A stretch of 64,000 bases of DNA from Streptomyces albogriseolus (GTDB taxonomy: Bacteria > Actinomycetota > Actinomycetes > Streptomycetales > Streptomycetaceae): positions 434,001 through 498,000 of the forward strand of contig BMVA01000004.1 of the NCBI GenBank assembly GCA_014650475.1, written 5' to 3'. Made by a program: the position numbers and the translations under genes. Positions 1 through 64,000 of this stretch are shown piece by piece. Every line of letters starts with the position of its first letter. The stretch's first letter is position 1. The notes beneath the pieces were generated by a model. It ran no database searches. It was not told where the DNA came from and worked only from the letters and a program-made list of their open reading frames with translations.

Positions 1-1662
1 CTCCGCGACCTGCCGCTGCACGTCCAGTCCGGCCAGCCGGACGTCCTTCTCGGCCTCAAGGCGCAGGCGGTACTCCTCGTGACCGCGGGACGCCTCGTCG
101 AGTGCGGCCATCGCCGCGGCCTTCTCGGTGAGGCCGGCCGCCTCGGCGCGCAGCCTGCCGGAGATGGCCTCCGCCTCGGCGACCGCCTTGGCGCGGGCGC
201 CCTCGGCCTCCGCGCGCAGCCGGGCCTCGGTGGCCCCGGCCTCGGCGCGGCCGGCCTTCTCGATGACCTCGGCCTCCTTGTCGCGCACCTGGACGGCGGC
301 GAGACCCTCGGCCGCGGACTCCGCCTGGACGCCCTCCGCGAGGCGGAGCTTGGCCTTGGCGTCCAGGTCGGCCGTCTTCAACCGGGCCTCGGCGAGGGTG
401 AGTTCCTCGGCGGCGCGGTGCGCGGCGGCCTGTTCGGCGGCCTCGGCCGCCTTGATGTCCTTGACCAGCTTCTCCTGCGCCTCGGCCTCCGCCGCGATGA
501 TCACGGCCTGACGCCGGCGCTCCGCCTCCTCGACGGCCCGCAGCTTCTTGATGGACTCCTCCTGCTCGGCGACCGTGCGGTCCACCGCGACGCGCTCGCG
601 GACGACCTCGGCGATCTCCCGCTTCTCCGCCTCGACCTCCTTGTCGGCGGCGATGCGGGTCAACGAGGTCTCCCGCTCCCGGGCGATGACCTCCAGCAGG
701 CGGTCCTTCTCGATGCGCTCGCTCTCCACCGCGATGACCCGCTCGCGGTTCTTGGCGGCGACGGCGACCTCGCGGGCCTGGTTCTCCCGCTGCACGCCGA
801 GCTGTTCCTCGGTGCGCAGGAAGGCGCTCTGCGCCCGCAGCCGCTCCTCCTCGACCACCCGCGCGGTCTCCGCCTCCTCGCGGGCCCGCACGGTCTCGAT
901 CTCCCGCCTCTGCTTGATCTCCGCGTCGGCCTGCCGGCGCTGGAGCTCCAGGATCGCCTCGCGTGCGTCGACGTCCTGCCGGGTGATCTCCTTCTCCTCG
1001 TTGCGCTGCGCCTCGTTGGTGCGGACGTGCTCCACCGCGGTCAGCTCGGTGATCTTGCGGATGCCCTGGGCGTCGAGGACGTTGCCGGGGTCGAGCTGGC
1101 TGAGCGGCGTCTGCTCCAGGTAGTCGATCGCGGCGTCCTCGAGGTGGTAGCCGTTCAGGTCGACGCCGATGACCTCGATGATGCGGTACCGCAGTTCCTC
1201 GCGTTTGGTGTAGAGGTCGGTGAAGTCCAGCTGCTTGCCGACGGTCTTCAGCGCCTCGGAGAACTTGGCGTGGAACAGCTCCTGGAGCGTGTCGCGGTCG
1301 CTGGCGCGGGCGGTGCCGACGGCCTGGGCGACCTTGATGACGTCCTCGACGGTCTTGCTGACCTTGACGAAGAACGTGATGCGGATGTCCGCGCGGATGT
1401 TGTCCCGGCAGATCAGTCCTTCCTTGCCGGCGCGGGTGATCTCGATGGTCTTCACCGAGATGTCCATCACCTCGGCCTTGTGCAGCACGGGCAGCACGAC
1501 CGAGCCGGTGAAGGTCACGTCGACCTTGCGGAGCTTGGAGACGATCAGCGCCTTGCCCTGTTCCACCTTGCGGAACAGTTTGGTGACGAGCAGCAGACCG
1601 ATGAGCACGAGCAACAGGGCGGCGCCGACGAGTACGGCGATGCCCACGGTGGCGGCATCCAT
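1..1662 (-). CDS. Flotillin-like SPFH/band 7 membrane protein (3' end missing)
   Basis: The frame is open from the ATG at 1662 to the first base of the window, giving 554 residues without a stop, so the C-terminus lies outside. Residues about 5-27 form one hydrophobic N-terminal membrane segment. An SPFH/band 7 domain follows (about 30-220), then a very long Ala/Glu/Arg-rich coiled coil with many EAE/AEA repeats, which is the flotillin layout. Flotillins assemble into membrane microdomain scaffolds on the cytoplasmic face. The gene runs leftward, away from the PucR-type regulator, and the 350-bp gap between them holds a strong inverted repeat. The family call is firm. The cellular role here is inferred only from the family. 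Confidence 0.9.
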   Translation of the reverse strand, partial: MDAATVGIAVLVGAALLLVLIGLLLVTKLFRKVEQGKALIVSKLRKVDVTFTGSVVLPVLHKAEVMDISVKTIEITRAGKEGLICRDNIRADIRITFFVKVSKTVEDVIKVAQAVGTARASDRDTLQELFHAKFSEALKTVGKQLDFTDLYTKREELRYRIIEVIGVDLNGYHLEDAAIDYLEQTPLSQLDPGNVLDAQGIRKITELTAVEHVRTNEAQRNEEKEITRQDVDAREAILELQRRQADAEIKQRREIETVRAREEAETARVVEEERLRAQSAFLRTEEQLGVQRENQAREVAVAAKNRERVIAVESERIEKDRLLEVIARERETSLTRIAADKEVEAEKREIAEVVRERVAVDRTVAEQEESIKKLRAVEEAERRRQAVIIAAEAEAQEKLVKDIKAAEAAEQAAAHRAAEELTLAEARLKTADLDAKAKLRLAEGVQAESAAEGLAAVQVRDKEAEVIEKAGRAEAGATEARLRAEAEGARAKAVAEAEAISGRLRAEAAGLTEKAAAMAALDEASRGHEEYRLRLEAEKDVRLAGLDVQRQVAE

Positions 1663-1828
1663 GGGACACGTCCTTCTGGGCTGACTTACGGGCAGAAGTC
1701 GGATGTGTGCGGCGTCTCGCGGGCGAGGGCCTCAAAGCGGTGGGGGCCTCGCGCCGGGCGAGGCGGTGACGTCGGATCCCGTCGTCGCGTGCGACGGCCG
1801 ATGCCGTAGGGCGGCACCGCTCCCCTCC

Positions 1829-1870
1829 GGTTCCGGTGCCGGACGCCTGCCGGTGTCCGGCACCGGAACC
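1829..1870. repeat. Perfect 16-bp inverted repeat between divergent genes
   Basis: Bases 1829-1844 are the exact reverse complement of 1855-1870, with a 10-base loop. The element lies between the start of the flotillin gene (1662) and the start of the PucR-type gene (2013). It therefore follows no gene and is not placed as a terminator for either. It could be an operator, or a structure in the 5' region of one transcript. The remaining sequence from 1663 to 2012 shows no convincing gene. Confidence 0.6.
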
Positions 1871-1921
1871 TCCGCAGTGCTCCCCGCGAGCCATGCTGCA
1901 CGGCCCGCCCCGCACCGCGCA

Positions 1922-1951
1922 TTGCCGGATTCCGGCAAAGTTCACTAGGGT
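1922..1951 (+). promoter_or_regulatory. Candidate promoter of the PucR-type gene with overlapping palindrome
   Basis: A -35-like TTGCCG (1922-1927) and a -10-like TAGGGT (1946-1951) are separated by 18 bp. A palindrome, TGCCGGA-T-TCCGGCA (1923-1937), overlaps the -35. This position would suit repression or autoregulation by the downstream regulator. It is inferred from sequence only. Confidence 0.45.
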
Positions 1952-2012
1952 CTGCATGCCGGTGAGCCGCCATGAACGCATCAGGACCGCGTCAGGGAGT
2001 CGAGGGGACGAC

Positions 2013-3074
2013 GTGTCGGAACGAGAGATTCCGGAGCAGTATCTGGAGGGCTACACCCGGATACTGACCGAGGTCGCCGCCACGGGCAGGCGCCTCACCC
2101 GCGACGAGCTCGCGTCCCGCCGCGCCCTCGGCGAACAGGCCGCGGAGGCCGGCTTCGGACTGCGCTCCCTCGTCATCGCCCACCTCGCCGCCGCCCGCGG
2201 AGCGTGGCCGGCCCGGGGCACGGACGCGGCCGACGGCGCGCTCGCGGCCGTGCAGCAGGTGGTGGACGCGTTCGCCGAAGGGTACGAGCGGGCACAACGG
2301 CTGGCGGTCCGTCAGGAGGAGGCAGCGCGGCGTGAGTTCATCGACGACCTGCTCTACGGACGCAGCGACCTGGGCCGGCTGGCCGAGCGCGCCGAACGGT
2401 TCGGGCTGCGGCTGTCCCACGAGCACGCCGTCGCCGTCGCCCGGGGCCCCGTCGCCTACGAGGAGGGCGACCCGGTGCCCCGTCAGGTGGAGCGCGCCCT
2501 GATCGCCCGGTTCGGCGATCGCAGCATCCTGCTCACCACCAAGGACGGACGGCTGCTGTGCATCGCGCCCGGACACCAGCAGGACGTGCTCACCCACTTC
2601 GCCAAGCAGGCGCACGCCGCCACGGACGGCGGCCAAGTGGCCGTCGGACGTCCGCAGCCGGGGCCGGGCGGGGTGGTCCAGTCGTACGAGGAGGCGCTGA
2701 ACGCGCTGGAGATCGCCGAGCGGCTGGACCTGGACGACCCGGTGCTGCGCGCCTCCGACCTGCTGGTCTACCCGGTGCTGGCCCGTGACCGGCAGGCCAT
2801 GGCCGACCTGGTGCACAACACCCTGGGCCCGCTGACCGAGGCGCGCGGCGGGGCCGGGCCGCTGCTGGACACGCTCACCGCCTACTTCGACTCGGGCTGT
2901 GTCGCCGCCGAGGCGGCCCGGCGGCTGTCGCTGAGCGTGCGGGCGCTGACGTACCGGCTGGAGCGGATCCACCGGCTGACCGGCGCCGACCCCGGTGACC
3001 CGGCGCACCGTTACATGCTGCAGACGGCGGTCATCGGAGCCCGGCTGCTGGACTGGCCGGGCTCGGCGGCGTAG
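2013..3074 (+). CDS. PucR/CdaR-family transcriptional regulator
   Basis: 353 residues from a GTG start preceded by GAGGGG at a good distance. A longer reading to 1836 is open but has no ribosome binding site and runs through promoter-like sequence. The C-terminus (about 283-324) is the PucR-type helix-turn-helix: a leading helix, a YFDSGC turn, then a segment ending RALTYRLERIHRLTG. The middle matches the degenerate GGDEF-like domain of the CdaR/PucR group. Members are usually DNA-binding regulators of catabolic genes. The target is unknown. A palindrome overlapping its own promoter suggests autoregulation. Confidence 0.85.
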   Translation: MSEREIPEQYLEGYTRILTEVAATGRRLTRDELASRRALGEQAAEAGFGLRSLVIAHLAAARGAWPARGTDAADGALAAVQQVVDAFAEGYERAQRLAVRQEEAARREFIDDLLYGRSDLGRLAERAERFGLRLSHEHAVAVARGPVAYEEGDPVPRQVERALIARFGDRSILLTTKDGRLLCIAPGHQQDVLTHFAKQAHAATDGGQVAVGRPQPGPGGVVQSYEEALNALEIAERLDLDDPVLRASDLLVYPVLARDRQAMADLVHNTLGPLTEARGGAGPLLDTLTAYFDSGCVAAEAARRLSLSVRALTYRLERIHRLTGADPGDPAHRYMLQTAVIGARLLDWPGSAA

Positions 3075-3104
3075 GGGCTACCGGTACCGGGGCCGGGCCG
3101 CGGG

Positions 3105-3686
<582 letters not shown>

Positions 3687-3784
3687 TCACGTTTCCCACC
3701 GGGCCGTTCCGGCGGGCGGTGCGGGCGGCGCATGGTCGTGGGGTACGACGTGTTCGGCTCGTTCCACCGATGTGGAGGTGCGCC

Positions 3785-3979
3785 ATGTGTGCCCACCGGA
3801 CGTCCTGCCCGCAGACCGACTCCCCCGCCCCGCACGTGGTGGCCGCCCACCCGGAGCAGGGCTGGACCCTGCTGTGCGACGGCGCGATCGTCTTCGACGA
3901 CACGGGTGAGTTGCGACCTGACGGTCGCGTCATCGCCCCGCACCGGCTGCCGACGCAGGGCCTGTCAGTCGCCGCCTGA
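3785..3979 (+). CDS. DUF5999 family small protein
   Basis: 64 residues beginning MCAHR, with GGAGG four bases before the spacer to the ATG. The core HPEQGWTLLCDG followed by DDTGEL and PDGR is characteristic of DUF5999, a short family very common in Streptomyces. Cys2, Cys8 and a third Cys in LLCDG, together with nearby His residues, could bind metal, but this is inference. Function is unknown. The gene stands alone and is followed by a strong hairpin. Confidence 0.8.
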   Translation: MCAHRTSCPQTDSPAPHVVAAHPEQGWTLLCDGAIVFDDTGELRPDGRVIAPHRLPTQGLSVAA

Positions 3980-4103
3980 CCGCGCCCCCCTCGCTGCCGC
4001 GGTCGCGGTCGCGGTCGCGGCCCATCGGCAGACGGCCGCGCCTCGACCGACCGGGTCGCCGTCCGCCCTGCCGGCTGCGCACCCTGCGCTGAGGTGACCG
4101 TTT

Positions 4104-4147
4104 CGCGCAGTTCCCCGCGCCCCTGAAGGGGCGCGGGGAACTGCGCG
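4104..4147. terminator. Bidirectional hairpin, perfect 20-bp stem
   Basis: Bases 4104-4123 pair perfectly with 4128-4147 around a TGAA loop. It sits between the convergent DUF5999 gene and the alpha/beta hydrolase gene, so it can terminate both. The GCGCAGTTCCCCGCGCCCC arm is a repeated intergenic sequence in Streptomyces. A half copy recurs inside a gene at 11547-11579. The rest of 3980-4231 contains no evident gene. Confidence 0.75.
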
Positions 4148-4231
4148 ATCAGCCCCCACCGGCCCGCGGACGCTCGTCGGCGCTGCCCCCGCACACGGGT
4201 GCGCCCGGCCGTGGCGGGCCAGGCGGCCCGG

Positions 4232-5056
4232 TCAGCCCTGCGCCACGAACCACCGCAGCAGCGACGCCAGCCGTTGCGGGCGGTCCTCCGCGATCAGCGT
4301 TCGCGTGTTCCTCAGCTCCACCAACCGCCCTTGCGGCAGCAACTCCGCCAGCATGCGGCCGTGCTCGCGCGGCATCATCAGATCCTCCGTCGCCCAGACG
4401 ACCAGCGCGGGACGGTCGAAGCGCCGCAACCCCTGCGCCGCCTCGAGGAGTTCCGTACGCCGAACGTGCGTGTTGTAGTGGCGGAAGTCCCGGCGGATCG
4501 CGGGGTCCGTCCGCAGCGGGCGAAGCCAGCGATCGACCAGCTCGTCGGGCAACGGCCGCTTCGTGAGGGCGCCGAAGCCGACCGGAAGCCGGCGCAACGG
4601 CTTCCGGCCCAGTACGCGGACCAGCAGCGGAACACCGCCCGGCACACGGCACGCGAGGCCGATCATCCTGCCGGGAAGACCCGGCGGGTAGTTGTCGAAG
4701 GCCTCGCAGGAGATCAGCACCAGCCGGGCCAGCCGTTCGGGGTGCCGGGCGGCGACCGTCTGGGCGCGGCCGCAGTCGCTCTCGACGAGGGTGACGTCCC
4801 TGAGGTCCAGCCGGTCGAGGAACTCGGCGATCAGCTCGTTGACCAGGTCCGGCGTGGGCGGCCGGGTCATCGGCGTGCGGTGCGCCCCGTACGGGAGGGT
4901 CGGCGCGACGAGACGGTGGTCGGTGCGCAGTTCGGCGACGACGTGGCGCCAGACGGAGGCGTCGTGCAGCAGACCGTGCAGAAGCACGACCACCGGCCCC
5001 TCGCCGCCCGTGTCCTCGTACGCGACGGTCCCCGCGCTCAACTCGATCTCCGGCAT
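4232..5056 (-). CDS. Alpha/beta hydrolase, haloalkane dehalogenase-like group
   Basis: 274 residues, normal length for the fold. The oxyanion-hole HG is at residues 27-28 (LLHGLLHD). The nucleophile-elbow position reads E-S-D-C-G (92-96) in place of G-x-S-x-G, putting Asp94 at the nucleophile position as in haloalkane or epoxide hydrolases. The segment near the C-terminus that usually carries the catalytic His reads RNTRTLIAEDRP, with no His. Related actinobacterial proteins also have a T-L-x-x-x-D-x-P segment here, so an intact dehalogenase triad is doubtful. The substrate cannot be named. It is transcribed alone. Confidence 0.8.
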   Translation of the reverse strand: MPEIELSAGTVAYEDTGGEGPVVVLLHGLLHDASVWRHVVAELRTDHRLVAPTLPYGAHRTPMTRPPTPDLVNELIAEFLDRLDLRDVTLVESDCGRAQTVAARHPERLARLVLISCEAFDNYPPGLPGRMIGLACRVPGGVPLLVRVLGRKPLRRLPVGFGALTKRPLPDELVDRWLRPLRTDPAIRRDFRHYNTHVRRTELLEAAQGLRRFDRPALVVWATEDLMMPREHGRMLAELLPQGRLVELRNTRTLIAEDRPQRLASLLRWFVAQG

Positions 5057-5097
5057 CGCTCCAGGCTAGGAGGAGCGGGCGGGCTGCGCCCGGCGGC

Positions 5098-5496
5098 TCA
5101 CGGCAGTACCGCGCATCCGTCGAGTTCGACCATCGCCTCCTCGTCCCACAGCCGGACCACCTCCACCACCGCCATCGCCGGATAGTCCCGCCCCGCCAAG
5201 CTTCGCCAGATCCGCCCGAGTTCGCGCGCGTGCTCGCGGTACGCGGCGACGTCGGTGGCGTAGACGGTGACGCGGGCCAGGTCGGCGGGGGCGCCCCCGG
5301 CGGCGCTCAGGGCGGTGAGGAGGTTGGTGAGGGCGCGGGTGAACTGCTCGGGGAGCGTGTCGCCGACGACCTTCCCGTCGCCGTCGAGGGCGGTCTGCCC
5401 GGCCAGGAACACCACCCGGGAGCCGGTGGCGACGACGGCGTGCGAGAAGCCGGCGGGCGGGGACAGGTCGGACGGGTTGACGCGCTCGGCGGTCAC
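5098..5496 (-). CDS. RidA/YjgF-family protein of the aryl-CoA cluster
   Basis: 132 residues from a GTG that overlaps the acyl-CoA dehydrogenase stop by 4 bases (GTGA, 5493-5496), so translation is coupled. It has the YjgF/RidA fold pattern with VVFLAGQTALD, RVTVYATDV and a C-terminal VEV segment. RidA enzymes hydrolyse reactive enamines and imines using an Arg in an ARSxVEV-type motif. Here that motif reads PAMAVVEV, so the Arg is replaced by Met. It is therefore unlikely to be a standard imine deaminase. Its place in the operon suggests a step on an amino-enoyl-CoA or ketone intermediate. Confidence 0.85.
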   Translation of the reverse strand: MTAERVNPSDLSPPAGFSHAVVATGSRVVFLAGQTALDGDGKVVGDTLPEQFTRALTNLLTALSAAGGAPADLARVTVYATDVAAYREHARELGRIWRSLAGRDYPAMAVVEVVRLWDEEAMVELDGCAVLP

Positions 5497-6620
5497 CGGG
5501 CCTCCAGGGTCTTGTACAGCTCCTTGGCGATGATGCCGCGCTGGACCTCGCTCGCCCCCTCGTAGATGCGGGGCGCGCGGACCTCTCGGTAGAGGTGTTC
5601 GAGCAGATGGCCCCGGCACAGGGCGCGCGCCCCGTGCAGCTGGACGGCGGTGTCGACGACGTACTGGGCGGTCTCGGTGGCCAGCAGCTTCGCCATCGCG
5701 GAGCGCCGGGGCACGTCCCGCGCGCCCTCGTCGTACGCGGTGGCCGCCGCGTAGACCATCAGGCGGGCCGCCTCCGTGCGGACGGACATCTCGGCGACCT
5801 GGTGGGCGACGGCCTGGAGGTCCCCCAGCCGGCCGCCGAACGCGGCGCGCCGGGCGGTGTGGGCAACGGTCGCGTCGAGGGCGGCCTGGGCCATGCCGAC
5901 GGCGAAGGCGCCGACGCTGGGGCGGAACAGGTTGAGGGTGTCCATGGCGACCCGGAAGCCGGCGTCGGGTTCGCCGAGGACGTCGGCGCCGGTGACCGGC
6001 ACGCCGTCGAAGCGCAGGGTCCCGACGGCGTGCGGGGCGATCATGTCGAGGCGGCTGCCGGTGAGGCCGGGCCGGTCGGCGGGCACCAGGAAGGCGGTCA
6101 CGCCGCGCGCGCCGGCGCCGGGGGTGGTGCGGGCGAAGACGGTGTAGAGGTCGGCGTCGGGGGCGTTGGAGATCCAGCACTTCTCGCCGGTCAGCCGCCA
6201 CCCGTCCGGGCCGTCGCGCTCCGCGCCCAGGGACAGCGCGGCCGCGTCGGATCCTGCGCCCGGTTCGGACAGGGCAAAGGCCGCGACGGCCGTCCCGTCA
6301 CTCACCCGGGGGAGCCAGTGGTCCCTCTGTGCGGGGGTGCCGTGGGCGTGCACGGGGTGGGCGCCGAGGCCCTGGAGGGCGAGGGCGGTCTCCGCCTCCG
6401 TACACGCCTGGGCGAGCGACTCGCGCATCAGGCACAGGTCCAGCGCACCGGAGGCGAAGAGCCGGGAGAGGAGTCCGAGGGCGCCCAACTCGGCGACGAG
6501 GGCGCGGTTGACGCGGCCCGGCTCGCCCTTCTCGGCGAGCGGTCTGAGCCGTTCGGCGGCCAGGGCGCGCAGCTCCGCGCACCAGGCGAGTTGTGCCGGT
6601 TCGAGCGAGAATGCGGTCAT
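5493..6620 (-). CDS. Acyl-CoA dehydrogenase
   Basis: 375 residues from the ATG at 6620, preceded by GAAGGGA. A GTG-type start at 6650 is possible but adds a basic stretch without homology. The N-terminal helical domain, the FALSEPGAGSD FAD/substrate loop, the KCWISNA motif and the C-terminal YEGASEVQRGIIAKEL segment, with the catalytic Glu position, are all present. It oxidises an acyl-CoA to the enoyl-CoA with FAD. It heads a two-gene operon with the RidA-like gene and is divergent from the aryl-CoA ligase. In this context it probably acts on ring-derived CoA esters after dearomatisation. Confidence 0.9.
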   Translation of the reverse strand: MTAFSLEPAQLAWCAELRALAAERLRPLAEKGEPGRVNRALVAELGALGLLSRLFASGALDLCLMRESLAQACTEAETALALQGLGAHPVHAHGTPAQRDHWLPRVSDGTAVAAFALSEPGAGSDAAALSLGAERDGPDGWRLTGEKCWISNAPDADLYTVFARTTPGAGARGVTAFLVPADRPGLTGSRLDMIAPHAVGTLRFDGVPVTGADVLGEPDAGFRVAMDTLNLFRPSVGAFAVGMAQAALDATVAHTARRAAFGGRLGDLQAVAHQVAEMSVRTEAARLMVYAAATAYDEGARDVPRRSAMAKLLATETAQYVVDTAVQLHGARALCRGHLLEHLYREVRAPRIYEGASEVQRGIIAKELYKTLEAR

Positions 6621-6656
6621 CGCCGGTCCCTTCCCTCGCCGGTGGGCCATCCCGAG

Positions 6657-6698
6657 GTTATCGCGAACCGTTGACTGCCGTCACCAACACGATACGCT
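6657..6698. promoter_or_regulatory. Divergent promoters with GTGAC-type palindrome (operator 1)
   Basis: The palindrome TGACTGCCGTCA (arms TGAC/GTCA) lies at 6672-6683. On the minus strand GTGACG, 16 bp, GATAAC (the -10 is the complement of 6657-6662) can drive the acyl-CoA dehydrogenase operon. On the plus strand TTGACT (6671-6676) and TACGCT (6693-6698), 16 bp apart, can drive the CoA ligase. The same arrangement recurs at 12466-12505. A regulator binding the palindrome would cover both -35 regions. PaaX, encoded at 8382-9215, is the natural candidate. Confidence 0.6.
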
Positions 6699-6736
6699 CC
6701 TGATGCGAGCCCACCACGCCAAGGGGGCGCATCGAC

Positions 6737-8347
6737 ATGAGTCCACGGTTCACCGCGCACGTCGACACCTTCGCCCGCGACCATCTCCCGCCGCCGGACG
6801 AGTGGCCCGAACTCCGCTTCGACCTGCCGGAGCTGCGCTACCCCGAGCGGCTGAACTGCGCCGCCGAACTGCTGCACGGCCGGCCCGGCGACCGGCCCGC
6901 GTTCCGCACGCCCGACGGCGGGGTCTGGACGTACGGCGAGCTGCGCGGCCGGGTGGACCGGCTGGCCCATCTGCTCACCACGGACCTCGGAGTGGTGCCC
7001 GGCAACCGGGTGCTGCTGCGCGGGCCCACCACTCCCTGGCTGGCCGCCTGCTGGCTGGCCGTGCTGAAGGCGGGCGCGGTCGCCGTCACCGTGCTGGCCC
7101 AGCAGCGGCCGCACGAGCTGGCCACCGTCTGCGCGCTCGCCGAGGTCCGGCACGCCCTGTGCGACGTGCGCTCCCTCGACGACCTCGTGAAGGCCGAGGT
7201 CCCGGACCTGCGCATCGCCGTGTTCGGCGGCGACTCGCGCGACGACCTGCTGCACCGCCCGGCCCCCGACGGGCCGTTCGACGCGGTGCCGACCGCCGCC
7301 GACGACGTCGCCCTGATCGCCTTCACCTCCGGCACGACCGGGAAGCCGAAGGGCTGCGCGCACTTCCACCGGGACGTCCTGGCCATCGCCGACACCTTCT
7401 CCCGGCACATCCTCAAGCCGGTCGCCGACGACGTGTTCGCGGGCAGCCCCCCGCTGGGCTTCACCTTCGGCCTCGGCGGTCTGGTGGTGTTCCCGCTGCG
7501 CGCGGGCGCGAGCGCCCTGCTGCTCGAACAGGCGCACCCCTCCCAGCTGTTGGCGGCGATCGAGGAGCACCGGGCGTCGGTGCTGTTCACCGCGCCCACC
7601 GCCTACCGGGCGATGCTGGCGGAGGCGGAAGGACACGACCTCTCCAGCCTGCGCCGCTGCGTCTCGGCGGGCGAGAACCTGCCCGCCGCGACCTGGCAGG
7701 CCTGGCACGACCGCACCGGGCTGCGCATCATCAACGGCATCGGCGCCACCGAGCTGCTGCACATCTTCATCTCCGCCGCGGACGACGCCGTCCGCCCCGG
7801 CGCCACCGGCGTCCCGGTGCCGGGCTGGGAGGCGCGCGTGCAGGACGCGGACGGCGTCCCGGTGCCCGACGGGCAGCCCGGACTGCTCGCCGTGCGCGGC
7901 CCCGTCGGCTGCCGCTACCTGGCCGACCCGCGCCAGCGGGACTACGTGCGGGACGGCTGGAACGTCACCGGCGACACCTACGTCCGCGACCCCGACGGCT
8001 ACTTCCGGTACGTGGCCCGCGCCGACGACATGATCATCTCGGCCGGGTACAACATCGCGGGCCCCGAGGTCGAGGACGCCCTGCTGCGCCATCCGGACGT
8101 GGTGGAGGCGGCGGTGGTCGGGCGTCCCGACGAGGCGCGCGGCCAGGTCGTGGTGGCGTACACGGTCCTCAAGGAGGGCGCGGAGCGCGACGCGGAGGCG
8201 CTGCGGGCCTTCGTGAAGACGGAGCTGGCGCCGTACAAGTGCCCGCGCGAGATCGTCTTCCTGGACACGCTGCCGCGCACGGCCACCGGCAAGCTCCAGC
8301 GGTTCCGGCTGCGCACCGGCGCCGGCACCGGAGACGACCAGGGCTGA
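6737..8347 (+). CDS. Benzoate/2-aminobenzoate-CoA ligase family enzyme
   Basis: 536 residues. An AMP-binding (ANL) enzyme with the P-loop FTSGTTGKPKG near residues 196-206, an INGIGATELLHIF motif, the hinge region RADDMIISAGYNIAGPEVE and the C-terminal catalytic Lys in PRTATGKLQRF. The GIGATELLHIF type of A5 motif and the length fit the benzoate-CoA ligase group. Reaction: aryl acid plus ATP plus CoA to aryl-CoA plus AMP and PPi. The neighbouring monooxygenase/reductase fusion points to 2-aminobenzoate (anthranilate) as substrate. Salicylate is the main alternative. It is followed 34 bp later by paaX and is probably co-transcribed with it. Confidence 0.85.
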   Translation: MSPRFTAHVDTFARDHLPPPDEWPELRFDLPELRYPERLNCAAELLHGRPGDRPAFRTPDGGVWTYGELRGRVDRLAHLLTTDLGVVPGNRVLLRGPTTPWLAACWLAVLKAGAVAVTVLAQQRPHELATVCALAEVRHALCDVRSLDDLVKAEVPDLRIAVFGGDSRDDLLHRPAPDGPFDAVPTAADDVALIAFTSGTTGKPKGCAHFHRDVLAIADTFSRHILKPVADDVFAGSPPLGFTFGLGGLVVFPLRAGASALLLEQAHPSQLLAAIEEHRASVLFTAPTAYRAMLAEAEGHDLSSLRRCVSAGENLPAATWQAWHDRTGLRIINGIGATELLHIFISAADDAVRPGATGVPVPGWEARVQDADGVPVPDGQPGLLAVRGPVGCRYLADPRQRDYVRDGWNVTGDTYVRDPDGYFRYVARADDMIISAGYNIAGPEVEDALLRHPDVVEAAVVGRPDEARGQVVVAYTVLKEGAERDAEALRAFVKTELAPYKCPREIVFLDTLPRTATGKLQRFRLRTGAGTGDDQG

Positions 8348-8381
8348 TGCCGGGGCAGCGGGCCGGCGGACACGACCTAAG

Positions 8382-9215
8382 ATGATCAACGTGTCCGACC
8401 AGCATGCTCCACGGTCTCTCATCGTCACGCTCTACGGCGCCTACGGCCGGTTCGTGCCGGGCCCGGTGCCCGTCGCGGAGTTGATCCGCCTGCTGGGCGC
8501 GGTCGGCGTGGACGCCCCGTCCGTGCGTTCCTCGGTGTCCCGGCTCAAGCGCCGCGGACTGCTGCTCCCGGCCCGCACCGCCCAGGGCGCGGCCGGCTAC
8601 GAACTGTCCCCGGAGGCACGCCAGTTGCTGGAGGACGGCGACCGGCGCATCTACGCCACCGCGCCGCCCGGCGACGAGGGCTGGGTGCTCGCGGTGTTCT
8701 CGGTCCCGGAGTCGGAGCGGCAGAAGCGGCATCTGCTGCGCTCCCGGCTGGCCGGTCTCGGCTTCGGCACGGCGGCGCCCGGCGTGTGGATCGCCCCGGC
8801 GCGGCTGTACGAGGAGACCCGGCACACCCTGGAGCGGCTGCGGCTGGACGCGTACGTCGACCTGTTCCGCGGCGCGCACCTCGGGTTCACGGCCACGGCG
8901 GAGGCGGTGGCCCGCTGGTGGGACCTGAAGGCGATCGCGGAGCGGCACCGGGCGTTCCTGGAACGGCACGCGCCGGTGCTGCGCGCCTGGGAGCGGCGCG
9001 CGGACACCCCGCCCGAGGAGGCGTACCGCGACTACCTCCTGGCCCTGGACGACTGGCGCCACCTGCCCTACACCGACCCGGGCCTGCCCGCCGGCCTGCT
9101 GCCGGCGGACTGGCCCGGCACCCGCTCGGCGTCCGTCTTCCGGGCCCTGCACGAGCGGCTGCGGGACGCGGGGGCGGAGTTCGCGAGCCCCTCGGCGGAT
9201 TCCGAAGCGGACTGA
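8382..9215 (+). CDS. paaX: PaaX-family transcriptional repressor
   Basis: 277 residues. The N-terminus (about 10-80) is a PaaX winged helix: SLIVTLYGAY, then a segment ending RSSVSRLKRRGLL. The central PaaX domain contains WVLAVFSVPESERQKRHLLRSRL and GVWIAP. PaaX proteins are released from DNA by aryl-CoA thioesters, typically phenylacetyl-CoA. Here there are no phenylacetate genes, so the ligand is more likely the aryl-CoA made by the adjacent ligase. Starts at ATG 8382 or GTG 8391 are both possible. Its stop is 16 bp from the convergent monooxygenase stop. Confidence 0.88.
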   Translation: MINVSDQHAPRSLIVTLYGAYGRFVPGPVPVAELIRLLGAVGVDAPSVRSSVSRLKRRGLLLPARTAQGAAGYELSPEARQLLEDGDRRIYATAPPGDEGWVLAVFSVPESERQKRHLLRSRLAGLGFGTAAPGVWIAPARLYEETRHTLERLRLDAYVDLFRGAHLGFTATAEAVARWWDLKAIAERHRAFLERHAPVLRAWERRADTPPEEAYRDYLLALDDWRHLPYTDPGLPAGLLPADWPGTRSASVFRALHERLRDAGAEFASPSADSEAD

Positions 9216-9231
9216 GGAGGGTCCGGCGGGG

Positions 9232-11586
9232 TCACGCGCCGGGCGCCGGTGTCTCCGCGAGCGGCAGGTCGGACAGGGTGAGCCGGGGCTTGGGGGCGTC
9301 GGTGCGGCCGGTGCGGGGCGGGCGGCTGCCCGCGCGGTACTGCGGCGGCCAGACGACGCCCGGACCCTCGTAGCCCTGCTCGGCGGCCGCGTGCAGCGTC
9401 CAGTGCGGGTCGTACAGATGCGGGCGGGCCAGCGCGCACAGGTCCGTACGCCCGGCCAGGATCAGGGAGTTGACGTCGTCCCAGGAGGAGATCGCGCCGA
9501 CCGCGATCACCGGGACGCGGGCCTCGTTGCGCACCCGGTCGGCGAACGGCGTCTGGTACGAGCGGCCGAACTCCGGTTCCTCGTCGGCCACCACCTGCCC
9601 GGTGGACACGTCGATCGCGTCGGCCCCGTGGTCGGCGAAGGCACGGGCGATCGCGACCGCGTCCTGTGCCGTGGTGCCGCCCTCCGCCCAGTCGGTCGCG
9701 GAGATCCGCACGGTCATCGGCCGGTCCTCCGGCCACACCGCCCGCACCGCGTCGAACACCTCCAGCGGGAAGCGCAGCCGCTTCTCCAGCGAGCCGCCGT
9801 AGGCGTCGGTGCGCCGGTTGGTCAGCGGGGACAGGAAGCCGGAGAGCAGGTAGCCGTGCGCGCAGTGCAGTTCGAGCAGGTCGAACCCGGCCCGCGCGGC
9901 CCGCACCGCGGCTGCCGTGAACTGCTCGCGCAGATCGGTGAGCTGCGCGCGGGACAGCTCGCGGGGGGTCCGGCTCCCCGGCCGGTACGGCAGCGGGGAC
10001 GCGGCGACCAGGGGCCAGTTGCCCTCGTCGAGGGGCTCGTCCATGCCCTCCCACATCAGCTTGGTCGAGCCCTTGCGGCCGCTGTGGCCGAGCTGCACGC
10101 CGATGGCCGTGCCCGGCGCGCGGGTGTGCACGAAGTCGGTGATCCGCCGCCACGCCTCCGCCTGCCGTCCGCTCCACAGCCCCGCGCAACCGGGGGTGAT
10201 GCGGCCCTCCGGGCTGACGCAGACCATCTCCGTCATCACCAGCCCGGCGCCGCCCAGCGCGCGGGCGCCGAGGTGGACGAGGTGGAAGTCGCCGGGCAGG
10301 CCGTCGGCCGCCGAGTACATGTCCATCGGTGAGACGACGACCCGGTTGCGCAGGGTGAGTCCGCGCAGCCGGAACGGGGTGAACATCGGCGGTGTGCCGG
10401 GCGGGCAGCCGAAGCCGCGCTCCACCGCCTCGGTGAAGCGGGCGTCGCGCAGCCGCAGGTTGTCGTGGGTGACGCGGCGGCTGCGGGTGAGCAGGTTGAA
10501 GGCGAACTGGCGCGGCGGCTGGCGCAGATACAGGGCGAGGTTCTCGAACCACTCCAGGCTGGCGCGGGCCGCGCGCTGGGTGGAGGCGACGACGGGCCGC
10601 CGTTCCGTCTCGTAGGCGTCGAGGGCGTCGGTGAGCGTGGGCTGCTCGCTCAGGCAGGCGGCGAGGGCGAGGGCGTCCTCCACGGCGAGCTTGGTGCCGG
10701 AGCCGATGGAGAAGTGGGCGGTGTGGGCGGCGTCGCCGAGCAGCACGACGTTGCCGTGCGACCAGCGCTCGTTGACGACCGTGCGGAAGGTGGTCCAGGC
10801 GGAGTTGTTGGAGCGCAGGGGGCGTCCGCCGAGCGCGTCCGCGAAGATCTTGGCGCAGCGCTCGACGGACTCGGCCTCGTCGAGCTCGTCGAACCCGGCG
10901 GCCCGCCACACCTCTTCGCGCATCTCCACGATCACGGTGGAGGCGTCGGCGGAGAACGGGTAGCCGTGCAGCTGCATCACGCCGTGCTCGGTCTCGGCGA
11001 TCTCGAAGCGGAAGGCGTCGAAGGGGAAGTCGGCGGCCAGCCAGATGTAGCGGCAGCGGTGCGCGGTGATGTGCGGGCGGAACACGTCCGCGAAGGCGGT
11101 GCGGGTGGAGCTGTGCACGCCGTCGGCGGCGACGACCAGGTCGTGGGTCTCCGCGAGGCGGGCCGGGTCGGGGGCCTCCGCGCGGAAGCGGAGTTCCACT
11201 CCCAGGGAGCGGCAGCGGTGGTGGAGGATCTCCAGGAGGCGGCGGCGGCCGAGGGCGGCGAAGCCGTGTCCTCCGGAGGTGTGGCGGGTGTTTCTGTGGA
11301 CGATGTCGATGTCGTCCCAGCGGACGAATTCGGCCTTGAGGGCGGTGTAGACCTCGGGGTCGGCGTGTTCGATGCCGCCGAGGGTTTCGTCGGAGAGGAC
11401 GACGCCGAAGCCGAAGGTGTCGTGGGGGGCGTTGCGTTCCCACACCGTGATGTTCCTGGACGGGTCCAGGCGTTTGAGGAGGGCGGCGGCGTAGAGGCCG
11501 CCGGGGCCTCCGCCCACGACGGCCACGCTCAGGTGCGGCGCCGTGGGGGCTGGTCGCGCAGTTCCCCGCGCCCCTGAGGGGGTCAT
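9232..11586 (-). CDS. Bifunctional aryl-CoA flavin monooxygenase / Old Yellow Enzyme reductase
   Basis: 784 residues, the size of the 2-aminobenzoyl-CoA monooxygenase/reductase family. The N-terminal half is a class A FAD monooxygenase: GGGPGGLYAA near residue 20, VVAADGVHS and GDAAHTAHFSIGSG. From about residue 400 an Old Yellow Enzyme FMN barrel follows: FTPFRLRGLTLRNR, LGHSGRKGS, LHCAHGYLLSGFLSP, TNRRTDAYGGS. The family either makes a reduced ring from 2-aminobenzoyl-CoA or 5-hydroxylates salicylyl-CoA. The ATG at 11586 overlaps the hydratase stop (ATGA) and has GGAGGGG upstream. Its first codons overlap a Streptomyces repeat. Confidence 0.9.
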   Translation of the reverse strand: MTPSGARGTARPAPTAPHLSVAVVGGGPGGLYAAALLKRLDPSRNITVWERNAPHDTFGFGVVLSDETLGGIEHADPEVYTALKAEFVRWDDIDIVHRNTRHTSGGHGFAALGRRRLLEILHHRCRSLGVELRFRAEAPDPARLAETHDLVVAADGVHSSTRTAFADVFRPHITAHRCRYIWLAADFPFDAFRFEIAETEHGVMQLHGYPFSADASTVIVEMREEVWRAAGFDELDEAESVERCAKIFADALGGRPLRSNNSAWTTFRTVVNERWSHGNVVLLGDAAHTAHFSIGSGTKLAVEDALALAACLSEQPTLTDALDAYETERRPVVASTQRAARASLEWFENLALYLRQPPRQFAFNLLTRSRRVTHDNLRLRDARFTEAVERGFGCPPGTPPMFTPFRLRGLTLRNRVVVSPMDMYSAADGLPGDFHLVHLGARALGGAGLVMTEMVCVSPEGRITPGCAGLWSGRQAEAWRRITDFVHTRAPGTAIGVQLGHSGRKGSTKLMWEGMDEPLDEGNWPLVAASPLPYRPGSRTPRELSRAQLTDLREQFTAAAVRAARAGFDLLELHCAHGYLLSGFLSPLTNRRTDAYGGSLEKRLRFPLEVFDAVRAVWPEDRPMTVRISATDWAEGGTTAQDAVAIARAFADHGADAIDVSTGQVVADEEPEFGRSYQTPFADRVRNEARVPVIAVGAISSWDDVNSLILAGRTDLCALARPHLYDPHWTLHAAAEQGYEGPGVVWPPQYRAGSRPPRTGRTDAPKPRLTLSDLPLAETPAPGA
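11547..11579 (-). repeat. Half copy of the intergenic hairpin repeat inside a coding start
   Basis: The minus-strand sequence AGGGGCGCGGGGAACTGCGC, followed by GACCAGCCCCCAC, matches one arm and flank of the 4104-4160 hairpin at all but one or two bases. Here it encodes part of the N-terminal extension (about residues 4-15) of the monooxygenase, before the FAD-binding strand. The other arm is absent, so no long hairpin forms. Confidence 0.7.
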
Positions 11587-12410
11587 CGTCCCCTCCATTT
11601 CGGGGCGCGCTTCTCCGTGAAGGCCGCGTGGAACTCGGCGTAGTCCTCGCCGGTCATCAGGAGGGCCTGGGTGGAGGCGTCCAGTTCGACCGACGCCGCG
11701 AGCGGCATGTCCAGTTCGGCCGTGAGCAGGGCCTTGGTCTGGGCGTGGGCGAGAGCGGGGCCGTCGGCGAGGCGGCGGGCCAGTTCGCGGGCCGCCGTGT
11801 CCGCGCCGCCCTCGTCGGCGAGCGCGCTGATCAGCCCGATCCGCTCGGCCTCCGGGGCGCGCACCGGCTCGCCCAGCATCAGCAGCCGGGTGGCGTGGCC
11901 GAGGCCGACGACCCGGGGCAGCAGGTAGGCGGCGCCCATGTCGCCGCCGGACAGGCCGACCCGGGTGAACAGGAAGGCGAAGCGGGCGGTGGGGTCGGCG
12001 ACCCGGAAGTCCGCGGCCAGGGCGAGGACCGCGCCGGCGCCCGCGGCCACCCCGTGCACCGCGGCGACGACCGGGAACGGGCACTCCCGTACCGCGCGGA
12101 CGACCTGGCCGGTCATCCGGTTGAAGTCGAGGAGCTGAGCGGTGTCCATGGAAAGGGTGGCGCCGATGATCTCGTCCACGTCGCCGCCGGAGCAGAAGCC
12201 GCGGCCCTCGCCGCCCAGCACCAGGGCGCGGACGGCCCGCTCCCGGGACAGCTCGGCGAGCAGGTCGCGCAGGTCGGCGTAGGCGCCGAAGGTGAGCGCG
12301 TTCAGTTTGTCGGGGCGGGCGAGGGTGACGTGGGCGACGCCGTCGGCGAGCTCGACGCGCAGATGCTCCCAGCGCGCGGTGCGGGCGGCGGAGCCGGTGA
12401 AAGGACTCAT
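11583..12410 (-). CDS. Enoyl-CoA hydratase/isomerase family protein
   Basis: 275 residues with the crotonase fold: an N-terminal VAHVTLARPDKLNAL, an oxyanion-hole segment GGEGRGFCSGGDVDE and a second GVAAGAGAVLALAADFRVA segment. The latter usually carries an acidic catalytic residue. Here Gly/Ala occupy most of it, so hydratase versus hydrolase cannot be decided. It is first in a two-gene operon with the monooxygenase fusion (4-base overlap), downstream of operator 2. The probable role is hydration or ring cleavage of the reduced-ring CoA ester. Confidence 0.88.
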   Translation of the reverse strand: MSPFTGSAARTARWEHLRVELADGVAHVTLARPDKLNALTFGAYADLRDLLAELSRERAVRALVLGGEGRGFCSGGDVDEIIGATLSMDTAQLLDFNRMTGQVVRAVRECPFPVVAAVHGVAAGAGAVLALAADFRVADPTARFAFLFTRVGLSGGDMGAAYLLPRVVGLGHATRLLMLGEPVRAPEAERIGLISALADEGGADTAARELARRLADGPALAHAQTKALLTAELDMPLAASVELDASTQALLMTGEDYAEFHAAFTEKRAPKWRGR

Positions 12411-12465
12411 GAGGGCGGCCTCCTCGGGCGGGCACTGCGCGGCTCAGTGAGGTCTGCCACTCGAA

Positions 12466-12505
12466 GTTATCACCGGTTGGTGACTGTCGTCACGAGTACG
12501 CAATA
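12466..12505 (-). promoter_or_regulatory. Promoter and palindrome of the hydratase-monooxygenase operon (operator 2)
   Basis: On the minus strand a -35-like GTGACG and a -10-like GATAAC (complement of 12466-12471) are separated by 16 bp. The palindrome GTGAC-TGTC-GTCAC (12480-12493) overlaps the -35. It has the same elements and spacing as operator 1 at 6657-6698, which ties the two transcripts to one regulator. The rest of the 316-bp gap from 12411 to 12726 is very GC-rich, contains no evident gene, and must hold the promoter of the ATP-binding protein gene. Confidence 0.65.
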
Positions 12506-12726
12506 CGCCCTTCGGGCGCCGTCACACGCGTCACGGAACATCGACACCCCGGTAACGGTGGGGGCGGGCGCGCGAGGCGGGGCCGCCGGGCGGGTAGGCC
12601 GCGGATGCCGGGGCGCAGCGCCCCGGACGGCGCGCCCGGCAGGGCTCCGCTGTCACCCGGTCCCGGGGGCGGGGCCGGGTGAGGCGCGCCGTACCATGGG
12701 CACTCGAACACGGGAGCGCCCGCTCC

Positions 12727-13170
12727 ATGAACGGAACCACTGTGCACGAACCCCCCGCCATCCCGACCTCCTGGCGCGTCGCACTGCCGCACACGACCGC
12801 GGCCGTGCCCGTCGCGCGTGCCCTGGTGCGCACGGCGCTCGCCGAACGGGATCACTCCGCCGACTGCGACACGGCGGAGCTGCTGACGGCGGAGCTGGTG
12901 GCGAACGCCGTGGAGCACACCTCCGGCGCCACCCCGATCGAGCTGGTCCTGCGGCTGCTGCCGACCGGCTTCCAGGTGGAGGTGCACGACGCCGACCCGG
13001 AGCCGCCCCGTGACCTCACCCGGCCCCACCTAGAGCTGCCCGACCCGTGGCAGGAGCACGGGCGCGGACTGCTGTTGATCCGCTCGCTCAGCTCGTCGTG
13101 CGGGCACCGCCCCACCGAGTCCGGCAAGGCGGTGTGGTTCCGGCTGCCGGGCCAGCGGCGCCCGGTCTGA
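12727..13170 (+). CDS. RsbW-like ATP-binding (HATPase_c_2) regulatory protein
   Basis: 147 residues. A single GHKL ATPase domain with the N-box ELLTAELVANAVEHT and the G-box HGRGLLLIRSLSSSCG, with no sensor or phosphoacceptor domain. Such small ATP-binding proteins are very numerous in Streptomyces. Some are anti-sigma factor kinases and most are unassigned. No sigma factor or anti-anti-sigma gene lies nearby, so the partner is unknown. The ATG at 12727 has only a distant GGGAG, and a GTG 15 bases downstream is a possible alternative start. It is convergent with the ornithine carbamoyltransferase gene, 9 bp apart. Confidence 0.85.
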   Translation: MNGTTVHEPPAIPTSWRVALPHTTAAVPVARALVRTALAERDHSADCDTAELLTAELVANAVEHTSGATPIELVLRLLPTGFQVEVHDADPEPPRDLTRPHLELPDPWQEHGRGLLLIRSLSSSCGHRPTESGKAVWFRLPGQRRPV

Positions 13171-13179
13171 CCCGGCCTC

Positions 13180-14187
13180 TCAGCCGAGGGTGGCGACCAG
13201 GACCGCCTTGATGGTGTGCATACGGTTCTCGGCCTCGTCGAAGACCAGCGAGTGCGCCGACTCGAACACCTCGTCGGTCACCTCCAGCGACGTGAGGCCG
13301 TGCGCCTCGTACACGTCCCGCCCGACCGCGGTGCCCAGGTCGTGGAAGGCCGGCAGGCAGTGCAGGAAGCCGACGTCCGGGTTGCCGGTGGCGCGCAGCA
13401 CGTCCATGGTCACCGCGTAGGGCGCGAGGGCGGCGATCCGCTCGCCCCAGACCTCCTTGGGCTCCCCCATGGACACCCAGACGTCGGTGGCGACGAAGTC
13501 GGCGCCCGCCACCCCCTCGGCGATCTCCTCGGTGAGCGTGATCCTGGCCCCGCTCGACGCGGCCAGCTCCCGGGCGCGGTCGATCACGTCCTGCGCGGGC
13601 CAGTACGTCTTGGGGGCGACGATGCGGACGTCCATGCCCAGCAGGGCCGCGGTGACCAGGTAGGAGTTGCCCATGTTGAAACGGGCGTCGCCGAGGTAGG
13701 CGAAGGCGATCCCGGTGAGCGGCTTGTCGCTGTGCTCGGTCATGGTGAGCACGTCGGCGAGCATCTGGGTGGGGTGCCAGTCGTCGGTGAGCCCGTTGTA
13801 GACGGGCACGCCCGCGAAGGCGGCCAGCTCCTCGACCTTGGCCTGGCTGTCGCCCCGGTACTCGATCCCGTCGTACATCCGGCCGAGCACCCGCGCGGTG
13901 TCCTTCACGGACTCCTTGTGGCCCATCTGCGAGCCGGACGGGTCGAGGTAGGTCGTCGACGCGCCCTGGTCGGCGGCGGCGACCTCGAAGGCACAGCGGG
14001 TGCGCGTCGAGGTCTTCTCGAAGATCAGCGCGATGTTCTTCCCGCGCAGGTACGGCGTCTCGGTCCCGGCCCGCTTGGCGGCCTTCAGCTCCGCGGCCAG
14101 CTCCAGCAGGCCGCGGAACTCCTCCGCGGTGAAGTCGACCTCCTTGAGGAAGTGACGGCCGGCGAGGGGGGTCGGGACTGTCGCCAT
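13180..14187 (-). CDS. arcB: Ornithine carbamoyltransferase (catabolic, arginine deiminase pathway)
   Basis: 335 residues. It has carbamoyl-phosphate and ornithine binding motifs: STRTR near residue 58, HPTQ near 137, and HCLPAFHD near 278. In the arginine deiminase pathway it splits citrulline with phosphate to ornithine and carbamoyl phosphate. It lies 89 bp downstream of arginine deiminase on the same strand. That context and the length favour the catabolic ArcB role over a biosynthetic ArgF. No carbamate kinase (ArcC) or arginine/ornithine antiporter (ArcD) is present in the window. Confidence 0.92.
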
Positions 14188-14225
14188 GGGGGCGCTCCAG
14201 GACTGGGGGACACGAACCGTGGAAG

Positions 14226-14252
14226 TCTATACGACTAACCGCAATTCTATAC
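14226..14252 (-). promoter_or_regulatory. Direct repeat GTATAGA x2 between arcA and arcB
   Basis: On the minus strand GTATAGA occurs twice, at 14246-14252 and 14226-14232, exactly 20 bp apart, which is about two helical turns. The stretch is notably AT-rich for this genome. It lies in the 89-bp gap upstream of the ornithine carbamoyltransferase start. It could be a binding site for a regulator contacting one face of the helix, or a secondary promoter. It is not a recognisable ARG box. Confidence 0.4.
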
Positions 14253-14276
14253 AGCGCCACCCTTCTCCACAGCGTC

Positions 14277-15500
14277 CTACACGGCGTCCCGTTCGACCGG
14301 GCAGCTCATGCAGCGCGGCCCGCCCCGGCCCCGGCCCAGCTCGCTGCCGGGGATCTCTATCACCTCGATGCCCTGTTTCCGCAGATGGGTGTTGGTGGTG
14401 GCGTTGCGTTCGTAGGCGACGACCACGCCCGGTTCGACGGCCAACACGTTGCAGCCGTCGTCCCACTGCTCCCGTTCGGCCGCGTGCACGTCCTGGGTGG
14501 CGGTCAGCACCCGGATCTCGCTCAGACCGAGCGCGGCGGCGATCGCCCGGTGCATGTGCTCCGGCGGATGGTCGGTGACCTTCAGCTCCTTCTCGTCGGC
14601 GCCCGGCTCGATGGTGTACGAGCGGAGCATGGGCAGGCCCGCGTACTGGGTGAAGGTGTCGCCGTCGACCATGGTCATCACGGTGTCGAGATGCATCAGG
14701 GCGCGTCTCTTCGGCATGTCGAGGGCGACGATGGTGCGCGCCGAGCCGGCCGCGAACAGCTTGTGCGCGAGCATCTCCACGGCCTGCGGGGTGGTGCGCT
14801 CGCTCATCCCGATCAGCACCGCGCCGTTGCCGATCACCAGGACGTCCCCGCCCTCGATGGTGGACGGGTAGTCGGCCTGCCCCTCCGACCACAGACGGAA
14901 GGACCCGTCCCGGAACATCGGGTGGTGCCGGTAGATCGCCTCGAAGTGCACGGTCTCGCGCTGCCGGGCCGGCCACCGCATGGCGTTGATGGCGACGCCG
15001 TCGTAGATCCAGGCGGAGGTGTCGCGGGTGAAGAGGTGGTTGGGCAGCGGGCGGAGCAGGAAGTCGTCCAGCTCCATCACATGGAAGCGCACGGAGACCG
15101 GCTCGGCGTGGGAGTCGAGGAACTCCCGCTTGGTCATCCCGCCGATCAGCGCCTCGGCCAGCTCCGGCGCGGGCAGGGTCTCGAACGCGGCGCGCAGGGG
15201 GTCGGTGGCCAGCGGGCCGTACTCCTTCTCGTCGAAGACCCGGTCCAGCACCAGCGCGCGCGCCTCGGGCAGCTCCAGCGTCTCGGTGAGCAGGTCCCCG
15301 AAGAGGTGGACGGTGACACCGCGGTCGCGCAGCACGTCCGCGAAGCCGTCGTGCTCCGCGCGCGCCCGGCGCACCCAGAGCACGTCGTCGAAGAGCAGCG
15401 CGTCCTTGTTGCTCGGGGTGAGCCTTTTGAGCTCGAGATCGGGCCGGTGCAGGATGACGCGGCGCAGCCGCCCGGCCTCGGAGTCGACGTGGTAGGTCAT
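14277..15500 (-). CDS. arcA: Arginine deiminase
   Basis: 407 residues. The guanidino-group hydrolase family is shown by [22 protein letters not shown], a conserved HLDTV with the catalytic His, and the C-terminal GGPRCMSCP with catalytic Cys397. It converts arginine to citrulline and ammonia. The ATG at 15500 gives the usual N-terminus ([13 protein letters not shown]), but its GGAGG is only one base away. A GTG at 15533 has a better-spaced GAGGG and would add 11 residues. It precedes arcB and follows the Pnkp-Hen1 operon after a hairpin. Confidence 0.93.
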
Positions 15501-15576
15501 GCCTCCATCCTGACCGCCGCGGCCCGGGTTCACCCCTGCCCTCGCCGAATCCCGCCCGCCTCACGCGGGAAGCGGA

Positions 15577-15609
15577 CGGGGCGCGGAGGAACGGGCCCTC
15601 CGCGCCCCG
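15577..15609 (-). terminator. Hairpin terminator of the hen1-pnkp operon
   Basis: Bases 15577-15589 pair perfectly with 15597-15609 (13 bp) around a 7-base loop. It sits 7 bp beyond the pnkp stop codon and upstream of arginine deiminase, so it should separate the two transcription units. Confidence 0.7.
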
Positions 15610-15615
15610 CGCGTC

Positions 15616-18177
15616 TCACAGGCGCGGGTCGACCGGCTCCGACTCCAGGGCGAGCACCGCGAACACCGGCTCGTGGACCCGCCACAGCGGCTCCCCGTCG
15701 GCGAGGCGGTCCAGGGCCTCCAGGCCGAGGGCGTACTCGCGCAGGGCGAGGGACTGCTTGTGGCCGAGGAAGCGGGACCGCAGCCGCGCCAGGTTCTCCG
15801 GCCGGGTGTAGTCGGGGCCGTAGATGATCCGCAGGTACTCCCGGCCACGGCACTTGATGCCCGGCTGCACCAGGCGGCCGGCGCCGTCGCGGGCCAGGGC
15901 GCCGACCGGCTTGACGACCATGCCCTCGCCGCCGCGTCCGGTCATCTCCAGCCACCAGTCCACGCCGGCCCGCACCGACTCGGGGTCGGCGGTGTCGACG
16001 TAGAGCCGGCGGGTGGTCTGGAGCAGGCCCGTCGGGTCGTGCTCGACCATGCGGTCGATCAGGGCGAGCTGCCGGTCGTGCGGCAGCGCGGCCAGGCTGC
16101 GGCCCTGGACGGCGAGGATCTGGAACGGCGCGAGACGCACACCTTCCAGCCCGTCGGTGGTCCAGCAGTAGCGGCGGTACGCGTCGGTGAAGCCGGCCGC
16201 CGCGCCCGCCCGCTCACGCTGGCTCGTCAGCAGCTCGCCCACGTCGACCCCGCGGGCCGCGGCGCCCTCCAGGGCCGCGAGGGCGGACGGGAAGACCGCG
16301 CCGGCCGCGGCGCCGACCGCCGCGTACTGGGTGCGCAGCAGCCCGGACGCCTTCAGCGACCACGGCATCAGCTCGGCGTCCAGCAGCAGCCAGTCCGTGT
16401 CCAGCTCCTCCCAGAGCCCGGCCTCGCCGGCCGCCGTGCGCAGCCGGCCGAGGATCTCCTCGGTGATGTCCGCGTCGTCGAAGAACGGCCGTCCGGTCCG
16501 GGTGTACAGCGATCCGGTCTCGCCCCCGGCCGCGCCGAACCGGCGGGCCGCCACGCCCGCGTCACGGCACACCAGGGCGACCGCCCGCGACCCCATGTGC
16601 TTCTCCTCGCACACCACCCGGGCCACGCCGTCCTGCTCGTAGCGGGCGAACGCCTCCACCGGGTGCTCCAGGTAGCCGTCGAGCCGCGAGGTGGCGGTGG
16701 GCGCCATGGTCGGCGGCAGGTACGGCAGCAGCCGCGGGTCGAGCGCGAACCGGCTCATCACCTCCAGCGCGGCCGCCGCGTTCTCCTCCCGTACGGCCAC
16801 CCGGCCCATGTGCCGGGTCTCCACGACCCGCCGGCCGTGCACGTCCGCCAGGTCCAGCGGGCGCCCCTCGTGCCCGCCGGGCGCCTCGGTGCGCAGCGGC
16901 CGCACCGGCTCGTACCAGACCCGCTCGGCCGGTACGTCGACCAGCTCGCGCTCCGGCCAGCGCAGCGCGGTGAGCTTGCCGCCGAACACCGCGCCGGTGT
17001 CGAGACAGATGGTGTTGTTGAGCCAGGTCGCCTCGGGGACGGGCGTGTGGCCGTAGACGACGGCGGCCCGGCCGCGGTAGTCCTCCGCCCACGGGTAGCG
17101 CACGGGCAGCCCGAACTCGTCGGTCTCGCCCGTGGTCTCGCCGTAGAGGGCGTGGCTGCGGACCCGGCCGGAGGTGCGGCCGTGGTACTTCTCGGGCAGA
17201 CCGGCGTGGCACACCACCAGCCGGCCGCCGTCGAGGACGTAGTGGCTGACCAGTCCCTCGACGAACTCCCGCACCTCGGCGCGGAACTCCTCGCTCTCGC
17301 CCTCCATCTGCGCGACGGTCTCGGCGAGTCCGTGGGTGAGCTGCACGTTGCGGCCCTTGAGGTGACGGCCGAACTTGTTCTCGTGGTTGCCGGGCACGCA
17401 CAGGGCGTTGCCCGACTTCACCATCGCCATCACACGGCGCAGCACGCCGGGGCTGTCGGGGCCGCGGTCGACGAGGTCGCCGACGAACACGGCGGTGCGG
17501 CCCTCCGGGTGGACGCCGTCGACGTAGCCCAGCTTGCCGAGCAGCGCCTCCAGTTCGGAGGAGCAGCCGTGGACGTCGCCGATGACGTCGAAGGGTCCGC
17601 TGAGGTGGGTGAGGTCGTTGAAACGCTTCTCGGTGACGACGGTGGCGTGCTCGACCTCCTCCACGCCGCGCAGCACATGCACCTTGCGGAACCCCTCGCG
17701 CTCCAGGTGGCGCAGGCCCCGGCGGAGTTCGCGGATGTGGCGGCGGATGACCCGGCGGGGCATGTCGGCGCGGTCGGTGCGGGCCGCGTTGCGCTGGGCG
17801 CACACCTCCTCGGGCACGTCCAGCACGATGGCGATGGGCAGCACGTCGTGCTGCCTGGCCAGGTCGATCAGCTGCCGGCGGGCGTCCTGCTGGACGCTGG
17901 TGGCGTCGACGACGGTGCGGCGGCCCGCCGCGAGGCGCTTGCCCGCGATGTAGTGCAGCACGTCGAAGGCGTCGCGGGAGGCGCTCTGGTCGTTCTCGTC
18001 GTCGGCGACCAGACCCCGGCAGAAGTCGGAGGAGATGACCTCCGTCGGCTTGAAGTGACGCCGCGCGAACGTGGACTTGCCCGAGCCGGAGGCGCCGATC
18101 AGCACGACCAGGGACAGGTCGGTGACCGGCAGGGCACGGCCGCGTGCGGCGGCGGTGGTGGTGTCGGTGGTGGTCAT
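15616..18177 (-). CDS. pnkp: Polynucleotide kinase-phosphatase-ligase (bacterial Pnkp)
   Basis: 853 residues, close to the 870-residue Clostridium thermocellum Pnkp. An N-terminal kinase has P-loop GASGSGKST (28-36, Lys34). A central metallophosphoesterase shows FDVIGDVHGC, VGDLVDRGPDS and PGNHENKF. A C-terminal nucleotidyltransferase domain has the EEKHMGSRAV adenylation-site motif and a late VVKP segment. It heals and seals broken RNA ends together with Hen1: 5' phosphorylation, 3' phosphate removal and ligation. Its ATG overlaps the hen1 stop by 4 bases, so the two are coupled. Confidence 0.95.
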   Translation of the reverse strand: MTTTDTTTAAARGRALPVTDLSLVVLIGASGSGKSTFARRHFKPTEVISSDFCRGLVADDENDQSASRDAFDVLHYIAGKRLAAGRRTVVDATSVQQDARRQLIDLARQHDVLPIAIVLDVPEEVCAQRNAARTDRADMPRRVIRRHIRELRRGLRHLEREGFRKVHVLRGVEEVEHATVVTEKRFNDLTHLSGPFDVIGDVHGCSSELEALLGKLGYVDGVHPEGRTAVFVGDLVDRGPDSPGVLRRVMAMVKSGNALCVPGNHENKFGRHLKGRNVQLTHGLAETVAQMEGESEEFRAEVREFVEGLVSHYVLDGGRLVVCHAGLPEKYHGRTSGRVRSHALYGETTGETDEFGLPVRYPWAEDYRGRAAVVYGHTPVPEATWLNNTICLDTGAVFGGKLTALRWPERELVDVPAERVWYEPVRPLRTEAPGGHEGRPLDLADVHGRRVVETRHMGRVAVREENAAAALEVMSRFALDPRLLPYLPPTMAPTATSRLDGYLEHPVEAFARYEQDGVARVVCEEKHMGSRAVALVCRDAGVAARRFGAAGGETGSLYTRTGRPFFDDADITEEILGRLRTAAGEAGLWEELDTDWLLLDAELMPWSLKASGLLRTQYAAVGAAAGAVFPSALAALEGAAARGVDVGELLTSQRERAGAAAGFTDAYRRYCWTTDGLEGVRLAPFQILAVQGRSLAALPHDRQLALIDRMVEHDPTGLLQTTRRLYVDTADPESVRAGVDWWLEMTGRGGEGMVVKPVGALARDGAGRLVQPGIKCRGREYLRIIYGPDYTRPENLARLRSRFLGHKQSLALREYALGLEALDRLADGEPLWRVHEPVFAVLALESEPVDPRL

Positions 18178-19637
18178 GCGGCCTTCGCCTCCTTCGGGGT
18201 GCCGAGCCGGAACACGGCCATCTGGGTGGGCGGGCCGACCTCGGGGTCGTCCGGCCCGACGGGCAGGAACTCCACGGCGTAGCCGTGCCGTTCGGCGACG
18301 GCGCGGGCCCAGCCGCGGAACTCCTCGCGGGTCCATTCGAAGCGGTGGTCGCCGTGCCGGACGTGCCCGGCCGGCAGGCTCTCCCAGCGCACGTTGTACT
18401 CGACGTTCGGGGTGGTCACGCACACCGTGCGGGGGCGGGCGGCGCCGAACACCGCGTACTCCAGGGCGGGCAGCCGCGGCAGGTCGAGGTGCTCGATCAC
18501 CTCGCTGAGCACGGCGGCGTCGTAGCCCTTGAGACGCCTGTCGGTGTAGGCGAGGGAGCCCTGGAGGAGCGTGACGCGGGACGCCTGCCGCTCGCCCATG
18601 CGGTCCAGCTTCAGGCGGCGGGAGGCGATGGTGAGCGCCCGCATCGACACGTCCACGCCGACGATCTCGGTGAACGCCGGATCCTTCAGCAGCGCCTGCA
18701 CCAACTGGCCCTGGCCGCAGCCGAGGTCGAGCACCCGCGCGGCGCCCGACGCGCGCAGCACGCCGAGGACCGCCTCGCGGCGCTGCACGGCCAGCGGGGT
18801 CGGCTTCTCCTCCTCCTCGGCCTCCGGCGCGACGGCGTTGTCGAGGTCCTCGACCTCGCTGTCGTCCGCCTCGGCCAGCCGGACCAGCTCCAGCCGCTCC
18901 TTCGCCTGCCGGGTCAGCGACCAGCGGTGGGAGAGGTAGCGGCGGGTGATCAGCTCCCGCTCGGGGTGGCCGGCCAGCCAGCCGTCGCCGACGCGCAGCA
19001 GCTTGTCGACCTCGTCCGGGGAGACCCAGTAGTGCTTGGCGTCGTCCAGGACGGGGAGCAGCACGTAGAGGTGGCGCAGCGCCTCGGCGAGGGTGAGGTC
19101 CGCGGCCTCAAGGGCCAGGCGTATGTAACGCGAGTCGCCCCACTCCGGGAACTCGGTGTCCAGCGGCACCGGTTCGGCGGTGACCGTCCAGCCGAGCGGC
19201 TCGAAGAGGCGGCGGACCAGGTCGGCGCCGCCGCGCGCGGGCAGCGCGGGCACCTCGACGCGCAGCGGCCGCGGGGCGTCCGGCAGCTCCGGACGGGCCG
19301 CGCACACACCGCGCATGGCGCTGGAGAAGACCGAGCCGAGGGCGACGGCGAGCAGCGAGGAGGCCGCGTACGGGCGGTCGTTGACGTACTGGGCGAGGGC
19401 GGCGTCGGGTGCGCCGCCGCGGCCCTTGCCCTTGCCGCGCCGGACCAGCGCCACCGCGTCCACCTCCAGCAGCAGCGCCGCCGTGCAGCGTTCGGCGTCC
19501 GCCTCGGGGTAGAGGACGTGCGCCGTGCCGTACGACGTGGAGAACGCCTGCGCCTTCTCGGGATGCTTGTGGAGCAGATAACCGAGGTCGGTCGCCGGGC
19601 GCTGCGCGGAGCCGGTGGTACTGATCGTCAGGAACAC
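18174..19637 (-). CDS. hen1: RNA 3'-terminal ribose 2'-O-methyltransferase Hen1
   Basis: 487 residues from a GTG at 19637 with GAGGTG upstream. The upstream MTTPSS extension (to 19679) lacks a ribosome site. The N-terminal half is the bacterial Hen1 Pnkp-activating domain. After an acidic linker (about residues 280-300) comes the SAM domain VLDLGCGQGQL and the metal-binding SEVIEHLD, plus VTTPNVEYN and a later HRFEWTR. It methylates the 2'-OH at a break before ligation, protecting the repaired RNA from being cut again. It is the first gene of the repair operon. Confidence 0.95.
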   Translation of the reverse strand: MFLTISTTGSAQRPATDLGYLLHKHPEKAQAFSTSYGTAHVLYPEADAERCTAALLLEVDAVALVRRGKGKGRGGAPDAALAQYVNDRPYAASSLLAVALGSVFSSAMRGVCAARPELPDAPRPLRVEVPALPARGGADLVRRLFEPLGWTVTAEPVPLDTEFPEWGDSRYIRLALEAADLTLAEALRHLYVLLPVLDDAKHYWVSPDEVDKLLRVGDGWLAGHPERELITRRYLSHRWSLTRQAKERLELVRLAEADDSEVEDLDNAVAPEAEEEEKPTPLAVQRREAVLGVLRASGAARVLDLGCGQGQLVQALLKDPAFTEIVGVDVSMRALTIASRRLKLDRMGERQASRVTLLQGSLAYTDRRLKGYDAAVLSEVIEHLDLPRLPALEYAVFGAARPRTVCVTTPNVEYNVRWESLPAGHVRHGDHRFEWTREEFRGWARAVAERHGYAVEFLPVGPDDPEVGPPTQMAVFRLGTPKEAKAA

Positions 19638-19749
19638 GGAGTCACACCTCGAGACACCTTCTGAGCTGGGGGTAGTCACCGGGATTCCGGTGTCGGCCCA
19701 ACGTACAGGGAAGGTGTCGCGGGGGTCCGCGCATTTTTCGCGCGCACGG

Positions 19750-19785
19750 GGAGCGGGGCCGTCCCGGGTGGGACGGCCCCGCTCC
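19750..19785 (-). terminator. Hairpin terminator after the F420-type oxidoreductase gene
   Basis: Bases 19750-19765 pair perfectly with 19770-19785 (16 bp) around a 4-base loop. It begins 10 bp beyond the stop codon of the minus-strand oxidoreductase gene. The hen1 upstream region lies beyond it. Confidence 0.8.
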
Positions 19786-19795
19786 GACGCCTTGG

Positions 19796-20719
19796 TCAGG
19801 ACAGCTGGGACTGCACCTGGGAGGAGATCAGCTCCAGGTGGTCCAGGTCGGACAGGTCGAGCACCTGGAGGTAGATCCGCTGGGAGCCGGCCTCGGCGTA
19901 GCGGCCGATCTTGTCGACCACCTCGGCCGGGGAGCCCGCCAGACCGTTCGTCTTCAGCTCGTCGGCCTCGCGGCCGATCGCGGCGGCCCGTCGCGCCACC
20001 TCCTGGTCGTCGCGGCCGACGCAGACGACGAGGGCGTTGGAGTAGACGAGGTCGCCGGGGTCGCGGCCGGCCTCACGGGCGGCGTCGCGGACCCGCTGGA
20101 ACTGGGCCGCGGAGTCCTCGACGGACGCGAAGGGGATGTTGAACTCGTCGGCGAACCGGGCCGCGAGGCGCGGGGTCCGCCTGGCGCCGTGGCCGCCGAT
20201 CAGCACGGGCACCTTGGACTGGGCCGGCTTGGGCAGCGCGGGCGACTTGGTGAGGTCGTAGTAGGTGCCGTGGAAGTCGAAGGTCTTGCCGGCCTCGGTG
20301 GCCCACAAGCCGGTGACGATCTCCAGCTGCTCCTCGAGGCGGGCGAACTTCTCCTTGGGGAAGGGAATGCCGTACGCCTTGTGCTCCTCCTCGAACCAGC
20401 CCGCGCCCAGGCCGAGTTCGACGCGGCCGCCGGACATCTGGTCGACCTGCGCGACCTGGATCGCGAGCACGCCGGGGAGGCGGAAGGTGCCGGCCGTCAT
20501 CAGCGTGCCGAGGCGGATGCGCTTGGTCTCGCGGGCGAGTCCGGCGAGGGTGATCCAGGCGTCGGTGGGGCCGGGCAGGCCGTCCCCCGAGCCCATGCTC
20601 AGGTAGTGGTCGGAACGGAAGAAGGCGTCGAAGCCGAGGTCCTCGGTGGCCTTGGCGACGGTGAGCAAGGTGTCGTAGGTGGCCCCCTGCTGGGGCTCGG
20701 TGAAGATACGGAGATCCAT
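19796..20719 (-). CDS. LLM-class F420-dependent oxidoreductase
   Basis: 307 residues, complete. It shows the bacterial luciferase-like TIM barrel of the F420 group: an N-terminal LRIFTEPQ strand, FRSDHYLSM, RLGTLMTAGTFRLPGVLAIQVAQVD, and GRVELGLGAGW. The internal VPVLIGGHGARRTPRLAARFADEFN segment is typical of the TIGR03560-like subgroup. Members reduce or oxidise diverse substrates with coenzyme F420. The substrate is unknown and no biosynthetic partner lies nearby. It is a single gene with its own terminator. The 212-bp gap before the next gene shows no other feature. Confidence 0.88.
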   Translation of the reverse strand: MDLRIFTEPQQGATYDTLLTVAKATEDLGFDAFFRSDHYLSMGSGDGLPGPTDAWITLAGLARETKRIRLGTLMTAGTFRLPGVLAIQVAQVDQMSGGRVELGLGAGWFEEEHKAYGIPFPKEKFARLEEQLEIVTGLWATEAGKTFDFHGTYYDLTKSPALPKPAQSKVPVLIGGHGARRTPRLAARFADEFNIPFASVEDSAAQFQRVRDAAREAGRDPGDLVYSNALVVCVGRDDQEVARRAAAIGREADELKTNGLAGSPAEVVDKIGRYAEAGSQRIYLQVLDLSDLDHLELISSQVQSQLS

Positions 20720-20931
20720 GCCTCTTATCCTGCACGTTCCCCGGGGCGGGGGCGCGCGAGGGCCGTCGGCATGCCTCGTCGCACGCCGGTGGTACGGCCC
20801 GGTCGTGACCGGGGGACGGGAAGATCGTTGGCTCGTTCGGAGCCGGAGCGTCCGGCGCCCGCGCCGGCCCTGTGACGCCGGGGTGTCACCGTGTCGGCCC
20901 CCGGGCGGGGCCGTGGGCCGAGGGGACCGTC

Positions 20932-21144
20932 ATGTCGGACGAGCGGAGCAGTGTGCCGCAGGCGGGTCTGCTGGCGCAGATGGACCTGCTGATGGCGGCG
21001 CTGAACGCGGACCTGTCCGCGCTGGACGCGGAGCTTCTGGACTCCGGCGGGAGGGGTGAGGCGCCCGGGGCGTCGGGCGGGGGGTGCGCGGCGGAGGCCC
21101 GGGCGTGTGCCGCGGAGGATTCGGGCGACGGCCCGGCAACCTGA
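20932..21144 (+). CDS. Small hypothetical protein
   Basis: 70 residues from an ATG with GAGGGG upstream. Third positions are nearly all G or C, which supports real coding. The N-terminal half (about 10-40) is an amphipathic helix rich in Leu, Ala, Met and Asp. The C-terminal half is Gly/Ala-rich with two Cys. I recognise no family. It is isolated between the oxidoreductase gene and a repeat region on the opposite side. Confidence 0.5.
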   Translation: MSDERSSVPQAGLLAQMDLLMAALNADLSALDAELLDSGGRGEAPGASGGGCAAEARACAAEDSGDGPAT

Positions 21145-21274
21145 GACGGCCTCCTCGCCCGGATCAGCCGATCGGAGCAACGGCCGGTCCGGCCGGTGGA
21201 GGGCCCGGCCCGCGCCGCAACCGCACCACGAGGTCGCCCTCGACCGGCTCCAGCAGGTGCTCTGCCCCGTCCCG

Positions 21275-21464
21275 GGCGGGCGGGACGGAGGCGACGCGCC
21301 GCCGGAGTGCAGAAAGGCCTCCGGCCGGGCGGGAAGCGGGCAGGACGGAAGCGACGCGCCGCCGGAGTCCGACCTCGCGCGGGAAGGCCACCTGCCGGGC
21401 GGGAAGCGGGTGGGACCAGGACGGTGCGCCGCCCGGTTCCGAGCTCGTGCGGGAAAGCCGCCGG
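21275..21464. repeat. Imperfect tandem repeat, unit about 60 bp, three copies
   Basis: The 328-bp gene-free stretch 21145-21472 contains about three copies of a 60-70 bp unit. The core is GCCGGGCGGGAAGCGGG, then GGACGGAAGCGACGCGCC, then GCCGGAGT, starting near 21275, 21334 and 21394. The first two units share the period exactly and the third is more diverged and longer. Frames across it have no ribosome site and no family resemblance. It lies just downstream of the DUF6099-like gene. Confidence 0.6.
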
Positions 21465-21472
21465 CCAGGCGG

Positions 21473-21943
21473 TCAGCCGGCTTCCTGCCTGGGTAACGCC
21501 GCATCCCTCTCCGCCAGCTTGCGCAGCATGTCCCGGACGCGGTCCCGGGCCTCGTCCGCCGCGTCGATGGCCTCGACGCAGCTCCAGTACGTCGCCTCGT
21601 CGTCGGCGGCGCAGGCGATGCCGACCAGGGCGATGCCGACGTCGCCGAGCAGGCCGCCGAGGTGCATCAGGCACGCGCGGGTCTCCCCCAGCTCGGTGAG
21701 CCGGGCCGCGCGCGGCTCGTCGGGGCCGGGCGGCGGCCGGTCGAGGACGCCGCAGCCGCGGCCGGCCAGATCGGCCAGCCCTGTGGCCTCGTCGCGCAGG
21801 GGAGGCGGGCCCACGAGGGCCAGGCGGCTCCCTATCGCCTGGGCCAGGGCCTGTGCCTGCCACACCTCGGTCAGCAGCTCCGGCACACCGCCGCCGGCGG
21901 CCAGGGCCCTCCTGCTCGTCACGATGAGCCGCACAGCGTCCAT
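21473..21943 (-). CDS. DUF6099-like family protein
   Basis: 156 residues from the ATG at 21943, with a purine-rich GGGGGC upstream. An open extension to 21976 has a poorer start. The sequence is mainly helical, with MDAVRLI at the start, VWQAQALAQAIGSRLA near residue 30, and an ETRACLMHLGGLLGDVGIALVGIAC segment. This matches my memory of DUF6099, a Streptomyces family without known function. It stands alone. The upstream gap 21944-22123 is AT-richer than average and probably carries its promoter. Confidence 0.7.
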   Translation of the reverse strand: MDAVRLIVTSRRALAAGGGVPELLTEVWQAQALAQAIGSRLALVGPPPLRDEATGLADLAGRGCGVLDRPPPGPDEPRAARLTELGETRACLMHLGGLLGDVGIALVGIACAADDEATYWSCVEAIDAADEARDRVRDMLRKLAERDAALPRQEAG

Positions 21944-22123
21944 GCGCTGCCCCCGTCTGTCCGACGCGCTGCCCACGCGTCCGCATCCGTTGAACTCCTC
22001 TGTTCACTACCCAGAGTGAAGCTCTGTGAGACAAAAGGCCAGAGGAAGTCCGAAATCTGCGGACACCACTTGGCATCGGAACGCGTTTTCGACTACGGAT
22101 CGTGAGAACGGAAGACGTGACTC

Positions 22124-22504
22124 CTAGGCGCGGGGCGGAGCACCGGACCGCTCCGGCCCCGGCACCGGGAACCTGTGCTCGTTCCGCTCGATCTTGTCCG
22201 CCAGGGCGGCCAGCGGGTCGACGCCGAGGACCTCGCAGAACTGGAGGAGGTAGGCGAGCACGTCGGCCACCTCGTCGGTGACGCGGTGCGCGGTGTCCGG
22301 GTCGTCCATCACCCGGGCGGACTCCTCCGGCGTCAGCCACTGGAAGATTTCCTGCAGTTCGGCGGCCTCCACACCGAGTGCGGCGACGAGGTTCTTGGGC
22401 GTGTGGTACGGCTGCCAGTTCCGCGCGGCGGCGAAGTCGGCGAGGCGGCGCTGGAGGGCGGGCAGGCCGGCGGGCCGGGACGCGTCGTCGCGCGGTTCAG
22501 TCAC
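22124..22504 (-). CDS. MazG-like nucleotide pyrophosphohydrolase
   Basis: 126 residues. A single all-alpha NTP-PPase domain with metal-binding acids in VEAAELQEIFQW and DEVADVLAYLLQFC. The short form, with NWQPYHTPKNL near residue 30, resembles the RS21-C6/MazG-like houskeeping group that hydrolyses (deoxy)nucleoside triphosphates to monophosphates. The GTG start lies inside the end of the upstream ATPase gene (8-base overlap), so the two are translationally coupled and may act together. Confidence 0.85.
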   Translation of the reverse strand: MTEPRDDASRPAGLPALQRRLADFAAARNWQPYHTPKNLVAALGVEAAELQEIFQWLTPEESARVMDDPDTAHRVTDEVADVLAYLLQFCEVLGVDPLAALADKIERNEHRFPVPGPERSGAPPRA

Positions 22505-23714
22505 GCCTCAGGTGTACCACGGTCGCCCCGGGCACCCCGGCGGCCCAGGTGGCGTCGCTCACGGCGCCGACCAGGCGGATGTGCCCCCGCTCGCACATCC
22601 GCGCCGCCAGCGCCAGCAGGGCGGCGCGCTGGGCGGGATCCTGCGCCCGGTCCAGGCCGTCGGCGAGGACGGTGAGGCATCGCAGGGCGTCCGGCACCTC
22701 GCCCGGCACGTCGGCCTCCAATACGCCGGGGCCGGTGAGCAGCACCAGCGCGAGGGCGGTGTAGCGCAGTTCGCCGTCGCCGAGCCGCCGCAGCGTGGTG
22801 CGGACGCCGTCGCCGCGGTCGAGCACGGCGCGCACCAGGCGTCCTCCGGCGCACGGTTCGGCGAGGAGGTCGTCGACGGGTCCGGCGCAGCCGACGCGTA
22901 CCGCGTCCACGAGCAGCGCGTGGCGGCGGGTGCACTCGGAGCGGGTGCGCCACAGCACGTCGGCGAGGTTCTCGCAGTCCGGGAGCAGCCGGCCGGTGCC
23001 GGCCGGGACGGGGTCGCGCATCCGCTCGGGGCGGGGGTCGCAGGGGAAGACGGAGCGCAGCGCCACCAGCATCTGCTCGGCGGCGGCCAGCACCCGGAGC
23101 TGTCCGGCGGTCGTGCCGGCCACGCGCAGCGGCAGCAGCGCGGTGCCGAGACGGTCGTCGGGGAGGGGCGCGCGGGTGACGGCGGTGGCGCCCGCCGTGT
23201 GCCACGCGGCCTGCACGGCGCGGCGGCGGGGGTCGCGCAGCGCGGTCTCCATCAGGACCAGGCCGTCGGCGGACAAGCGCTCCCCCACGATGCGCAGTTC
23301 GGGCTCCGCCTGGACGGCGACCTCCAGGCGGACCGGGCCCTCGGGGCCGTCGGCGGTGCAGCCGATGCGGAAGCCGCGGCGGCGCTGGGCGTCGGGCCGG
23401 GCCCGCTCCGGGACGCAGGCCGACGGATCCGGGAACACCTCGCCCAGTTCGGCCCCGCCGCCGAGCCGGGCGAGCGCCTCGTACGCGCGCAGCGCGGTGG
23501 TCTTGCCGGTGCCGCTGGGGCCGGCGAGCAGGGTGAGGTCGCCCAGGCGGAACGTGCTGCCGCGGTGCCCGGCGAAGGCGGAGAGCAGCAGCTCGGTGAC
23601 GCGCGGCAGCGTGGGGCGCCGGGCCCGCCCGGCGTCCACGGGCGCGTGCGTGGGGGGTTCTGCGGACTGCCGGGGTACGGTCGCGACCGGCTGGGGCGGG
23701 GGCGGCGGGGTCAT
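22497..23714 (-). CDS. P-loop ATPase, RecF/SMC-like, function unknown
   Basis: 405 residues. After a Pro-rich leader (about 1-30), RVTELLLSAFAGHRGSTFRLGDLTLLAGPSGTGKTTALRAY is the classic start of an ABC-type AAA ATPase with the Walker A at GPSGTGKT. A late segment DRGDGVRTTLRRLGDGELRYTALALVLL resembles the signature-motif helix of such ATPases. The Walker B acid is probably in LTVLADGLDRAQ, where GLD replaces the usual hydrophobic-DEP. It is coupled to a MazG-like gene. The pair could be a house-cleaning or defence unit, but nothing in the sequence proves this. Confidence 0.75.
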   Translation of the reverse strand: MTPPPPPQPVATVPRQSAEPPTHAPVDAGRARRPTLPRVTELLLSAFAGHRGSTFRLGDLTLLAGPSGTGKTTALRAYEALARLGGGAELGEVFPDPSACVPERARPDAQRRRGFRIGCTADGPEGPVRLEVAVQAEPELRIVGERLSADGLVLMETALRDPRRRAVQAAWHTAGATAVTRAPLPDDRLGTALLPLRVAGTTAGQLRVLAAAEQMLVALRSVFPCDPRPERMRDPVPAGTGRLLPDCENLADVLWRTRSECTRRHALLVDAVRVGCAGPVDDLLAEPCAGGRLVRAVLDRGDGVRTTLRRLGDGELRYTALALVLLTGPGVLEADVPGEVPDALRCLTVLADGLDRAQDPAQRAALLALAARMCERGHIRLVGAVSDATWAAGVPGATVVHLRRD

Positions 23715-23818
23715 GCGCCGGACGCTAAACGCTTCCCGTGCCGCCGAACCGTTCCTTCACGGGGCGTTTCCTACGAACGGACGGCGTGCCCGTCCGTACG
23801 CGCGGGGCGCGTGAAGCG

Positions 23819-24214
23819 TCACGCGCCCGGCGCCCCCAGGCCCTCCATCAGTCCGGTGACCTCCATGCCCTCCGGCGTCAGCAGGAAGACGTTGCGGTCG
23901 ACGCGGTGCATGCCGCTGGCGAGGCCGAAGACGACGCCCGTGCTGAAGTCGAGGACGCGCTTGGCGACGTCCGGTTCCGCGCCCGTCAGGTCGAGGAGGA
24001 CGGGTATGCCCGACATCAGGGTCTCGGCGACCTCGCGGGCGTCCGCGAAGACGTTCACCCGCAGGACGACGAAGCGGCGCCGCGCCTCCGTCCTGGCCTC
24101 CGGCATGGCGCGGTGGCCGACCGAGGACGGCCACGCGTCGCGGCCCCGCAGCGGCACGACCTGGGCGAGCCCCTCCCACTGTTCGTCGGTGACATCGTGG
24201 CTGCTCACCGGCAT
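23819..24214 (-). CDS. SepF-like cell division protein paralogue
   Basis: 131 residues. The C-terminal two-thirds is a SepF domain: VNVFADAREVAETLMSG, IPVLLDLTGAEPDVAKRVLDFSTGVVFGL and VDRNVFLLTPEGMEV. SepF bundles FtsZ and tethers it to the membrane through an N-terminal amphipathic helix. This protein begins MPVSSHDVTDEQW and I see no obvious membrane helix. Streptomyces species have a main SepF in the division cluster plus shorter paralogues, and this copy, away from ftsZ, is one of the latter. The ATG has GGGGAC and GGAG upstream. Confidence 0.85.
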   Translation of the reverse strand: MPVSSHDVTDEQWEGLAQVVPLRGRDAWPSSVGHRAMPEARTEARRRFVVLRVNVFADAREVAETLMSGIPVLLDLTGAEPDVAKRVLDFSTGVVFGLASGMHRVDRNVFLLTPEGMEVTGLMEGLGAPGA

Positions 24215-24372
24215 GCTCCGTCCCCTGTCGCGCTGGCTGTCTGCATCGGCCAATTCTTACCCATGGTCACCCGTTCGGCCCAATAACGACACGCTCCGCC
24301 ATCGTTCCGCCCGCAACACCCCGGCGGCGGACGGCCGTTGACCTGGCCGTCGAACCCGGCTTGCATGGGCGC

Positions 24373-24966
24373 ATGGCTGGTGGGACGGACGATGCGACAG
24401 GGCCGGTGCTGGGTTTCGGGACCCAGGAGGACTTCGAGGCGTGGCTGGAGGAGCACCAGGGGGACGCCGAGGGCCTCTGGCTGAAGATCCCGAGGAAGGG
24501 GTCAGGGCTGCCCGGCGTCGACTACGCCACGGCGCTGGAGTCCGCGCTGTGCTTCGGCTGGATCGACGGACACAAGAGGAGCCTGGACGAGACCCACTGG
24601 ATCCAGCGGTTCACCCCGCGCCGTGCGCGCAGCAGGTGGTCCGCCGTCAACCGGCGGAAGGCGCTGGAGCTGATCGAGCGGGGTCGTATGCGGCCGGCCG
24701 GGCTGCGGGAGGTCGAGAGGGCCAAGGCGGACGGGCGGTGGGAGGCCGCGTACGCGAGTCAGCGGACCGCGACCGTCCCCGACGATCTGCGTGCCGCGCT
24801 GGACGCGGCGCCCGTGGGTGCGCGTGAGTTCTTCGACGCGCTGGACAGCCGTAACCGGTACGCGATCCTGCACCGGATCGAGGAGGCGAAGCGGGCGCAG
24901 ACGCGGGCGGCGCGGATCGAGAAGTTCGTGGCCATGCTGGCGGCGGGCGAGAAGCTCCACCCATGA
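24373..24966 (+). CDS. YdeI/OmpD-associated family protein
   Basis: 197 residues. Diagnostic segments are EDFEAWLEEHQGDAEGLWLKIPRKGSG, ALCFGWIDGHKRSLDETHWIQRFTPRRARSRWSAVN and, at the C-terminus, the helical RNRYAILHRIEEAKRAQTRAARIEKFVAML that marks the family. The YdeI family has been loosely linked to stress and peptide resistance, and its biochemistry is unknown. Single gene, ending at a bidirectional hairpin shared with the das operon. Confidence 0.88.
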   Translation: MAGGTDDATGPVLGFGTQEDFEAWLEEHQGDAEGLWLKIPRKGSGLPGVDYATALESALCFGWIDGHKRSLDETHWIQRFTPRRARSRWSAVNRRKALELIERGRMRPAGLREVERAKADGRWEAAYASQRTATVPDDLRAALDAAPVGAREFFDALDSRNRYAILHRIEEAKRAQTRAARIEKFVAMLAAGEKLHP

Positions 24967-25034
24967 CCCGGGGGTGTTCGCCCCCTCCGCCCCTTCCCGT
25001 CCCGACCCGGGGCTCCGCCCCGGACCCCGCTCCT

Positions 25035-25074
25035 CGAACGCCGGAGGGGCTGAGATCAGCCCCTCCGGCGTTCG
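25035..25074. terminator. Bidirectional hairpin, perfect 19-bp stem
   Basis: Bases 25035-25053 pair perfectly with 25056-25074. It lies between the YdeI-like gene stop (24966) and the dasD stop (25076), which converge, so it can terminate both transcripts. The CGAACGCCGGAGGGGCTGA arm is a commonly seen terminator type in Streptomyces. Confidence 0.85.
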
Positions 25075-25075
25075 G

Positions 25076-26566
25076 TCAGCCTGCCAGGACCGCCTCCGCC
25101 GCGGCCACACCGCACACCCGTGCCGCCCCGTGGGTGGTGATGTGGACCGCCCCGCGCGGCGTGGACTGGGGGACGCCCATTTCCACGACCACCGTGTCCG
25201 GGCCGGCCGCGATCAGCGTATCCAGGGCCGCCCCCATCCACGGGTGCCGGTGCTCGTCGCGGACCACGGCGACGACCCGCCGCCCGCCGGCCGCGCGCAG
25301 CGCCTCCGTGCCGGCGCCGGGGCCGGTGAAGTGGCCGGTGGCGGTGCCCGGGAGCAGCCGTTCCAGCTCCGCTCCGACGCCCCACGGCGTCTCGTCGCCC
25401 ACCGCGATGTTCGGGGCGGGGCTGAACGTGGCGACGTAGACGGGCGCGGTGACCGGCGCGGGACCGGCGGCGCGGGTGACGGTCACGGCGCGGCGGGCGG
25501 CGGTCAGGCCGATCTCCGGCGCGGGGTCGCCGACGGCGGAGGGCGAGTGGCGCATGCCGGTCGTCCACGCGGCCAGGGACCTGACCCGGGCGGCGGCGTC
25601 GGCGAGCCGCTCCTCGGGCAGTTCGCCGGAGCGCACGGCGGTGACCAGGGCGTCCTGGAGCCGCAGCACGGTGTCCTCGTCGGCGAGTCCGCCGCCCACG
25701 CAGATCGCGTCGGCGCCGGCCGCGATGGCCAGCACGACCCCGTGTTCGAGGCCGTAGGTGCCGGCGACGGCGCCCATCTCCATGCCGTCGGTGACGATGA
25801 GGCCGTCGTAGCCGAGCTCGTCGCGCAGCAGGCCGGTGAGGATGCGCGGGGAGAGGGTGGCGGGGCGTTCCGGGTCGAGCACGGGCACCCGGATGTGGGC
25901 GGTCATGACGGCGCGGGTGCCGGCCTCGATGGCGGCGCGGAACGGGCGCAGTTCACGCTCGTGCAGCGTGGTGGCGTCCAGGTCGATCTGCGGGAGCGCG
26001 TGGTGGGAGTCGACGCTGGTGTCGCCGTGGCCGGGGAAGTGCTTGGTGCAGGCGGCGACGCCGTGGGACTGCAGGCCCTCGACGTAGGCGGCGGTGTGCC
26101 GGGCGACCAGGGCGGGGTCGCGGCCGAAGGAGCGTACGCCGATCACCGGGTTGTCGGGGTTGGCGTTGACGTCGGCCGAGGGCGCCCAGTTGAGGTTGAC
26201 GCCGCACGCGGCGAGCCGGCGGCCCAGTTCGCGGGCCACCCGCCGGGTGAGGGCGGGGTCGTCGACGGCGCCGAGGGCGTGGTTGCCGGGGAAGGAGGAG
26301 CCGGTGCGGACCTCGAGGCGGGTGACGTCGCCGGCCTCCTCGTCGATGGCCACCAGCAGGTCGTCCCGTTCGGCCCGCAGCGCGGCGGTGAGGGCGGTGA
26401 CCTGCTCGGGGTCGGCGACGTTGCGGCCGAACAGGGCGACGGAGACCAGGCCCTCGGCCAGTCTGCGCCGCACCCAGTCGGGTGCGGTGGTGCCGGTGAA
26501 CCCCGGCTGGAGCACGGCGAGCGCGTCCCGGGTGAGGGTGCCGGCGCCGGTGGTGAATGTCGTCAT
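25076..26566 (-). CDS. dasD: Beta-N-acetylglucosaminidase, glycoside hydrolase family 3
   Basis: 496 residues. A GH3 NagZ-type enzyme: AIDEEAGDVTRL, the KHFPGHGDTSVDSHHALP loop containing the Asp-His pair specific to GH3 hexosaminidases, and LIVTDGMEMGAV with the catalytic Asp. A C-terminal alpha/beta domain of about 150 residues follows. There is no signal peptide, so it should act in the cytoplasm, releasing GlcNAc from imported chito-oligosaccharides. It is the last gene of dasABCD, 9 bp after dasC. Confidence 0.9.
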   Translation of the reverse strand: MTTFTTGAGTLTRDALAVLQPGFTGTTAPDWVRRRLAEGLVSVALFGRNVADPEQVTALTAALRAERDDLLVAIDEEAGDVTRLEVRTGSSFPGNHALGAVDDPALTRRVARELGRRLAACGVNLNWAPSADVNANPDNPVIGVRSFGRDPALVARHTAAYVEGLQSHGVAACTKHFPGHGDTSVDSHHALPQIDLDATTLHERELRPFRAAIEAGTRAVMTAHIRVPVLDPERPATLSPRILTGLLRDELGYDGLIVTDGMEMGAVAGTYGLEHGVVLAIAAGADAICVGGGLADEDTVLRLQDALVTAVRSGELPEERLADAAARVRSLAAWTTGMRHSPSAVGDPAPEIGLTAARRAVTVTRAAGPAPVTAPVYVATFSPAPNIAVGDETPWGVGAELERLLPGTATGHFTGPGAGTEALRAAGGRRVVAVVRDEHRHPWMGAALDTLIAAGPDTVVVEMGVPQSTPRGAVHITTHGAARVCGVAAAEAVLAG

Positions 26567-26575
26567 CTGGTGGCG

Positions 26576-27409
26576 TTATCCCTTCACGGCGCCTGCGGTG
26601 AGGCCGCTGACGGCGCGGCGCTGCAGGAAGACGAAGAGGATCAGGATCGGCACGGCGAACAGGGAGGAGGCGGCCATGGTCGCGCCCCAGTCGTCGCCGA
26701 ACTGGGTCTGGAAGCTGGACAGCCACAGCGGCAGGGTCTGCGCGCCGCCGGACTCCTTGCTGAGCACCAGGACGAGGGGGAACTCGTTCCAGGCGGTGAT
26801 GAAGCCGAACATGGACGTGGACATCAGGCCGGGCGCGAGCAGCGGCAGGATGACCCGGCGGAACGCCTGGGCGCGGGTGCAGCCGTCGACCATCGCCGAC
26901 TCCTCCAGTTCCTTCGGCACGGCGGCGACGAAGCCGCGCAGCGTCAGGATGGTGAAGGGCAGGATCATCATCATGTAGAACGCGGTCAGCGGCACCAGGC
27001 TGTTCAGCATGGAGGCGTCGCGCACGATCATGTAGATCGCGATGACCATGACCTCCCAGGGCGCCATCTGGGCCAGCATGAAGGCGATGACGAAGCCGCG
27101 CCGCCCCTTGAACCGCATACGGGCCAGGGCGAACGAGCCGGCCAGCGCGATGATCAGGGAGAAGAGGACGGCCAGGCAGGTGACGGTGAGCGAGTTGCGG
27201 ACGAACGTCCAGAAGTGCTCGGCGTCCGTCGCGGTCCCGAAGTGCTCGAACGTGATGTCCGTGGGGAACCACACCGGGTCCTCCGCGATGATGTCGCCGG
27301 TCGGCTTCAGCGCCGTGGCGAACATCCAGTACACGGGGAAGACGCAGGCGGCGAAGACGACGAGGGCGGTGGCGTTGGGCCAGACACGGCCGAAGAGCGA
27401 GCGCTTCAC
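26576..27409 (-). CDS. dasC: Chitobiose/GlcNAc ABC transporter permease
   Basis: 277 residues with about six membrane segments and the binding-protein-dependent permease EAA loop ELEESAMVDGCTRAQAFRRVILPLLAPGL. The GTG start overlaps the dasB stop by 4 bases. This is the MalG-like inner-membrane partner. With DasB it forms the channel that imports (GlcNAc)2 delivered by DasA. Like other Streptomyces sugar importers the operon has no ATPase gene. In S. coelicolor the shared MsiK ATPase supplies energy, and this is inferred here. Confidence 0.93.
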   Translation of the reverse strand: MKRSLFGRVWPNATALVVFAACVFPVYWMFATALKPTGDIIAEDPVWFPTDITFEHFGTATDAEHFWTFVRNSLTVTCLAVLFSLIIALAGSFALARMRFKGRRGFVIAFMLAQMAPWEVMVIAIYMIVRDASMLNSLVPLTAFYMMMILPFTILTLRGFVAAVPKELEESAMVDGCTRAQAFRRVILPLLAPGLMSTSMFGFITAWNEFPLVLVLSKESGGAQTLPLWLSSFQTQFGDDWGATMAASSLFAVPILILFVFLQRRAVSGLTAGAVKG

Positions 27410-28392
27410 AGCTCGTCCTCCTCTTGCTTGAGCACGATCCTGAGGTAGTACGCGGTCAGGCCGAGCATGATCAGGATGGTCAGCACCGCGATCGCCGCGC
27501 CCATGCCGTAGTGCTGGTTGCCGACGCCCTCGATGTAGGCGTAGACGGGCAGGATCTCGGTGAGCCGGTCGGGGCCGCCGCCGTTGAAGGTGAAGACCTG
27601 GACGAACGCCTTGAAGATCCAGATGATCTCCAGGAACGTCGTGGCGTAGAGGAACGGCCGCAGGAACGGCAGGGTGACGGTGGTGAAGCCGCGCCAGGCG
27701 CCGGCGCCGTCGAGCGCGGCCGCCTCGTACAGCTCGCCGGGGATGGTGGTGGTCGCCGCGTAGAGGTTGATCGCGACGAACGGCACGGACATCCAGACGA
27801 TGAGCAGGGTGACGACGAAGAACGTCGACATCTGGCTGCTGGTCCAGCTGTGGTCGGCCATGGAGTGCCAGCCGAGTTTGTCGAGGACCCAGTTGACGAC
27901 GCCGAAGCGCTGCGCGAACAGCCACTGGTAGACGGTGGTGGCGGCGACCACGGGCATCGCCCAGGCCAGCACCAGGCCGATCATCAGGGTGAGCCGCATC
28001 CGCTTGCCGAGGCGGGCGAGCAGCAGACCGACGAGGGCGCCCAGCAGCATGGTGAGGACGACGTTGACGGCCGTGAACAGGATGGAGCGGAGGGTGACCC
28101 GCCAGAAGTCCTCCCCGGTGAGGACCTCCTTGTAGTTGTCGATGCCGTTCCACTCGGTGACGTGCTGGATCAGCTGCGCCATGTTGAGGTTCTGGAACGA
28201 CAGCAGCAGGTCCTTCAGCAGCGGCCAGCCGAGCAGCAGCACGGTGGCCGCGCAGGCGGGCAGCAGCAGGAGGTACGGGGCGAGCGCGCCGGCCCGCGAC
28301 GCGGCTCTGGGTCGGGGCCCGGCGGGTGCGGGGTCGTCCGACTTGCGGACGTCCGCCGGTCCGGAGGGCGGCCGTTCGGTCTGCACGGTCAT
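27406..28392 (-). CDS. dasB: Chitobiose/GlcNAc ABC transporter permease
   Basis: 328 residues from the ATG at 28392. An open extension to 28422 has no better start. An N-terminal cytoplasmic tail rich in Pro and Arg (about 1-35) precedes six membrane segments and the EAA loop IPGELYEAAALDGAGAWRGFTTVTLPFLRP. It is the MalF-like half of the importer. It lies 88 bp after dasA, with a hairpin in that gap, and ends in a coupled overlap with dasC. Confidence 0.93.
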   Translation of the reverse strand: MTVQTERPPSGPADVRKSDDPAPAGPRPRAASRAGALAPYLLLLPACAATVLLLGWPLLKDLLLSFQNLNMAQLIQHVTEWNGIDNYKEVLTGEDFWRVTLRSILFTAVNVVLTMLLGALVGLLLARLGKRMRLTLMIGLVLAWAMPVVAATTVYQWLFAQRFGVVNWVLDKLGWHSMADHSWTSSQMSTFFVVTLLIVWMSVPFVAINLYAATTTIPGELYEAAALDGAGAWRGFTTVTLPFLRPFLYATTFLEIIWIFKAFVQVFTFNGGGPDRLTEILPVYAYIEGVGNQHYGMGAAIAVLTILIMLGLTAYYLRIVLKQEEDEL

Positions 28393-28428
28393 GCTCGCGA
28401 TCTCTCTTCTCGGCGTGCTCAACGCGGG

Positions 28429-28458
28429 GCGGGGACCGTCCCGTCGGCCGGTCCCCGC
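28429..28458 (-). other. Intercistronic hairpin between dasA and dasB
   Basis: Bases 28429-28438 pair with 28449-28458 (10 bp) around a 10-base loop, between the dasA stop (28481) and the dasB start (28392). Such structures in transporter operons often stabilise or partly terminate the upstream message, so that the binding protein is made in excess over the permeases. That role is inference. Confidence 0.55.
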
Positions 28459-28480
28459 TCCGGTCGGAGCGCGTGCGCTG

Positions 28481-29761
28481 TTACTGCTGCTGCGCCAGGC
28501 GCTTGTTGAACTCGCCCTCGACCTGCTTCGCGGCGGCGGCCGGGGACTTGCCGTTCAGGACAGCGGTCAGATACGTCTTGATCGGGTTGGGGTCGTTCTC
28601 GACGGCGGCCCACTCGGGGATGAGCGGGGTGGTGCCGCCGACGGCGGCGGCCGGTGCGGCGGCCTCGGCGGGCGCGTTGCCCTTGAGGTTGCTCTGCAGC
28701 GACTCCTTGTTGGGGATGACGCCGTTGAGCTTGGCGAGCTGGCCTTCGTACTTGTCGGAGAGGGCGAGCTTCAGGAACTCCTTGGCGAGCTCCTGCTTCT
28801 GGCTGCCCGCGGCGACGGCGAGGTTGGAGCCGCCGAGGAAGACGCCCTCGGGCTTGTCGGCGGTGGCGCCGGGGATGGTGAAGTAGCCGATCTGCTTCTC
28901 GATGGCCGGGTTGGCCTCGATGGCGATGCCGGCCTCCCAGCCCATGCCGATGAAGGCGCCGACGTTGCCCTTGGCGAAGACCTCGCCCTGCTGCGGGGTG
29001 GCCTCGTCCTTGTCCTTGGGGGCCTTGGACAGGGCCTGGAACTTCTTGTAGGTCTCGGCGGCCGCGGCGACCTTCGGGTCGTCGAGGTTGGAGACGTACG
29101 TGTCGCCGTCCTTCTTGACCAGCTCGCCGCCCTCGCCGATGACCAGGCCGACGAAGTGGTACCAGTTCTGGCCGGGGAGGTAGATCGGCTCGGCGTCGGT
29201 CTTCTCACCGATGGTCTTGAGCGCGGTGTAGAACTCGTCGCGGGTCTTGGGGGTGTCCTTGAGGCCGGCGTCGGCCCAGACCTTCTTGTTGTAGAGGACG
29301 ACGCGGTTGGCGAAGTACCAGGGGGCGGCGTACTGCTTGCCCTCGTAGACGGAGGACTCGTTGAGGGACTCGGTCCAGTCGGCGCCGATCTCCTCCTTGA
29401 GGTCCGCGAGGTCGGCGAGGCCGCCGGTCTTGGCGTAGGCGGGGGTCTGGGTGTTGCCGATCTCGAAGACGTCCGGGGGGTTCTCCTCGGACAGGGCGGT
29501 GGTCAGCTTCTGCTGGATGCCGTTCCACTGCTGGACCTCGAACGTGACCTTCGCCTTGGTCTTCTTCTCGAACTCGGCGGCGAGGTCCTTCTGCCACTGG
29601 TCCGGTGAGGAGCCGTCCATGACCCAGACGGTGAGCGTCTGCCCGGCGTAGCCGTCCGCGCCGGCCTTCTTGCCGCTGTCACCGCCGTCGTCGCCACCGC
29701 ACGCAGCGACCGAGAACAACATGCCCGCGACCCCGATCGCGGCTATCAGCTTGCGCTTCAC
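28481..29761 (-). CDS. dasA: Chitobiose/GlcNAc-binding lipoprotein
   Basis: 426 residues from a GTG with GAGGAGGGG upstream. A lipoprotein signal (KRKLIAAIGVAGMLFSVAAC) places lipidated Cys at residue 21. The rest is a type 1 solute-binding protein: LTVWVMDGSSPDQW, NPPDVFEIGNTQTPAYAKTG and GVFLGGSNLAVAAGSQKQ. From memory it is nearly collinear with S. coelicolor DasA. It captures N,N'-diacetylchitobiose outside the membrane. Two dre operators lie just upstream, so DasR repression relieved by glucosamine-6-phosphate is expected. Confidence 0.95.
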   Translation of the reverse strand: MKRKLIAAIGVAGMLFSVAACGGDDGGDSGKKAGADGYAGQTLTVWVMDGSSPDQWQKDLAAEFEKKTKAKVTFEVQQWNGIQQKLTTALSEENPPDVFEIGNTQTPAYAKTGGLADLADLKEEIGADWTESLNESSVYEGKQYAAPWYFANRVVLYNKKVWADAGLKDTPKTRDEFYTALKTIGEKTDAEPIYLPGQNWYHFVGLVIGEGGELVKKDGDTYVSNLDDPKVAAAAETYKKFQALSKAPKDKDEATPQQGEVFAKGNVGAFIGMGWEAGIAIEANPAIEKQIGYFTIPGATADKPEGVFLGGSNLAVAAGSQKQELAKEFLKLALSDKYEGQLAKLNGVIPNKESLQSNLKGNAPAEAAAPAAAVGGTTPLIPEWAAVENDPNPIKTYLTAVLNGKSPAAAAKQVEGEFNKRLAQQQ

Positions 29762-29861
29762 GCGCCACCCCTCCTCAGGAATGCCTTGCACACCCACGCC
29801 CTCGCGGTGACCCTGACATCGGCGCAACAGCTCGGCGGGCTGGGACCCGGCTTCCGCTAAA

Positions 29862-29873
29862 TGGTTTAGACCA
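29862..29873. promoter_or_regulatory. DasR-responsive element (dre), dasA-proximal
   Basis: The core TGGTTTAGACCA matches the dre consensus TGGTCTAGACCA at 11 of 12 bases. It is 100 bp upstream of the dasA start. Together with the next two sites it forms the operator set of the 373-bp dasA-dasR intergenic region (29762-30134), which contains no gene. Confidence 0.85.
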
Positions 29874-29885
29874 GCAAGGGGAGCT

Positions 29886-29897
29886 TGGCCTAGACCT
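29886..29897. promoter_or_regulatory. DasR-responsive element (dre), middle site
   Basis: The core TGGCCTAGACCT matches the dre consensus at 10 of 12 bases and is centred 24 bp from the dasA-proximal site. Paired dre sites upstream of dasA are known from S. coelicolor. Confidence 0.75.
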
Positions 29898-29995
29898 ATG
29901 GTCGTGTCAAGGGTTGTCCGACTCACGGCTGGGTAACGGCAACGCCCCGTGCACGGGGCGGAGATGTCCACCCAAAGGGGGACGGGACGCAGGGT

Positions 29996-30007
29996 TGGAC
30001 TAGACCA
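29996..30007. promoter_or_regulatory. DasR-responsive element (dre), dasR-proximal
   Basis: The core TGGACTAGACCA matches the dre consensus at 11 of 12 bases. It is 128 bp upstream of dasR and just before a perfect 12-bp palindrome, CCGTTATAACGG (30021-30032), that contains a -10-like TATAAC. This position suits DasR autoregulation. Confidence 0.85.
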
Positions 30008-30134
30008 AAGCGAGAGCGCGCCGTTATAACGGGACCGCCGAGCGTGCGGCGCCGATCACCCGGCGGTCCGCCGACGTGCACCGCGGCCGGCCCCCGCCGT
30101 CCGCGCGCCGGACACCGCAGCCGGAAGGCAGGAC

Positions 30135-30902
30135 ATGAGCACGGACGTCAGCAGCGCCGCCCAGCCCGGCACGGAGGCGCCGGGCCGCCGGGAGCGGGTG
30201 CCGAAGTACTACCGCATCAAGCAGCGGCTGCTGCAGATGACCGACGAGCGCCCGCCGGGCTCCCCCATGCCGGCCGAGCGGCTGCTCGCCGTCGAGTTCG
30301 GCACGTCCCGTACGACGGTCCGCAAGGCGCTGCTGGAGCTGGTGAGCGAGGGGCGGCTGGACCGGATCCAGGGCAAGGGCACGTTCGTGGCCCGTCCGAA
30401 GGTGTACCGGACGCTCCAGCTCACCTCGTACACCGAGGACATGAGGGCGCAGGGCCTCAACCCCGCCTCCCAGGTGCTCGACATCGGCTACGTCGCGGCC
30501 GACGAGGCGCTGGCGGCGCTGCTGGAGGTGGAGCCGGAGGACAGGGTGCTGCGCATCGAGCGGCTGCGGCTGGCGGGCGGCGAGCCGATGGCGATCGAGG
30601 CGACCCATCTCTCCGCCCGCCGCTTCCCCGGTCTGCGCCGCAACCTGACCCGCTACACCTCCCTCTACACCACGCTCGCCGAGGTGTACGGGGTGCGCCC
30701 TGCGGAGGCCGACGAGACCATCGAGACCTCCCCGGCGACCCCGCGCGAGGCGGGACTGCTCGGCACGGACGTCGGCCTGCCGATGCTGCTGCTGTCCCGC
30801 CACTCACGGGACGAGAACGGGACGCCGGTCGAGTGGGTGCGGTCGGTGTACCGAGGGTCCCGCTACAAGTTCACGGCCGTGCTGACGCGTCCGGCGCCGT
30901 GA
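30135..30902 (+). CDS. dasR: GntR/HutC-family repressor DasR
   Basis: 255 residues. An N-terminal GntR winged helix (about 22-92) contains [29 protein letters not shown], followed by a UTRA effector domain with [12 protein letters not shown] and [17 protein letters not shown]. From memory the whole protein is close to S. coelicolor DasR, including the MSTDVSSA start and the VPKYYR entry to the domain. DasR is the global regulator of aminosugar uptake, chitinases and antibiotic onset, and GlcN-6-P releases it from dre. It is divergent from dasA with three dre between. Its last 32 bases overlap the convergent neighbour. Confidence 0.95.
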
Positions 30903-31776
30903 CATCGGTGTCGGTGGCCGCCAGCACGGCGACGCGGGTACGGGAGGGGTCGAGTACGGCGAGGCCCAGGTCGGCGGTGTCGTGGTGGAACCACGGGGTG
31001 GAGGCGACGAAGCGCACCCAGCGGTGATCGGCGGTCCGGCGCACCGCCTCCAGGAAGGGCACGTGGACGGGGAGGCCCATCAGGGCGTACAGGGCGTCCC
31101 AGGCGAACAGCCGGGCGTAGGCGCCGCCTTGGCCGCGCCCGTTGATCCCTCCGTGGTACGTCGCACGGAACAGCTCGTCGAGCACGTCGTCGACGGTCGT
31201 CGCACAGGCGACCCCGCTTCCGTCACCCCTCAGGCAGTCCAGGGGGAGCCGCTCGAGGAAGGACATGCCGAAGTCGCCGGGGTCGAGCGGTTCGGGCAGC
31301 GCGAAGAACCGCACCTCGGGGGTGCGGGCCCACCCGCCCGCGGTGAACGGCCGTGCGGCCGCCCGGACCCGGGTGTCGTCGGGTACGCCGACGGCCGACC
31401 GCGCGGCGGCCGCACCCGTGACACTCGGCGGCATCTCGGGAAACCGGGAACGGAGTTGCTGCGCTGTCTTGACGGGTCCCATCCCCCGCACCCGCATCAT
31501 GAACCGGCGCTCGACGTCCAGCCGCTGATCGGGCAGCCGCCCCAACGGATGCCCCCACGCACGCAGTCGCTCCGCATACGCGTCGAGGTGCGCCCGCCCG
31601 GTTCTGGCCCCGATCAGAGCGAGCTCCTGGAGCAGACAGGCCCGCATCTCGACACCCGGTTGGCCCGGATCGTCCGGCAGCTCCCCGAACAACGGCTCAA
31701 GGCTCCGCACCGGCTCCGTCCGCGCCAGCCGCGCCGCCGTCTCCACGGCGTCCCGCGTCTCCTCGTCACAGCTCAT
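30871..31776 (-). CDS. Uncharacterised protein, possibly DUF6183
   Basis: 301 residues with high third-position GC. Recognisable features are an N-terminal helical half, [14 protein letters not shown] near the middle, [32 protein letters not shown], and a C-terminal ending VLAATDTDV. The GG-rich AYxRLFAW segment and the terminal LAATDTD recall DUF6183, a family of Streptomyces proteins, but I am not certain. No catalytic motif is clear. It sits 9 bp after a DUF4259 gene, so the two are probably one operon. Confidence 0.6.
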
Positions 31777-31785
31777 TGCGCGAGC

Positions 31786-32223
31786 CTACGCAGGCCGCTC
31801 GACGTCGAAGAGCGGGATCGTCGGCGGCGGCGGGACGAGCACCGTGCGGAGGCGCGCGAGGGAGGCCTGCCACTGCTGCGCGTCGTCCGGGTCGACCCAG
31901 TTCGGCGCGGGCCCGCACGGGTCGGTGGCTATCCGGGCCAGGGCTTCGCCGGCGAGCTTCCGCAGCTGGTCGGGAAACGCGGGCATGGGTTCCTGCGGCC
32001 CGTCGTCCGGGTCGACCGGCTCCCCTCCGGGGCACTGCGCCGCGACGAGTGCGGCCGCGGCGACCGCCTCGTCCGCGTCCGCCAGCCGGCCGGTGGCGTC
32101 GATCGTCCGGACGAGAACGTCGCGGATCATCGCCACGCGCCGTTCGGGCCCGGCCTCGTCGAGGCCGGCGGCGAAGTCCGCCGCCGCGTCGTTGTCGAAG
32201 GGTCCGATGCCCCAGGTCCCCAT
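31786..32223 (-). CDS. DUF4259 domain-containing protein
   Basis: 145 residues. The start MGTWGIGPFDNDAAADFAAGLDE is diagnostic of DUF4259. GAGGAGA precedes the ATG at 32223. The rest is helical and acidic, with a Pro-rich end. Proteins of this family often sit next to immunity or SUKH-like genes, and no function is established. It is first of a two-gene operon with the downstream uncharacterised protein. Confidence 0.85.
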   Translation of the reverse strand: MGTWGIGPFDNDAAADFAAGLDEAGPERRVAMIRDVLVRTIDATGRLADADEAVAAAALVAAQCPGGEPVDPDDGPQEPMPAFPDQLRKLAGEALARIATDPCGPAPNWVDPDDAQQWQASLARLRTVLVPPPPTIPLFDVERPA

Positions 32224-33101
32224 GCCCGTCTCCTCGTGTGCGGTCGGCCGCATCCTCGCAGCGGGCAGCGACAACGCGGGCGGGGGCCGTGCTCAGGCGT
32301 CCTCCGCCGGAAGACGCACTCCGGGTGGCCGCACCCTCACCGGCTGAGCCCGGCAGCCGCCGGAACGGCTGCTTCATCGGGTGGATCTCGGACATCCGTG
32401 GACCCGGCACGAAACAGCTCGACGGGTCGCGGTGGCCCGGATCCCCGTCCCGGGGCGGGGCGCCAGGAGGCGCTCAGGGCTCCGCGGCGGCAGGGGGCCC
32501 ATGTGTACGTCATGTGTGCCCGGACCTCGGCCGTCGCCGGGTCGGCGGGGGCGCGGGGCGGGCCGCGAGGCGGTGTCGGCACGGGGCGTAAGTGTCATCA
32601 GGCTTTCGTACGACGGGAGTTGAGACGCCGGTGGGAGAGCCACGCGGACGGGTTCCGGACGGCGCATTCGGCCACGCCCCGTGAACACAATTTCCTCACA
32701 CCCTCTCTTCTTACCGGCCCCGATGGTCTAGATTGACCCTGCTTCGGCTGTTCGGGCCCGAGGCGACCGATTAAATGATCTTTAAGTCCGGCGCCGGGGG
32801 AGGGGTTCGTCCACGGCGCCAGGCGTGGGGGTGATCACACCGCTGAGTCCCGGGGGGGCTCGGGTGCGGGGGCGCGCCCGAGGGGCCGGTCAGGTCCGCT
32901 CGGCTCCATGTGCCGGCGCGGCCGTGTGCCGCTGCCGCCGCGACAGGTTGTTCACGTTGTTCTTTGTCCGTCCGTAGCCGGCGTGCCGGCGCGGGAGGCG
33001 GGGGCCTCCCGCGGCGAGGAACAGCGCGGTCGGGGGTGGGGTCCCCCGGCAGAGACAGTGTCAGGCGCACACGTCGCATCACTGGGGACCTGGGGGGTTC
33101 A
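32224..33101 (+). other. Long gene-free leader upstream of the polysaccharide operon
   Basis: 878 bp without a supportable gene. Frames in it lack ribosome sites and the codon pattern of neighbours. Elements seen: a dre-like site at 32724-32735, and an AT-rich palindrome TTAAA-TGATC-TTTAA (32771-32785) that stands out in this GC-rich DNA. Two hairpins near the operon start are 32991-32999 pairing with 33004-33012, and CGGGGG/CCCCCG at 33031-33048. If transcription starts near the AT-rich site, the mRNA leader is about 300 bases and structured, which would allow attenuation or riboswitch-like control. I match it to no known riboswitch. Confidence 0.5.
32724..32735. promoter_or_regulatory. Degenerate DasR-like site upstream of the polysaccharide operon
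   Basis: TGGTCTAGATTG matches the dre core at the first nine bases (TGGTCTAGA) and differs at the last three. It also contains TAGATT, which could serve as a -10 box. The identity could therefore be a promoter rather than an operator. Confidence 0.3.
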
Positions 33102-34580
33102 GTGCGGCAAGGGGGATTGGTCAGCCCGTTCCCGTCGGAGCGGGATCATCTGGCGGACGGGACGTACCACCGGGGGCCGGCCGACTGGGAGCACCGGTAC
33201 CGCCGTACCGTGATCACGAGCGACACGGTGGCGACCGCCGTCGTGGTCGCGGGGATCGGCAACTTCTTCGGCGTCCGTGACGCCGCCAACTGGCACGAGA
33301 AGTGGGGCATCCTCGCCTTCGGCACCTGGTTACTGGTGCTCGGCGCGCTGGCGGTGAGCCGGTCGTGGGCGCCGACCGTGCTGGGCCAGGGCGCCGAGGA
33401 GTTCCGGCGGCTGGGCCGCTCGCTGTTCATGGCGACCGTCGTGCTCGCGCTCGGCGGGATCGCCCTGACCTCACGCAACATCAAACTCTGGATCTTCGTC
33501 GCGGTCCCCGCGATCGCGCTCGTCACCATGACGATGCGCTACCTGCTGCGCCTGTGGCTGCACCGGCAGCGCAAGGAGGGCCGCTGCCTGCGGCCCGTGC
33601 TCGCCGCCGGGAGCCCGGACACGGTGCGCGACCTGATCGCCCGCACCCGCAAGTACCCGCACCTGGGCTGGCGCGTGGACGCCGTGTGCACCACCGACGG
33701 TCCGGGACTCGACGGCGGACGGCTGGACGGGGTGCCGGTGGTGGGCCGGCTGGCGGACGTCGCCGACCACGTCCGCCGCGACGGCTACCGCGTGGTCGCC
33801 GTCACCCCCGACCCGCACTGGTCGCCGGACCGGCTGCAGCGGCTGTCGTGGAACCTGGAGGGCTCCGACGCCGAGATGGTCGTCGCCCCGGTGCTGATGG
33901 AGGTGGCGGGGCCGCGGCTGCACGTCGACGCGGTCCTCGGCATACCGCTGCTGCGGGTCAGCATGCCGGCCTTCACCGGCGGCCGCCGCGCGGTCAAGGG
34001 CGTCGTCGACCGGCTCGGCGCGACGGTCCTGCTGGTGGTGTTCGCGCCGCTGATGCTGCTGGTCGCGCTGCTCGTGGCGACGGACAGCCGGGGCGGGGTG
34101 TTCTACCGGCAGCGCAGAGTCGGCAAGGACGGCCTCGAGTTCACCATCCTGAAGTTCCGCACCATGGTTCCCGACGCGGACCGCGCCCGCGCCGCGCTCA
34201 CCGGCCTCAACGAGGGCGCCGGACCGCTGTTCAAGATGCGCCGCGACCCGCGGGTGACCCGGATCGGGGCGGTGCTGCGCCGCTACTCGCTGGACGAGCT
34301 GCCGCAGCTGTTCAACGTGCTCACCGGGTCGATGTCGCTGGTCGGTCCACGGCCGCCGCTGCCGGAGGAGTGCGCCTCCTACGGCCCGGACATCCGGCGC
34401 CGGCTCAAGGTCAAGCCGGGGCTCACCGGACTGTGGCAGATCAGCGGACGCAGCGACCTTTCGTGGGAGGAGGCGGTCCGCCTGGACCTGCGGTACGTGG
34501 AGGACTGGTCCCTCGCCCTGGACACGGTGATCTTGTGGAAGACGCTGCGCGCCGTGATCCAGGGACAGGGGGCCTACTGA
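33102..34580 (+). CDS. Priming polyprenyl-phosphate sugar-1-phosphate transferase (WcaJ type)
   Basis: 492 residues from a GTG with GGGGGG upstream. The N-terminal half has four or five membrane segments, then a CoA-binding-like domain (about 160-290). A further membrane segment leads to the bacterial sugar transferase domain with VFYRQRRVGKDG, KFRTM and the conserved LPQLFNVLTGSMSLVGPRPPLP. It starts each repeat unit by moving a sugar phosphate onto undecaprenyl phosphate at the inner membrane face. Leu77 is encoded by TTA (33330-33332), so translation should need the bldA tRNA. First gene of the operon. Confidence 0.93.
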   Translation: MRQGGLVSPFPSERDHLADGTYHRGPADWEHRYRRTVITSDTVATAVVVAGIGNFFGVRDAANWHEKWGILAFGTWLLVLGALAVSRSWAPTVLGQGAEEFRRLGRSLFMATVVLALGGIALTSRNIKLWIFVAVPAIALVTMTMRYLLRLWLHRQRKEGRCLRPVLAAGSPDTVRDLIARTRKYPHLGWRVDAVCTTDGPGLDGGRLDGVPVVGRLADVADHVRRDGYRVVAVTPDPHWSPDRLQRLSWNLEGSDAEMVVAPVLMEVAGPRLHVDAVLGIPLLRVSMPAFTGGRRAVKGVVDRLGATVLLVVFAPLMLLVALLVATDSRGGVFYRQRRVGKDGLEFTILKFRTMVPDADRARAALTGLNEGAGPLFKMRRDPRVTRIGAVLRRYSLDELPQLFNVLTGSMSLVGPRPPLPEECASYGPDIRRRLKVKPGLTGLWQISGRSDLSWEEAVRLDLRYVEDWSLALDTVILWKTLRAVIQGQGAY

Positions 34581-34653
34581 TGCGCCGCGCCCGTGGGGCG
34601 GCCGGTGTGCGGACCGCAGGCCGACGGGGCCTGCCCGGGGGGAGGAACGGGTC

Positions 34654-35970
34654 ATGAGAGTCAGCGTGTTCGGGCTCGGCTACGTGGGCTGCGTGTCGGC
34701 CGCGTGCCTGGCCGGCATGGGTCACGAGGTCGTCGGGGTGGACGTCAACCCGGTGAAGGTGGACCTGGTCAACGACGGCAAGGCGCCCGTCGTCGAGGAG
34801 CGGATCGGCGAGCTGATCGCCGAGGTCGTGGGCAGCGGGGCGCTGCGCGCGACCACCGACGTGCGCGAGGCGATCGAGGGCAGCGAGGTGTCCCTGGTCT
34901 GCGTGGGCACCCCGTCGGAGCCCAACGGCAGCCTGTGCACCACCTACTTGGAGCGGGTCACCGAGGAGATCGGCGCGGCGCTGGCCGAGCGGGGCGGGCG
35001 GCACACGGTCGTGTTCCGCTCCACGATGCTGCCGGGCACCTGCCTGGGCCTGCTGGTGCCGATCCTGGAGAAGCACGTCGGCGGCACCGCCGGCGTCGAC
35101 ATCGGTGTGGCGGTCAACCCGGAGTTCCTGCGCGAGGGCACCAGCGTGCGGGACTTCTTCGACCCGCCGAAGACCGTCATCGGCGAACTCGACACGGCGA
35201 GCGGCGACGTCGTCGCGGCGCTGTACGCGGACCTGCCCGGCGAGGTGTTCCGGGTGCCGGTGCCCACGGCCGAGGCGATCAAGTACGCGGACAACGCCTT
35301 CCACGGGCTGAAGATCGGCTTCGCCAACGAGCTGGGCGCGGTGTGCCGGGCGCTCGGGGTGGACTCGCACCAGGTGATGGACGTGTTCGTCGCCGACCGC
35401 AAGCTCAACATCAGCCCCGCCTATCTGCGTCCGGGCTTCGCCTTCGGCGGCTCCTGCCTGCCGAAGGACCTGCGCAGCCTGGTGCACGCGGCGCACCGGG
35501 CCGACGTGTCGGTGCCGATCCTCGCCCACGTCCTGCCGTCCAACGAGGAGCACCTGCAGCGGGCGGTGGAGCTGGTCGAGCGCACCGGGAGGCGCAAGGT
35601 CGGCCTGTTCGGGCTGTCGTTCAAGCCCGGCACCGACGACCTGCGCGAGAGCCCGCTGGTGGAACTGGCGGAGCGGCTCTTCGGCAAGGGGTACGACCTG
35701 CGGATCCACGACGCCAACGTCAGCCTGTCCCGGCTGCTCGGCGCCAACCGCGAGTACATCGAGACCCGGCTGCCGCACCTCGCGCAGCTCCTCGCCGACT
35801 CCGTCGAGGACGTGCTGGACCACGCCGAGGTCGTCCTGGTGGGGACGAAGGACCCGGCCGTGCTGTCGGCGCTGCCGCACGGCGACGCCCCCGTGATCGT
35901 CGACCTCGTCCGCCTCCCCGACGCCGAGGCGCGCCGGGCCGAACCCGGGTACGTGGGCCTTGCTTGGTGA
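34654..35970 (+). CDS. GDP-mannose 6-dehydrogenase-like (AlgD-type) nucleotide-sugar dehydrogenase
   Basis: 438 residues. NAD-binding GLGYVG (7-12), a central helical domain, and the catalytic Cys268 in FAFGGSCLPKDL, the same number as in Pseudomonas AlgD. The C-terminal NAD/UDP-sugar domain has GLSFKPGTDDLRESPLVELAE and GANREYIETRLPHL, which are closer to AlgD than to UDP-glucose dehydrogenases as I remember them. Two NAD-linked oxidations turn the nucleotide sugar into a uronic acid, probably GDP-mannuronate. UDP-glucose is the alternative substrate. Its end overlaps the next gene by 11 bases. Confidence 0.9.
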   Translation: MRVSVFGLGYVGCVSAACLAGMGHEVVGVDVNPVKVDLVNDGKAPVVEERIGELIAEVVGSGALRATTDVREAIEGSEVSLVCVGTPSEPNGSLCTTYLERVTEEIGAALAERGGRHTVVFRSTMLPGTCLGLLVPILEKHVGGTAGVDIGVAVNPEFLREGTSVRDFFDPPKTVIGELDTASGDVVAALYADLPGEVFRVPVPTAEAIKYADNAFHGLKIGFANELGAVCRALGVDSHQVMDVFVADRKLNISPAYLRPGFAFGGSCLPKDLRSLVHAAHRADVSVPILAHVLPSNEEHLQRAVELVERTGRRKVGLFGLSFKPGTDDLRESPLVELAERLFGKGYDLRIHDANVSLSRLLGANREYIETRLPHLAQLLADSVEDVLDHAEVVLVGTKDPAVLSALPHGDAPVIVDLVRLPDAEARRAEPGYVGLAW

Positions 35971-37222
35971 GCCGAAGGGCGCGCGGGGCCGCCGCGCGCT
36001 GATCCTGGTGGAGAACCTGTCGGTGCCGTTCGACCGGCGGGTGTGGCAGGAGTGCCGGACGCTCCGCGACGCGGGCTGGGAGGTCGACGTCATCTGCCCG
36101 CGGGGCGCGAAGCGGGACACCGAGCCGGAGGCCGTGATCGACGGGGTGCGGATCCACCGCTACCCGCTGCGCGCGGCCACCGGAGGACCGGCCGGCTACC
36201 TGAAGGAGTACGGCGCCGCGCTGTGGCACACGGCGCGGCTGGCCCGCAAGGTCGGCCCGGTCGACGTGGTGCACGCCTGCAACCCTCCGGACCTGCTGTT
36301 CCTGCCCGCGCTGCGGCTGAAGCGGCAGGGCGCGAGGTTCGTCTTCGACCAGCACGACCTGGTGCCGGAGCTGTACCTGTCCCGGTTCGGCCGGGGCAAG
36401 GACCTGCTCTACCGGGGTGTGTGCGCGCTGGAGCGGATGACGTACCGGGCGGCGGACGTGGTGCTCGCCACCAACGAGAGCTACAAGGACGTCGCCGTGC
36501 GCCGCGGCGGGCGGCGGCCCGAGGACGTGTTCGTGGTGCGCAGCGCACCGGACACCGAGCGGTTCCACCCGGTGGAGCCGGAGCCGGAGCTGAGGCGCGG
36601 CAAGCCCCATCTGCTGTGCTACCTGGGCGTGATGGGACCGCAGGACGGCGTCGACTACGCGCTGCGGGCGCTGGCGAAGCTCCGTGACGAGCAGGGCCGC
36701 ACCGACTGGCACGCGGTGTTCGTCGGCGGGGGCGACACCTTCGACGCGATGGTGGCGCTGTCCCGGGAGCTGGGGCTCGCGGACCAGGTGGAGTTCACGG
36801 GACGCGTGCCGGACGCCGACCTGGTGCGCTACCTGTCCTCCGCGGACGTGTGCCTCTCCCCCGACCCGTGCAACCCGCTTAACGACGTGTCGACCATGAA
36901 CAAGGTCCTGGAGTACATGGTGATGGGCCGGCCGATCGTCTCCTTCGACCTGAAGGAGGCGCGGGTCTCCGCCGGCGAGGCCGCCGTGTACGCGAAGGGC
37001 GACGACGAGGGCGAGTTCGCCGCGCTCATCGCCCGGCTGCTGGACGACCCCGAACAGCGCTCCCGCATGGGGAAGTCCGGGCAGGAACGGATCAACGGCC
37101 CGCTGGCCTGGCGCAACTCGCAGGCGGCGCTGCTGGCCGCCTACGAGGCCGCCGTCGCGGGCGGCACGGACGCGGGGGCGGCCCGGAACGGGCGGGAAAG
37201 AGGCACGTCCTTTGAACGATGA
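35960..37222 (+). CDS. Glycosyltransferase family 4
   Basis: 420 residues from a TTG start inside the dehydrogenase gene. The first conserved residues (RRALILVENLSVPFDRRVWQE) lie about 10 residues later, so a slightly later start is possible. GT-B fold: the N-domain contains DVVHACNPPDLLFLPAL and FVFDQHDLVPELY. The C-domain has YLGVMGPQDGVDYALRAL, and the sugar-nucleotide site is within the MNKVLEYMVMGRPIVSFDLKE segment. It adds a sugar to the lipid-linked repeat unit in the cytoplasm. Confidence 0.9.
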   Translation: MLGEPKGARGRRALILVENLSVPFDRRVWQECRTLRDAGWEVDVICPRGAKRDTEPEAVIDGVRIHRYPLRAATGGPAGYLKEYGAALWHTARLARKVGPVDVVHACNPPDLLFLPALRLKRQGARFVFDQHDLVPELYLSRFGRGKDLLYRGVCALERMTYRAADVVLATNESYKDVAVRRGGRRPEDVFVVRSAPDTERFHPVEPEPELRRGKPHLLCYLGVMGPQDGVDYALRALAKLRDEQGRTDWHAVFVGGGDTFDAMVALSRELGLADQVEFTGRVPDADLVRYLSSADVCLSPDPCNPLNDVSTMNKVLEYMVMGRPIVSFDLKEARVSAGEAAVYAKGDDEGEFAALIARLLDDPEQRSRMGKSGQERINGPLAWRNSQAALLAAYEAAVAGGTDAGAARNGRERGTSFER

Positions 37223-38579
37223 CGCGATACGCCTGGTCACCATCGGGCGGATGCTCCGCAGGCGCGGCAGGCTGCTGACGGTCCTCGTCGTGCTGGGGGC
37301 GCTGACCGGGTTCGGCGCCTCCCTGGTGTTCCCGCCGCGCTACACCACCTCGGCGTCGGTGCTGCTGCCGGGCGCCTGGGAGGAGCGCGTGCTGCTGACC
37401 CAGGCGGAGATCGCCACCAGCACGGTGGTGACCGACCGCACGGCCGCCGAGCTCGGCTGGGGCGGGGTGGACGGCGAGGAACTGCGCGAGCGGGTGCGCG
37501 CCGAGGTCACCGACGGCAACATCATCGAGATCTCCGGCACCGCCGAGAGCCCCGCGAAGGCGCAGCGGCTCGCCGACGAACTGGCGCGGCAGTTCGTGGC
37601 GTTCTCCGCGCGGATCGTCGACGACACCGCCGACCCGACGGCGGCGGCCGGCCCCGACCGGCTGCGGCAGATGGTGCTCACCACCAGCCGCCGCATCACC
37701 GAGCTGGCCGACGCCGCCGACCCCGGCCGGACCGTGGAGAGCGTGCAGACCCGCACCGAGCTGGCGAAGCTGCGCACCGCGCTGCAGGAGGCGGTCGGGA
37801 AGCTGAGCCAGGCCGACTCGAACGCGGCCGGCTCCCGGCTGGTCGTCATGGGTCCGGCGGCCAGGCCGTCCGGTGAGGCCCCGCCGACGCGGGTGCAGCT
37901 GATCGCCGCCGGGGCGGTGCTGTTCTTCCTGCTGGCGGTCGTCGGGCATCTCGCCGCGGCCCGGGGGAACCGCCGGCCGCGCTCCGAGCGGGAGATCGCC
38001 GCCGCGCTCGGGTCCGGGCTGCTGGGCGGCGTCGACGTCGCCGCCCGGCGGGGCGCGCACCGGCCGGAGGGCGGCGGCGCCCGGCACCGGGTCCGCCGGC
38101 TGCTGGGCCTGGACACGCCGTGGAACGCACCGGCCCCGCCGGCCGCCGGGGACGAGGCGAGCCTGGGGATCCGGTACCGGCGGGTGTGCGGCCGGATCCG
38201 CGACCTGGTGCCGGGCGCGCGGCGTCTGCTGCTCGTCGTGGCCGACGACGACTCCGTCGCCCTGCGGGCCGCCGAGCGGCTGGCGGACGAGGCCGGGGGC
38301 GACCCGCTGCTGCGGGTGACGGTGGTCTCCGCCGAGGCGCCGCTGGTGCCGGACCGTGCGGAGGAGTCGGGCGTCCTGGTCGTGCTGAGCGCGGGCACCC
38401 GCACCGCCGCCGAGCTGGCCGGCGTCGCCGAGGCGTGCGCGGACGCGGGCCACGACGTCGTCGGCATCGTCCTGGCCGACGCGGTCCGGACCCGTCCGGC
38501 ACGGTCCGCCGGCCCGCCGCGGGAGGCCGCCGCACCGGCGCTCGCCCTCGGCGACGGCGCCCGGGGAGGTGTGCGATGA
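37212..38579 (+). CDS. Wzz-like membrane protein with decayed kinase-like domain (first copy)
   Basis: 455 residues from a TTG with AGAGG upstream. It overlaps the glycosyltransferase by 11 bases. Two membrane segments (about 22-42 and 233-255) flank an extracytoplasmic helical region, as in Wzz/YveK chain-length proteins. After the second segment a cytoplasmic alpha/beta region, ARRLLLVVADDDSVALRAAERLADEA, resembles a tyrosine-kinase ATPase, but there is no Walker A GKS/T and no Tyr-rich tail. It probably sets polymer length or organises the export complex without kinase activity. Confidence 0.75.
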   Translation: MNDDAIRLVTIGRMLRRRGRLLTVLVVLGALTGFGASLVFPPRYTTSASVLLPGAWEERVLLTQAEIATSTVVTDRTAAELGWGGVDGEELRERVRAEVTDGNIIEISGTAESPAKAQRLADELARQFVAFSARIVDDTADPTAAAGPDRLRQMVLTTSRRITELADAADPGRTVESVQTRTELAKLRTALQEAVGKLSQADSNAAGSRLVVMGPAARPSGEAPPTRVQLIAAGAVLFFLLAVVGHLAAARGNRRPRSEREIAAALGSGLLGGVDVAARRGAHRPEGGGARHRVRRLLGLDTPWNAPAPPAAGDEASLGIRYRRVCGRIRDLVPGARRLLLVVADDDSVALRAAERLADEAGGDPLLRVTVVSAEAPLVPDRAEESGVLVVLSAGTRTAAELAGVAEACADAGHDVVGIVLADAVRTRPARSAGPPREAAAPALALGDGARGGVR

Positions 38580-40129
38580 CGAGTGCCACGGCCGAGCCGA
38601 CGGCCGCCGCTCCCCTGCTGGATCTGCAGGCCCTGACGGTGTCGGTGCGCAGACGCCGCCGCCTGTGGGGCTCCCTGGCGCTGCTGGGGCTGCTGATCGG
38701 GGTGGCGGTGGCGGTGCTGCTGCCCCCGCCGCCGACCGCCGTGACCAAGGTGCTGGTCGCCCACCAGGACGACCAGCCGAACGACCCCGGCACGCTGATC
38801 CGCACCGACGTGGCGCTGCTGCACACCACGCGGATCGCCGACGCGGCCCTGACGTCCCTCGGCTCCTCGGTGAGCGCCGAGGACTTCATGGAGGACTACG
38901 AGGGCGCCGGCCTGACCAACAACCTGCTGGAGATCAAGGCCACGGGCGGGACCGGCGAGGAGGCGGTGGCCCGCGCCGGCGCGGTGGCCGAGGCGTTCGT
39001 CGCGGACCATGTGCGGCGGATCAAGCAGGCCGCGGCCGCCGACGCCTCGACCCTGCTCGCGCAGCGCGACCGCATGCAGAAGGAACTCGACGAGGTGAAC
39101 GAGGCGATCGGGGACGGGCCGCCGGAGGGCAGCCCGGAAGAGTCGGCGAACCTGGAGACGCTGTTCGCCCGCCGCGCCGAACTCAGCTCCCGCATCAGCG
39201 ACTTCTCGCAGCGGGCGGCGGAGGCCCGGGTGGGCACGCCCCGGCTGGTCGCGGGCACGCAGATCGTCGACGCCCCGCGCCTCCTGAAGCACTCGCTGCC
39301 GCAGGCCGTCGCCGCCAACGGCGGCATCGGGCTGGTCCTCGGCCTGGTGCTGGGCCTGGTGGTCGCCGCGGTCGCCTCGGTGGTGGGCGACCGCCCGGTG
39401 CTGCGGCGGGACGTCGCGCGCCATCTGGGCGCCTCGGTCACCGCCGAGCTGTCCGGTTCCGCGCTGCGGCCGGGCCTGCTGTGGCGGCGCCGGCGCAGGC
39501 GTGCGGCGCGGACCCGGCTCGCCTCGTCGCTGGCCCGTACGGTGCGCGCTTCCGCGGAGCCGCTGGCGCTGCTGGAGCTGGGCTGTCCGCGCGGCGCGGG
39601 CGTGATCGCCCTGGACCTGGCGCGGACGCTGGCGGCGGACGAGCCGGTGGCCGTGGTCGACGCCCTGCCCCGGCACGGTCTCGCCGGCCGCCGCGCCAAG
39701 CAGGGCGACCCGGAGGTGGTCGGGGTGGAGCGGGCCGCGGCCCTGCCGTCCGACCGGCGCCGGATCGGCGTGGCCTCGGTGGCGCCCGGCGCGGCCTGGT
39801 CCGACCTCCCCGGCCTGGCCGGGCGGGCCGTGCTGGTGGTGGCGGCCGGGCACGGCACCACCGCGTGGCTGCACACGGTGGCGCGGCAGCTCGCGGACCG
39901 GCGGGTGGAGGTGGCCGGCGTGGTGCTGGTCGACCCGGATCCGCGGGACCGGACGGACGGGACGCTGTGGGACGGGCCGTTCCCGGTGCCGCGCGTCCGT
40001 GAGGGGCGGCCGGCCCGGCAGCACGGCGGGAGCCCCACCGTCCAGGCCGTGGGCGAGGGTCCGCGGCGTACGGAAAGGCTGCCGATGTGGGCGGCGCGGG
40101 TCCCGGACAGCGACCAGGAGGCGCGGTAG
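38576..40129 (+). CDS. Wzz-like membrane protein with decayed kinase-like domain (second copy)
   Basis: 517 residues. The ATG overlaps the previous stop (ATGA). Membrane segments are near 36-55 and 248-272, with a coiled-coil region between (QRDRMQKELDEVNEAI). The C-terminal part is laid out like a Wzc/CpsD ATPase: LLELGCPRGAGVIALDLARTLA in the Walker A place, VAVVDALP in the Walker A' place, then AVLVVAAGHGTTAWLHTVARQLADRRVEVAGVVLVD. The P-loop Lys is missing and the tail has no Tyr cluster. Likely a non-catalytic copolymerase subunit paired with the first copy. Confidence 0.75.
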   Translation: MTSATAEPTAAAPLLDLQALTVSVRRRRRLWGSLALLGLLIGVAVAVLLPPPPTAVTKVLVAHQDDQPNDPGTLIRTDVALLHTTRIADAALTSLGSSVSAEDFMEDYEGAGLTNNLLEIKATGGTGEEAVARAGAVAEAFVADHVRRIKQAAAADASTLLAQRDRMQKELDEVNEAIGDGPPEGSPEESANLETLFARRAELSSRISDFSQRAAEARVGTPRLVAGTQIVDAPRLLKHSLPQAVAANGGIGLVLGLVLGLVVAAVASVVGDRPVLRRDVARHLGASVTAELSGSALRPGLLWRRRRRRAARTRLASSLARTVRASAEPLALLELGCPRGAGVIALDLARTLAADEPVAVVDALPRHGLAGRRAKQGDPEVVGVERAAALPSDRRRIGVASVAPGAAWSDLPGLAGRAVLVVAAGHGTTAWLHTVARQLADRRVEVAGVVLVDPDPRDRTDGTLWDGPFPVPRVREGRPARQHGGSPTVQAVGEGPRRTERLPMWAARVPDSDQEAR

Positions 40130-40132
40130 CTC

Positions 40133-42070
40133 ATGTGCGGCATCGCAGGCACGTACCGGTGGCCGGACGGCAAGGCGGTCACCGACCGGCTCACCGAGAC
40201 CCTCGCCCACCGCGGCCCGGACGGGTCCGGCACCTACGCCCACGCCCTGGGCGACGGCGAGGTGCACCTCGGGCACCGCAGGCTGGCCATCCTCGACCTG
40301 TCCGGCACCGGCGCCCAGCCGATGGTGTCGGAGGGGCTGGCCCTGACGTACAACGGCGAGCTGTACAACGCGCCGGAGCTGCGGGCCGAGCTGGAGGGCG
40401 CCGGGGTGCGGTTCCGGGGCACCTCGGACACCGAGGTGCTGCTGGAGGCGTGGCGGCGCTGGGGCACGGACTGTCTGCCCCGGCTGCGCGGCATGTTCGC
40501 GTTCGCCGTGTTCGACGAGCGCACCGGTGAGCTGGTGCTGGTCCGCGACCAGCTCGGCATCAAGCCGCTGTTCCTGCTGCGGCGCGGCGAGGGGCTGGTG
40601 TTCGCCTCGGAGCTGAAGGCGCTGGCGGCGGTGACGGGCGGGTCGCTGGAGGTGGATCCGGCGGCGCTGGTGGCCTCGCTGCTGTACTACTGGGTGCCGG
40701 ACTCGCGGTGCGCGTTCCGGGGGGCGGAGAAGCTGCCGCCGGGGACCTGGCTGCGGTGCCGCCCGGACGGTTCGGTGCAGCGGGGCCGGTTCTGGGATCT
40801 GCGGGAGGTCGCCGCCGAGGGGCAGGAGCGGGCCCGGTCCGGGGACGTGCCGGACCTGGCGGCCGTGGTGGAGGAGTCGACGCGGCTCCATCTGCTGTCC
40901 GACGTGCCGGTGGCGACGTTCCTGTCGGGCGGTCTCGACTCCAGTTATCTGACCGCGCTGGCGGCGCGCGACCGGCCCGGCATCCCCGCGTACACGATCG
41001 GGTTCCGGGCGGAGGACGCGCGGTTCGAGGCGATGCCGGACGACCTGCGCTACGCCCGCCGGGTGGCCGAGCGGTTCGGGGTGGACCTGCGGGAGATCGA
41101 GATCGCCCCGGACGTGCAGGACCTGCTGCCGCGAATGACGTACCACCTGGACGAGCCGGTCGGCGACCCCGCCGCGATCAACACCTTCCTCATCTGCGCG
41201 GCCGCCCGGGAGGCCGGGGTGAAGGTGATGCTGTCGGGGATGGGCGCCGACGAGCTGTTCGCCGGGTACCGCAAGCACCTGGCGAACCTGATCGCGGTGC
41301 GCTACCGGCGGGTGCCGGGGCCGGTGCGGCGCGGGGTCGCCGGGGCCGTGGACCGGCTGCCGGTCGCCACCCGCCGCCGCGGACTGCGGTCGGTGCGGTT
41401 CGCCAAACGGTTCCTGTCCTTCGCGGGCCTGCCGGAGGAGACCGCGTTCCGCCGCAGCTACACCCTGTACGACCGCGAGGAGCTGATCGGGCTGCTCGAC
41501 CCGGACCTGGCCCCGGCGGTGGACGACGTGCTGACCGAGCACGCGGACGTCTACCGGGACAACGCCCTCGACGACTTCGTGAACCGCATGTGCCTGGCGG
41601 ACGCCCGGATGTTCCTGCCAGGTCTCAACCTCGCCTACACCGACCGGTCGAGCATGGCCGCGTCGACCGAGGTGCGGGTGCCGTACGTGGACGTCGAGGT
41701 GGTCAGGGCGGCGTTCGCGGTCCCCGGCGCGCGCAAGATCGCCGGGCGGCAGGGCAAGGCGGTGCTCAAGGAGGCGGCCACGACGGTGCTGCCCCGGGAG
41801 ATCGTGTACCGGCCCAAGGGCCTGTTCAGCGCCCCGCTGCGGGCCTGGATGAGCCGGGACCTCGCGCCGCTGGTGCGGGAGGTGGTGCACGACGGCCTGC
41901 TGGTCCGTTCCGGCTTCCTGCGCCGGGAGGCGCTGGCGCGCATGGTCGCCGAGGACGCCGCCGGGCAGCGGGACTTCTCCAAGCACCTCTGGCATGTGCT
42001 GACCCTCGAGCACTGGTACCGCGACGCGACCTCCAGGGCCGGCCACGACTCCCCCACCTCGACGGCGTAG
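40133..42070 (+). CDS. Asparagine synthetase (glutamine-hydrolysing)-type amidotransferase
   Basis: 645 residues. Cys2 after Met (MCGIAGTYRW) is the glutaminase nucleophile of the Ntn domain. The C-terminal synthetase domain has the PPi-loop FLSGGLDSSYL near residues 264-273 and LSGMGADELFAGYRKH. Family members in O-antigen and capsule loci amidate uronic acids rather than aspartate. With a sugar 6-dehydrogenase in the same operon, transfer of ammonia to a uronate carboxyl group (a uronamide) is the best guess. It follows the second Wzz gene by 3 bp. Confidence 0.9.
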   Translation: MCGIAGTYRWPDGKAVTDRLTETLAHRGPDGSGTYAHALGDGEVHLGHRRLAILDLSGTGAQPMVSEGLALTYNGELYNAPELRAELEGAGVRFRGTSDTEVLLEAWRRWGTDCLPRLRGMFAFAVFDERTGELVLVRDQLGIKPLFLLRRGEGLVFASELKALAAVTGGSLEVDPAALVASLLYYWVPDSRCAFRGAEKLPPGTWLRCRPDGSVQRGRFWDLREVAAEGQERARSGDVPDLAAVVEESTRLHLLSDVPVATFLSGGLDSSYLTALAARDRPGIPAYTIGFRAEDARFEAMPDDLRYARRVAERFGVDLREIEIAPDVQDLLPRMTYHLDEPVGDPAAINTFLICAAAREAGVKVMLSGMGADELFAGYRKHLANLIAVRYRRVPGPVRRGVAGAVDRLPVATRRRGLRSVRFAKRFLSFAGLPEETAFRRSYTLYDREELIGLLDPDLAPAVDDVLTEHADVYRDNALDDFVNRMCLADARMFLPGLNLAYTDRSSMAASTEVRVPYVDVEVVRAAFAVPGARKIAGRQGKAVLKEAATTVLPREIVYRPKGLFSAPLRAWMSRDLAPLVREVVHDGLLVRSGFLRREALARMVAEDAAGQRDFSKHLWHVLTLEHWYRDATSRAGHDSPTSTA

Positions 42071-42086
42071 AGACAAGAGGAACTCC

Positions 42087-44276
42087 GTGAAGCAGGTAGT
42101 GCAGAACTACAAGAGCGGTGAGCTGGCGCTGCTCGACGTGCCGGCGCCGGGCTGCAAGCCGGGCGGGGTGCTGGTGCGCAGCGCCTTCTCGCTGATCTCC
42201 ACCGGCACCGAGCTGATGAAGGTGTCCGAGGCCGGCATGTCGATGCTGGGCAAGGCGCGGTCGCGGCCGGACCAGGTGGCGAAGGTCGTGCAGAGCGTCG
42301 CCGCCAACGGGGTGCCCGCCACGTACCGCAAGGTGATGGGCAAGCTCGACTCGTACACGCCGCTGGGCTATTCGCTGTGCGGGGTGGTGGAGCAGGTCGG
42401 CGCCGGGATCGACGACGTGAAGGTGGGCGACCTGGTGGCGTGCGCGGGCAACGAGCACGCGCTGCACGCCGAGCTGAACTGGGTGCCGAAGAACCTCTAC
42501 GTCCCGGTCCCGGACGGGGTCGCGCCCCGGCACGCGGCCTTCGGCACGGTCGGGTCGATCGCGTTGCAGGGCGTGCGCCAGGGCGAGTCGCGGCTCGGCG
42601 AGGCGGCCCTCGTCATCGGTCTCGGGCTGATCGGGCAGCTGGTGGTGCAGCTGCTGAACGCCTCCGGGGTGCGGGTGGTCGGCGTGGACCCCGACCCGGC
42701 GCGCTGCGAGCTGGCCGAACGGCTGGGCGCGGCGGCCTGCGGGGACCCGGGCTCCGCGAGCGTGGAGAGCGCGGTCGCCGAACTCACCGGCGGCATGGGC
42801 GTGGACCAGGTGTATCTGGCGGCCGGCGGGAGCAGCAACCAGCCGGTGGAGCTGGCCGCGCGGCTGTGCCGGGACCGCGGCCGGGTGATCGACATCGGCA
42901 AGTGCCGGCTCGACCTGCCGTGGAACGCGTACTACGAGAAGGAACTCGACGTCCGCTTCTCCCGCAGCTACGGGCCCGGACGCTACGACCCCGAGTACGA
43001 ACTCCAGGGCCGGGACTACCCGATCGGCTACGTCCGCTGGACCGAGCGCCGCAACCTGGCGTGCTTCCTCGACCTGGTCGCCCGGGGCCGTGTCGACGTG
43101 GAGCCGCTGGTGTCGCACGTCGCCGGCTTCGAGGACGCCGTGGAGACGTACCGGCGGCTCGAGGAGGGCGAACTCAAGGCGGTGGCGGTGCTGTTCCGGT
43201 ACGCGTCGGCGCACGAGGCGCCCGTCGTCGAGGCACCGGAGGTGACGGTGCCCGACGTGCGGCGGCGTCCCGGCCGGTCGGCGCCGTCGCGGCGGTCCGG
43301 CCCGGTGCGGCTGGCGTTCGTCGGCGCGGGGAACTACGCCTCGTCGATGCTGCTGCCGCATCTGACGGGCCGCGACGGCGTGGAGCTGTCCACGGTCGTC
43401 ACCACCACGGCGCTGTCCGCGGCCAACGCCCGGCGGAAGTTCGGCTTCGGCAGGGCCACCACCGACCTGGACGGGGTGCTCGGCGACCCGGCCGTGGACG
43501 CGGTGTTCGTGGTGACCCGGCACAGCTCGCACGCCGAGCTGACCCGGCGGGCGCTGCTGGCGGGCAAGGCGGTGTTCGTGGAGAAGCCGCTGGCGCTCAC
43601 CGAGGAGGAGCTGGCGGGGGTGCTGGCGGCGGTGGAGGAATCGGGCAACGACCGGATCCAGGTGGGTTTCAACCGCCGGTTCGCCCCGCTGCTGCGGGAG
43701 GCCCGGGAGCGGTTCGGCGTCCGCACCGGTCCGGCGAGCCTGCGCTACCTGGTCAACGCGGGCCGTCTCGATCACGGCAGCTGGTACCTGCGGCAGGACA
43801 CCGAGGGGTCGCGGTTCGCCGGGGAGGGCGGGCACTTCGTCGACACCGCGAGCTGGCTGCTGGACGCCGACCCGGTGTCGGTGTACGCGGCCGCCCCGGC
43901 CGGCAACGAGGACCTGCAGATCGTGCTGGGCTACCCGGACGGGTCCACGGCGACGATCAGCTACGTCACCTCCGGTCCTTCGACCTTCCCGAAGGAGACG
44001 CTGGACCTCGTCGCGGACGGCAAGGTGCTGCGGCTGGACGACTTCACGCGGGCCGCCGTGTACGACGGCCGGCGCCGGCAGTGGGTCGGCTCGCGGCTGC
44101 CGAAGACGCGCGACAAGGGGCAGAACGCGGAGCTGGCGGCGTTCGTGAAGGCCGTGCGGACCGGCGGGCCGATGCCGGTGCCGCTGGAGTCGCTGGCGGC
44201 GACGACGACGGCCACGCTCGCCGTGCGCACGGCGCTGGCGAGCGGTGTCCCGGTCACCCTGGCGGGGGCGCGATGA
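42087..44276 (+). CDS. Two-domain oxidoreductase: alcohol dehydrogenase-like plus Gfo/Idh/MocA
   Basis: 729 residues. Residues about 1-375 are a medium-chain dehydrogenase-like domain with the NAD-binding VIGLGLIGQLVVQLL. From about 405 there is a Gfo/Idh/MocA oxidoreductase: VRLAFVGAGNYASSMLLPHL, FVVTRHSSHAELTRRALLAGKAVFVEKPLAL. This fusion recurs in polysaccharide loci beside heparinase-type genes, as here. The reaction is not known. Oxidation and reduction at neighbouring carbons of a bound sugar by the two domains is a reasonable idea. GGAAC precedes the start. It ends in a 4-base overlap. Confidence 0.88.
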   Translation: MKQVVQNYKSGELALLDVPAPGCKPGGVLVRSAFSLISTGTELMKVSEAGMSMLGKARSRPDQVAKVVQSVAANGVPATYRKVMGKLDSYTPLGYSLCGVVEQVGAGIDDVKVGDLVACAGNEHALHAELNWVPKNLYVPVPDGVAPRHAAFGTVGSIALQGVRQGESRLGEAALVIGLGLIGQLVVQLLNASGVRVVGVDPDPARCELAERLGAAACGDPGSASVESAVAELTGGMGVDQVYLAAGGSSNQPVELAARLCRDRGRVIDIGKCRLDLPWNAYYEKELDVRFSRSYGPGRYDPEYELQGRDYPIGYVRWTERRNLACFLDLVARGRVDVEPLVSHVAGFEDAVETYRRLEEGELKAVAVLFRYASAHEAPVVEAPEVTVPDVRRRPGRSAPSRRSGPVRLAFVGAGNYASSMLLPHLTGRDGVELSTVVTTTALSAANARRKFGFGRATTDLDGVLGDPAVDAVFVVTRHSSHAELTRRALLAGKAVFVEKPLALTEEELAGVLAAVEESGNDRIQVGFNRRFAPLLREARERFGVRTGPASLRYLVNAGRLDHGSWYLRQDTEGSRFAGEGGHFVDTASWLLDADPVSVYAAAPAGNEDLQIVLGYPDGSTATISYVTSGPSTFPKETLDLVADGKVLRLDDFTRAAVYDGRRRQWVGSRLPKTRDKGQNAELAAFVKAVRTGGPMPVPLESLAATTTATLAVRTALASGVPVTLAGAR

Positions 44277-46216
44277 GCATGGGCGCGGGGTGGTACCTGC
44301 GGCGGCTGTCCCGGATGGGGCCGCGGGAGGCCGGCGGCCGGGCGGCCGACGCGGTGCGCCGGCGGCGCTGGCGGTCGGCGCTGCCCGGGCGGCCGCCGGT
44401 GACGGGCGTCCGGTTCACGGCCGTGCTGCCCGAGGGCGCGCTCGCCAGGGTGGACCCGGACGCGGTGAAGCGCCTGGTCGCCGAGGCGGACCGGCTGATG
44501 GCGGGACGGGCCGAGTTCTTCGGGGTGGTCCGCGACGACATGGCGGACCCGGACTGGCAGTTGGACCCGGGGACCGGGCGCCGCGCCCCGCTGGACCACG
44601 CCTTCGACGTGCCGTACCGCGACGAGGAGGCGGTCGGCGACATCAAGCAGATCTGGGAGCCGTCCCGGCACCAGTACCTGACCGTGCTGGCCGCCGCGTA
44701 CGCGCTGACCGGGAACGACCGGTACGCGGAGCGCGTGGCCGCGCATCTGCGGTCGTGGTGGGAGGCCAACCCGCCGCTGCGGGGCGCGCACTGGGTCAGC
44801 GGCATCGAGCTGGGCATCCGGCTGCTGTCGTGGGTGTGGATCCGCCGCCTGCTCGACGGCTGGGCGGGCGCGCCCGCGCTGTTCGAGGAGAACCCGGTGG
44901 CGCTGGACCAGATCTGGCACCACCAGCGCTGGCTGGCCGCGTTCCCCAGCCGGGGGTCGTCGGCGAACAACCACGCGGTCGCCGAGGCCGCCGGGCAGCT
45001 CGCCGCGTCCTGCGCGTTCGGCTGGTTCCCGTACTCGCCGCGCCTGCGGGCGGACGCGCTGCGCGACCTGGACCGGCATCTGCGCGCCAACACCTTCCTG
45101 TCGGGCATCAACCGGGAGCTGGCGAGCGAGTACCACGGGCTGGTGCTGGAGCTGGGTCTGGCCGCGCTGGCCGAGGCGGACGCGGCGGGCGTGGCGGTGC
45201 CCGCGACGACGCGGCTGGTGCTGCTGCGGATGACGGACGCGCTCGCGGCCGTCGTCGACAACCGGCTGCGCCCGCCCCGTCAGGGGGACGCGGACGACGG
45301 GCACGGGCTGGTGCTGGACGGCCCGGACACCGACCGCTGGGGGTCGCTGCTGGCCACCGGGGAGGCGGTGTTCGGCCGGCTCGGCTGGTGGCCCGAGGTG
45401 CCCGGCACCGACGTCCGCACCCCGCTGCTGGCCTCGCTGACCGAGCCGTACGGCAGGGGCGTGGCGCGTCCGGAGAGCCGGCCCGCGCACTTCGCGGACG
45501 CGGGGCTCACCGTGCTGCGGGGGCCCGGGGAGATCTGGTGCCGCTGCGACGGCGGTCCGCACGGCTTCCTGTCGATCGCCGCGCACGCCCACGCGGACGC
45601 GCTGTCCGTGGAGGTGCGGCACGACGGGGTCGACGTGCTGGCCGACCCGGGCACGTACTGCTACCACGGCCGGCCCGAGTGGCGGAGCTACTTCCGGTCC
45701 ACGCTCGGGCACAACACGCTCGAGGCGGGCGGCCGGGACCAGTCCGTGTCGGGCGGCCCCTTCCTGTGGACGCGGCACGCCGGGACCCGGGTGCTGACGG
45801 TGGACGCCGACGGGGAGGAGACGGCGCGCTGGTGCGCCGAGCACGACGGCTACCGCCCGCTGGTCCACCGGCGGCAGGTGGAACTCGCCCACGAGAGCCG
45901 TGAGGTGCGGGTGACCGACACGGTGAGCGGCGACCGCCGGGAGGTGCGTCTGGCGTTCCACCTCGGCCCCTCGGTGACGGCGGAGCTGGAGGGGAGCCGG
46001 GCGCGGCTCGCCTGGACGCGGGACGGCGAGGACCGCTCGGCGGTGCTCGACCTGCCGGCCGGGCTCACCTGGCGGGCCCACCGGGGCGAGAGCGGGCCGC
46101 CGCTGGGCTGGTACTCCCCCGGGTTCGGGCGCAAGGTGCCGAGCACCACGCTGGTCGGCAGCGGATCCGTCGACGGGACGGCCGGGTTCACCACCGTCCT
46201 CCGGTTCGACGGCTAG
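44273..46216 (+). CDS. Heparinase II/III / alginate lyase-family protein
   Basis: 647 residues. An N-terminal (alpha/alpha) toroid (about 80-370) contains IKQIWEPSRHQYLTVLAAAYALT, HWVSGIELGIRLLSWVWI and GSSANNHAVAEAAGQLAAS, with the Asn-Asn-His active-site pattern. The C-terminal beta-sandwich has SIAAHAHADALSVEV and GTYCYHGRPEWRSYFRSTLGHNTLE, which include the lyase metal and base positions. No signal peptide is evident. It would cleave uronic-acid polymers by beta-elimination, or act as a synthesis-side editing enzyme. Confidence 0.88.
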   Translation: MSMGAGWYLRRLSRMGPREAGGRAADAVRRRRWRSALPGRPPVTGVRFTAVLPEGALARVDPDAVKRLVAEADRLMAGRAEFFGVVRDDMADPDWQLDPGTGRRAPLDHAFDVPYRDEEAVGDIKQIWEPSRHQYLTVLAAAYALTGNDRYAERVAAHLRSWWEANPPLRGAHWVSGIELGIRLLSWVWIRRLLDGWAGAPALFEENPVALDQIWHHQRWLAAFPSRGSSANNHAVAEAAGQLAASCAFGWFPYSPRLRADALRDLDRHLRANTFLSGINRELASEYHGLVLELGLAALAEADAAGVAVPATTRLVLLRMTDALAAVVDNRLRPPRQGDADDGHGLVLDGPDTDRWGSLLATGEAVFGRLGWWPEVPGTDVRTPLLASLTEPYGRGVARPESRPAHFADAGLTVLRGPGEIWCRCDGGPHGFLSIAAHAHADALSVEVRHDGVDVLADPGTYCYHGRPEWRSYFRSTLGHNTLEAGGRDQSVSGGPFLWTRHAGTRVLTVDADGEETARWCAEHDGYRPLVHRRQVELAHESREVRVTDTVSGDRREVRLAFHLGPSVTAELEGSRARLAWTRDGEDRSAVLDLPAGLTWRAHRGESGPPLGWYSPGFGRKVPSTTLVGSGSVDGTAGFTTVLRFDG

Positions 46217-46225
46217 GGGGCTGCG

Positions 46226-47803
46226 ATGGGTCCGCGTGGAGGAGGCGTGCGCCGGTGGCGGCGCTGGGCGTCGGCGGCCGGGCTGGCGCTGGTCCTGGTG
46301 GCGACCGCCGGCTGCGAGAGCGAGCCCGAACCTGCGAACAAGCCGGACGGGCGGTCGCGGGCGGACGCCCGCACCCAGCCGGAGGACGCCGGCGGGGTGC
46401 CGCGGCCGGTGGCCCGGGTGTGCGAGAAGCCGAAGCCCGGCCCGTCCGCGGCGCCGTCCGGCGCGGTGACCGTGGACCCCTCGGTGCCCAGCGACCTCTC
46501 CGCGAAGACCGACGCCTCCCCCGCCGGCACCACGTTCTGGCTGAAGCCCGGCAGGCACCGGCTGGCCGGCGACCGGTACGCGCAGGTGGAGCCCAAGGAC
46601 GGCAACACCTACATCGGCGCGCCCGGCGCGGTGCTCGACGGCCTCAGGACGAACCAGTACGCCTTCGGCGGCGGCGCGCGCGACGTGACCGTCCGGCATC
46701 TGACCGTCCAGGGGTTCGTCGCGCCGCACGACGAGGGCGTGGTCAACCACGACTCGGCCGACGGCTGGGTGATCGAGCACTCCCGGATCCAGTTCAACTC
46801 CGGCGCCGGGCTGATGGCCGGGTCCCGCCAGCAGGTGCGGGCGAGCTGCCTGCGCGGCAACGGCCAGTACGGCATGAACGCCTACAAGGGGTCGGGCCCG
46901 CTGCGCGACCTGGTGCTGGAGGGCAACGAGATCACCGACAACAACCGGCACGACTGGGAGCGCAGGCGGCCCGGCTGCGGCTGCACCGGCGGCGTCAAGT
47001 TCTGGGCCGTCGACGGCGCGGACGTGCGCGGCAACTGGGTGCACGACAACCGCGGCACCGGCCTGTGGGCGGACACCAACAACAACGACTTCCTGATCGA
47101 GGGCAACGTCCTGGAGGACAACCACGGGGCCGCCCTGATGTACGAGACCAGCTACAACGCGGTGATCAGGAACAACACGATCCGGCGGAACAACTGGGTG
47201 GAGGGGAAGCGGTACGCCGAGCGCGGCGACACCTTCCCGTTCGCCACCGTCTACATCTCGGAGTCCGGCGGCGAGCCCCGGGTGAAGGCCCGCACCGACA
47301 GGCTGGAGATCTCCAGGAACCTCTTCGAGGACAACTGGAACGCGATCACCCTGTGGGAGAACGCCGACCGGTTCTGCAACAGCCCCGCCAACACCTCCTC
47401 GGCCGACTGCACGCTGCTCGTCGAGGACATCGACCGCTGCGCCCGGCCCGGCATCACCAAGGCGCCGCTGTACACGGACTGCCGGTGGCGGACCCAGCGG
47501 GTGGACGTCCACCACAACCGGTTCCTGCTGGACCCGTCCGCGATGGACTGCGCGTCGATGTGCGGCCGTATGGCGGTCCTCGCCAACTACGGCACCTATC
47601 CGGACTGGTCGCCGTACATGGGCGAGAAGGTCGCCGACGCCGTCACGCTGAAGCAGCACAACCGCTGGCGCAGCAACGTCTACGAGGGGCCGTGGACGTT
47701 CGTCGCGCACGACCCGAGCGGGGAGCTGGACGTCCAGGAGTGGCAGGGCGCGCCGTACCGGCAGGACGCGGGCAGCACCTTCCGCGCCGGGGACGGTGGT
47801 TGA
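46226..47803 (+). CDS. Right-handed parallel beta-helix lipoprotein
   Basis: 525 residues. An Arg-rich N-terminus, a hydrophobic core and the lipobox VATAGC place lipidated Cys30 outside the membrane. After a linker the chain is a beta-helix: repeated IxxNxxxxN rungs such as VLEGNEITDNNRH, FLIEGNVLEDN, AVIRNNTIRRNN and LEISRNLFEDN. Six or more Cys near the C-terminal half may form disulfides. Such folds include polysaccharide lyases and mannuronan C5-epimerases. Acting on the exported polymer is the likely role, with lyase and epimerase not distinguishable here. Confidence 0.88.
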   Translation: MGPRGGGVRRWRRWASAAGLALVLVATAGCESEPEPANKPDGRSRADARTQPEDAGGVPRPVARVCEKPKPGPSAAPSGAVTVDPSVPSDLSAKTDASPAGTTFWLKPGRHRLAGDRYAQVEPKDGNTYIGAPGAVLDGLRTNQYAFGGGARDVTVRHLTVQGFVAPHDEGVVNHDSADGWVIEHSRIQFNSGAGLMAGSRQQVRASCLRGNGQYGMNAYKGSGPLRDLVLEGNEITDNNRHDWERRRPGCGCTGGVKFWAVDGADVRGNWVHDNRGTGLWADTNNNDFLIEGNVLEDNHGAALMYETSYNAVIRNNTIRRNNWVEGKRYAERGDTFPFATVYISESGGEPRVKARTDRLEISRNLFEDNWNAITLWENADRFCNSPANTSSADCTLLVEDIDRCARPGITKAPLYTDCRWRTQRVDVHHNRFLLDPSAMDCASMCGRMAVLANYGTYPDWSPYMGEKVADAVTLKQHNRWRSNVYEGPWTFVAHDPSGELDVQEWQGAPYRQDAGSTFRAGDGG

Positions 47804-49049
47804 CGTGCGGGTGGAGCACACGCCGAGGACGGTCCAGGCGGTGTGGGGGCTGCTGGTCCTCAACACCCTCGGCTCCACGGGCGCGGAGACCATCGTGCCG
47901 CTGCCCCGGTCGCTGATCCAGATGATCACGATGGGCGCCCTGGTCGCCGCGTTCGCGCTGGCGCTCGCGCTCAACCCTCGGCTGCGGGTGCGGGCCGGCG
48001 CGTTCCTGCTGCTGCTCAGTCTGCTGCTGGTGCCGAGCCTGATCTCCAGCGTGGATCTGAGCGCCGGGTTCGGGGCGCTGTTCCGGTGCGGCCGGTTCGC
48101 GGTGTTCGTGGCCACGCTGTGGCTGCTCTCCCGCTGGTGGGACGGCTCCACCACGTTCGTGCGGTACCACATCCGCTGCTACTTCCTGGTGCTGTGCTCG
48201 GTCGCCGCCGGCCTGGTGCTGTCGCCGGGCGCCGCCCTGCCCGACCTCTACGGCGGCCGTCTGGTGGGCGCGCTGTGGCCGCTGACGCCGCCGCAGATCG
48301 GGCAGTACGCGGCGGTGGTCGTGGGGCTCACGGTGCTGCTGGTGCTGGGCCGCCGCACCGACCGGCGGAGCGCCGTGCTGGTGATCGTGCCGTCGCTGGC
48401 GCTGCTCGCCCTCACGCACACCCGGACGGCGACGATCGGGCTGCTCGCCGGTCTGGTGGTGGCGATCGGCTCCCTGGTGCTGACCAGCGCCGCCGCCCGC
48501 CGCTGGTTCGGCTGGGCGCTCGCGTGCGCGGCGGTCGCCGCGGTCGCGTTCGGGTCGCTGCTCCAGGCGTGGTTCCTGCGCGGGCAGACCGAGGAGAACT
48601 TCTCCACCCTCACCGGCCGCGCCAAGGTGTGGGAGGCGCTGCTGGACGCGCCCCGGTCGGGCGCGGAGCGGCTGTTCGGGGTGGGGCTCGGCGACAAGTC
48701 GTTCGACGGGCTGCCCATCGACAACAGCTGGCTGGCCGTCTACCACGAACAGGGTCTGCTGGGCGTGGCGCTGGTGGCGGGGTTCGTACTGGTGCCGGCC
48801 ACGGTCGCGCTGCTGCGGCCGCCGTCGCTCGCGCGGGCCTGCGCGCTGTTCCTGATCACCTACTGCGGGCTCGCCTCGTACACCGAGGCGGGTCTGGGCG
48901 ACGCCTCGCCGTACCTGCTGCACCTGGCCCTGGCGGCCTCGCTGCTGGTGGCGCCCGCCGCCCCGCCCGCGCCCGGGGCCGGTCCGCCGGCGCCGGATCC
49001 CGTCCGACGGACCGTCGCGCGGCCGGTCCGCGGCAAGGAGGTGGCGTGA
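47796..49049 (+). CDS. O-antigen polymerase/ligase-like membrane protein (Wzy)
   Basis: 417 residues with about ten membrane segments. A larger extracytoplasmic loop near residues 255-320 contains LTGRAKVWEALLDAPRSGAERLFGVGLGDKSFDGLPIDNSWL, the Wzy_C/O-antigen ligase pattern. It would join lipid-linked repeat units outside the membrane. The GTG start overlaps the beta-helix gene by 8 bases. It ends with a Pro/Ala-rich tail. No other polymerase candidate is present in the operon. Confidence 0.87.
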   Translation: MVDVRVEHTPRTVQAVWGLLVLNTLGSTGAETIVPLPRSLIQMITMGALVAAFALALALNPRLRVRAGAFLLLLSLLLVPSLISSVDLSAGFGALFRCGRFAVFVATLWLLSRWWDGSTTFVRYHIRCYFLVLCSVAAGLVLSPGAALPDLYGGRLVGALWPLTPPQIGQYAAVVVGLTVLLVLGRRTDRRSAVLVIVPSLALLALTHTRTATIGLLAGLVVAIGSLVLTSAAARRWFGWALACAAVAAVAFGSLLQAWFLRGQTEENFSTLTGRAKVWEALLDAPRSGAERLFGVGLGDKSFDGLPIDNSWLAVYHEQGLLGVALVAGFVLVPATVALLRPPSLARACALFLITYCGLASYTEAGLGDASPYLLHLALAASLLVAPAAPPAPGAGPPAPDPVRRTVARPVRGKEVA

Positions 49050-50315
49050 ATGCACGTCATGGTGGTGCACAACCGCTACGCGTCGGCGCAGCCGAGCGGG
49101 GAGAACAAGGTCGTCGACCAGGAGGTGGCGCTGCTGCGCGAGGCCGGCCACCGGGTCGGGGTGTTCGAGCGGCGCAGCGACGACATCGCCGCCCGCTCGC
49201 TGCCGGCCAAGGCGGCGATCCCGCTGCTGGTCCCGTGGAACCCGGCGGTGCGCGCCCGGCTGGCCGAGCGGCTGCGCGCCGAGCGTCCTGACGTGGTGCA
49301 CCTCCACAACGTCTTCCCGCTGCTGTCGCCCGCGGTGATCGCCGCCTGCGCGGACGCCGGGGTGCCGGCCGTCGCCACGCTGCACAACTACACCCAGGTG
49401 TGCCCGCCGGGCACCCTGCACCGGGACGGCTCGCCGTGCACCGCGTGCGTGGGCCGGGCGCCGCTGCCCGCCGTCCGGCACGGCTGCTACCGGAACTCCC
49501 GGCTGGCGACGGTGCCGCTGGCGGTGAGCCTCTCGGTCAACCGGCGGCGCTGGTGGTCGGGCGTGGAGCGGTTCTTCTGCATCTCGGCGGCGCAGCGCGA
49601 GGTGCTGGCGGGCGCCGGGATGCCGGCCGGACGGCTCGTGGTGAAGCACAACTTCGTGCCGGAGACGGACGTGCGCCGCACCGGTCCGGGCGAGCACCTG
49701 CTGTTTCTGGGGCGGCTCGCGGAGGTGAAGGGCGTGCGGCCGCTGATGGCCGCGTGGGACGAGCTCGCCGCCGCCGGCGGGGTGGGCGTGCCGCTGGTGA
49801 TCGCCGGCACGGGTCCGCTGGAGGCGGAGGTGGCGGCCTGGGCGGCGGGCCGGGACGACGTGCGCTACGCCGGCCTGTACGACCGGACGCGGTGCCGTGA
49901 GGCCGTCGCGCGGGCGGTGGCCGTGGTGGCCCCGTCGACGTGGAAGGAGGCGTTCGGGCTGGTGGTCGTGGAGGCGATGGCGGCGGGGGTGCCGGCCGTC
50001 GCCGCCGGGCACGGCGCCTTCACCGAGCTGGTGGAGGACGGGGTGACCGGGCTGCTGCACCGGCCGGACGACGCCGCGTCGCTGGCCGCCGCGCTGCGCC
50101 GGATCACCGCGGACGGCGACGGCAACCGGGAGATGGGCCGGGCGGCTCGGCTCCGGTACGAGCGGGGCTTCAGCCCCGAGGTGGGGCTGGCCCGCCTGGA
50201 GGAGGGGTACCGCGCGGCGATCGCGGGACGCGGCGGGGCGGACCCGTCGCGAGGGGACACGCACACGGGCTCGCGCCGGGGGGACCTGCGCGAGCGGGAT
50301 GGGGGAAGCAGATGA
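49050..50315 (+). CDS. Glycosyltransferase family 4
   Basis: 421 residues, starting directly after the previous stop, with AAGGAGGTG upstream. GT-B fold: RPDVVHLHNVFPLLSPAVI and ATLHNYTQVCPPGTLHRDG in the N-domain, with a CxxC pair (SPCTACVG) that could bind zinc. The C-domain has LFLGRLAEVKGVRPLMAAWDELA and the nucleotide-sugar EX7E-type segment KEAFGLVVVEAMAAGVP. It adds one sugar to the repeat unit. The tail (about 395-421) is polar and overlaps the next gene by 4 bases. Confidence 0.92.
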   Translation: MHVMVVHNRYASAQPSGENKVVDQEVALLREAGHRVGVFERRSDDIAARSLPAKAAIPLLVPWNPAVRARLAERLRAERPDVVHLHNVFPLLSPAVIAACADAGVPAVATLHNYTQVCPPGTLHRDGSPCTACVGRAPLPAVRHGCYRNSRLATVPLAVSLSVNRRRWWSGVERFFCISAAQREVLAGAGMPAGRLVVKHNFVPETDVRRTGPGEHLLFLGRLAEVKGVRPLMAAWDELAAAGGVGVPLVIAGTGPLEAEVAAWAAGRDDVRYAGLYDRTRCREAVARAVAVVAPSTWKEAFGLVVVEAMAAGVPAVAAGHGAFTELVEDGVTGLLHRPDDAASLAAALRRITADGDGNREMGRAARLRYERGFSPEVGLARLEEGYRAAIAGRGGADPSRGDTHTGSRRGDLRERDGGSR

Positions 50316-51547
50316 CACGTTGCCGACTGTGCGGTTCGACGGCGCTGGAGAGCGTCGTCGACCTGGGGGCGACCCCGCCGTGCGAGAGCTTTCTCGCCGC
50401 GGAGCACCTGGACGCGCCGGAGCCGGCGTACCCGCTGCACCTGCGGGTGTGCACGGACTGCTGGCTGGCGCAGATCCCGCCGCTGATCACGCCGGAGGAG
50501 ACGTTCAGCGAGTACGCGTACTTCTCGTCGTACTCCTCCTCCTGGGTGGAGCACGCGCGCGTGTTCGTCGAGGACGCGGCGGCGCGGCTGGGGCTCGGCG
50601 AGGACTCCTTCGTGGTGGAGGTGGCGAGCAACGACGGCTATCTGCTGCGGCACGTGCTCGACCGGGGCGTGCGCTGCCTGGGGGTCGAGCCGTCGGTGAA
50701 CGTCGGCGCGGCGGCGCGGGAGGCGGGCGTGCCCACGCTCACCGCGTTCCTGAGCCCTGAGACGGGCGCGGCGGTGCGCGCCGAGCACGGGCCGGCCGAC
50801 CTGGTGGTCGCCAACAACGTGTACGCGCACATCCCGGACGTCATCGGCTTCACGCAGGGGCTGCGCGCCCTGGTCGCCGACGACGGCTGGGTCTCGATCG
50901 AGGTGCAGCACCTGCTGACCCTGATCGAGGAGAACCAGTACGACACGATCTACCACGAGCACTTCCAGTACTACACGGTCGCCTCCGCGATCCGGGCGCT
51001 GGCGAGCGGCGGGCTGGCCCTGGTGGACGTGGAGCTGCTGCCCACGCACGGCGGTTCGCTCAGGCTCTGGGCGCGGCCCGAGGAGGCGGCCGGGGAGCCG
51101 GGCCCGCGGGTGGCCGACGTGCTCGCCCGGGAGAAGGCCGCCGGGCTCCAGGAGCTGTCCGGGTACACCGAGTTCTCCGCCCGGGTGGCCAAGGTGCGCC
51201 GGGACCTGCTGCGGTTCCTGGTCGACGCGGCCGAGCGGGGCGAGACGGTCGTCGGGTACGGCGCGCCGGGCAAGGGCAACACGCTGCTCAACCACTGCGG
51301 GATCCGGCCCGACCTGCTGCCGTACACGGTGGACCGCAACCCGTACAAGCACGGCCGGTACACGCCGGGCACGCGCATCCCGATCCTGCCGCCCGACCGG
51401 ATCGCCGCGGACCGGCCGGACTACGTGCTGGTGCTGCCGTGGAACCTGCGCGCCGAGCTGACCGAGCAGCTGGCGTACGTGCACGAGTGGGGCGGCCGGC
51501 TGGTCTTCCCCATCCCGGAACTGAGCATTGTCGAGGTCGAGCGATGA
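50312..51547 (+). CDS. SAM-dependent sugar C-methyltransferase family protein
   Basis: 411 residues with the three-part layout of NDP-hexose C-methyltransferases such as TylCIII. The N-terminal zinc-binding CRLCG and CTDCW are followed by EYAYFSSYSSSW. The SAM domain has VVEVASNDGYLLRHVLDRG, and DTIYHEHFQYYT carries the catalytic Tyr/His region. The C-terminal domain has VVGYGAPGKGNTLLNHCGI. These enzymes methylate C3 of 4-keto sugars. Here the substrate would be the CDP- or dTDP-linked sugar made by its neighbours. Coupled to both flanking genes by ATGA overlaps. Confidence 0.88.
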   Translation: MTRCRLCGSTALESVVDLGATPPCESFLAAEHLDAPEPAYPLHLRVCTDCWLAQIPPLITPEETFSEYAYFSSYSSSWVEHARVFVEDAAARLGLGEDSFVVEVASNDGYLLRHVLDRGVRCLGVEPSVNVGAAAREAGVPTLTAFLSPETGAAVRAEHGPADLVVANNVYAHIPDVIGFTQGLRALVADDGWVSIEVQHLLTLIEENQYDTIYHEHFQYYTVASAIRALASGGLALVDVELLPTHGGSLRLWARPEEAAGEPGPRVADVLAREKAAGLQELSGYTEFSARVAKVRRDLLRFLVDAAERGETVVGYGAPGKGNTLLNHCGIRPDLLPYTVDRNPYKHGRYTPGTRIPILPPDRIAADRPDYVLVLPWNLRAELTEQLAYVHEWGGRLVFPIPELSIVEVER

Positions 51548-52344
51548 AGGTCGTACTGTTCTGCGGCGGTTACGGGCTGCGCATGCGCGCCGGGGCGAAC
51601 GACGACATCCCCAAGCCCATGGCGATGGTCGGCCCGCGCCCGCTGATCTGGCACGTGATGCGCTACTACGCGCACTTCGGGCACAAGGAGTTCATCCTGT
51701 GCCTGGGCTACGGCGCCCACCACATCAAGGAGTTCTTCCTCACCTACGAGGAGACCACCTCCAACGACTTCGTGCTGCGCGGCGGCCGCACCGAGCTGCT
51801 GTCCACCGACATCGCGGACTGGACCATCACGTTCGCGCAGACCGGCATCGAGTCGCCCATCGGGGAGCGGCTGCGCCGGGTGCGGCACCATCTGGACGGC
51901 GACGAGATGTTCCTCGCCAACTACGCGGACGTGCTCACCGACGCCCCGCTGCCGGAGATGATCGAGAAGTTCTCCCGCCGGGACGCGGGCGCGTCGATGA
52001 TGGTGGTGCCGCCGCAGTCGTCGTTCCACTGCGTGGAGCTGGGCCAGGACGGCCTGGTGGGCGGCATCACCGCGGTGAGCGAGCTGCCGCTGTGGGAGAA
52101 CGGCGGCTACTTCGTGCTGCGCCAGGAGATCTTCGACCACATCCCCGAGAACGGGGATCTCGTCGCCGACGGGTGTGGCCAACTGGCCAAGCGGGGAAGG
52201 CTCGTCGCGCACCAGCACCGCGGTTTCTGGAAGCCGACCGACACCGTGAAGGAGCGTGCGGCGCTGGACGAGGCCTACGCCCGGGGGGACCGGCCGTGGG
52301 CCGTGTGGGAGCGGGAGCGTACGGGGACGGGGGTGAGCGCGTGA
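51544..52344 (+). CDS. Glucose-1-phosphate cytidylyltransferase-like nucleotidyltransferase
   Basis: 266 residues, about the RfbF/DdhA length. The start KVVLFCGGYGLRMRAGANDDIPKPMAMVGPRPLIWHVMRYYAHFGHKEFILCLGY matches the family, including the signature GGxGxRM and the KP pair. It would form CDP-glucose from glucose-1-phosphate and CTP. A second metal or substrate segment, FLANYADVLTD, is present. The usual partner, a CDP-glucose 4,6-dehydratase, is not obvious in the operon. It overlaps its neighbours by 4 bases on each side. Confidence 0.88.
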   Translation: MKVVLFCGGYGLRMRAGANDDIPKPMAMVGPRPLIWHVMRYYAHFGHKEFILCLGYGAHHIKEFFLTYEETTSNDFVLRGGRTELLSTDIADWTITFAQTGIESPIGERLRRVRHHLDGDEMFLANYADVLTDAPLPEMIEKFSRRDAGASMMVVPPQSSFHCVELGQDGLVGGITAVSELPLWENGGYFVLRQEIFDHIPENGDLVADGCGQLAKRGRLVAHQHRGFWKPTDTVKERAALDEAYARGDRPWAVWERERTGTGVSA

Positions 52345-52988
52345 TCCGGCTGGGAACCGGGCGTCTCGAGCGGGTCGTCGCGGTGGGCGCGCACTGCGAC
52401 GACATCGCCATCGGCGCCGGCGGCACCCTGCTGACCCTGTGCCGGGCCCGCCCGGGCCTCAGGGTCGACGCGCTGGTGCTGTCCGGCGGCGGCACGGAGC
52501 GCGAGCAGGAGGAGCAGGAGGCGCTCGCCGCGTTCTGCCCGGGCGCCGACCTGCGGCTGACCGTCGACAAGATGCCCGACGGGCGGCTGCCCGCGCACTG
52601 GACGGAGGCCAAGGCCGCCGTCGAGGAGCTGCGTGCCCGTACCGAGCCCGACCTGGTGCTCGCCCCGCGCACCGAGGACGCGCACCAGGACCACCGCGGT
52701 CTGGCGAAGCTGATGACCACCGCGTTCCGCGACCATCTCGTGCTCGGCTACGAGATCGTCAAGTGGGACGGGGACCTGGGCCGTCCCGTGGTGTACCAGC
52801 CGCTGGCCCCGGACACCGCCGAGGACAAGGTGCGTCTGCTGCAGGAGCACTACCCCTCGCAGCGGCACCGGCCCTGGTACGACCGGGAGGCCTTCCTCGG
52901 GCTCGCCCGGATCCGGGGCATCGAAAGCAACGCGCGCTACGCCGAGGCGTTCGCCGTCACCAAACTCACTGTCGACCTGGGGGGTTGA
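52341..52988 (+). CDS. PIG-L family deacetylase
   Basis: 215 residues from a GTG overlapping the previous stop. Zinc-site motif VVAVGAHCDDIAIGAGGTL (the AHxDD pattern) near residue 15 and a second His pair in EDAHQDHRGLAKL near residue 115 are both intact. Relatives such as MshB and GlcNAc-PI deacetylase remove acetyl groups from amino sugars. Here an N-acetyl sugar nucleotide, lipid-linked sugar or polymer repeat could be the substrate. No signal peptide, so it acts in the cytoplasm. Confidence 0.88.
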   Translation: MIRLGTGRLERVVAVGAHCDDIAIGAGGTLLTLCRARPGLRVDALVLSGGGTEREQEEQEALAAFCPGADLRLTVDKMPDGRLPAHWTEAKAAVEELRARTEPDLVLAPRTEDAHQDHRGLAKLMTTAFRDHLVLGYEIVKWDGDLGRPVVYQPLAPDTAEDKVRLLQEHYPSQRHRPWYDREAFLGLARIRGIESNARYAEAFAVTKLTVDLGG

Positions 52989-52992
52989 AACC

Positions 52993-54018
52993 TTGCGCGT
53001 ACTGCTCACCGGACACCAGGGCTATCTGGGCACCGTGATGGCCCCGGTGCTCACGGCCGCCGGACACGAGGTCGTCGGGCTGGACGCCGGCCTGTTCGCC
53101 GACTGCGTGCTGGGGCCGACTCCCGCGGACCCTCCGGGGACGCGGGTGGACCTGCGGGACGTCACGGCCGGCCATGTGGCCGGGGTGGACGCCGTGATCC
53201 ACCTGGCCGCCCTGTCCAACGACCCGCTGGGGGCGCTGGCGCCGGAACTCACCTACGACATCAACCACCACGCGTCCGTGCGGCTGGCGAAGCTGGCCCG
53301 CGACGCGGGGGTGCGGCGCTTCCTGTACGCCTCGACCTGCTCGGTCTACGGCGCGGCGGGCGGTGACGAACTGGTGGCCGAGGACGCCCCGCTGCGCCCG
53401 GTGACGCCGTACGCCGAGTCCAAGGTGCGGGTGGAGGACGACCTGCACGAGCTGGCCGACGACGACTTCAGCCCGGTGTACATGCGCAACGCGACCGCCT
53501 TCGGGTACTCGCCGCGGCTGCGCGCCGACATCGTGCTGAACAACCTGGTCGGGCACGCCCTGCTGTCCGGCGAGGTGCTGGTGCTGTCCGACGGCACGCC
53601 GTGGCGCCCGCTGGTGCACGCCGCGGACATCGCCCGCGCGTTCACGGCCGCCCTCGAGGCGCCGCGGGAGGCGGTGCACGACCGGGCGTTCAACATCGGC
53701 AGCGAGACCAACAACGTCACGGTCGCGGAGATCGCCCAGCAAGTCGCGGACGCGGTGGACGGCTCCAAGGTGGTCATCACCGGGGAGACGGGCGCCGACC
53801 CGCGCTCCTACCGGGTGGACTTCTCCCGGTTCCGGGCGGCGATCCCCGGCTTCGCGTGCGAGTGGACGGTGAAGCGGGGCGCGCTGGAACTCGCCGACGC
53901 CTACCGGGCGCACGGGCTGACCCGGGAGGCGTTCGAGCAGCGGTTCACCCGGCTCGCCGTGCTGCGCGCCGCGTCCGACGCGGGCACGGTCGACGACACC
54001 CTGCGGTGGCGGTCGTGA
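52993..54018 (+). CDS. NAD-dependent epimerase/dehydratase family (extended SDR)
   Basis: 341 residues from a TTG with GGGGGG upstream. NAD-binding TGHQGYLG (about 6-13), HLAALSNDPL, the active-site ASTCSVYG and PYAESKVRVEDDL (the YxxxK pair). The STCS sequence replaces the STDE of sugar 4,6-dehydratases, so epimerase or ketoreductase activity is more likely than 4,6-dehydration. It follows the deacetylase by 4 bp and overlaps the DUF4910 gene. The substrate is presumably the CDP-linked sugar. Confidence 0.85.
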   Translation: MRVLLTGHQGYLGTVMAPVLTAAGHEVVGLDAGLFADCVLGPTPADPPGTRVDLRDVTAGHVAGVDAVIHLAALSNDPLGALAPELTYDINHHASVRLAKLARDAGVRRFLYASTCSVYGAAGGDELVAEDAPLRPVTPYAESKVRVEDDLHELADDDFSPVYMRNATAFGYSPRLRADIVLNNLVGHALLSGEVLVLSDGTPWRPLVHAADIARAFTAALEAPREAVHDRAFNIGSETNNVTVAEIAQQVADAVDGSKVVITGETGADPRSYRVDFSRFRAAIPGFACEWTVKRGALELADAYRAHGLTREAFEQRFTRLAVLRAASDAGTVDDTLRWRS

Positions 54019-55289
54019 CCACGCCGGGCGAGGAGATGCACGCCCTGGTGGAGCGGATGTACCCGCTCTGCCGGAGCATCACCGGCGACGGGGTGCGCGC
54101 CACCCTGGACGTCGTCGGCGGGCATCTGCCGCTGGAGGTGCACGAGGTGCCCACCGGGACGCAGGTGCTGGACTGGACGGTGCCGCAGGAGTGGAACGTC
54201 CGGGAGGCGTGGATCGCCGACCCCTCCGGGCGGCGGGTCGTCGACCTCGCCGACTCCAGCCTGCACGTGCTCGGGTACAGCGTGCCGGTGGCGGCGCGGA
54301 TGCCCCTGTCCGCGCTGCGCCCGCATCTGCACACGCTGCCCGAGCACCCGAAGTGGGTGCCGTACCGCACCAGTTACTACAAGCCGGACTGGGGGTTCTG
54401 TCTCGCGCAGGAGACCCTGGACGCGCTGCCGGACGGCGAGTACGAGGTGCGGATCGACTCCACCCTCGCGGACGGGCACCTCACCTACGCCGAGCACGTG
54501 GTGCCGGGGCAGGTGCCCGACGAGGTGATCGTCTCCAGTCACGTCTGCCACCCGTCGCTGGCCAACGACAACCTGGCCGGCATCGCGGTGGCGGTGTTCC
54601 TCGCCCGGTCGCTCGCCCGGGGCACGCCGTACTACACGTACCGGTTCCTGTTCGCGCCCGGCACCATCGGGGCGATCACCTGGCTGGCCCGCAACGCCGG
54701 CCGGGTGGAGCGGGTGAAGCACGGTCTTGTGCTGGCCTGCGCGGGTGACCGGGGCTCGCTGACCTACAAGCGCAGCAGGCGCGGGGACGCGGAGATCGAC
54801 CGGGTGACGCGGTACGTGCTGGAGACCTCCGGACGCCCGCACGAGATAAGGGAGTTCACCCCGTACGGCTACGACGAGCGGCAGTTCTGCTCGCCGGGCT
54901 TCGACCTCGGTGTGGGCTCGCTCAGCCGGACCCCGTACGCCGGCTACCCGGAGTACCACACCTCGGCGGACGACCTGGACTTCGTGACGCCGGAGGCGAT
55001 GGAGGACACCCTCGCCGTCTGCCGGGAGGTGTGCGCCGTGCTCGACCGCAACCGGCGGTACGTCAACCTCAGCCCGTACGGGGAGCCGCAGCTGGGCCGG
55101 CGGGGGCTCTACGGGGCGCTCGGCGGCCGCAGCGACGCGCAGGAGGCCCAGATGGCGATGCTGTGGGTGCTCAGCCTCTCCGACGGCGAGCACGGTCTGC
55201 TGGACGTGGCCGAGCGGGCCGGTCTGCCGTTCGACGCCGTCGTCGCGGCGGCCGACGCCCTGCACGGGGCCGGGCTGGTCAAGGCGTGA
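54015..55289 (+). CDS. DUF4910 aminopeptidase-like protein
   Basis: 424 residues. An N-terminal DUF2172-like part, then a Zn-peptidase-like core with SSHVCHPSLANDNLAGIAVAVFLA (His, Asp and Asn metal ligands), a later CAGDRGSLTYKRS and PEYHTSADDLDFV with another His/Asp. The C-terminus (about 360-424) resembles a small winged helix. DUF4910 proteins look like M28 aminopeptidases but recur in sugar-nucleotide operons, where hydrolysis of an amide on a sugar has been suggested. No signal peptide. Overlaps both neighbours by 4 bases. Confidence 0.85.
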   Translation: MTTPGEEMHALVERMYPLCRSITGDGVRATLDVVGGHLPLEVHEVPTGTQVLDWTVPQEWNVREAWIADPSGRRVVDLADSSLHVLGYSVPVAARMPLSALRPHLHTLPEHPKWVPYRTSYYKPDWGFCLAQETLDALPDGEYEVRIDSTLADGHLTYAEHVVPGQVPDEVIVSSHVCHPSLANDNLAGIAVAVFLARSLARGTPYYTYRFLFAPGTIGAITWLARNAGRVERVKHGLVLACAGDRGSLTYKRSRRGDAEIDRVTRYVLETSGRPHEIREFTPYGYDERQFCSPGFDLGVGSLSRTPYAGYPEYHTSADDLDFVTPEAMEDTLAVCREVCAVLDRNRRYVNLSPYGEPQLGRRGLYGALGGRSDAQEAQMAMLWVLSLSDGEHGLLDVAERAGLPFDAVVAAADALHGAGLVKA

Positions 55290-56596
55290 CGCCGATGGCC
55301 ACCGAGGGGGACAGGACGACGACGCCGGCGGCGCGCCCGGCCCGCACCGTCACGCGGGCCGTCGCGGGCCGCCTGTCGTGGGGGCTCGCCGACCAGGCGG
55401 CCTCCAGCCTGTCCAACTTCGCCGTGGGCGTGTACGTGGCGCGCTCGCTGGGACTGACCGCGTTCGGCGTGTTCAGCCTGGCCTGGGTGACCTACGGCGT
55501 GGTGCTCAGCGTCTCCCGCGGTCTGGCCACCGATCCGCTCGTGGTGCGGTTCAGCGGCGTGCCCGAGGCGTCCTGGCGGCCGGCGGTGTCCCGCTCCACG
55601 GGCACCTCGCTGGGCGTCGGCGCGGTCATCGGCACGCTGTGCGTGGCGTCCTGGCCGCTGCTCGGCGGCAGCGTGGGGGCCGCTTTCGCCTGCCTCGGCG
55701 TGGTGTTGCCCGGGCTGCTGCTCCAGGACGCCTGGCGGTACTCGTTCTTCGCGGCCGGCGTCGGCCGGAAGGCGTTCGTCAACGACGTGGTGTGGGGCGT
55801 GGCGCTGATTCCCGCCCTGGTCGTGGCGGCGCGGGCGGGCACCGTGCCCGCGTTCGTGCTCGCCTGGGGCGGCTCGGCCGCGGTGGCGGCGGCGTACGGC
55901 TGGGCGCAGTCCGGCATCCGGCCCCGGCTCACCGGGGCCCGGCTGTGGATCCGCGACCACCGTGACCTCGGCTACCGGTACCTGGCCGAGAACACCTGCG
56001 TGAGCGGCGCGGGCCAGCTGCGCGCGTACGGGCTCGGCGCCATCGTCGGCGTCGGCGCGGTCGGCGTCGTCCGGGGCGCCGAGCTGCTGCAGGGTCCGTT
56101 CCTGGCCGTGCTGATGGGGCTGACGCTGGTCACCGTGGCCGAGGCGGCGCGGATGCTGCGGCAGGCCCCGCACCGGCTCGGCCGGTTCTGTCTGCTGCTG
56201 GGCGGCGGTCAGGCGGTCGCCGCCCTGCTGTGGGGCGGTGTGCTGCTGCTGATGCCGGACCGGGCGGGCGAGCTGGTCCTCGGCGACGTCTGGCCCGCCG
56301 CCAAGGAACTCATCGTTCCGGCCACCCTCGGTGTCGCGGGGGCCGGTGTCGGTACCGGAGCGGCCGCCGGGCTGCGCGCGCTCGGCGCGGCCCGGCTCAG
56401 TCTCCGGTGCCAGATCTTCGCCTCCGTGTGCTACGTCGGCCTCGGCATCGGCGGTGCGGCCCTCGGCGGCACCGTCGGCTCGGCCTGGGGCGCCGCCGCC
56501 GCTTCCGTGTGCGGTTCGGCCGCGTGGTGGCTGCACCTGAGGATCGCACTGCGCGAGCACCACCGAGAACTCATCCGTGAAGTGAGGACGTCATGA
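55286..56596 (+). CDS. Polysaccharide flippase-like membrane protein (Wzx)
   Basis: 436 residues with about twelve membrane segments and no soluble domain. The pattern of an oligosaccharide flippase is seen, with GRLSWGLADQAASSLSNFAVGVYVARSLGLTAFGVFSLAW at the start. It would move the lipid-linked repeat unit to the outer face for polymerisation by the Wzy-like protein. GTG at 55286 overlaps the previous stop. ATG at 55295 is an alternative start. It is the only flippase candidate in the operon. Confidence 0.85.
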   Translation: MTPMATEGDRTTTPAARPARTVTRAVAGRLSWGLADQAASSLSNFAVGVYVARSLGLTAFGVFSLAWVTYGVVLSVSRGLATDPLVVRFSGVPEASWRPAVSRSTGTSLGVGAVIGTLCVASWPLLGGSVGAAFACLGVVLPGLLLQDAWRYSFFAAGVGRKAFVNDVVWGVALIPALVVAARAGTVPAFVLAWGGSAAVAAAYGWAQSGIRPRLTGARLWIRDHRDLGYRYLAENTCVSGAGQLRAYGLGAIVGVGAVGVVRGAELLQGPFLAVLMGLTLVTVAEAARMLRQAPHRLGRFCLLLGGGQAVAALLWGGVLLLMPDRAGELVLGDVWPAAKELIVPATLGVAGAGVGTGAAAGLRALGAARLSLRCQIFASVCYVGLGIGGAALGGTVGSAWGAAAASVCGSAAWWLHLRIALREHHRELIREVRTS

Positions 56597-57540
56597 CCGC
56601 GCAACCACGGCTGAGCATCGGCCTTCCCGTGTACAACGGCGAGGAGTACCTCGCCGAGTCGCTGGAGGCCCTGCTCGGCCAGACGTACGAGGACTTCGAG
56701 TTGGTCATCACCGACAACGCGTCGACCGACGGGACCCAGGACATCTGCCGCCGCTACGCCGCGCGGGACTCCCGGATCCGGTACATCCGGCTGTCCCGGA
56801 ACATCGGCGCCGCGCCGAACCACAACTACGTCTTCACCCAGTGCCGCGGCGAGCTGTTCAAGTGGGCCTCGCACGACGACCTGTACGCCCGTGACCTGCT
56901 GAAGCGCTGCGTGGAGGCGCTGGACGAGCGTCCTGACGTGATCCTCGCGCACAGCGACCAGGCCGTCATCGACGCCGACGGCACGATCAAGGTGCCCTAC
57001 GCGTACACGCTGAACACCGGCTCGCCGCACGCGCCCGAGCGCTTCCGCAGCCTGCTGTTCGAGCCCGGCGGCGACGACTTCTACGGCGTGATCCGCGCCG
57101 ACGTGCTGCGCCGGGTCAGGCCCCACGACAGCTACCACCACGCGGACCGCACCTTCGTTGCCGAGATCACCCTGCACGGCCCCTTCCACCAGGTGCCCGA
57201 GCTGCTGTACTTCCGCCGCGACCACCCCACCCGCGCCGAGCGGGCCAACCCCTCCAAGCGCGCCCGCTGCGTCAACCTGGACCCGCGCCGCGCCGGCCCG
57301 CTGCACCCGACGCCCCGGCTGCTCGCCGAGTACGTGTGGGGGTTCGTCTCGGCCGTCCGGCGGGCGCCGCTGTCCCCGGCCGACCGGCGCGCCTGCTACC
57401 GGCATCTCGCCGCGTGGGCGACCAGCCGGGTCCGGCCGGGCGCCGGCGAGCGCGTCGAGGACCGGGCCCCGGTGGACCCGGCCGCGTCGGCCGTCTCCGT
57501 GGACGCCCTGGTCGCCGGCCGCGAGAGGGGTGGCGCGTGA
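56593..57540 (+). CDS. Glycosyltransferase family 2
   Basis: 315 residues. GT-A fold: LSIGLPVYNGEEYLAESLEALLGQTYEDFELVITDNASTDGTQDI at the start and the metal-binding segment KWASHDDLYARDLL. A C-terminal extension of about 100 residues, Arg/Ala-rich, may associate with the membrane. It adds a sugar to the growing repeat unit. It overlaps its neighbours on both sides by 4 bases. Confidence 0.92.
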   Translation: MTAQPRLSIGLPVYNGEEYLAESLEALLGQTYEDFELVITDNASTDGTQDICRRYAARDSRIRYIRLSRNIGAAPNHNYVFTQCRGELFKWASHDDLYARDLLKRCVEALDERPDVILAHSDQAVIDADGTIKVPYAYTLNTGSPHAPERFRSLLFEPGGDDFYGVIRADVLRRVRPHDSYHHADRTFVAEITLHGPFHQVPELLYFRRDHPTRAERANPSKRARCVNLDPRRAGPLHPTPRLLAEYVWGFVSAVRRAPLSPADRRACYRHLAAWATSRVRPGAGERVEDRAPVDPAASAVSVDALVAGRERGGA

Positions 57541-58757
57541 CGTCTCCCCGGGTGGGCCTCTTCGGTCTGTTCGGCTCCGGGAACGTCGGCAACGACGGCT
57601 CGCTGGTGGCCTTGCTGGACCATCTGCGCACGGCCCGCCCGGGCGCGGAGGTGGACGCCCTGTGCGGCGGCCCCGAGACCGTCACGGCCCGGTACGGCAT
57701 ACCGGCGGCCCGGCTGCACTGGTTCCGCGGCGAGTACCGCACGGCCGCGGGCCCGGGCGACATCGCGGGCAAGGGCGTGGGCAAACTCGTGGACGCCTTC
57801 CGCATCGCCGCCTGGGTGCGCCGGCACGACGTGGTAATTGTGCCCGGCACCGGCATCCTGGAGAGCACCCTGCCGCTGCGGCCCTGGGGCATGCCGTACT
57901 CGCTGTTCCTGGTGTGCGCGGCCGGACGGCTGCTGCGCACCCCGGTCGCGCTGGTCGGCGTCGGGGCGTCCGAGACCGGCAGCCGGCCGGTGCGGGCGCT
58001 GACCCGTTGGGCGGCGCGGCTGGCCGCGTACCGGTCGTACCGGGACACGCTGTCGCGGGACGCGATACGGGCGATGGGCGTGGACACCCGGCGCGACGAG
58101 GTGTACGCGGACCTGGTGTTCACCCTGCCCACTCCCCCGCCGGGTGACTCCTCGGGGCCGCCCGGACCGGTGTGCGTGGGCGTCATGGACTTCGGCGGCA
58201 GCAACGACGAACGGGACCGGGCGGACGAACTGCGCCGCCGCTACCTGGACGGCATGACGCGGTTCGTGCGCGCGCTGGCCGCGGAGGGCAGGCCGGTGCG
58301 GTTGCTCACCGGCGACGACGTGGACCGGCCGGTGACCGAGGCGATCCTCGAGGCGGTGGACTCGCCGCTGGTCACCGCCGCCGCGACGGCGTCGCTGGGC
58401 GACCTGATGAAGGAGATGGCGGTCGCGGACACCGTGGTGGCGACCCGCTACCACAACCTGGTGTGCGCGCTGAAGGTCGGCACCCCGGCGCTCGCCGTGA
58501 GCTACGCGGCGAAGAGCGACCGGCTGATGGCCGACATGGGGCTGGGCGAGCACTGCCACCCGGCGCGGGAGATCGACGCGGGCCGGCTGCTGGAGCAGTT
58601 CCGCGCGCTGGAGCGGGACCGGGCGGCGGTCCGGCGGACCCTCACCGAACGCAACCCGGTGCTGGCCGAGCGCGTCCGCCGGCAGTTCGAGGCGCTGAAC
58701 CCCCTGTTACCGGCGTCCGGCGCCGCCCCCGACCACGCACGACAGGAGACCCCATGA
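57537..58757 (+). CDS. Polysaccharide pyruvyl transferase family protein
   Basis: 406 residues. PF04230 pattern: GLFGLFGSGNVGNDGSLVALLDHL at the N-terminus, DVVIVPGTGILES in the middle, and ATRYHNLVCALKVGTPALAVSYAAKSDRLMADMGLG near 300-340 with the conserved RxH. It transfers pyruvate from phosphoenolpyruvate to form a ketal on a sugar, adding negative charge. Leu391 is encoded by TTA (58707-58709), so the product depends on the bldA tRNA for its last 16 residues. Confidence 0.88.
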   Translation: MTSPRVGLFGLFGSGNVGNDGSLVALLDHLRTARPGAEVDALCGGPETVTARYGIPAARLHWFRGEYRTAAGPGDIAGKGVGKLVDAFRIAAWVRRHDVVIVPGTGILESTLPLRPWGMPYSLFLVCAAGRLLRTPVALVGVGASETGSRPVRALTRWAARLAAYRSYRDTLSRDAIRAMGVDTRRDEVYADLVFTLPTPPPGDSSGPPGPVCVGVMDFGGSNDERDRADELRRRYLDGMTRFVRALAAEGRPVRLLTGDDVDRPVTEAILEAVDSPLVTAAATASLGDLMKEMAVADTVVATRYHNLVCALKVGTPALAVSYAAKSDRLMADMGLGEHCHPAREIDAGRLLEQFRALERDRAAVRRTLTERNPVLAERVRRQFEALNPLLPASGAAPDHARQETP

Positions 58758-59314
58758 AGGTGACCGAGGTCCCGGCGATCGCCGGGGCGTTTCTGTTCGA
58801 GCCGACGCCGTTCACCGACGAACGCGGCTTCTTCTGCCGCACGTTCGACGCGGACGCGGTGCGTTCCGTGGGCCTCGACCCGGGCGCCTTCGTGCAGGAC
58901 AGCCTCTCCCGTTCGGTGCGGGGGGTGGTGCGCGGCATGCATCTGCGCTCCGGCGAGGGCGAGGCCAAGCTGGTGCGCTGCTCCTACGGCCGGATCTTCG
59001 ACGTGGTGGTGGACCTGCGGCCCGGCTCGCCGACGTATCTGGGCCGGGCCACGTTCGAGCTGTCCGGCGACACGCAGGCGACGCTGTACGTGCCGGCGGG
59101 CTGCGCGCACGGCTTCCAGGCGCTGACGGAGACCGCCGACACGTCGTACCGGATCGACCGCGAGCACGACCCCTCGGAGGACGTGACGATCGCCTTCGAC
59201 GACCCCGGACTGGCCGTCCCCTGGCCGCTGCCGGTCACGGTGACGTCCGAACGGGACCGCAAGGCGCCGGGCCTGGCGGAGGTGCTGAGGACGCTGGAGG
59301 TGAGGACGCCATGA
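58754..59314 (+). CDS. dTDP-4-dehydrorhamnose 3,5-epimerase family protein (RmlC-like)
   Basis: 186 residues, the normal RmlC cupin size. FTDERGFFCRTFD, QDSLSRSVRGVVRGMHLRSG with catalytic His63, and GCAHGFQAL are intact. The segment that usually reads Y-x-P with the second catalytic Tyr reads EHDPSED here, so His replaces Tyr. Some actinobacterial members share this form, and activity may be 3-epimerisation only or altered. It expects a 4-keto nucleotide sugar. Overlaps both neighbours. Confidence 0.85.
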   Translation: MKVTEVPAIAGAFLFEPTPFTDERGFFCRTFDADAVRSVGLDPGAFVQDSLSRSVRGVVRGMHLRSGEGEAKLVRCSYGRIFDVVVDLRPGSPTYLGRATFELSGDTQATLYVPAGCAHGFQALTETADTSYRIDREHDPSEDVTIAFDDPGLAVPWPLPVTVTSERDRKAPGLAEVLRTLEVRTP

Positions 59315-60636
59315 GCGGCGAGGAGCTGGAGCTTCCGCTGTCGCGGGCGGTGAACGAACGTCTGCACGCGGCGGTCCCCGGCGGGGCGCACACGTACGCC
59401 AAGGGCGACGACCAGTACCCGCAGGACCTGGCGCCGGTCATCAGCCACGGCCGCGGCGCCCATGTGTGGGACGTCGACGGCAACCGGTACGTCGAGTACG
59501 GCTCGGGGCTGCGGTCGGTGAGCCTCGGCCACGCCCATCCACGGGTGCTGGAGGCGGTGCGGCGGGAACTGGACCGGGGCAGCAACTTCGTGCGCCCGTC
59601 GGTGGTGGAGGCGGAGGCGGCGGAGCGGTTCCTCGCCACGGTGCCGACCGCCGAGATGGTGAAGTTCGCGAAGAACGGCTCCGACGCGACCACGGCGGCG
59701 GTGCGGCTGGCGCGCGCCGTCACCGGGCGCGCGCGGGTGGCGCTCTGCGCCGACCACCCGTTCTTCTCGGTGGACGACTGGTTCATCGGCACCACGCCGA
59801 TGCCGGCGGGCATCCCGTCGGAGACCACGGACCTGACGGTGACGTTCCCCTACGGCGATCTGGCCGCGGTGGAGGCGCTGTTCGACCGGTACCCGGACGA
59901 GATCGCCTGCCTGATCCTGGAGCCGGCCACCGGGACGGAGCCGCCGCCCGGTTACCTCGCCGGGCTGCGCGACCTCGCCCACCGCCACGGCAGCGTGCTG
60001 GTCTTCGACGAGATGATCACCGGCTTCCGCTGGTCCGAGGCGGGCGCCCAGGGCCTGTACGGGGTGACCCCCGACCTCTCCACCTTCGGCAAGGCGCTGG
60101 GCAACGGCTTCGCGGTGTCCGCGCTGGCCGGGCGCCGCGAGCTGATGGAGCGGGGCGGGCTGCGCCACGACGCCGAGCGGGTGTTCCTGCTGTCCACCAC
60201 GCACGGCGCGGAGACGCACGCCCTGGCGGCGGCGATGGCCGTGCAGACCACGTACGTGGAGGAGGGCGTCACCGCCCGCCTGCACGCCCTGGGCGAGCGG
60301 CTGGCCGCGGGCGTCCGGGACGCGGCGGCCGCGATGGGCGTCGCCGACCATGTGGTGGTCCGGGGCCGTGCCAGCAACCTGGTCTTCGCGACCCTTGACG
60401 CACAGGGGCGGCCGTCGCAGGAGTACCGGACGCTGTTTCTGCGCCGGCTGCTGACGGGCGGCATCCTGGCCCCTTCGTTCGTGGTGAGCAGCGCGCTGGA
60501 GGAGGCCGACATCGACCGCACGGTGGACGTGGTCGGCCAGGCGTGCGCGGTGTACCGGAAGGCGCTGGACGCGGGCGATCCGACGCCGTGGCTGGGGGGC
60601 AGGCCGGTGCGGCCGGTGTTCCGGCGGAAGGTGTGA
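59311..60636 (+). CDS. PLP-dependent aminotransferase/aminomutase, class III (GSA-aminomutase-like)
   Basis: 441 residues. VPGGAHTYAKGDDQYP at the start and GSEL-type ANGSDATTAAVRLARAVTGR resemble glutamate-1-semialdehyde aminomutase. The PLP-binding Lys is residue 261 (STFGKALGNGF), with FDEMITGFRW before it. The hemL gene proper is normally in a haem locus. Here, at the end of a sugar operon, it probably transaminates a keto sugar or makes an amino acid-derived substituent. Its stop is followed by the operon terminator. Confidence 0.87.
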   Translation: MSGEELELPLSRAVNERLHAAVPGGAHTYAKGDDQYPQDLAPVISHGRGAHVWDVDGNRYVEYGSGLRSVSLGHAHPRVLEAVRRELDRGSNFVRPSVVEAEAAERFLATVPTAEMVKFAKNGSDATTAAVRLARAVTGRARVALCADHPFFSVDDWFIGTTPMPAGIPSETTDLTVTFPYGDLAAVEALFDRYPDEIACLILEPATGTEPPPGYLAGLRDLAHRHGSVLVFDEMITGFRWSEAGAQGLYGVTPDLSTFGKALGNGFAVSALAGRRELMERGGLRHDAERVFLLSTTHGAETHALAAAMAVQTTYVEEGVTARLHALGERLAAGVRDAAAAMGVADHVVVRGRASNLVFATLDAQGRPSQEYRTLFLRRLLTGGILAPSFVVSSALEEADIDRTVDVVGQACAVYRKALDAGDPTPWLGGRPVRPVFRRKV

Positions 60637-60641
60637 GGCGG

Positions 60642-60674
60642 GGGAGGCCGGCGACAGGCTGCTGCCGGCCTCCC
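60642..60674 (+). terminator. Terminator hairpin at the end of the polysaccharide operon
   Basis: Bases 60642-60652 pair with 60664-60674 (11 bp) around an 11-base loop, starting 5 bp after the last stop codon of the 21-gene operon. The universal stress protein gene converges from the other side (stop at 60747), and the hairpin could serve both. Confidence 0.7.
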
Positions 60675-60746
60675 GATGACCACCGCACGGGGACCGTCCG
60701 CCGCTCCCTCACCGTCGACGTCGCGAGGTCACGTACCGTCAATGGA

Positions 60747-61634
60747 TCACGAGCGCTCAGCGGCCCCTCGCACGACGGCGACCGGGCAGTGCGCATGATG
60801 CAGAACCGCCTGGCTGACCGACCCCAGCATCAGCCCGGCGAACCCACCACGGCCCCGGGCCCCGACCACCAGCAGCCGCGCCGAGCGACTGGCCTCGATC
60901 AGCGCCTCACGGGTCTGGCCGCGGGGCGCCCGGGACTCCACGCTCACCCCTGGATACCGCTCTCGGCACCCGGCCAGCGCCTCGGACACCAGCCGCTCCT
61001 CCGCCTCGGCGACTCCCTCCGGCATGGTCACATAGGTGTCCGCGCCCTCGTGCAACTCGGAAGGGGGCGCGTTCCACAGAGTCCAGGCATGAATCGCCCT
61101 CAGCGGCGCTCCACGCAGCGAGGCCTCGGCGAAGGCGAACTCGATCGCCCGCTCGCCCGCGGCGGAGCCGTCCACGCCCACCACCACGGGCCCCTTCTCG
61201 TCGCCCCCCTCACGCACGACCAGCACCGGACACCGGCCGTGCGCGGCGAGATGCACCGCCGTCGAGCCGATCAGCAGCCCGACGAACCCGCCCATGCCCC
61301 GCGACCCGACGACCACGAGATCCGCGGCCCGTGACTGCGCCTCCAGCACCGTCACCGGCTCACCCGTCACCACCACGTGCGAGACCTCCACCCCCGGCGC
61401 CGTGTCCCTGGCACGCGCCACTGCCTCAGCCACCAGGTGCTCGACCCTGTTGCGCGGCTCGCCCTCCGGCGGGCCGAGCGGCGAGCGACCCCGCGGCACA
61501 TGCATCGCAGGCCACAGGAACGCGTGCACCACACGCAGCCCGGCGCCGCGCCACCGTGCCTCGCGCGCCGCGGCCTCCACCGCCCCGAGGCTCGACGCGG
61601 ATCCGTCCACGCCCACGACCACCAGACCGCTCAT
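60747..61634 (-). CDS. Universal stress protein, two tandem USP domains
   Basis: 295 residues from the ATG at 61634 with GAGGAG upstream. Longer frames to 61835 lack a ribosome site. Two USP domains (about 1-145 and 150-295) each have the ATP-binding signature: VVVGVDGSASS with VVGSRGMGGFVGLLIGST, and VVVGVDGSAAG with VVGARGRGGFAGLMLGSV. Tandem-domain USPs bind ATP and respond to hypoxia, stationary phase or redox stress in actinobacteria. It is the last of three same-strand USP-type genes. Confidence 0.92.
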   Translation of the reverse strand: MSGLVVVGVDGSASSLGAVEAAAREARWRGAGLRVVHAFLWPAMHVPRGRSPLGPPEGEPRNRVEHLVAEAVARARDTAPGVEVSHVVVTGEPVTVLEAQSRAADLVVVGSRGMGGFVGLLIGSTAVHLAAHGRCPVLVVREGGDEKGPVVVGVDGSAAGERAIEFAFAEASLRGAPLRAIHAWTLWNAPPSELHEGADTYVTMPEGVAEAEERLVSEALAGCRERYPGVSVESRAPRGQTREALIEASRSARLLVVGARGRGGFAGLMLGSVSQAVLHHAHCPVAVVRGAAERS

Positions 61635-61755
61635 CCCGACTCCTCGACACCGACCCAGCGCCTTCGTCGCCCAGCGTCCCTCCGATGCCTCGAAGCTGCC
61701 AGGAGAGGGGGACCGCCCCTGCCGCTCCGTCGCTTCACGCAAGGCCGGAGCCGGA

Positions 61756-62691
61756 TCACCCGACTGCCGTGCGCGGACCGCCCCCGGGCGACCCGGCGGG
61801 GCGCCGGCGTGCGGCCGGAGGGGCGGGGTGGTCATGACGGGCGGTTGCCTTGACGACGGCGACGGGGCACTGGGCGTGGTGGAGCAGGGCCTGGCTGACC
61901 GAGCCGAGGAGCAGGCCGGCGAAGCCGCCGTGCCCCCGGGCGCCGACGACGAGGAACTGGGCGGTCCGGCTGGCCTCGATGAGCGCGGTGCGGGCTGTTC
62001 GCCGCACCGTGCGGCATACGACGTTCACGTCCGGGAAGTCGCCTCGCTGACCGGCGATCGCTTCCGACAGCAGGCATGCCTCGTGTTCGGCCAGCGCGCC
62101 GGGGGCGGCGGCGTGGGGCATGGTCCTGTCCGGTGGCGGCGGCATGGGGGCGCTCCAGGGTGTCCAGGCGTGCAGGGCCAGCAGGTCGGCCTTGCGCAGC
62201 GCGGCTTCGGTGAAAGCGAAGCGCACTGCCGCGGCACCGGCGTGAGATCCGTCGACCGCGAGCACGACGGGTCCCTTGCATGCGCCCCCTGCCCGCACGA
62301 CCAGGAGGGGGCAGGCACCGTGGGCGGCCAGGTGGACGGCGGTGGAGCCCGCCATCAGCCCGGTGAGGCCGCCGAGGCCGCGCGAGCCGACCACCATCAG
62401 CCGGGCCGCGTAGGAGTGGGCGGTCAGCACAGCCGTGGGTTTGCCGCCGACCACGCCGGAGGTGACGTTCACGCCGGGAGCCGTCGTGCGGGCGCGGTCC
62501 TCGGCCTCGGCCCTCACCCGCGCCACCGAGGCGCGGGTGTCCTCGCCGGGCCGCAGGGGCAGGGTGGGCCGGCTGACTGCGTGCACCAGATGCAGGTCGG
62601 CCCCACGCAGGCTCGCTTCGCGTGCCGCCGCCTCCACAGCGGTCAGACTGGAGCGGGAACCGTCGATCCCGGCCATGACCAGGTCACGCAT
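61756..62691 (-). CDS. Universal stress protein, two tandem USP domains
   Basis: 311 residues from the ATG at 62691 with GGGAGG upstream. Two USP domains with LVMAGIDGSRSS and VVGSRGLGGLTGLMAGST, then VVLAVDGSHAG and VVGARGHGGFAGLLLGSV, so both ATP sites look intact. A Pro/Arg-rich tail (about 285-311) is extra. It is a paralogue of the neighbouring USP and likely arose by duplication. Its start overlaps the upstream gene by 8 bases, giving translational coupling. Confidence 0.92.
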   Translation of the reverse strand: MRDLVMAGIDGSRSSLTAVEAAAREASLRGADLHLVHAVSRPTLPLRPGEDTRASVARVRAEAEDRARTTAPGVNVTSGVVGGKPTAVLTAHSYAARLMVVGSRGLGGLTGLMAGSTAVHLAAHGACPLLVVRAGGACKGPVVLAVDGSHAGAAAVRFAFTEAALRKADLLALHAWTPWSAPMPPPPDRTMPHAAAPGALAEHEACLLSEAIAGQRGDFPDVNVVCRTVRRTARTALIEASRTAQFLVVGARGHGGFAGLLLGSVSQALLHHAQCPVAVVKATARHDHPAPPAARRRPAGSPGGGPRTAVG

Positions 62692-63301
62692 CGCGGCCAC
62701 CTCCCCGTGGGGCGCCGGCCGGTCCGGCCGCGGCAGCCGTCGCGGGCCCGGGCAGGCGCCCCCGGGCCCGGCGGCCGCCGAGCCCGCCCGACCGATCCTG
62801 ATCGCCGGTGTGCTCGCGGGCGAGGGGCCGTGCGGCAGGCCCGGCGGGGTGCGGGCTGCGCCCGGGCAGGGGTACCGGGCTGAGGATCATGTCGCAGGCG
62901 AGGCGCCGGGCGGCGCGTCCGATCCGGCCGGCGGGCAGGGTCCGGTAGGGGTTGGCCCGGGCGGGCACGACCAGCGCCGTGGTCCGCACCGGTCCGGCGC
63001 GTGCGATGGCGGGCAGCACCGTGGCGAGGATGGCGTCGGCGTCGGCCTGGACGCGCCGGTGGCGGGCGTGATGCAGCAGGGCGTTGATGCTGAAGCCGGT
63101 GGAGCGGACGACGGCCGCGGCGGTGACGGGGTGTCCGCCGCGGGCGAGGTCGGCGGCGCGGGCGGCCACGGCGTGGTCGGCGCGCGAGCCGGTGAACAGG
63201 GCCAGCACCGCGGCACCGGGCCGCGCGGAGCGACGGTACAGGTGGGCCTGTGCCGGGGCCCGGACATCGGCTGTCGGCGAGGGGAGACGGAGCGTGGTCA
63301 T
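62684..63301 (-). CDS. Degenerate single-domain USP-like protein
   Basis: 205 residues from the ATG at 63301 with GAGGAAA upstream. Residues about 30-145 follow the USP order of strands and helices (AVLALFTGSRADHAVAARAADLA, then a helix, then RTTALVVPARANP and ACDMILSPVPLP), but the ATP-binding G-x2-G-x9-G motif is missing. The C-terminal 55 residues are Gly/Pro/Arg-rich and probably disordered. It is coupled to the downstream USP and may be its partner. Family assignment is by pattern only. Confidence 0.6.
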   Translation of the reverse strand: MTTLRLPSPTADVRAPAQAHLYRRSARPGAAVLALFTGSRADHAVAARAADLARGGHPVTAAAVVRSTGFSINALLHHARHRRVQADADAILATVLPAIARAGPVRTTALVVPARANPYRTLPAGRIGRAARRLACDMILSPVPLPGRSPHPAGPAARPLAREHTGDQDRSGGLGGRRARGRLPGPATAAAAGPAGAPRGGGRDA

Positions 63302-63488
63302 GGCGATTTCCTCACGTTGTGGGCCGTAGGGGCTGTGGACGGTGCGTCACCGGCTCGGACGCTGCCGTGTGGGGGACGTCACCTGCTGCCGGCCCCGGCG
63401 GCCGGGGTGCTTTCAGCGTCACCCGACCCTTTGATTCCCGTCAAGAGTTACGTGAAATTTTTTTCGCCAATAGTTTTTCGCGAAAGGG

Positions 63489-64000
63489 TCAGCGCCGCTG
63501 TTCCCCTGCTCCCCCGGGCTGCCGACGGCGGGTGTCGGCCACCCGGTCGACGGCCCACGCCACCGCCGGCACCACGGCCAGCGCGGTGCAGCAACCGCCC
63601 ACCGTGTCGGTCGGGTAGTGCGCCCCGGTGGCGACCTGGGCCCAGCCCATGAGGGCGCCGGCGGCACAGGCGGCGCCGAGCGCGAGGACGGTGCCGGAGG
63701 TCGGACCGAGCCCGTACCGCCCCGCCGCGAGCAGCGCCAGGGCGAGGGCGAACGCGGCGAGGAAGGCGGTGTGGCCGCTCGGGAAGGCCAGGTTGTCGTC
63801 GCCGTTGATGGTGCGGGCGGCGAGCGGCTTGAGCAGCCGCGTCACACCGACGGTCAGCCCGGGACCGGCGAACAGCAGCACGGCGGCGCGCGGCCGGCGG
63901 ACCGTCGGACAGCCGACGAGAACCGCCGTGAGCAGCAGCAGAGCGCCCGCCGGGTCCCCCAGGAAGTCCGTCGCGGAGGCGATGTGCCACCAGGGCGCCC
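63489..64000 (-). CDS. PAP2-family membrane phosphatase (5' end missing)
   Basis: The frame is open from the stop at 63489 to the window end, giving about 170 residues, and the N-terminus lies outside. At least four membrane segments are visible. PAP2 motifs: KPLAARTINGDDNL (motif 1, with R-T in place of R-P), FPSGHTAF (motif 2 with the acid His) and GWAQVATGAHYPTDTVGG (motif 3). In motif 3 the usual S-R is A-Q, so a phosphate-binding Arg is absent. The nucleophile His of motif 3 is kept. The 187-bp gap to the USP-like gene (63302-63488) has an AT-rich segment near 63450-63480 that may be a promoter. Confidence 0.8.
   Translation of the reverse strand, partial: APWWHIASATDFLGDPAGALLLLTAVLVGCPTVRRPRAAVLLFAGPGLTVGVTRLLKPLAARTINGDDNLAFPSGHTAFLAAFALALALLAAGRYGLGPTSGTVLALGAACAAGALMGWAQVATGAHYPTDTVGGCCTALAVVPAVAWAVDRVADTRRRQPGGAGEQRR

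Follow-up and report, generated by a model that had tools for sequence, protein, structure and literature searches.

TTA codons recur at shifting sites in the first two genes of a Streptomyces polysaccharide operon, a possible bldA gate

A 21-gene polysaccharide operon and its upstream region

The window, by which we mean the whole 64,000-nucleotide stretch of Streptomyces albogriseolus DNA that was analysed, contains 21 plus-strand genes, called by codon usage, that run from about 33102 to 60636 and comprise 9,095 codons in 27 kb (Table 1). The run extends two genes beyond position 58757, where a previous sequence-only reading of this DNA had set its limit. Ten of the 20 junctions are overlaps and the spacings range from −13 to 73 bp (the widest between genes 1 and 2), which bears out that reading's statement that the downstream genes are tightly linked. 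The gene caller placed the starts of genes 1 and 19 at a TTG (33117) and a GTG (57552), respectively; we used the GTG codons at 33102 and 57537, a choice that leaves all counts unaffected. The start of gene 1 is a GTG in all 80 named relatives listed (one codon later in L139), and codon 1 is GTG in 59 of 61 orthologous operons. Matches to gene 1 at 80% identity or more were found in 111 of 295 same-genus genomes, the genome itself being counted.

Table 1. Features of the operon and of the region preceding it, in window coordinates
Feature	Coordinates	Strand	Basis or remark
Conserved non-coding region before gene 1 (leader or promoter)	32690..33101	+	Alignment of 95 orthologs
Gene 1, priming sugar-phosphate transferase (SCO0381 position)	33102..34580	+	Pfam Bac_transf 3.4e-66, CoA_binding_3
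Codon 6 of gene 1: TTG here, TTA in 23/61 orthologous operons	33117..33119	+	
In-frame TTA, Leu77 of gene 1	33330..33332	+	Frame from GTG 33102
Gene 2, UDP-glucose/GDP-mannose dehydrogenase, without TTA here	34654..35970	+	Pfam
Gene 3, GT4 glycosyltransferase (SCO0383 position)	36008..37222	+	Pfam
Genes 4 and 5, Wzz-like chain-length proteins	37212..40129	+	Pfam; gene 4 below cut-off
Gene 6, asparagine-synthase-like amidotransferase	40133..42070	+	Pfam
Gene 7, two-domain oxidoreductase	42087..44276	+	Pfam
Gene 8, heparinase II/III-like	44273..46216	+	Pfam
Gene 9, beta-helix protein; gene 10, O-antigen-ligase-like	46247..49049	+	Pfam; gene 10 below cut-off
Genes 11-14: GT4; C-methyltransferase; no Pfam family; PIG-L deacetylase	49050..52988	+	Pfam
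Genes 15-18: NAD epimerase; DUF4910 with C-terminal winged-helix domain; no Pfam family; GT2	53035..57540	+	Pfam
Gene 19, polysaccharide pyruvyl transferase (SCO0399 position)	57537..58757	+	Pfam PS_pyruv_trans 2.3e-24, residues 16-323
In-frame TTA (Leu391 of gene 19), 16 codons short of the stop	58707..58709	+	Frame from GTG 57537
Genes 20 and 21: RmlC-like epimerase; class-III aminotransferase	58754..60636	+	Pfam; 4-base overlap at each start

These genes constitute a Streptomyces operon for an extracellular or cell-surface polysaccharide, which in gene order and function corresponds to SCO0381-0401 of S. coelicolor. It forms a single-strand run of 21 genes as that cluster does, and its Pfam assignments follow the same order as the products given in PMC3610822 and, for SCO0392, SCO0395, SCO0400 and SCO0401, in PMC2000904 (here and below, statements about cited papers refer to the accessible parts of those texts). 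For genes 13 and 17 Pfam assigns no family, and a number of S. coelicolor products are listed simply as hypothetical; at those places the agreement is positional only. Among all 21 genes, the winged helix of gene 16 is the only DNA-binding-type domain recognized by Pfam.

In the conserved region upstream of gene 1, the consensus folding energy was −4.5 to −6.3 (shuffled columns, −0.2 to −0.3); since the changes at paired positions are mostly one-sided, we do not claim a folded leader. No plausible Rfam family was found in it, the single match being at chance level, inside gene 1 and on the opposite strand (18 bits; cut-off, 70). Searches of positions 32224-36100 for consensus promoters and terminators found none, a result that is uninformative for Streptomyces.

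TTA codons in the window genome and in orthologous operons

TTA codons are rare in Streptomyces, and their decoding requires the bldA tRNA. The window genome has the attributes expected of one with a bldA-controlled operon: a tRNA-Leu with anticodon TAA was found, TTA is rare genome-wide (10 of 506 called genes and 14 of 164,519 codons in 30 stretches of 20 kb), and the operon contains in-frame TTA codons. There are exactly two of them, codon 77 of gene 1 and codon 391 of gene 19, as the sequence-only reading had reported; six plus-strand TTA triplets occur in the operon, and four are out of frame. Window-wide, 3 of 55 called genes have a TTA, the third being a short minus-strand gene (21473-21934). 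By count alone, the operon's two codons are not above chance: 0.77 would be expected (P of at least two, 0.18 by codons and 0.064 by genes), so that the comparison with the genome count, which had been put forward as a check, does not set the operon apart.

Both codons recur in relatives, TTA77 in G027 and S. werraensis L132 (possibly one species) and TTA391 in G132 and G027, which makes a sequencing error unlikely. Neither is retained at the same site across orthologs. TTA at codon 77 was found in 2 of 61 operons and 3 of 101 gene-1 orthologs; the codon is TTA in G027, G223, L132 and L153, TTG in G132 and CTG in L131, and G223 (83% identity) and L153 are more distant relatives. TTA at codon 391, in the variable tail of gene 19, was found in three of the 61 operons (G000, G132 and G027). 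Confined as they are to few lineages, these two codons do not constitute a conserved gate. Separate control of pyruvylation, which had been predicted from TTA391, is doubtful, because that codon lies close to the stop and past the Pfam domain, and the next gene overlaps by four bases. The most likely effect of this terminal TTA is to damp the two genes that follow, 20 and 21, and not pyruvylation alone; in the S. coelicolor bldA mutant, the missing products are those of SCO0400 and SCO0401, which come directly after SCO0399 (PMC2000904).

A first site test (30 + 30 genes, own genome included) had found the exact codons unconserved, yet TTA was present somewhere in 13 of 30 gene-1 copies, and a gene-level test was therefore undertaken. 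Across the 61 orthologous operons, gene 1 bears TTA in 35 (54 of 101 when all gene-1 orthologs are counted), gene 2 in 28 (at codon 64 in 22) and gene 19 in four; TTA is thus retained within the same gene for gene 1, and not for gene 19. In locus L144 of S. viridochromogenes DSM 40736, gene 1 bears TTA at both codon 6 and codon 10. Genes 1 and 2 together hold 75 TTA in 56,834 codons versus 34 in 472,758 for genes 3-21, a difference of about 18-fold (Fisher 8e-47, uncorrected for relatedness). Counting by distinct sites copes better with shared descent than raw counts, and gives 14 sites in 930 codons versus 21 in 8,165 (P 4e-6). Where gene 1 bears TTA and gene 2 lacks it at codon 64, 6 of 13 operons have a TTA elsewhere in gene 2 (P 3e-6 versus background). 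Reading beyond gene ends was restricted in these counts, and coverage varied for some genes (gene 21 above 90% of its length in 2 of 48; gene 9 found in 60 of 61 and above 90% in 47; gene 10 above 90% in 51).

The enrichment is largely particular to TTA. Per 1000 leucine codons in the 35 TTA-bearing operons, the values for gene 1, gene 2 and genes 3-20 are 19.6, 16.3 and 0.85 for TTA; 3.5, 4.9 and 2.7 for CTA; 34, 29 and 32 for TTG; and 23, 42 and 14 for CTT. The rise in the first two genes is therefore 19- to 23-fold for TTA, at most 1.8-fold for CTA and TTG, and 1.7- to 3-fold for CTT. In TTA-free operons CTT is about equally high (16, 39 and 13), and CTA is raised in gene 1 (9.6 versus 1.9 per 1000 in genes 3-20). 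Relaxed codon usage or an A/T bias in genes 1 and 2 is insufficient to account for a roughly 20-fold rise that other rare leucine codons follow to a far lesser degree. In this comparison TTA, far more than those other codons, proves to be retained or regained at changing positions in the first two genes, with relatedness corrected in part only.

The two genes also tend to share their state. Both bear TTA in 28 of the 61 operons, neither in 26, gene 1 only in seven and gene 2 only in none (P 4e-11); among 79 named loci the corresponding numbers are 33, 32, 12 and 2. Within the 38 operons that lack TTA at codon 6 of gene 1, gene 2 has TTA in 8 of 12 with a TTA-bearing gene 1 and in 0 of 26 without (P 1e-5). 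At least nine changes of state fall on supported branches; G007 and G032, like G059 and G103, are sister genomes in opposite states. Among pairs that are independent on the tree and have gene 1 in different states, gene 2 differed the same way in about five, the opposite way in none and not at all in about four; the median P of 0.06 indicates that much of the raw significance is shared descent. When genes 1 and 2 are TTA-free, genes 3-21 hold only 2 TTA in 201,666 codons, with 17 expected at the background of this one genome, so that TTA seems not to be neutral in the operon. A gate is evidently not required for the operon to persist, given the 26 operons with no TTA in genes 1 and 2. The outgroup, a single genome (G503), lacks TTA in both genes, which is too little to root the history. 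Loss of bldA is not supported as the cause of the TTA-free operons: all 295 genomes match the window tRNA-Leu(TAA) to some degree, as judged by sequence match, and the six with a weak best match (E 6e-5 to 7e-4; G030, G113, G130, G135, G139 and G168) are outside the 61-operon set.

A candidate bldA gate and competing explanations

Given the TTA codons in the first two genes of many species, we consider it probable that the operon is well translated only when the bldA tRNA is abundant, in late growth or development. That TTA is retained or regained in these two genes at changing positions throughout the genus would reflect selection for a bldA gate at the committed steps: loading of the lipid carrier (gene 1) and supply of an activated sugar (gene 2). 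Through polarity or mRNA decay, a ribosome stalled at UUA would then lower the remainder of the transcript, as others have proposed for the S. coelicolor cluster. The sequence-only reading had likewise argued for a bldA gate with polarity and a polymer made late. The general idea fits the polarity proposed in PMC2000904, the rise of the S. coelicolor cluster in the second mycelium and a gene-1 TTA frequency far above background; the particular codons on which it had been built, 77 and 391, are unconserved, and two in 21 genes is within chance. Gating in the window's own lineage is plausible but unproven, since codon 6 is TTG, gene 2 is TTA-free and the gene-1 TTA occupies the rarely used site 77.

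These features of the window genome leave some room for neutral drift, in which its two TTA codons would be rare-codon noise with no effect on timing and the genus-wide gate would operate in other lineages. That reading accords with their unremarkable number, with the interchange of TTA, TTG and CTG at codon 77 among the closest relatives, with the missing TTA in gene 2 and with the restriction of TTA391 to a variable tail in three operons. The reappearance of TTA77 in the farther relatives G223 and L153 speaks against it, as does the near exclusion of TTA from genes 3-21 of operons whose first two genes are free of it, and on balance we find drift rather doubtful. Control might also be indirect, with AdpA activating transcription of the operon, hence its lateness, and the in-operon TTA codons incidental. 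Deletion of adpA in S. lividans lowers cluster genes (eight fold changes of 0.31-0.61; PMC4021200), adpA is itself TTA-bearing in 14 of 14 Streptomyces (PMC4255298, Table 2), and transcripts of the two leading genes, which precede the named TTA genes, are less abundant in the S. coelicolor bldA mutant, though non-significantly (PMC2000904). We nevertheless judge such indirect control unlikely. It gives no reason why TTA should be enriched in the first two genes across the 61 operons or should reappear there at changing positions, and no exact AdpA-consensus site occurs in 32224-33101, with five in the window versus 6.9 expected.

We think it improbable that the TTA codons in the first two genes merely follow from local base composition or from a conserved DNA or RNA element, with no connection to bldA. 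In favour of that reading is codon 6 of gene 1, which lies within the conserved stretch GGGGGANTAGTC, where TA is mostly retained and the first base varies; the codon is NTA in 44 of 61 operons, so TTA there may partly follow another constraint, and CTT is somewhat raised in genes 1 and 2 as well. Against this stand the disparity between TTA and the other leucine codons in the same operons, the sites far from that stretch (codons 77, 129, 149, 283 and 420 of gene 1 and 64, 194, 273 and 379 of gene 2), and the coupling to gene 2 that persists with codon 6 set aside.

A bldA gate on the first two genes invites a further, more tentative suggestion: the operon may exist in two selected states, gated (TTA in genes 1 and 2, replaced when lost) and ungated (TTA excluded from 27 kb), with many switches between them and with the window lineage caught returning to gating by way of codon 77 and gene 19. 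If so, single-codon changes at the first two steps would move a whole polymer pathway into or out of bldA control. Control by bldA is usually discussed for regulators (adpA) and antibiotic genes. A large polysaccharide operon gated at its first two committed enzymes, with the gate lost and regained by single codons, would be a natural experiment in which species in the two states could be compared for the timing of the polymer. Our results also suggest that conservation of TTA is better judged per gene or operon than by codon position only.

Comparison with known bldA-dependent clusters

The S. coelicolor 'deoxysugar/glycosyltransferase cluster' SCO0381-0401 (PMC2000904, PMC3610822) likewise has 21 genes in one likely operon and shares the order glycosyl transferase, dehydrogenase, glycosyl transferase, two exopolysaccharide-transport proteins, asparagine synthetase, bi-domain oxidoreductase and, further on, epimerase and aminotransferase. 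Its largest gap is 102 bp, between genes 6 and 7, where the window operon has 16 bp. Each cluster has two TTA genes, with gene 19 common to both (PMC2000904); the first TTA gene named is gene 3 (SCO0383) in S. coelicolor, and the first is gene 1 here. In the bldA mutant, protein from the S. coelicolor cluster is lower, and polarity was proposed (PMC2000904); all 21 genes rise in the second mycelium, by log2 0.8 to 4.0 (PMC3610822). Since that cluster is reported as affected by bldA with only SCO0383 and SCO0399 named as TTA genes, either gene 1 is not the sole possible gate or the effect is indirect.

The core idea of bldA gating of this cluster is thus already published, in PMC2000904 for the TTA genes, the mutant and polarity, and in PMC4255298, whose Table 2 includes the SCO0381-0383 orthologs among frequently TTA-bearing genes (6 of 12, 5 of 9 and 2 of 10 genomes, respectively; compare 54 of 101 for gene 1 and 28 of 61 for gene 2 here). 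That table gives SCO0381 and SCO0382 no asterisk, which would mean a TTA in both, in disagreement with PMC2000904; 18 orthogroups of frequently TTA-bearing genes are given in PMC10327506. The accessible parts of PMC4255298 and PMC10327506 mention neither site turnover nor coupling of the first two genes nor the nearly TTA-free state, and turnover and coupling were likewise not found in those of PMC2000904, PMC3610822, PMC4021200, PMC2267785, PMC5982138, PMC5826349 and PMC8981147. A literature search for Streptomyces exopolysaccharide clusters with a pyruvyl transferase gave nothing relevant among the papers listed. What is new here is the non-conservation of the exact sites, the concentration in genes 1 and 2, and the near all-or-none pattern across 61 operons.

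A parallel is the amf/ram (SapB) system: most of its clusters bear a TTA in one of two genes, the ramR-like gene or ramC, so that the gate moves between genes (PMC4255298). That is a morphogenetic peptide cluster with its own regulator gene, whereas in the operon described here the TTA codons lie in biosynthetic genes.

TTA codons and layout of the operon

The sequence-only reading had placed two in-frame TTA codons in a polysaccharide operon most of whose genes are joined by overlaps or very short gaps: Leu77 of gene 1, the priming transferase, and Leu391 of gene 19, the pyruvyl transferase. Both codons were confirmed in frame, and 10 of the 20 junctions overlap, the largest gap (73 bp) lying between genes 1 and 2. 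The operon's plus strand also has TTA at four other places, all of them out of frame. A simple codon-usage gene caller predicted 55 genes in the window, three of them with TTA, the third being a short predicted gene on the minus strand. The GTG start of gene 1 is backed by all 80 relatives in a set of species-named loci, which have GTG there (one codon later in L139); the reading frame is identical over the 18 codons compared in these relatives, and the DNA immediately upstream is length-variable.

Features of the window that bear on TTA codons in the polysaccharide operon
Position	Strand	Feature	Detail
21473-21934	-	Short predicted gene	In-frame TTA near end, codon 147 of 153
32690-33101		Leader or promoter region	Upstream of gene 1
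33102	+	GTG start of gene 1	
~33102-60636	+	Operon	21 genes
33330-33332	+	In-frame TTA (Leu77)	Gene 1, priming transferase
36879, 40945, 51570, 54374	+	Out-of-frame TTA	
58707-58709	+	In-frame TTA (Leu391)	Gene 19, pyruvyl transferase

The rarity of TTA, which that reading had stated for Streptomyces in general, was borne out in a background sample of this genome, 30 stretches of 20 kb each (14 of 164,519 codons, in 10 of 506 called genes). At these rates, the probability of two or more TTA codons in the operon is 0.18 when calculated from codons and 0.064 when calculated from genes.

The Leu77 codon was TTA only in the window genome and one other (G027) among 30 gene 1 copies, in 3 of 101 gene 1 orthologs (those two and G223), and in 2 of the 80 species-named loci (L132, S. 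werraensis, and L153); in the closest relatives codon 77 is TTA, TTG or CTG. TTA at Leu391 was confined, among 30 pyruvyl transferases, to the window genome, G132 and G027. Given this restriction to few relatives, we regard both codons as real but shallow. The C-terminal tail that bears Leu391 is variable among the copies compared.

Gene 1 was matched at 80% identity or more in 111 of 295 same-genus genomes (its own included), and at E 1e-60 the pyruvyl transferase was present in 112 of the 295, mostly on the same contig as gene 1 and ~24 kb from it. Pyruvyl transferase matches in six genomes (G016, G084, G180, G205, G222 and G292) are flagged as crossing one or two in-frame TGA codons. An order-wide sample gave gene 1 matches at E 1e-120 or better in 95 of 293 genomes; 94 of these are congeneric with the window genome, and the remaining one belongs to a different genus within the family. 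Among the species-named loci, that of S. cellulosae JCM 4462 comes nearest (96%), followed by that of S. werraensis JCM 4860 (94%), which places the window genome in Streptomyces.

Alignment of 95 orthologs revealed strongly conserved blocks in the region upstream of gene 1, one ~320-410 bp upstream and one immediately before and across the GTG; the latter is still recognisable in the outgroup L371. Comparison of this region with Rfam gave no plausible family. In 9 of the 80 species-named loci (L138, L141, L165, L167, L171, L186, L201, L206 and L207) no more than 200 bp of contig precedes gene 1, and the same break occurs in at least 7 of the 111 same-genus matches; a G-rich hairpin or repeat may break assemblies here.

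TTA codons in genes 1 and 2 of orthologous operons

We compared 61 operons, comprising that of the window and those of 60 of the other 110 genomes matching gene 1. TTA was present in gene 1 of 35 (9 distinct sites), in gene 2 of 28 (5 sites) and in gene 19 of 4 (two sites), while genes 3-21 pooled held 34 TTA in 472,758 codons, about the genome background. Among the 101 gene 1 orthologs 54 carry TTA, 40 of them within the first 15 codons. The species-named loci, which share species with this genome set and are therefore a repeat rather than independent data, had TTA in 46 of 80 copies of gene 1 and in 35 of 79 copies of gene 2. Per 1000 leucine codons of TTA-bearing operons, TTA reached 19.6 in gene 1, 16.3 in gene 2 and 0.85 in genes 3-20, as compared to 3.5, 4.9 and 2.7 for CTA, 34, 29 and 32 for TTG, and 23, 42 and 14 for CTT. 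TTA thus stands out in genes 1 and 2 despite the moderate rise of CTT, which is equal in TTA-free operons.

The two genes largely share one state: both carried TTA in 28 of the 61 operons, neither in 26, gene 1 alone in 7 and gene 2 alone in none (33, 32, 12 and 2, respectively, in the species-named loci). Codon 6 of gene 1 lies within a conserved stretch and reads NTA in 44 of 61 operons, so that some of its TTA may have arisen incidentally; the coupling between the genes persists without it (8 of 12 versus 0 of 26). Where gene 1 carried TTA and codon 64 of gene 2 did not, 6 of 13 operons had TTA elsewhere in gene 2 (P 3e-6 versus background, uncorrected for relatedness). Across genes 3-21, the 35 operons with TTA in gene 1 or 2 held 32 TTA in 271,092 codons, spread over 24 of these operons. 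The 26 operons without it held 2 in 201,666 codons (2 operons, G132 and G246), as compared to 17 expected from the background of the window genome. Codon 332 of gene 8 (8 of 61 operons) and codons 640-643 of gene 6 (7 of 61) are recurrent places of TTA, in every case together with TTA in gene 1.

The gene 1 state is also partly inherited, since it requires 11 changes (9 forced by supported branches) on a quick tree built from genes 5, 8, 9, 10, 17 and 18, versus ~20 for shuffled labels. In tree-independent pairs differing in gene 1, gene 2 differed the same way in ~5, the opposite way in none, and not at all in ~4; this comparison of sequences (median P 0.06) is suggestive of coupling, not proof.

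Possible bldA control and comparison with S. coelicolor

The most probable reading is that a UUA in gene 1, often joined by one in gene 2, would make the first committed steps dependent on the tRNA encoded by bldA. By analogy with a proposal for S. coelicolor, a waiting ribosome could then lower the rest of the operon through polarity or message decay. The usual TTA sites of genes 1 and 2 are not TTA in the window genome, so Leu77 is at most a candidate gate there. From its place 16 codons ahead of the stop, where the next gene begins with a 4-base overlap, Leu391 would most plausibly affect genes 20 and 21. The tRNA-Leu(TAA) was found in the window genome; six of 295 same-genus genomes (G030, G113, G130, G135, G139 and G168) gave only a weak match to it, and in these it may be diverged or absent from the assembly.

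The main rival to such gating is transcriptional control as the regulator of the cluster. The S. coelicolor counterpart is listed as upregulated in second-mycelium cells (log2 0.8 to 4.0; PMC3610822) and, for six genes, as strongly lower when SCO4117 is mutated (PMC5826349), and the S. lividans cluster as lower in an adpA mutant (PMC4021200). The stationary-phase increase of the S. coelicolor cluster is also reported to be weaker in an afsS mutant. These effects argue for transcriptional control layered on top of the TTA codons.

The 21 products listed for that counterpart, SCO0381-0401, match the Pfam assignments of our operon in order, a likeness of order and function rather than of sequence (PMC3610822); six of them also appear in PMC5826349. 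PMC2000904 (2007) describes the cluster as 21 genes, possibly a single operon, with TTA in SCO0383 and SCO0399. It reports a decrease of 2-fold or more in a bldA mutant for four of the five proteins detected, with the SCO0400 and SCO0401 products missing, and suggests polarity and message destabilisation. The gating proposed from the window sequence is thus partly supported, and is largely a rediscovery, at new codons, of what was published for this cluster.

With TTA in genes 3 and 19, as given in PMC2000904, S. coelicolor would be another exception to the two-state pattern. Table 2 of PMC4255298 (2013) disagrees on which of SCO0381-0383 hold TTA: it lists TTA in SCO0381 of 6 of 12 genomes, SCO0382 of 5 of 9 and SCO0383 of 2 of 10, and the lack of an asterisk on all three would imply that each is TTA-bearing in S. 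coelicolor. TTA codons are described as mostly poorly conserved, with 18 orthogroups in which half or more of the 213 species analysed have one, whatever its position (PMC10327506). As far as the literature searched shows, what is new relative to these accounts is that TTA sites turn over inside genes 1 and 2 and that their pattern comes close to all-or-none.
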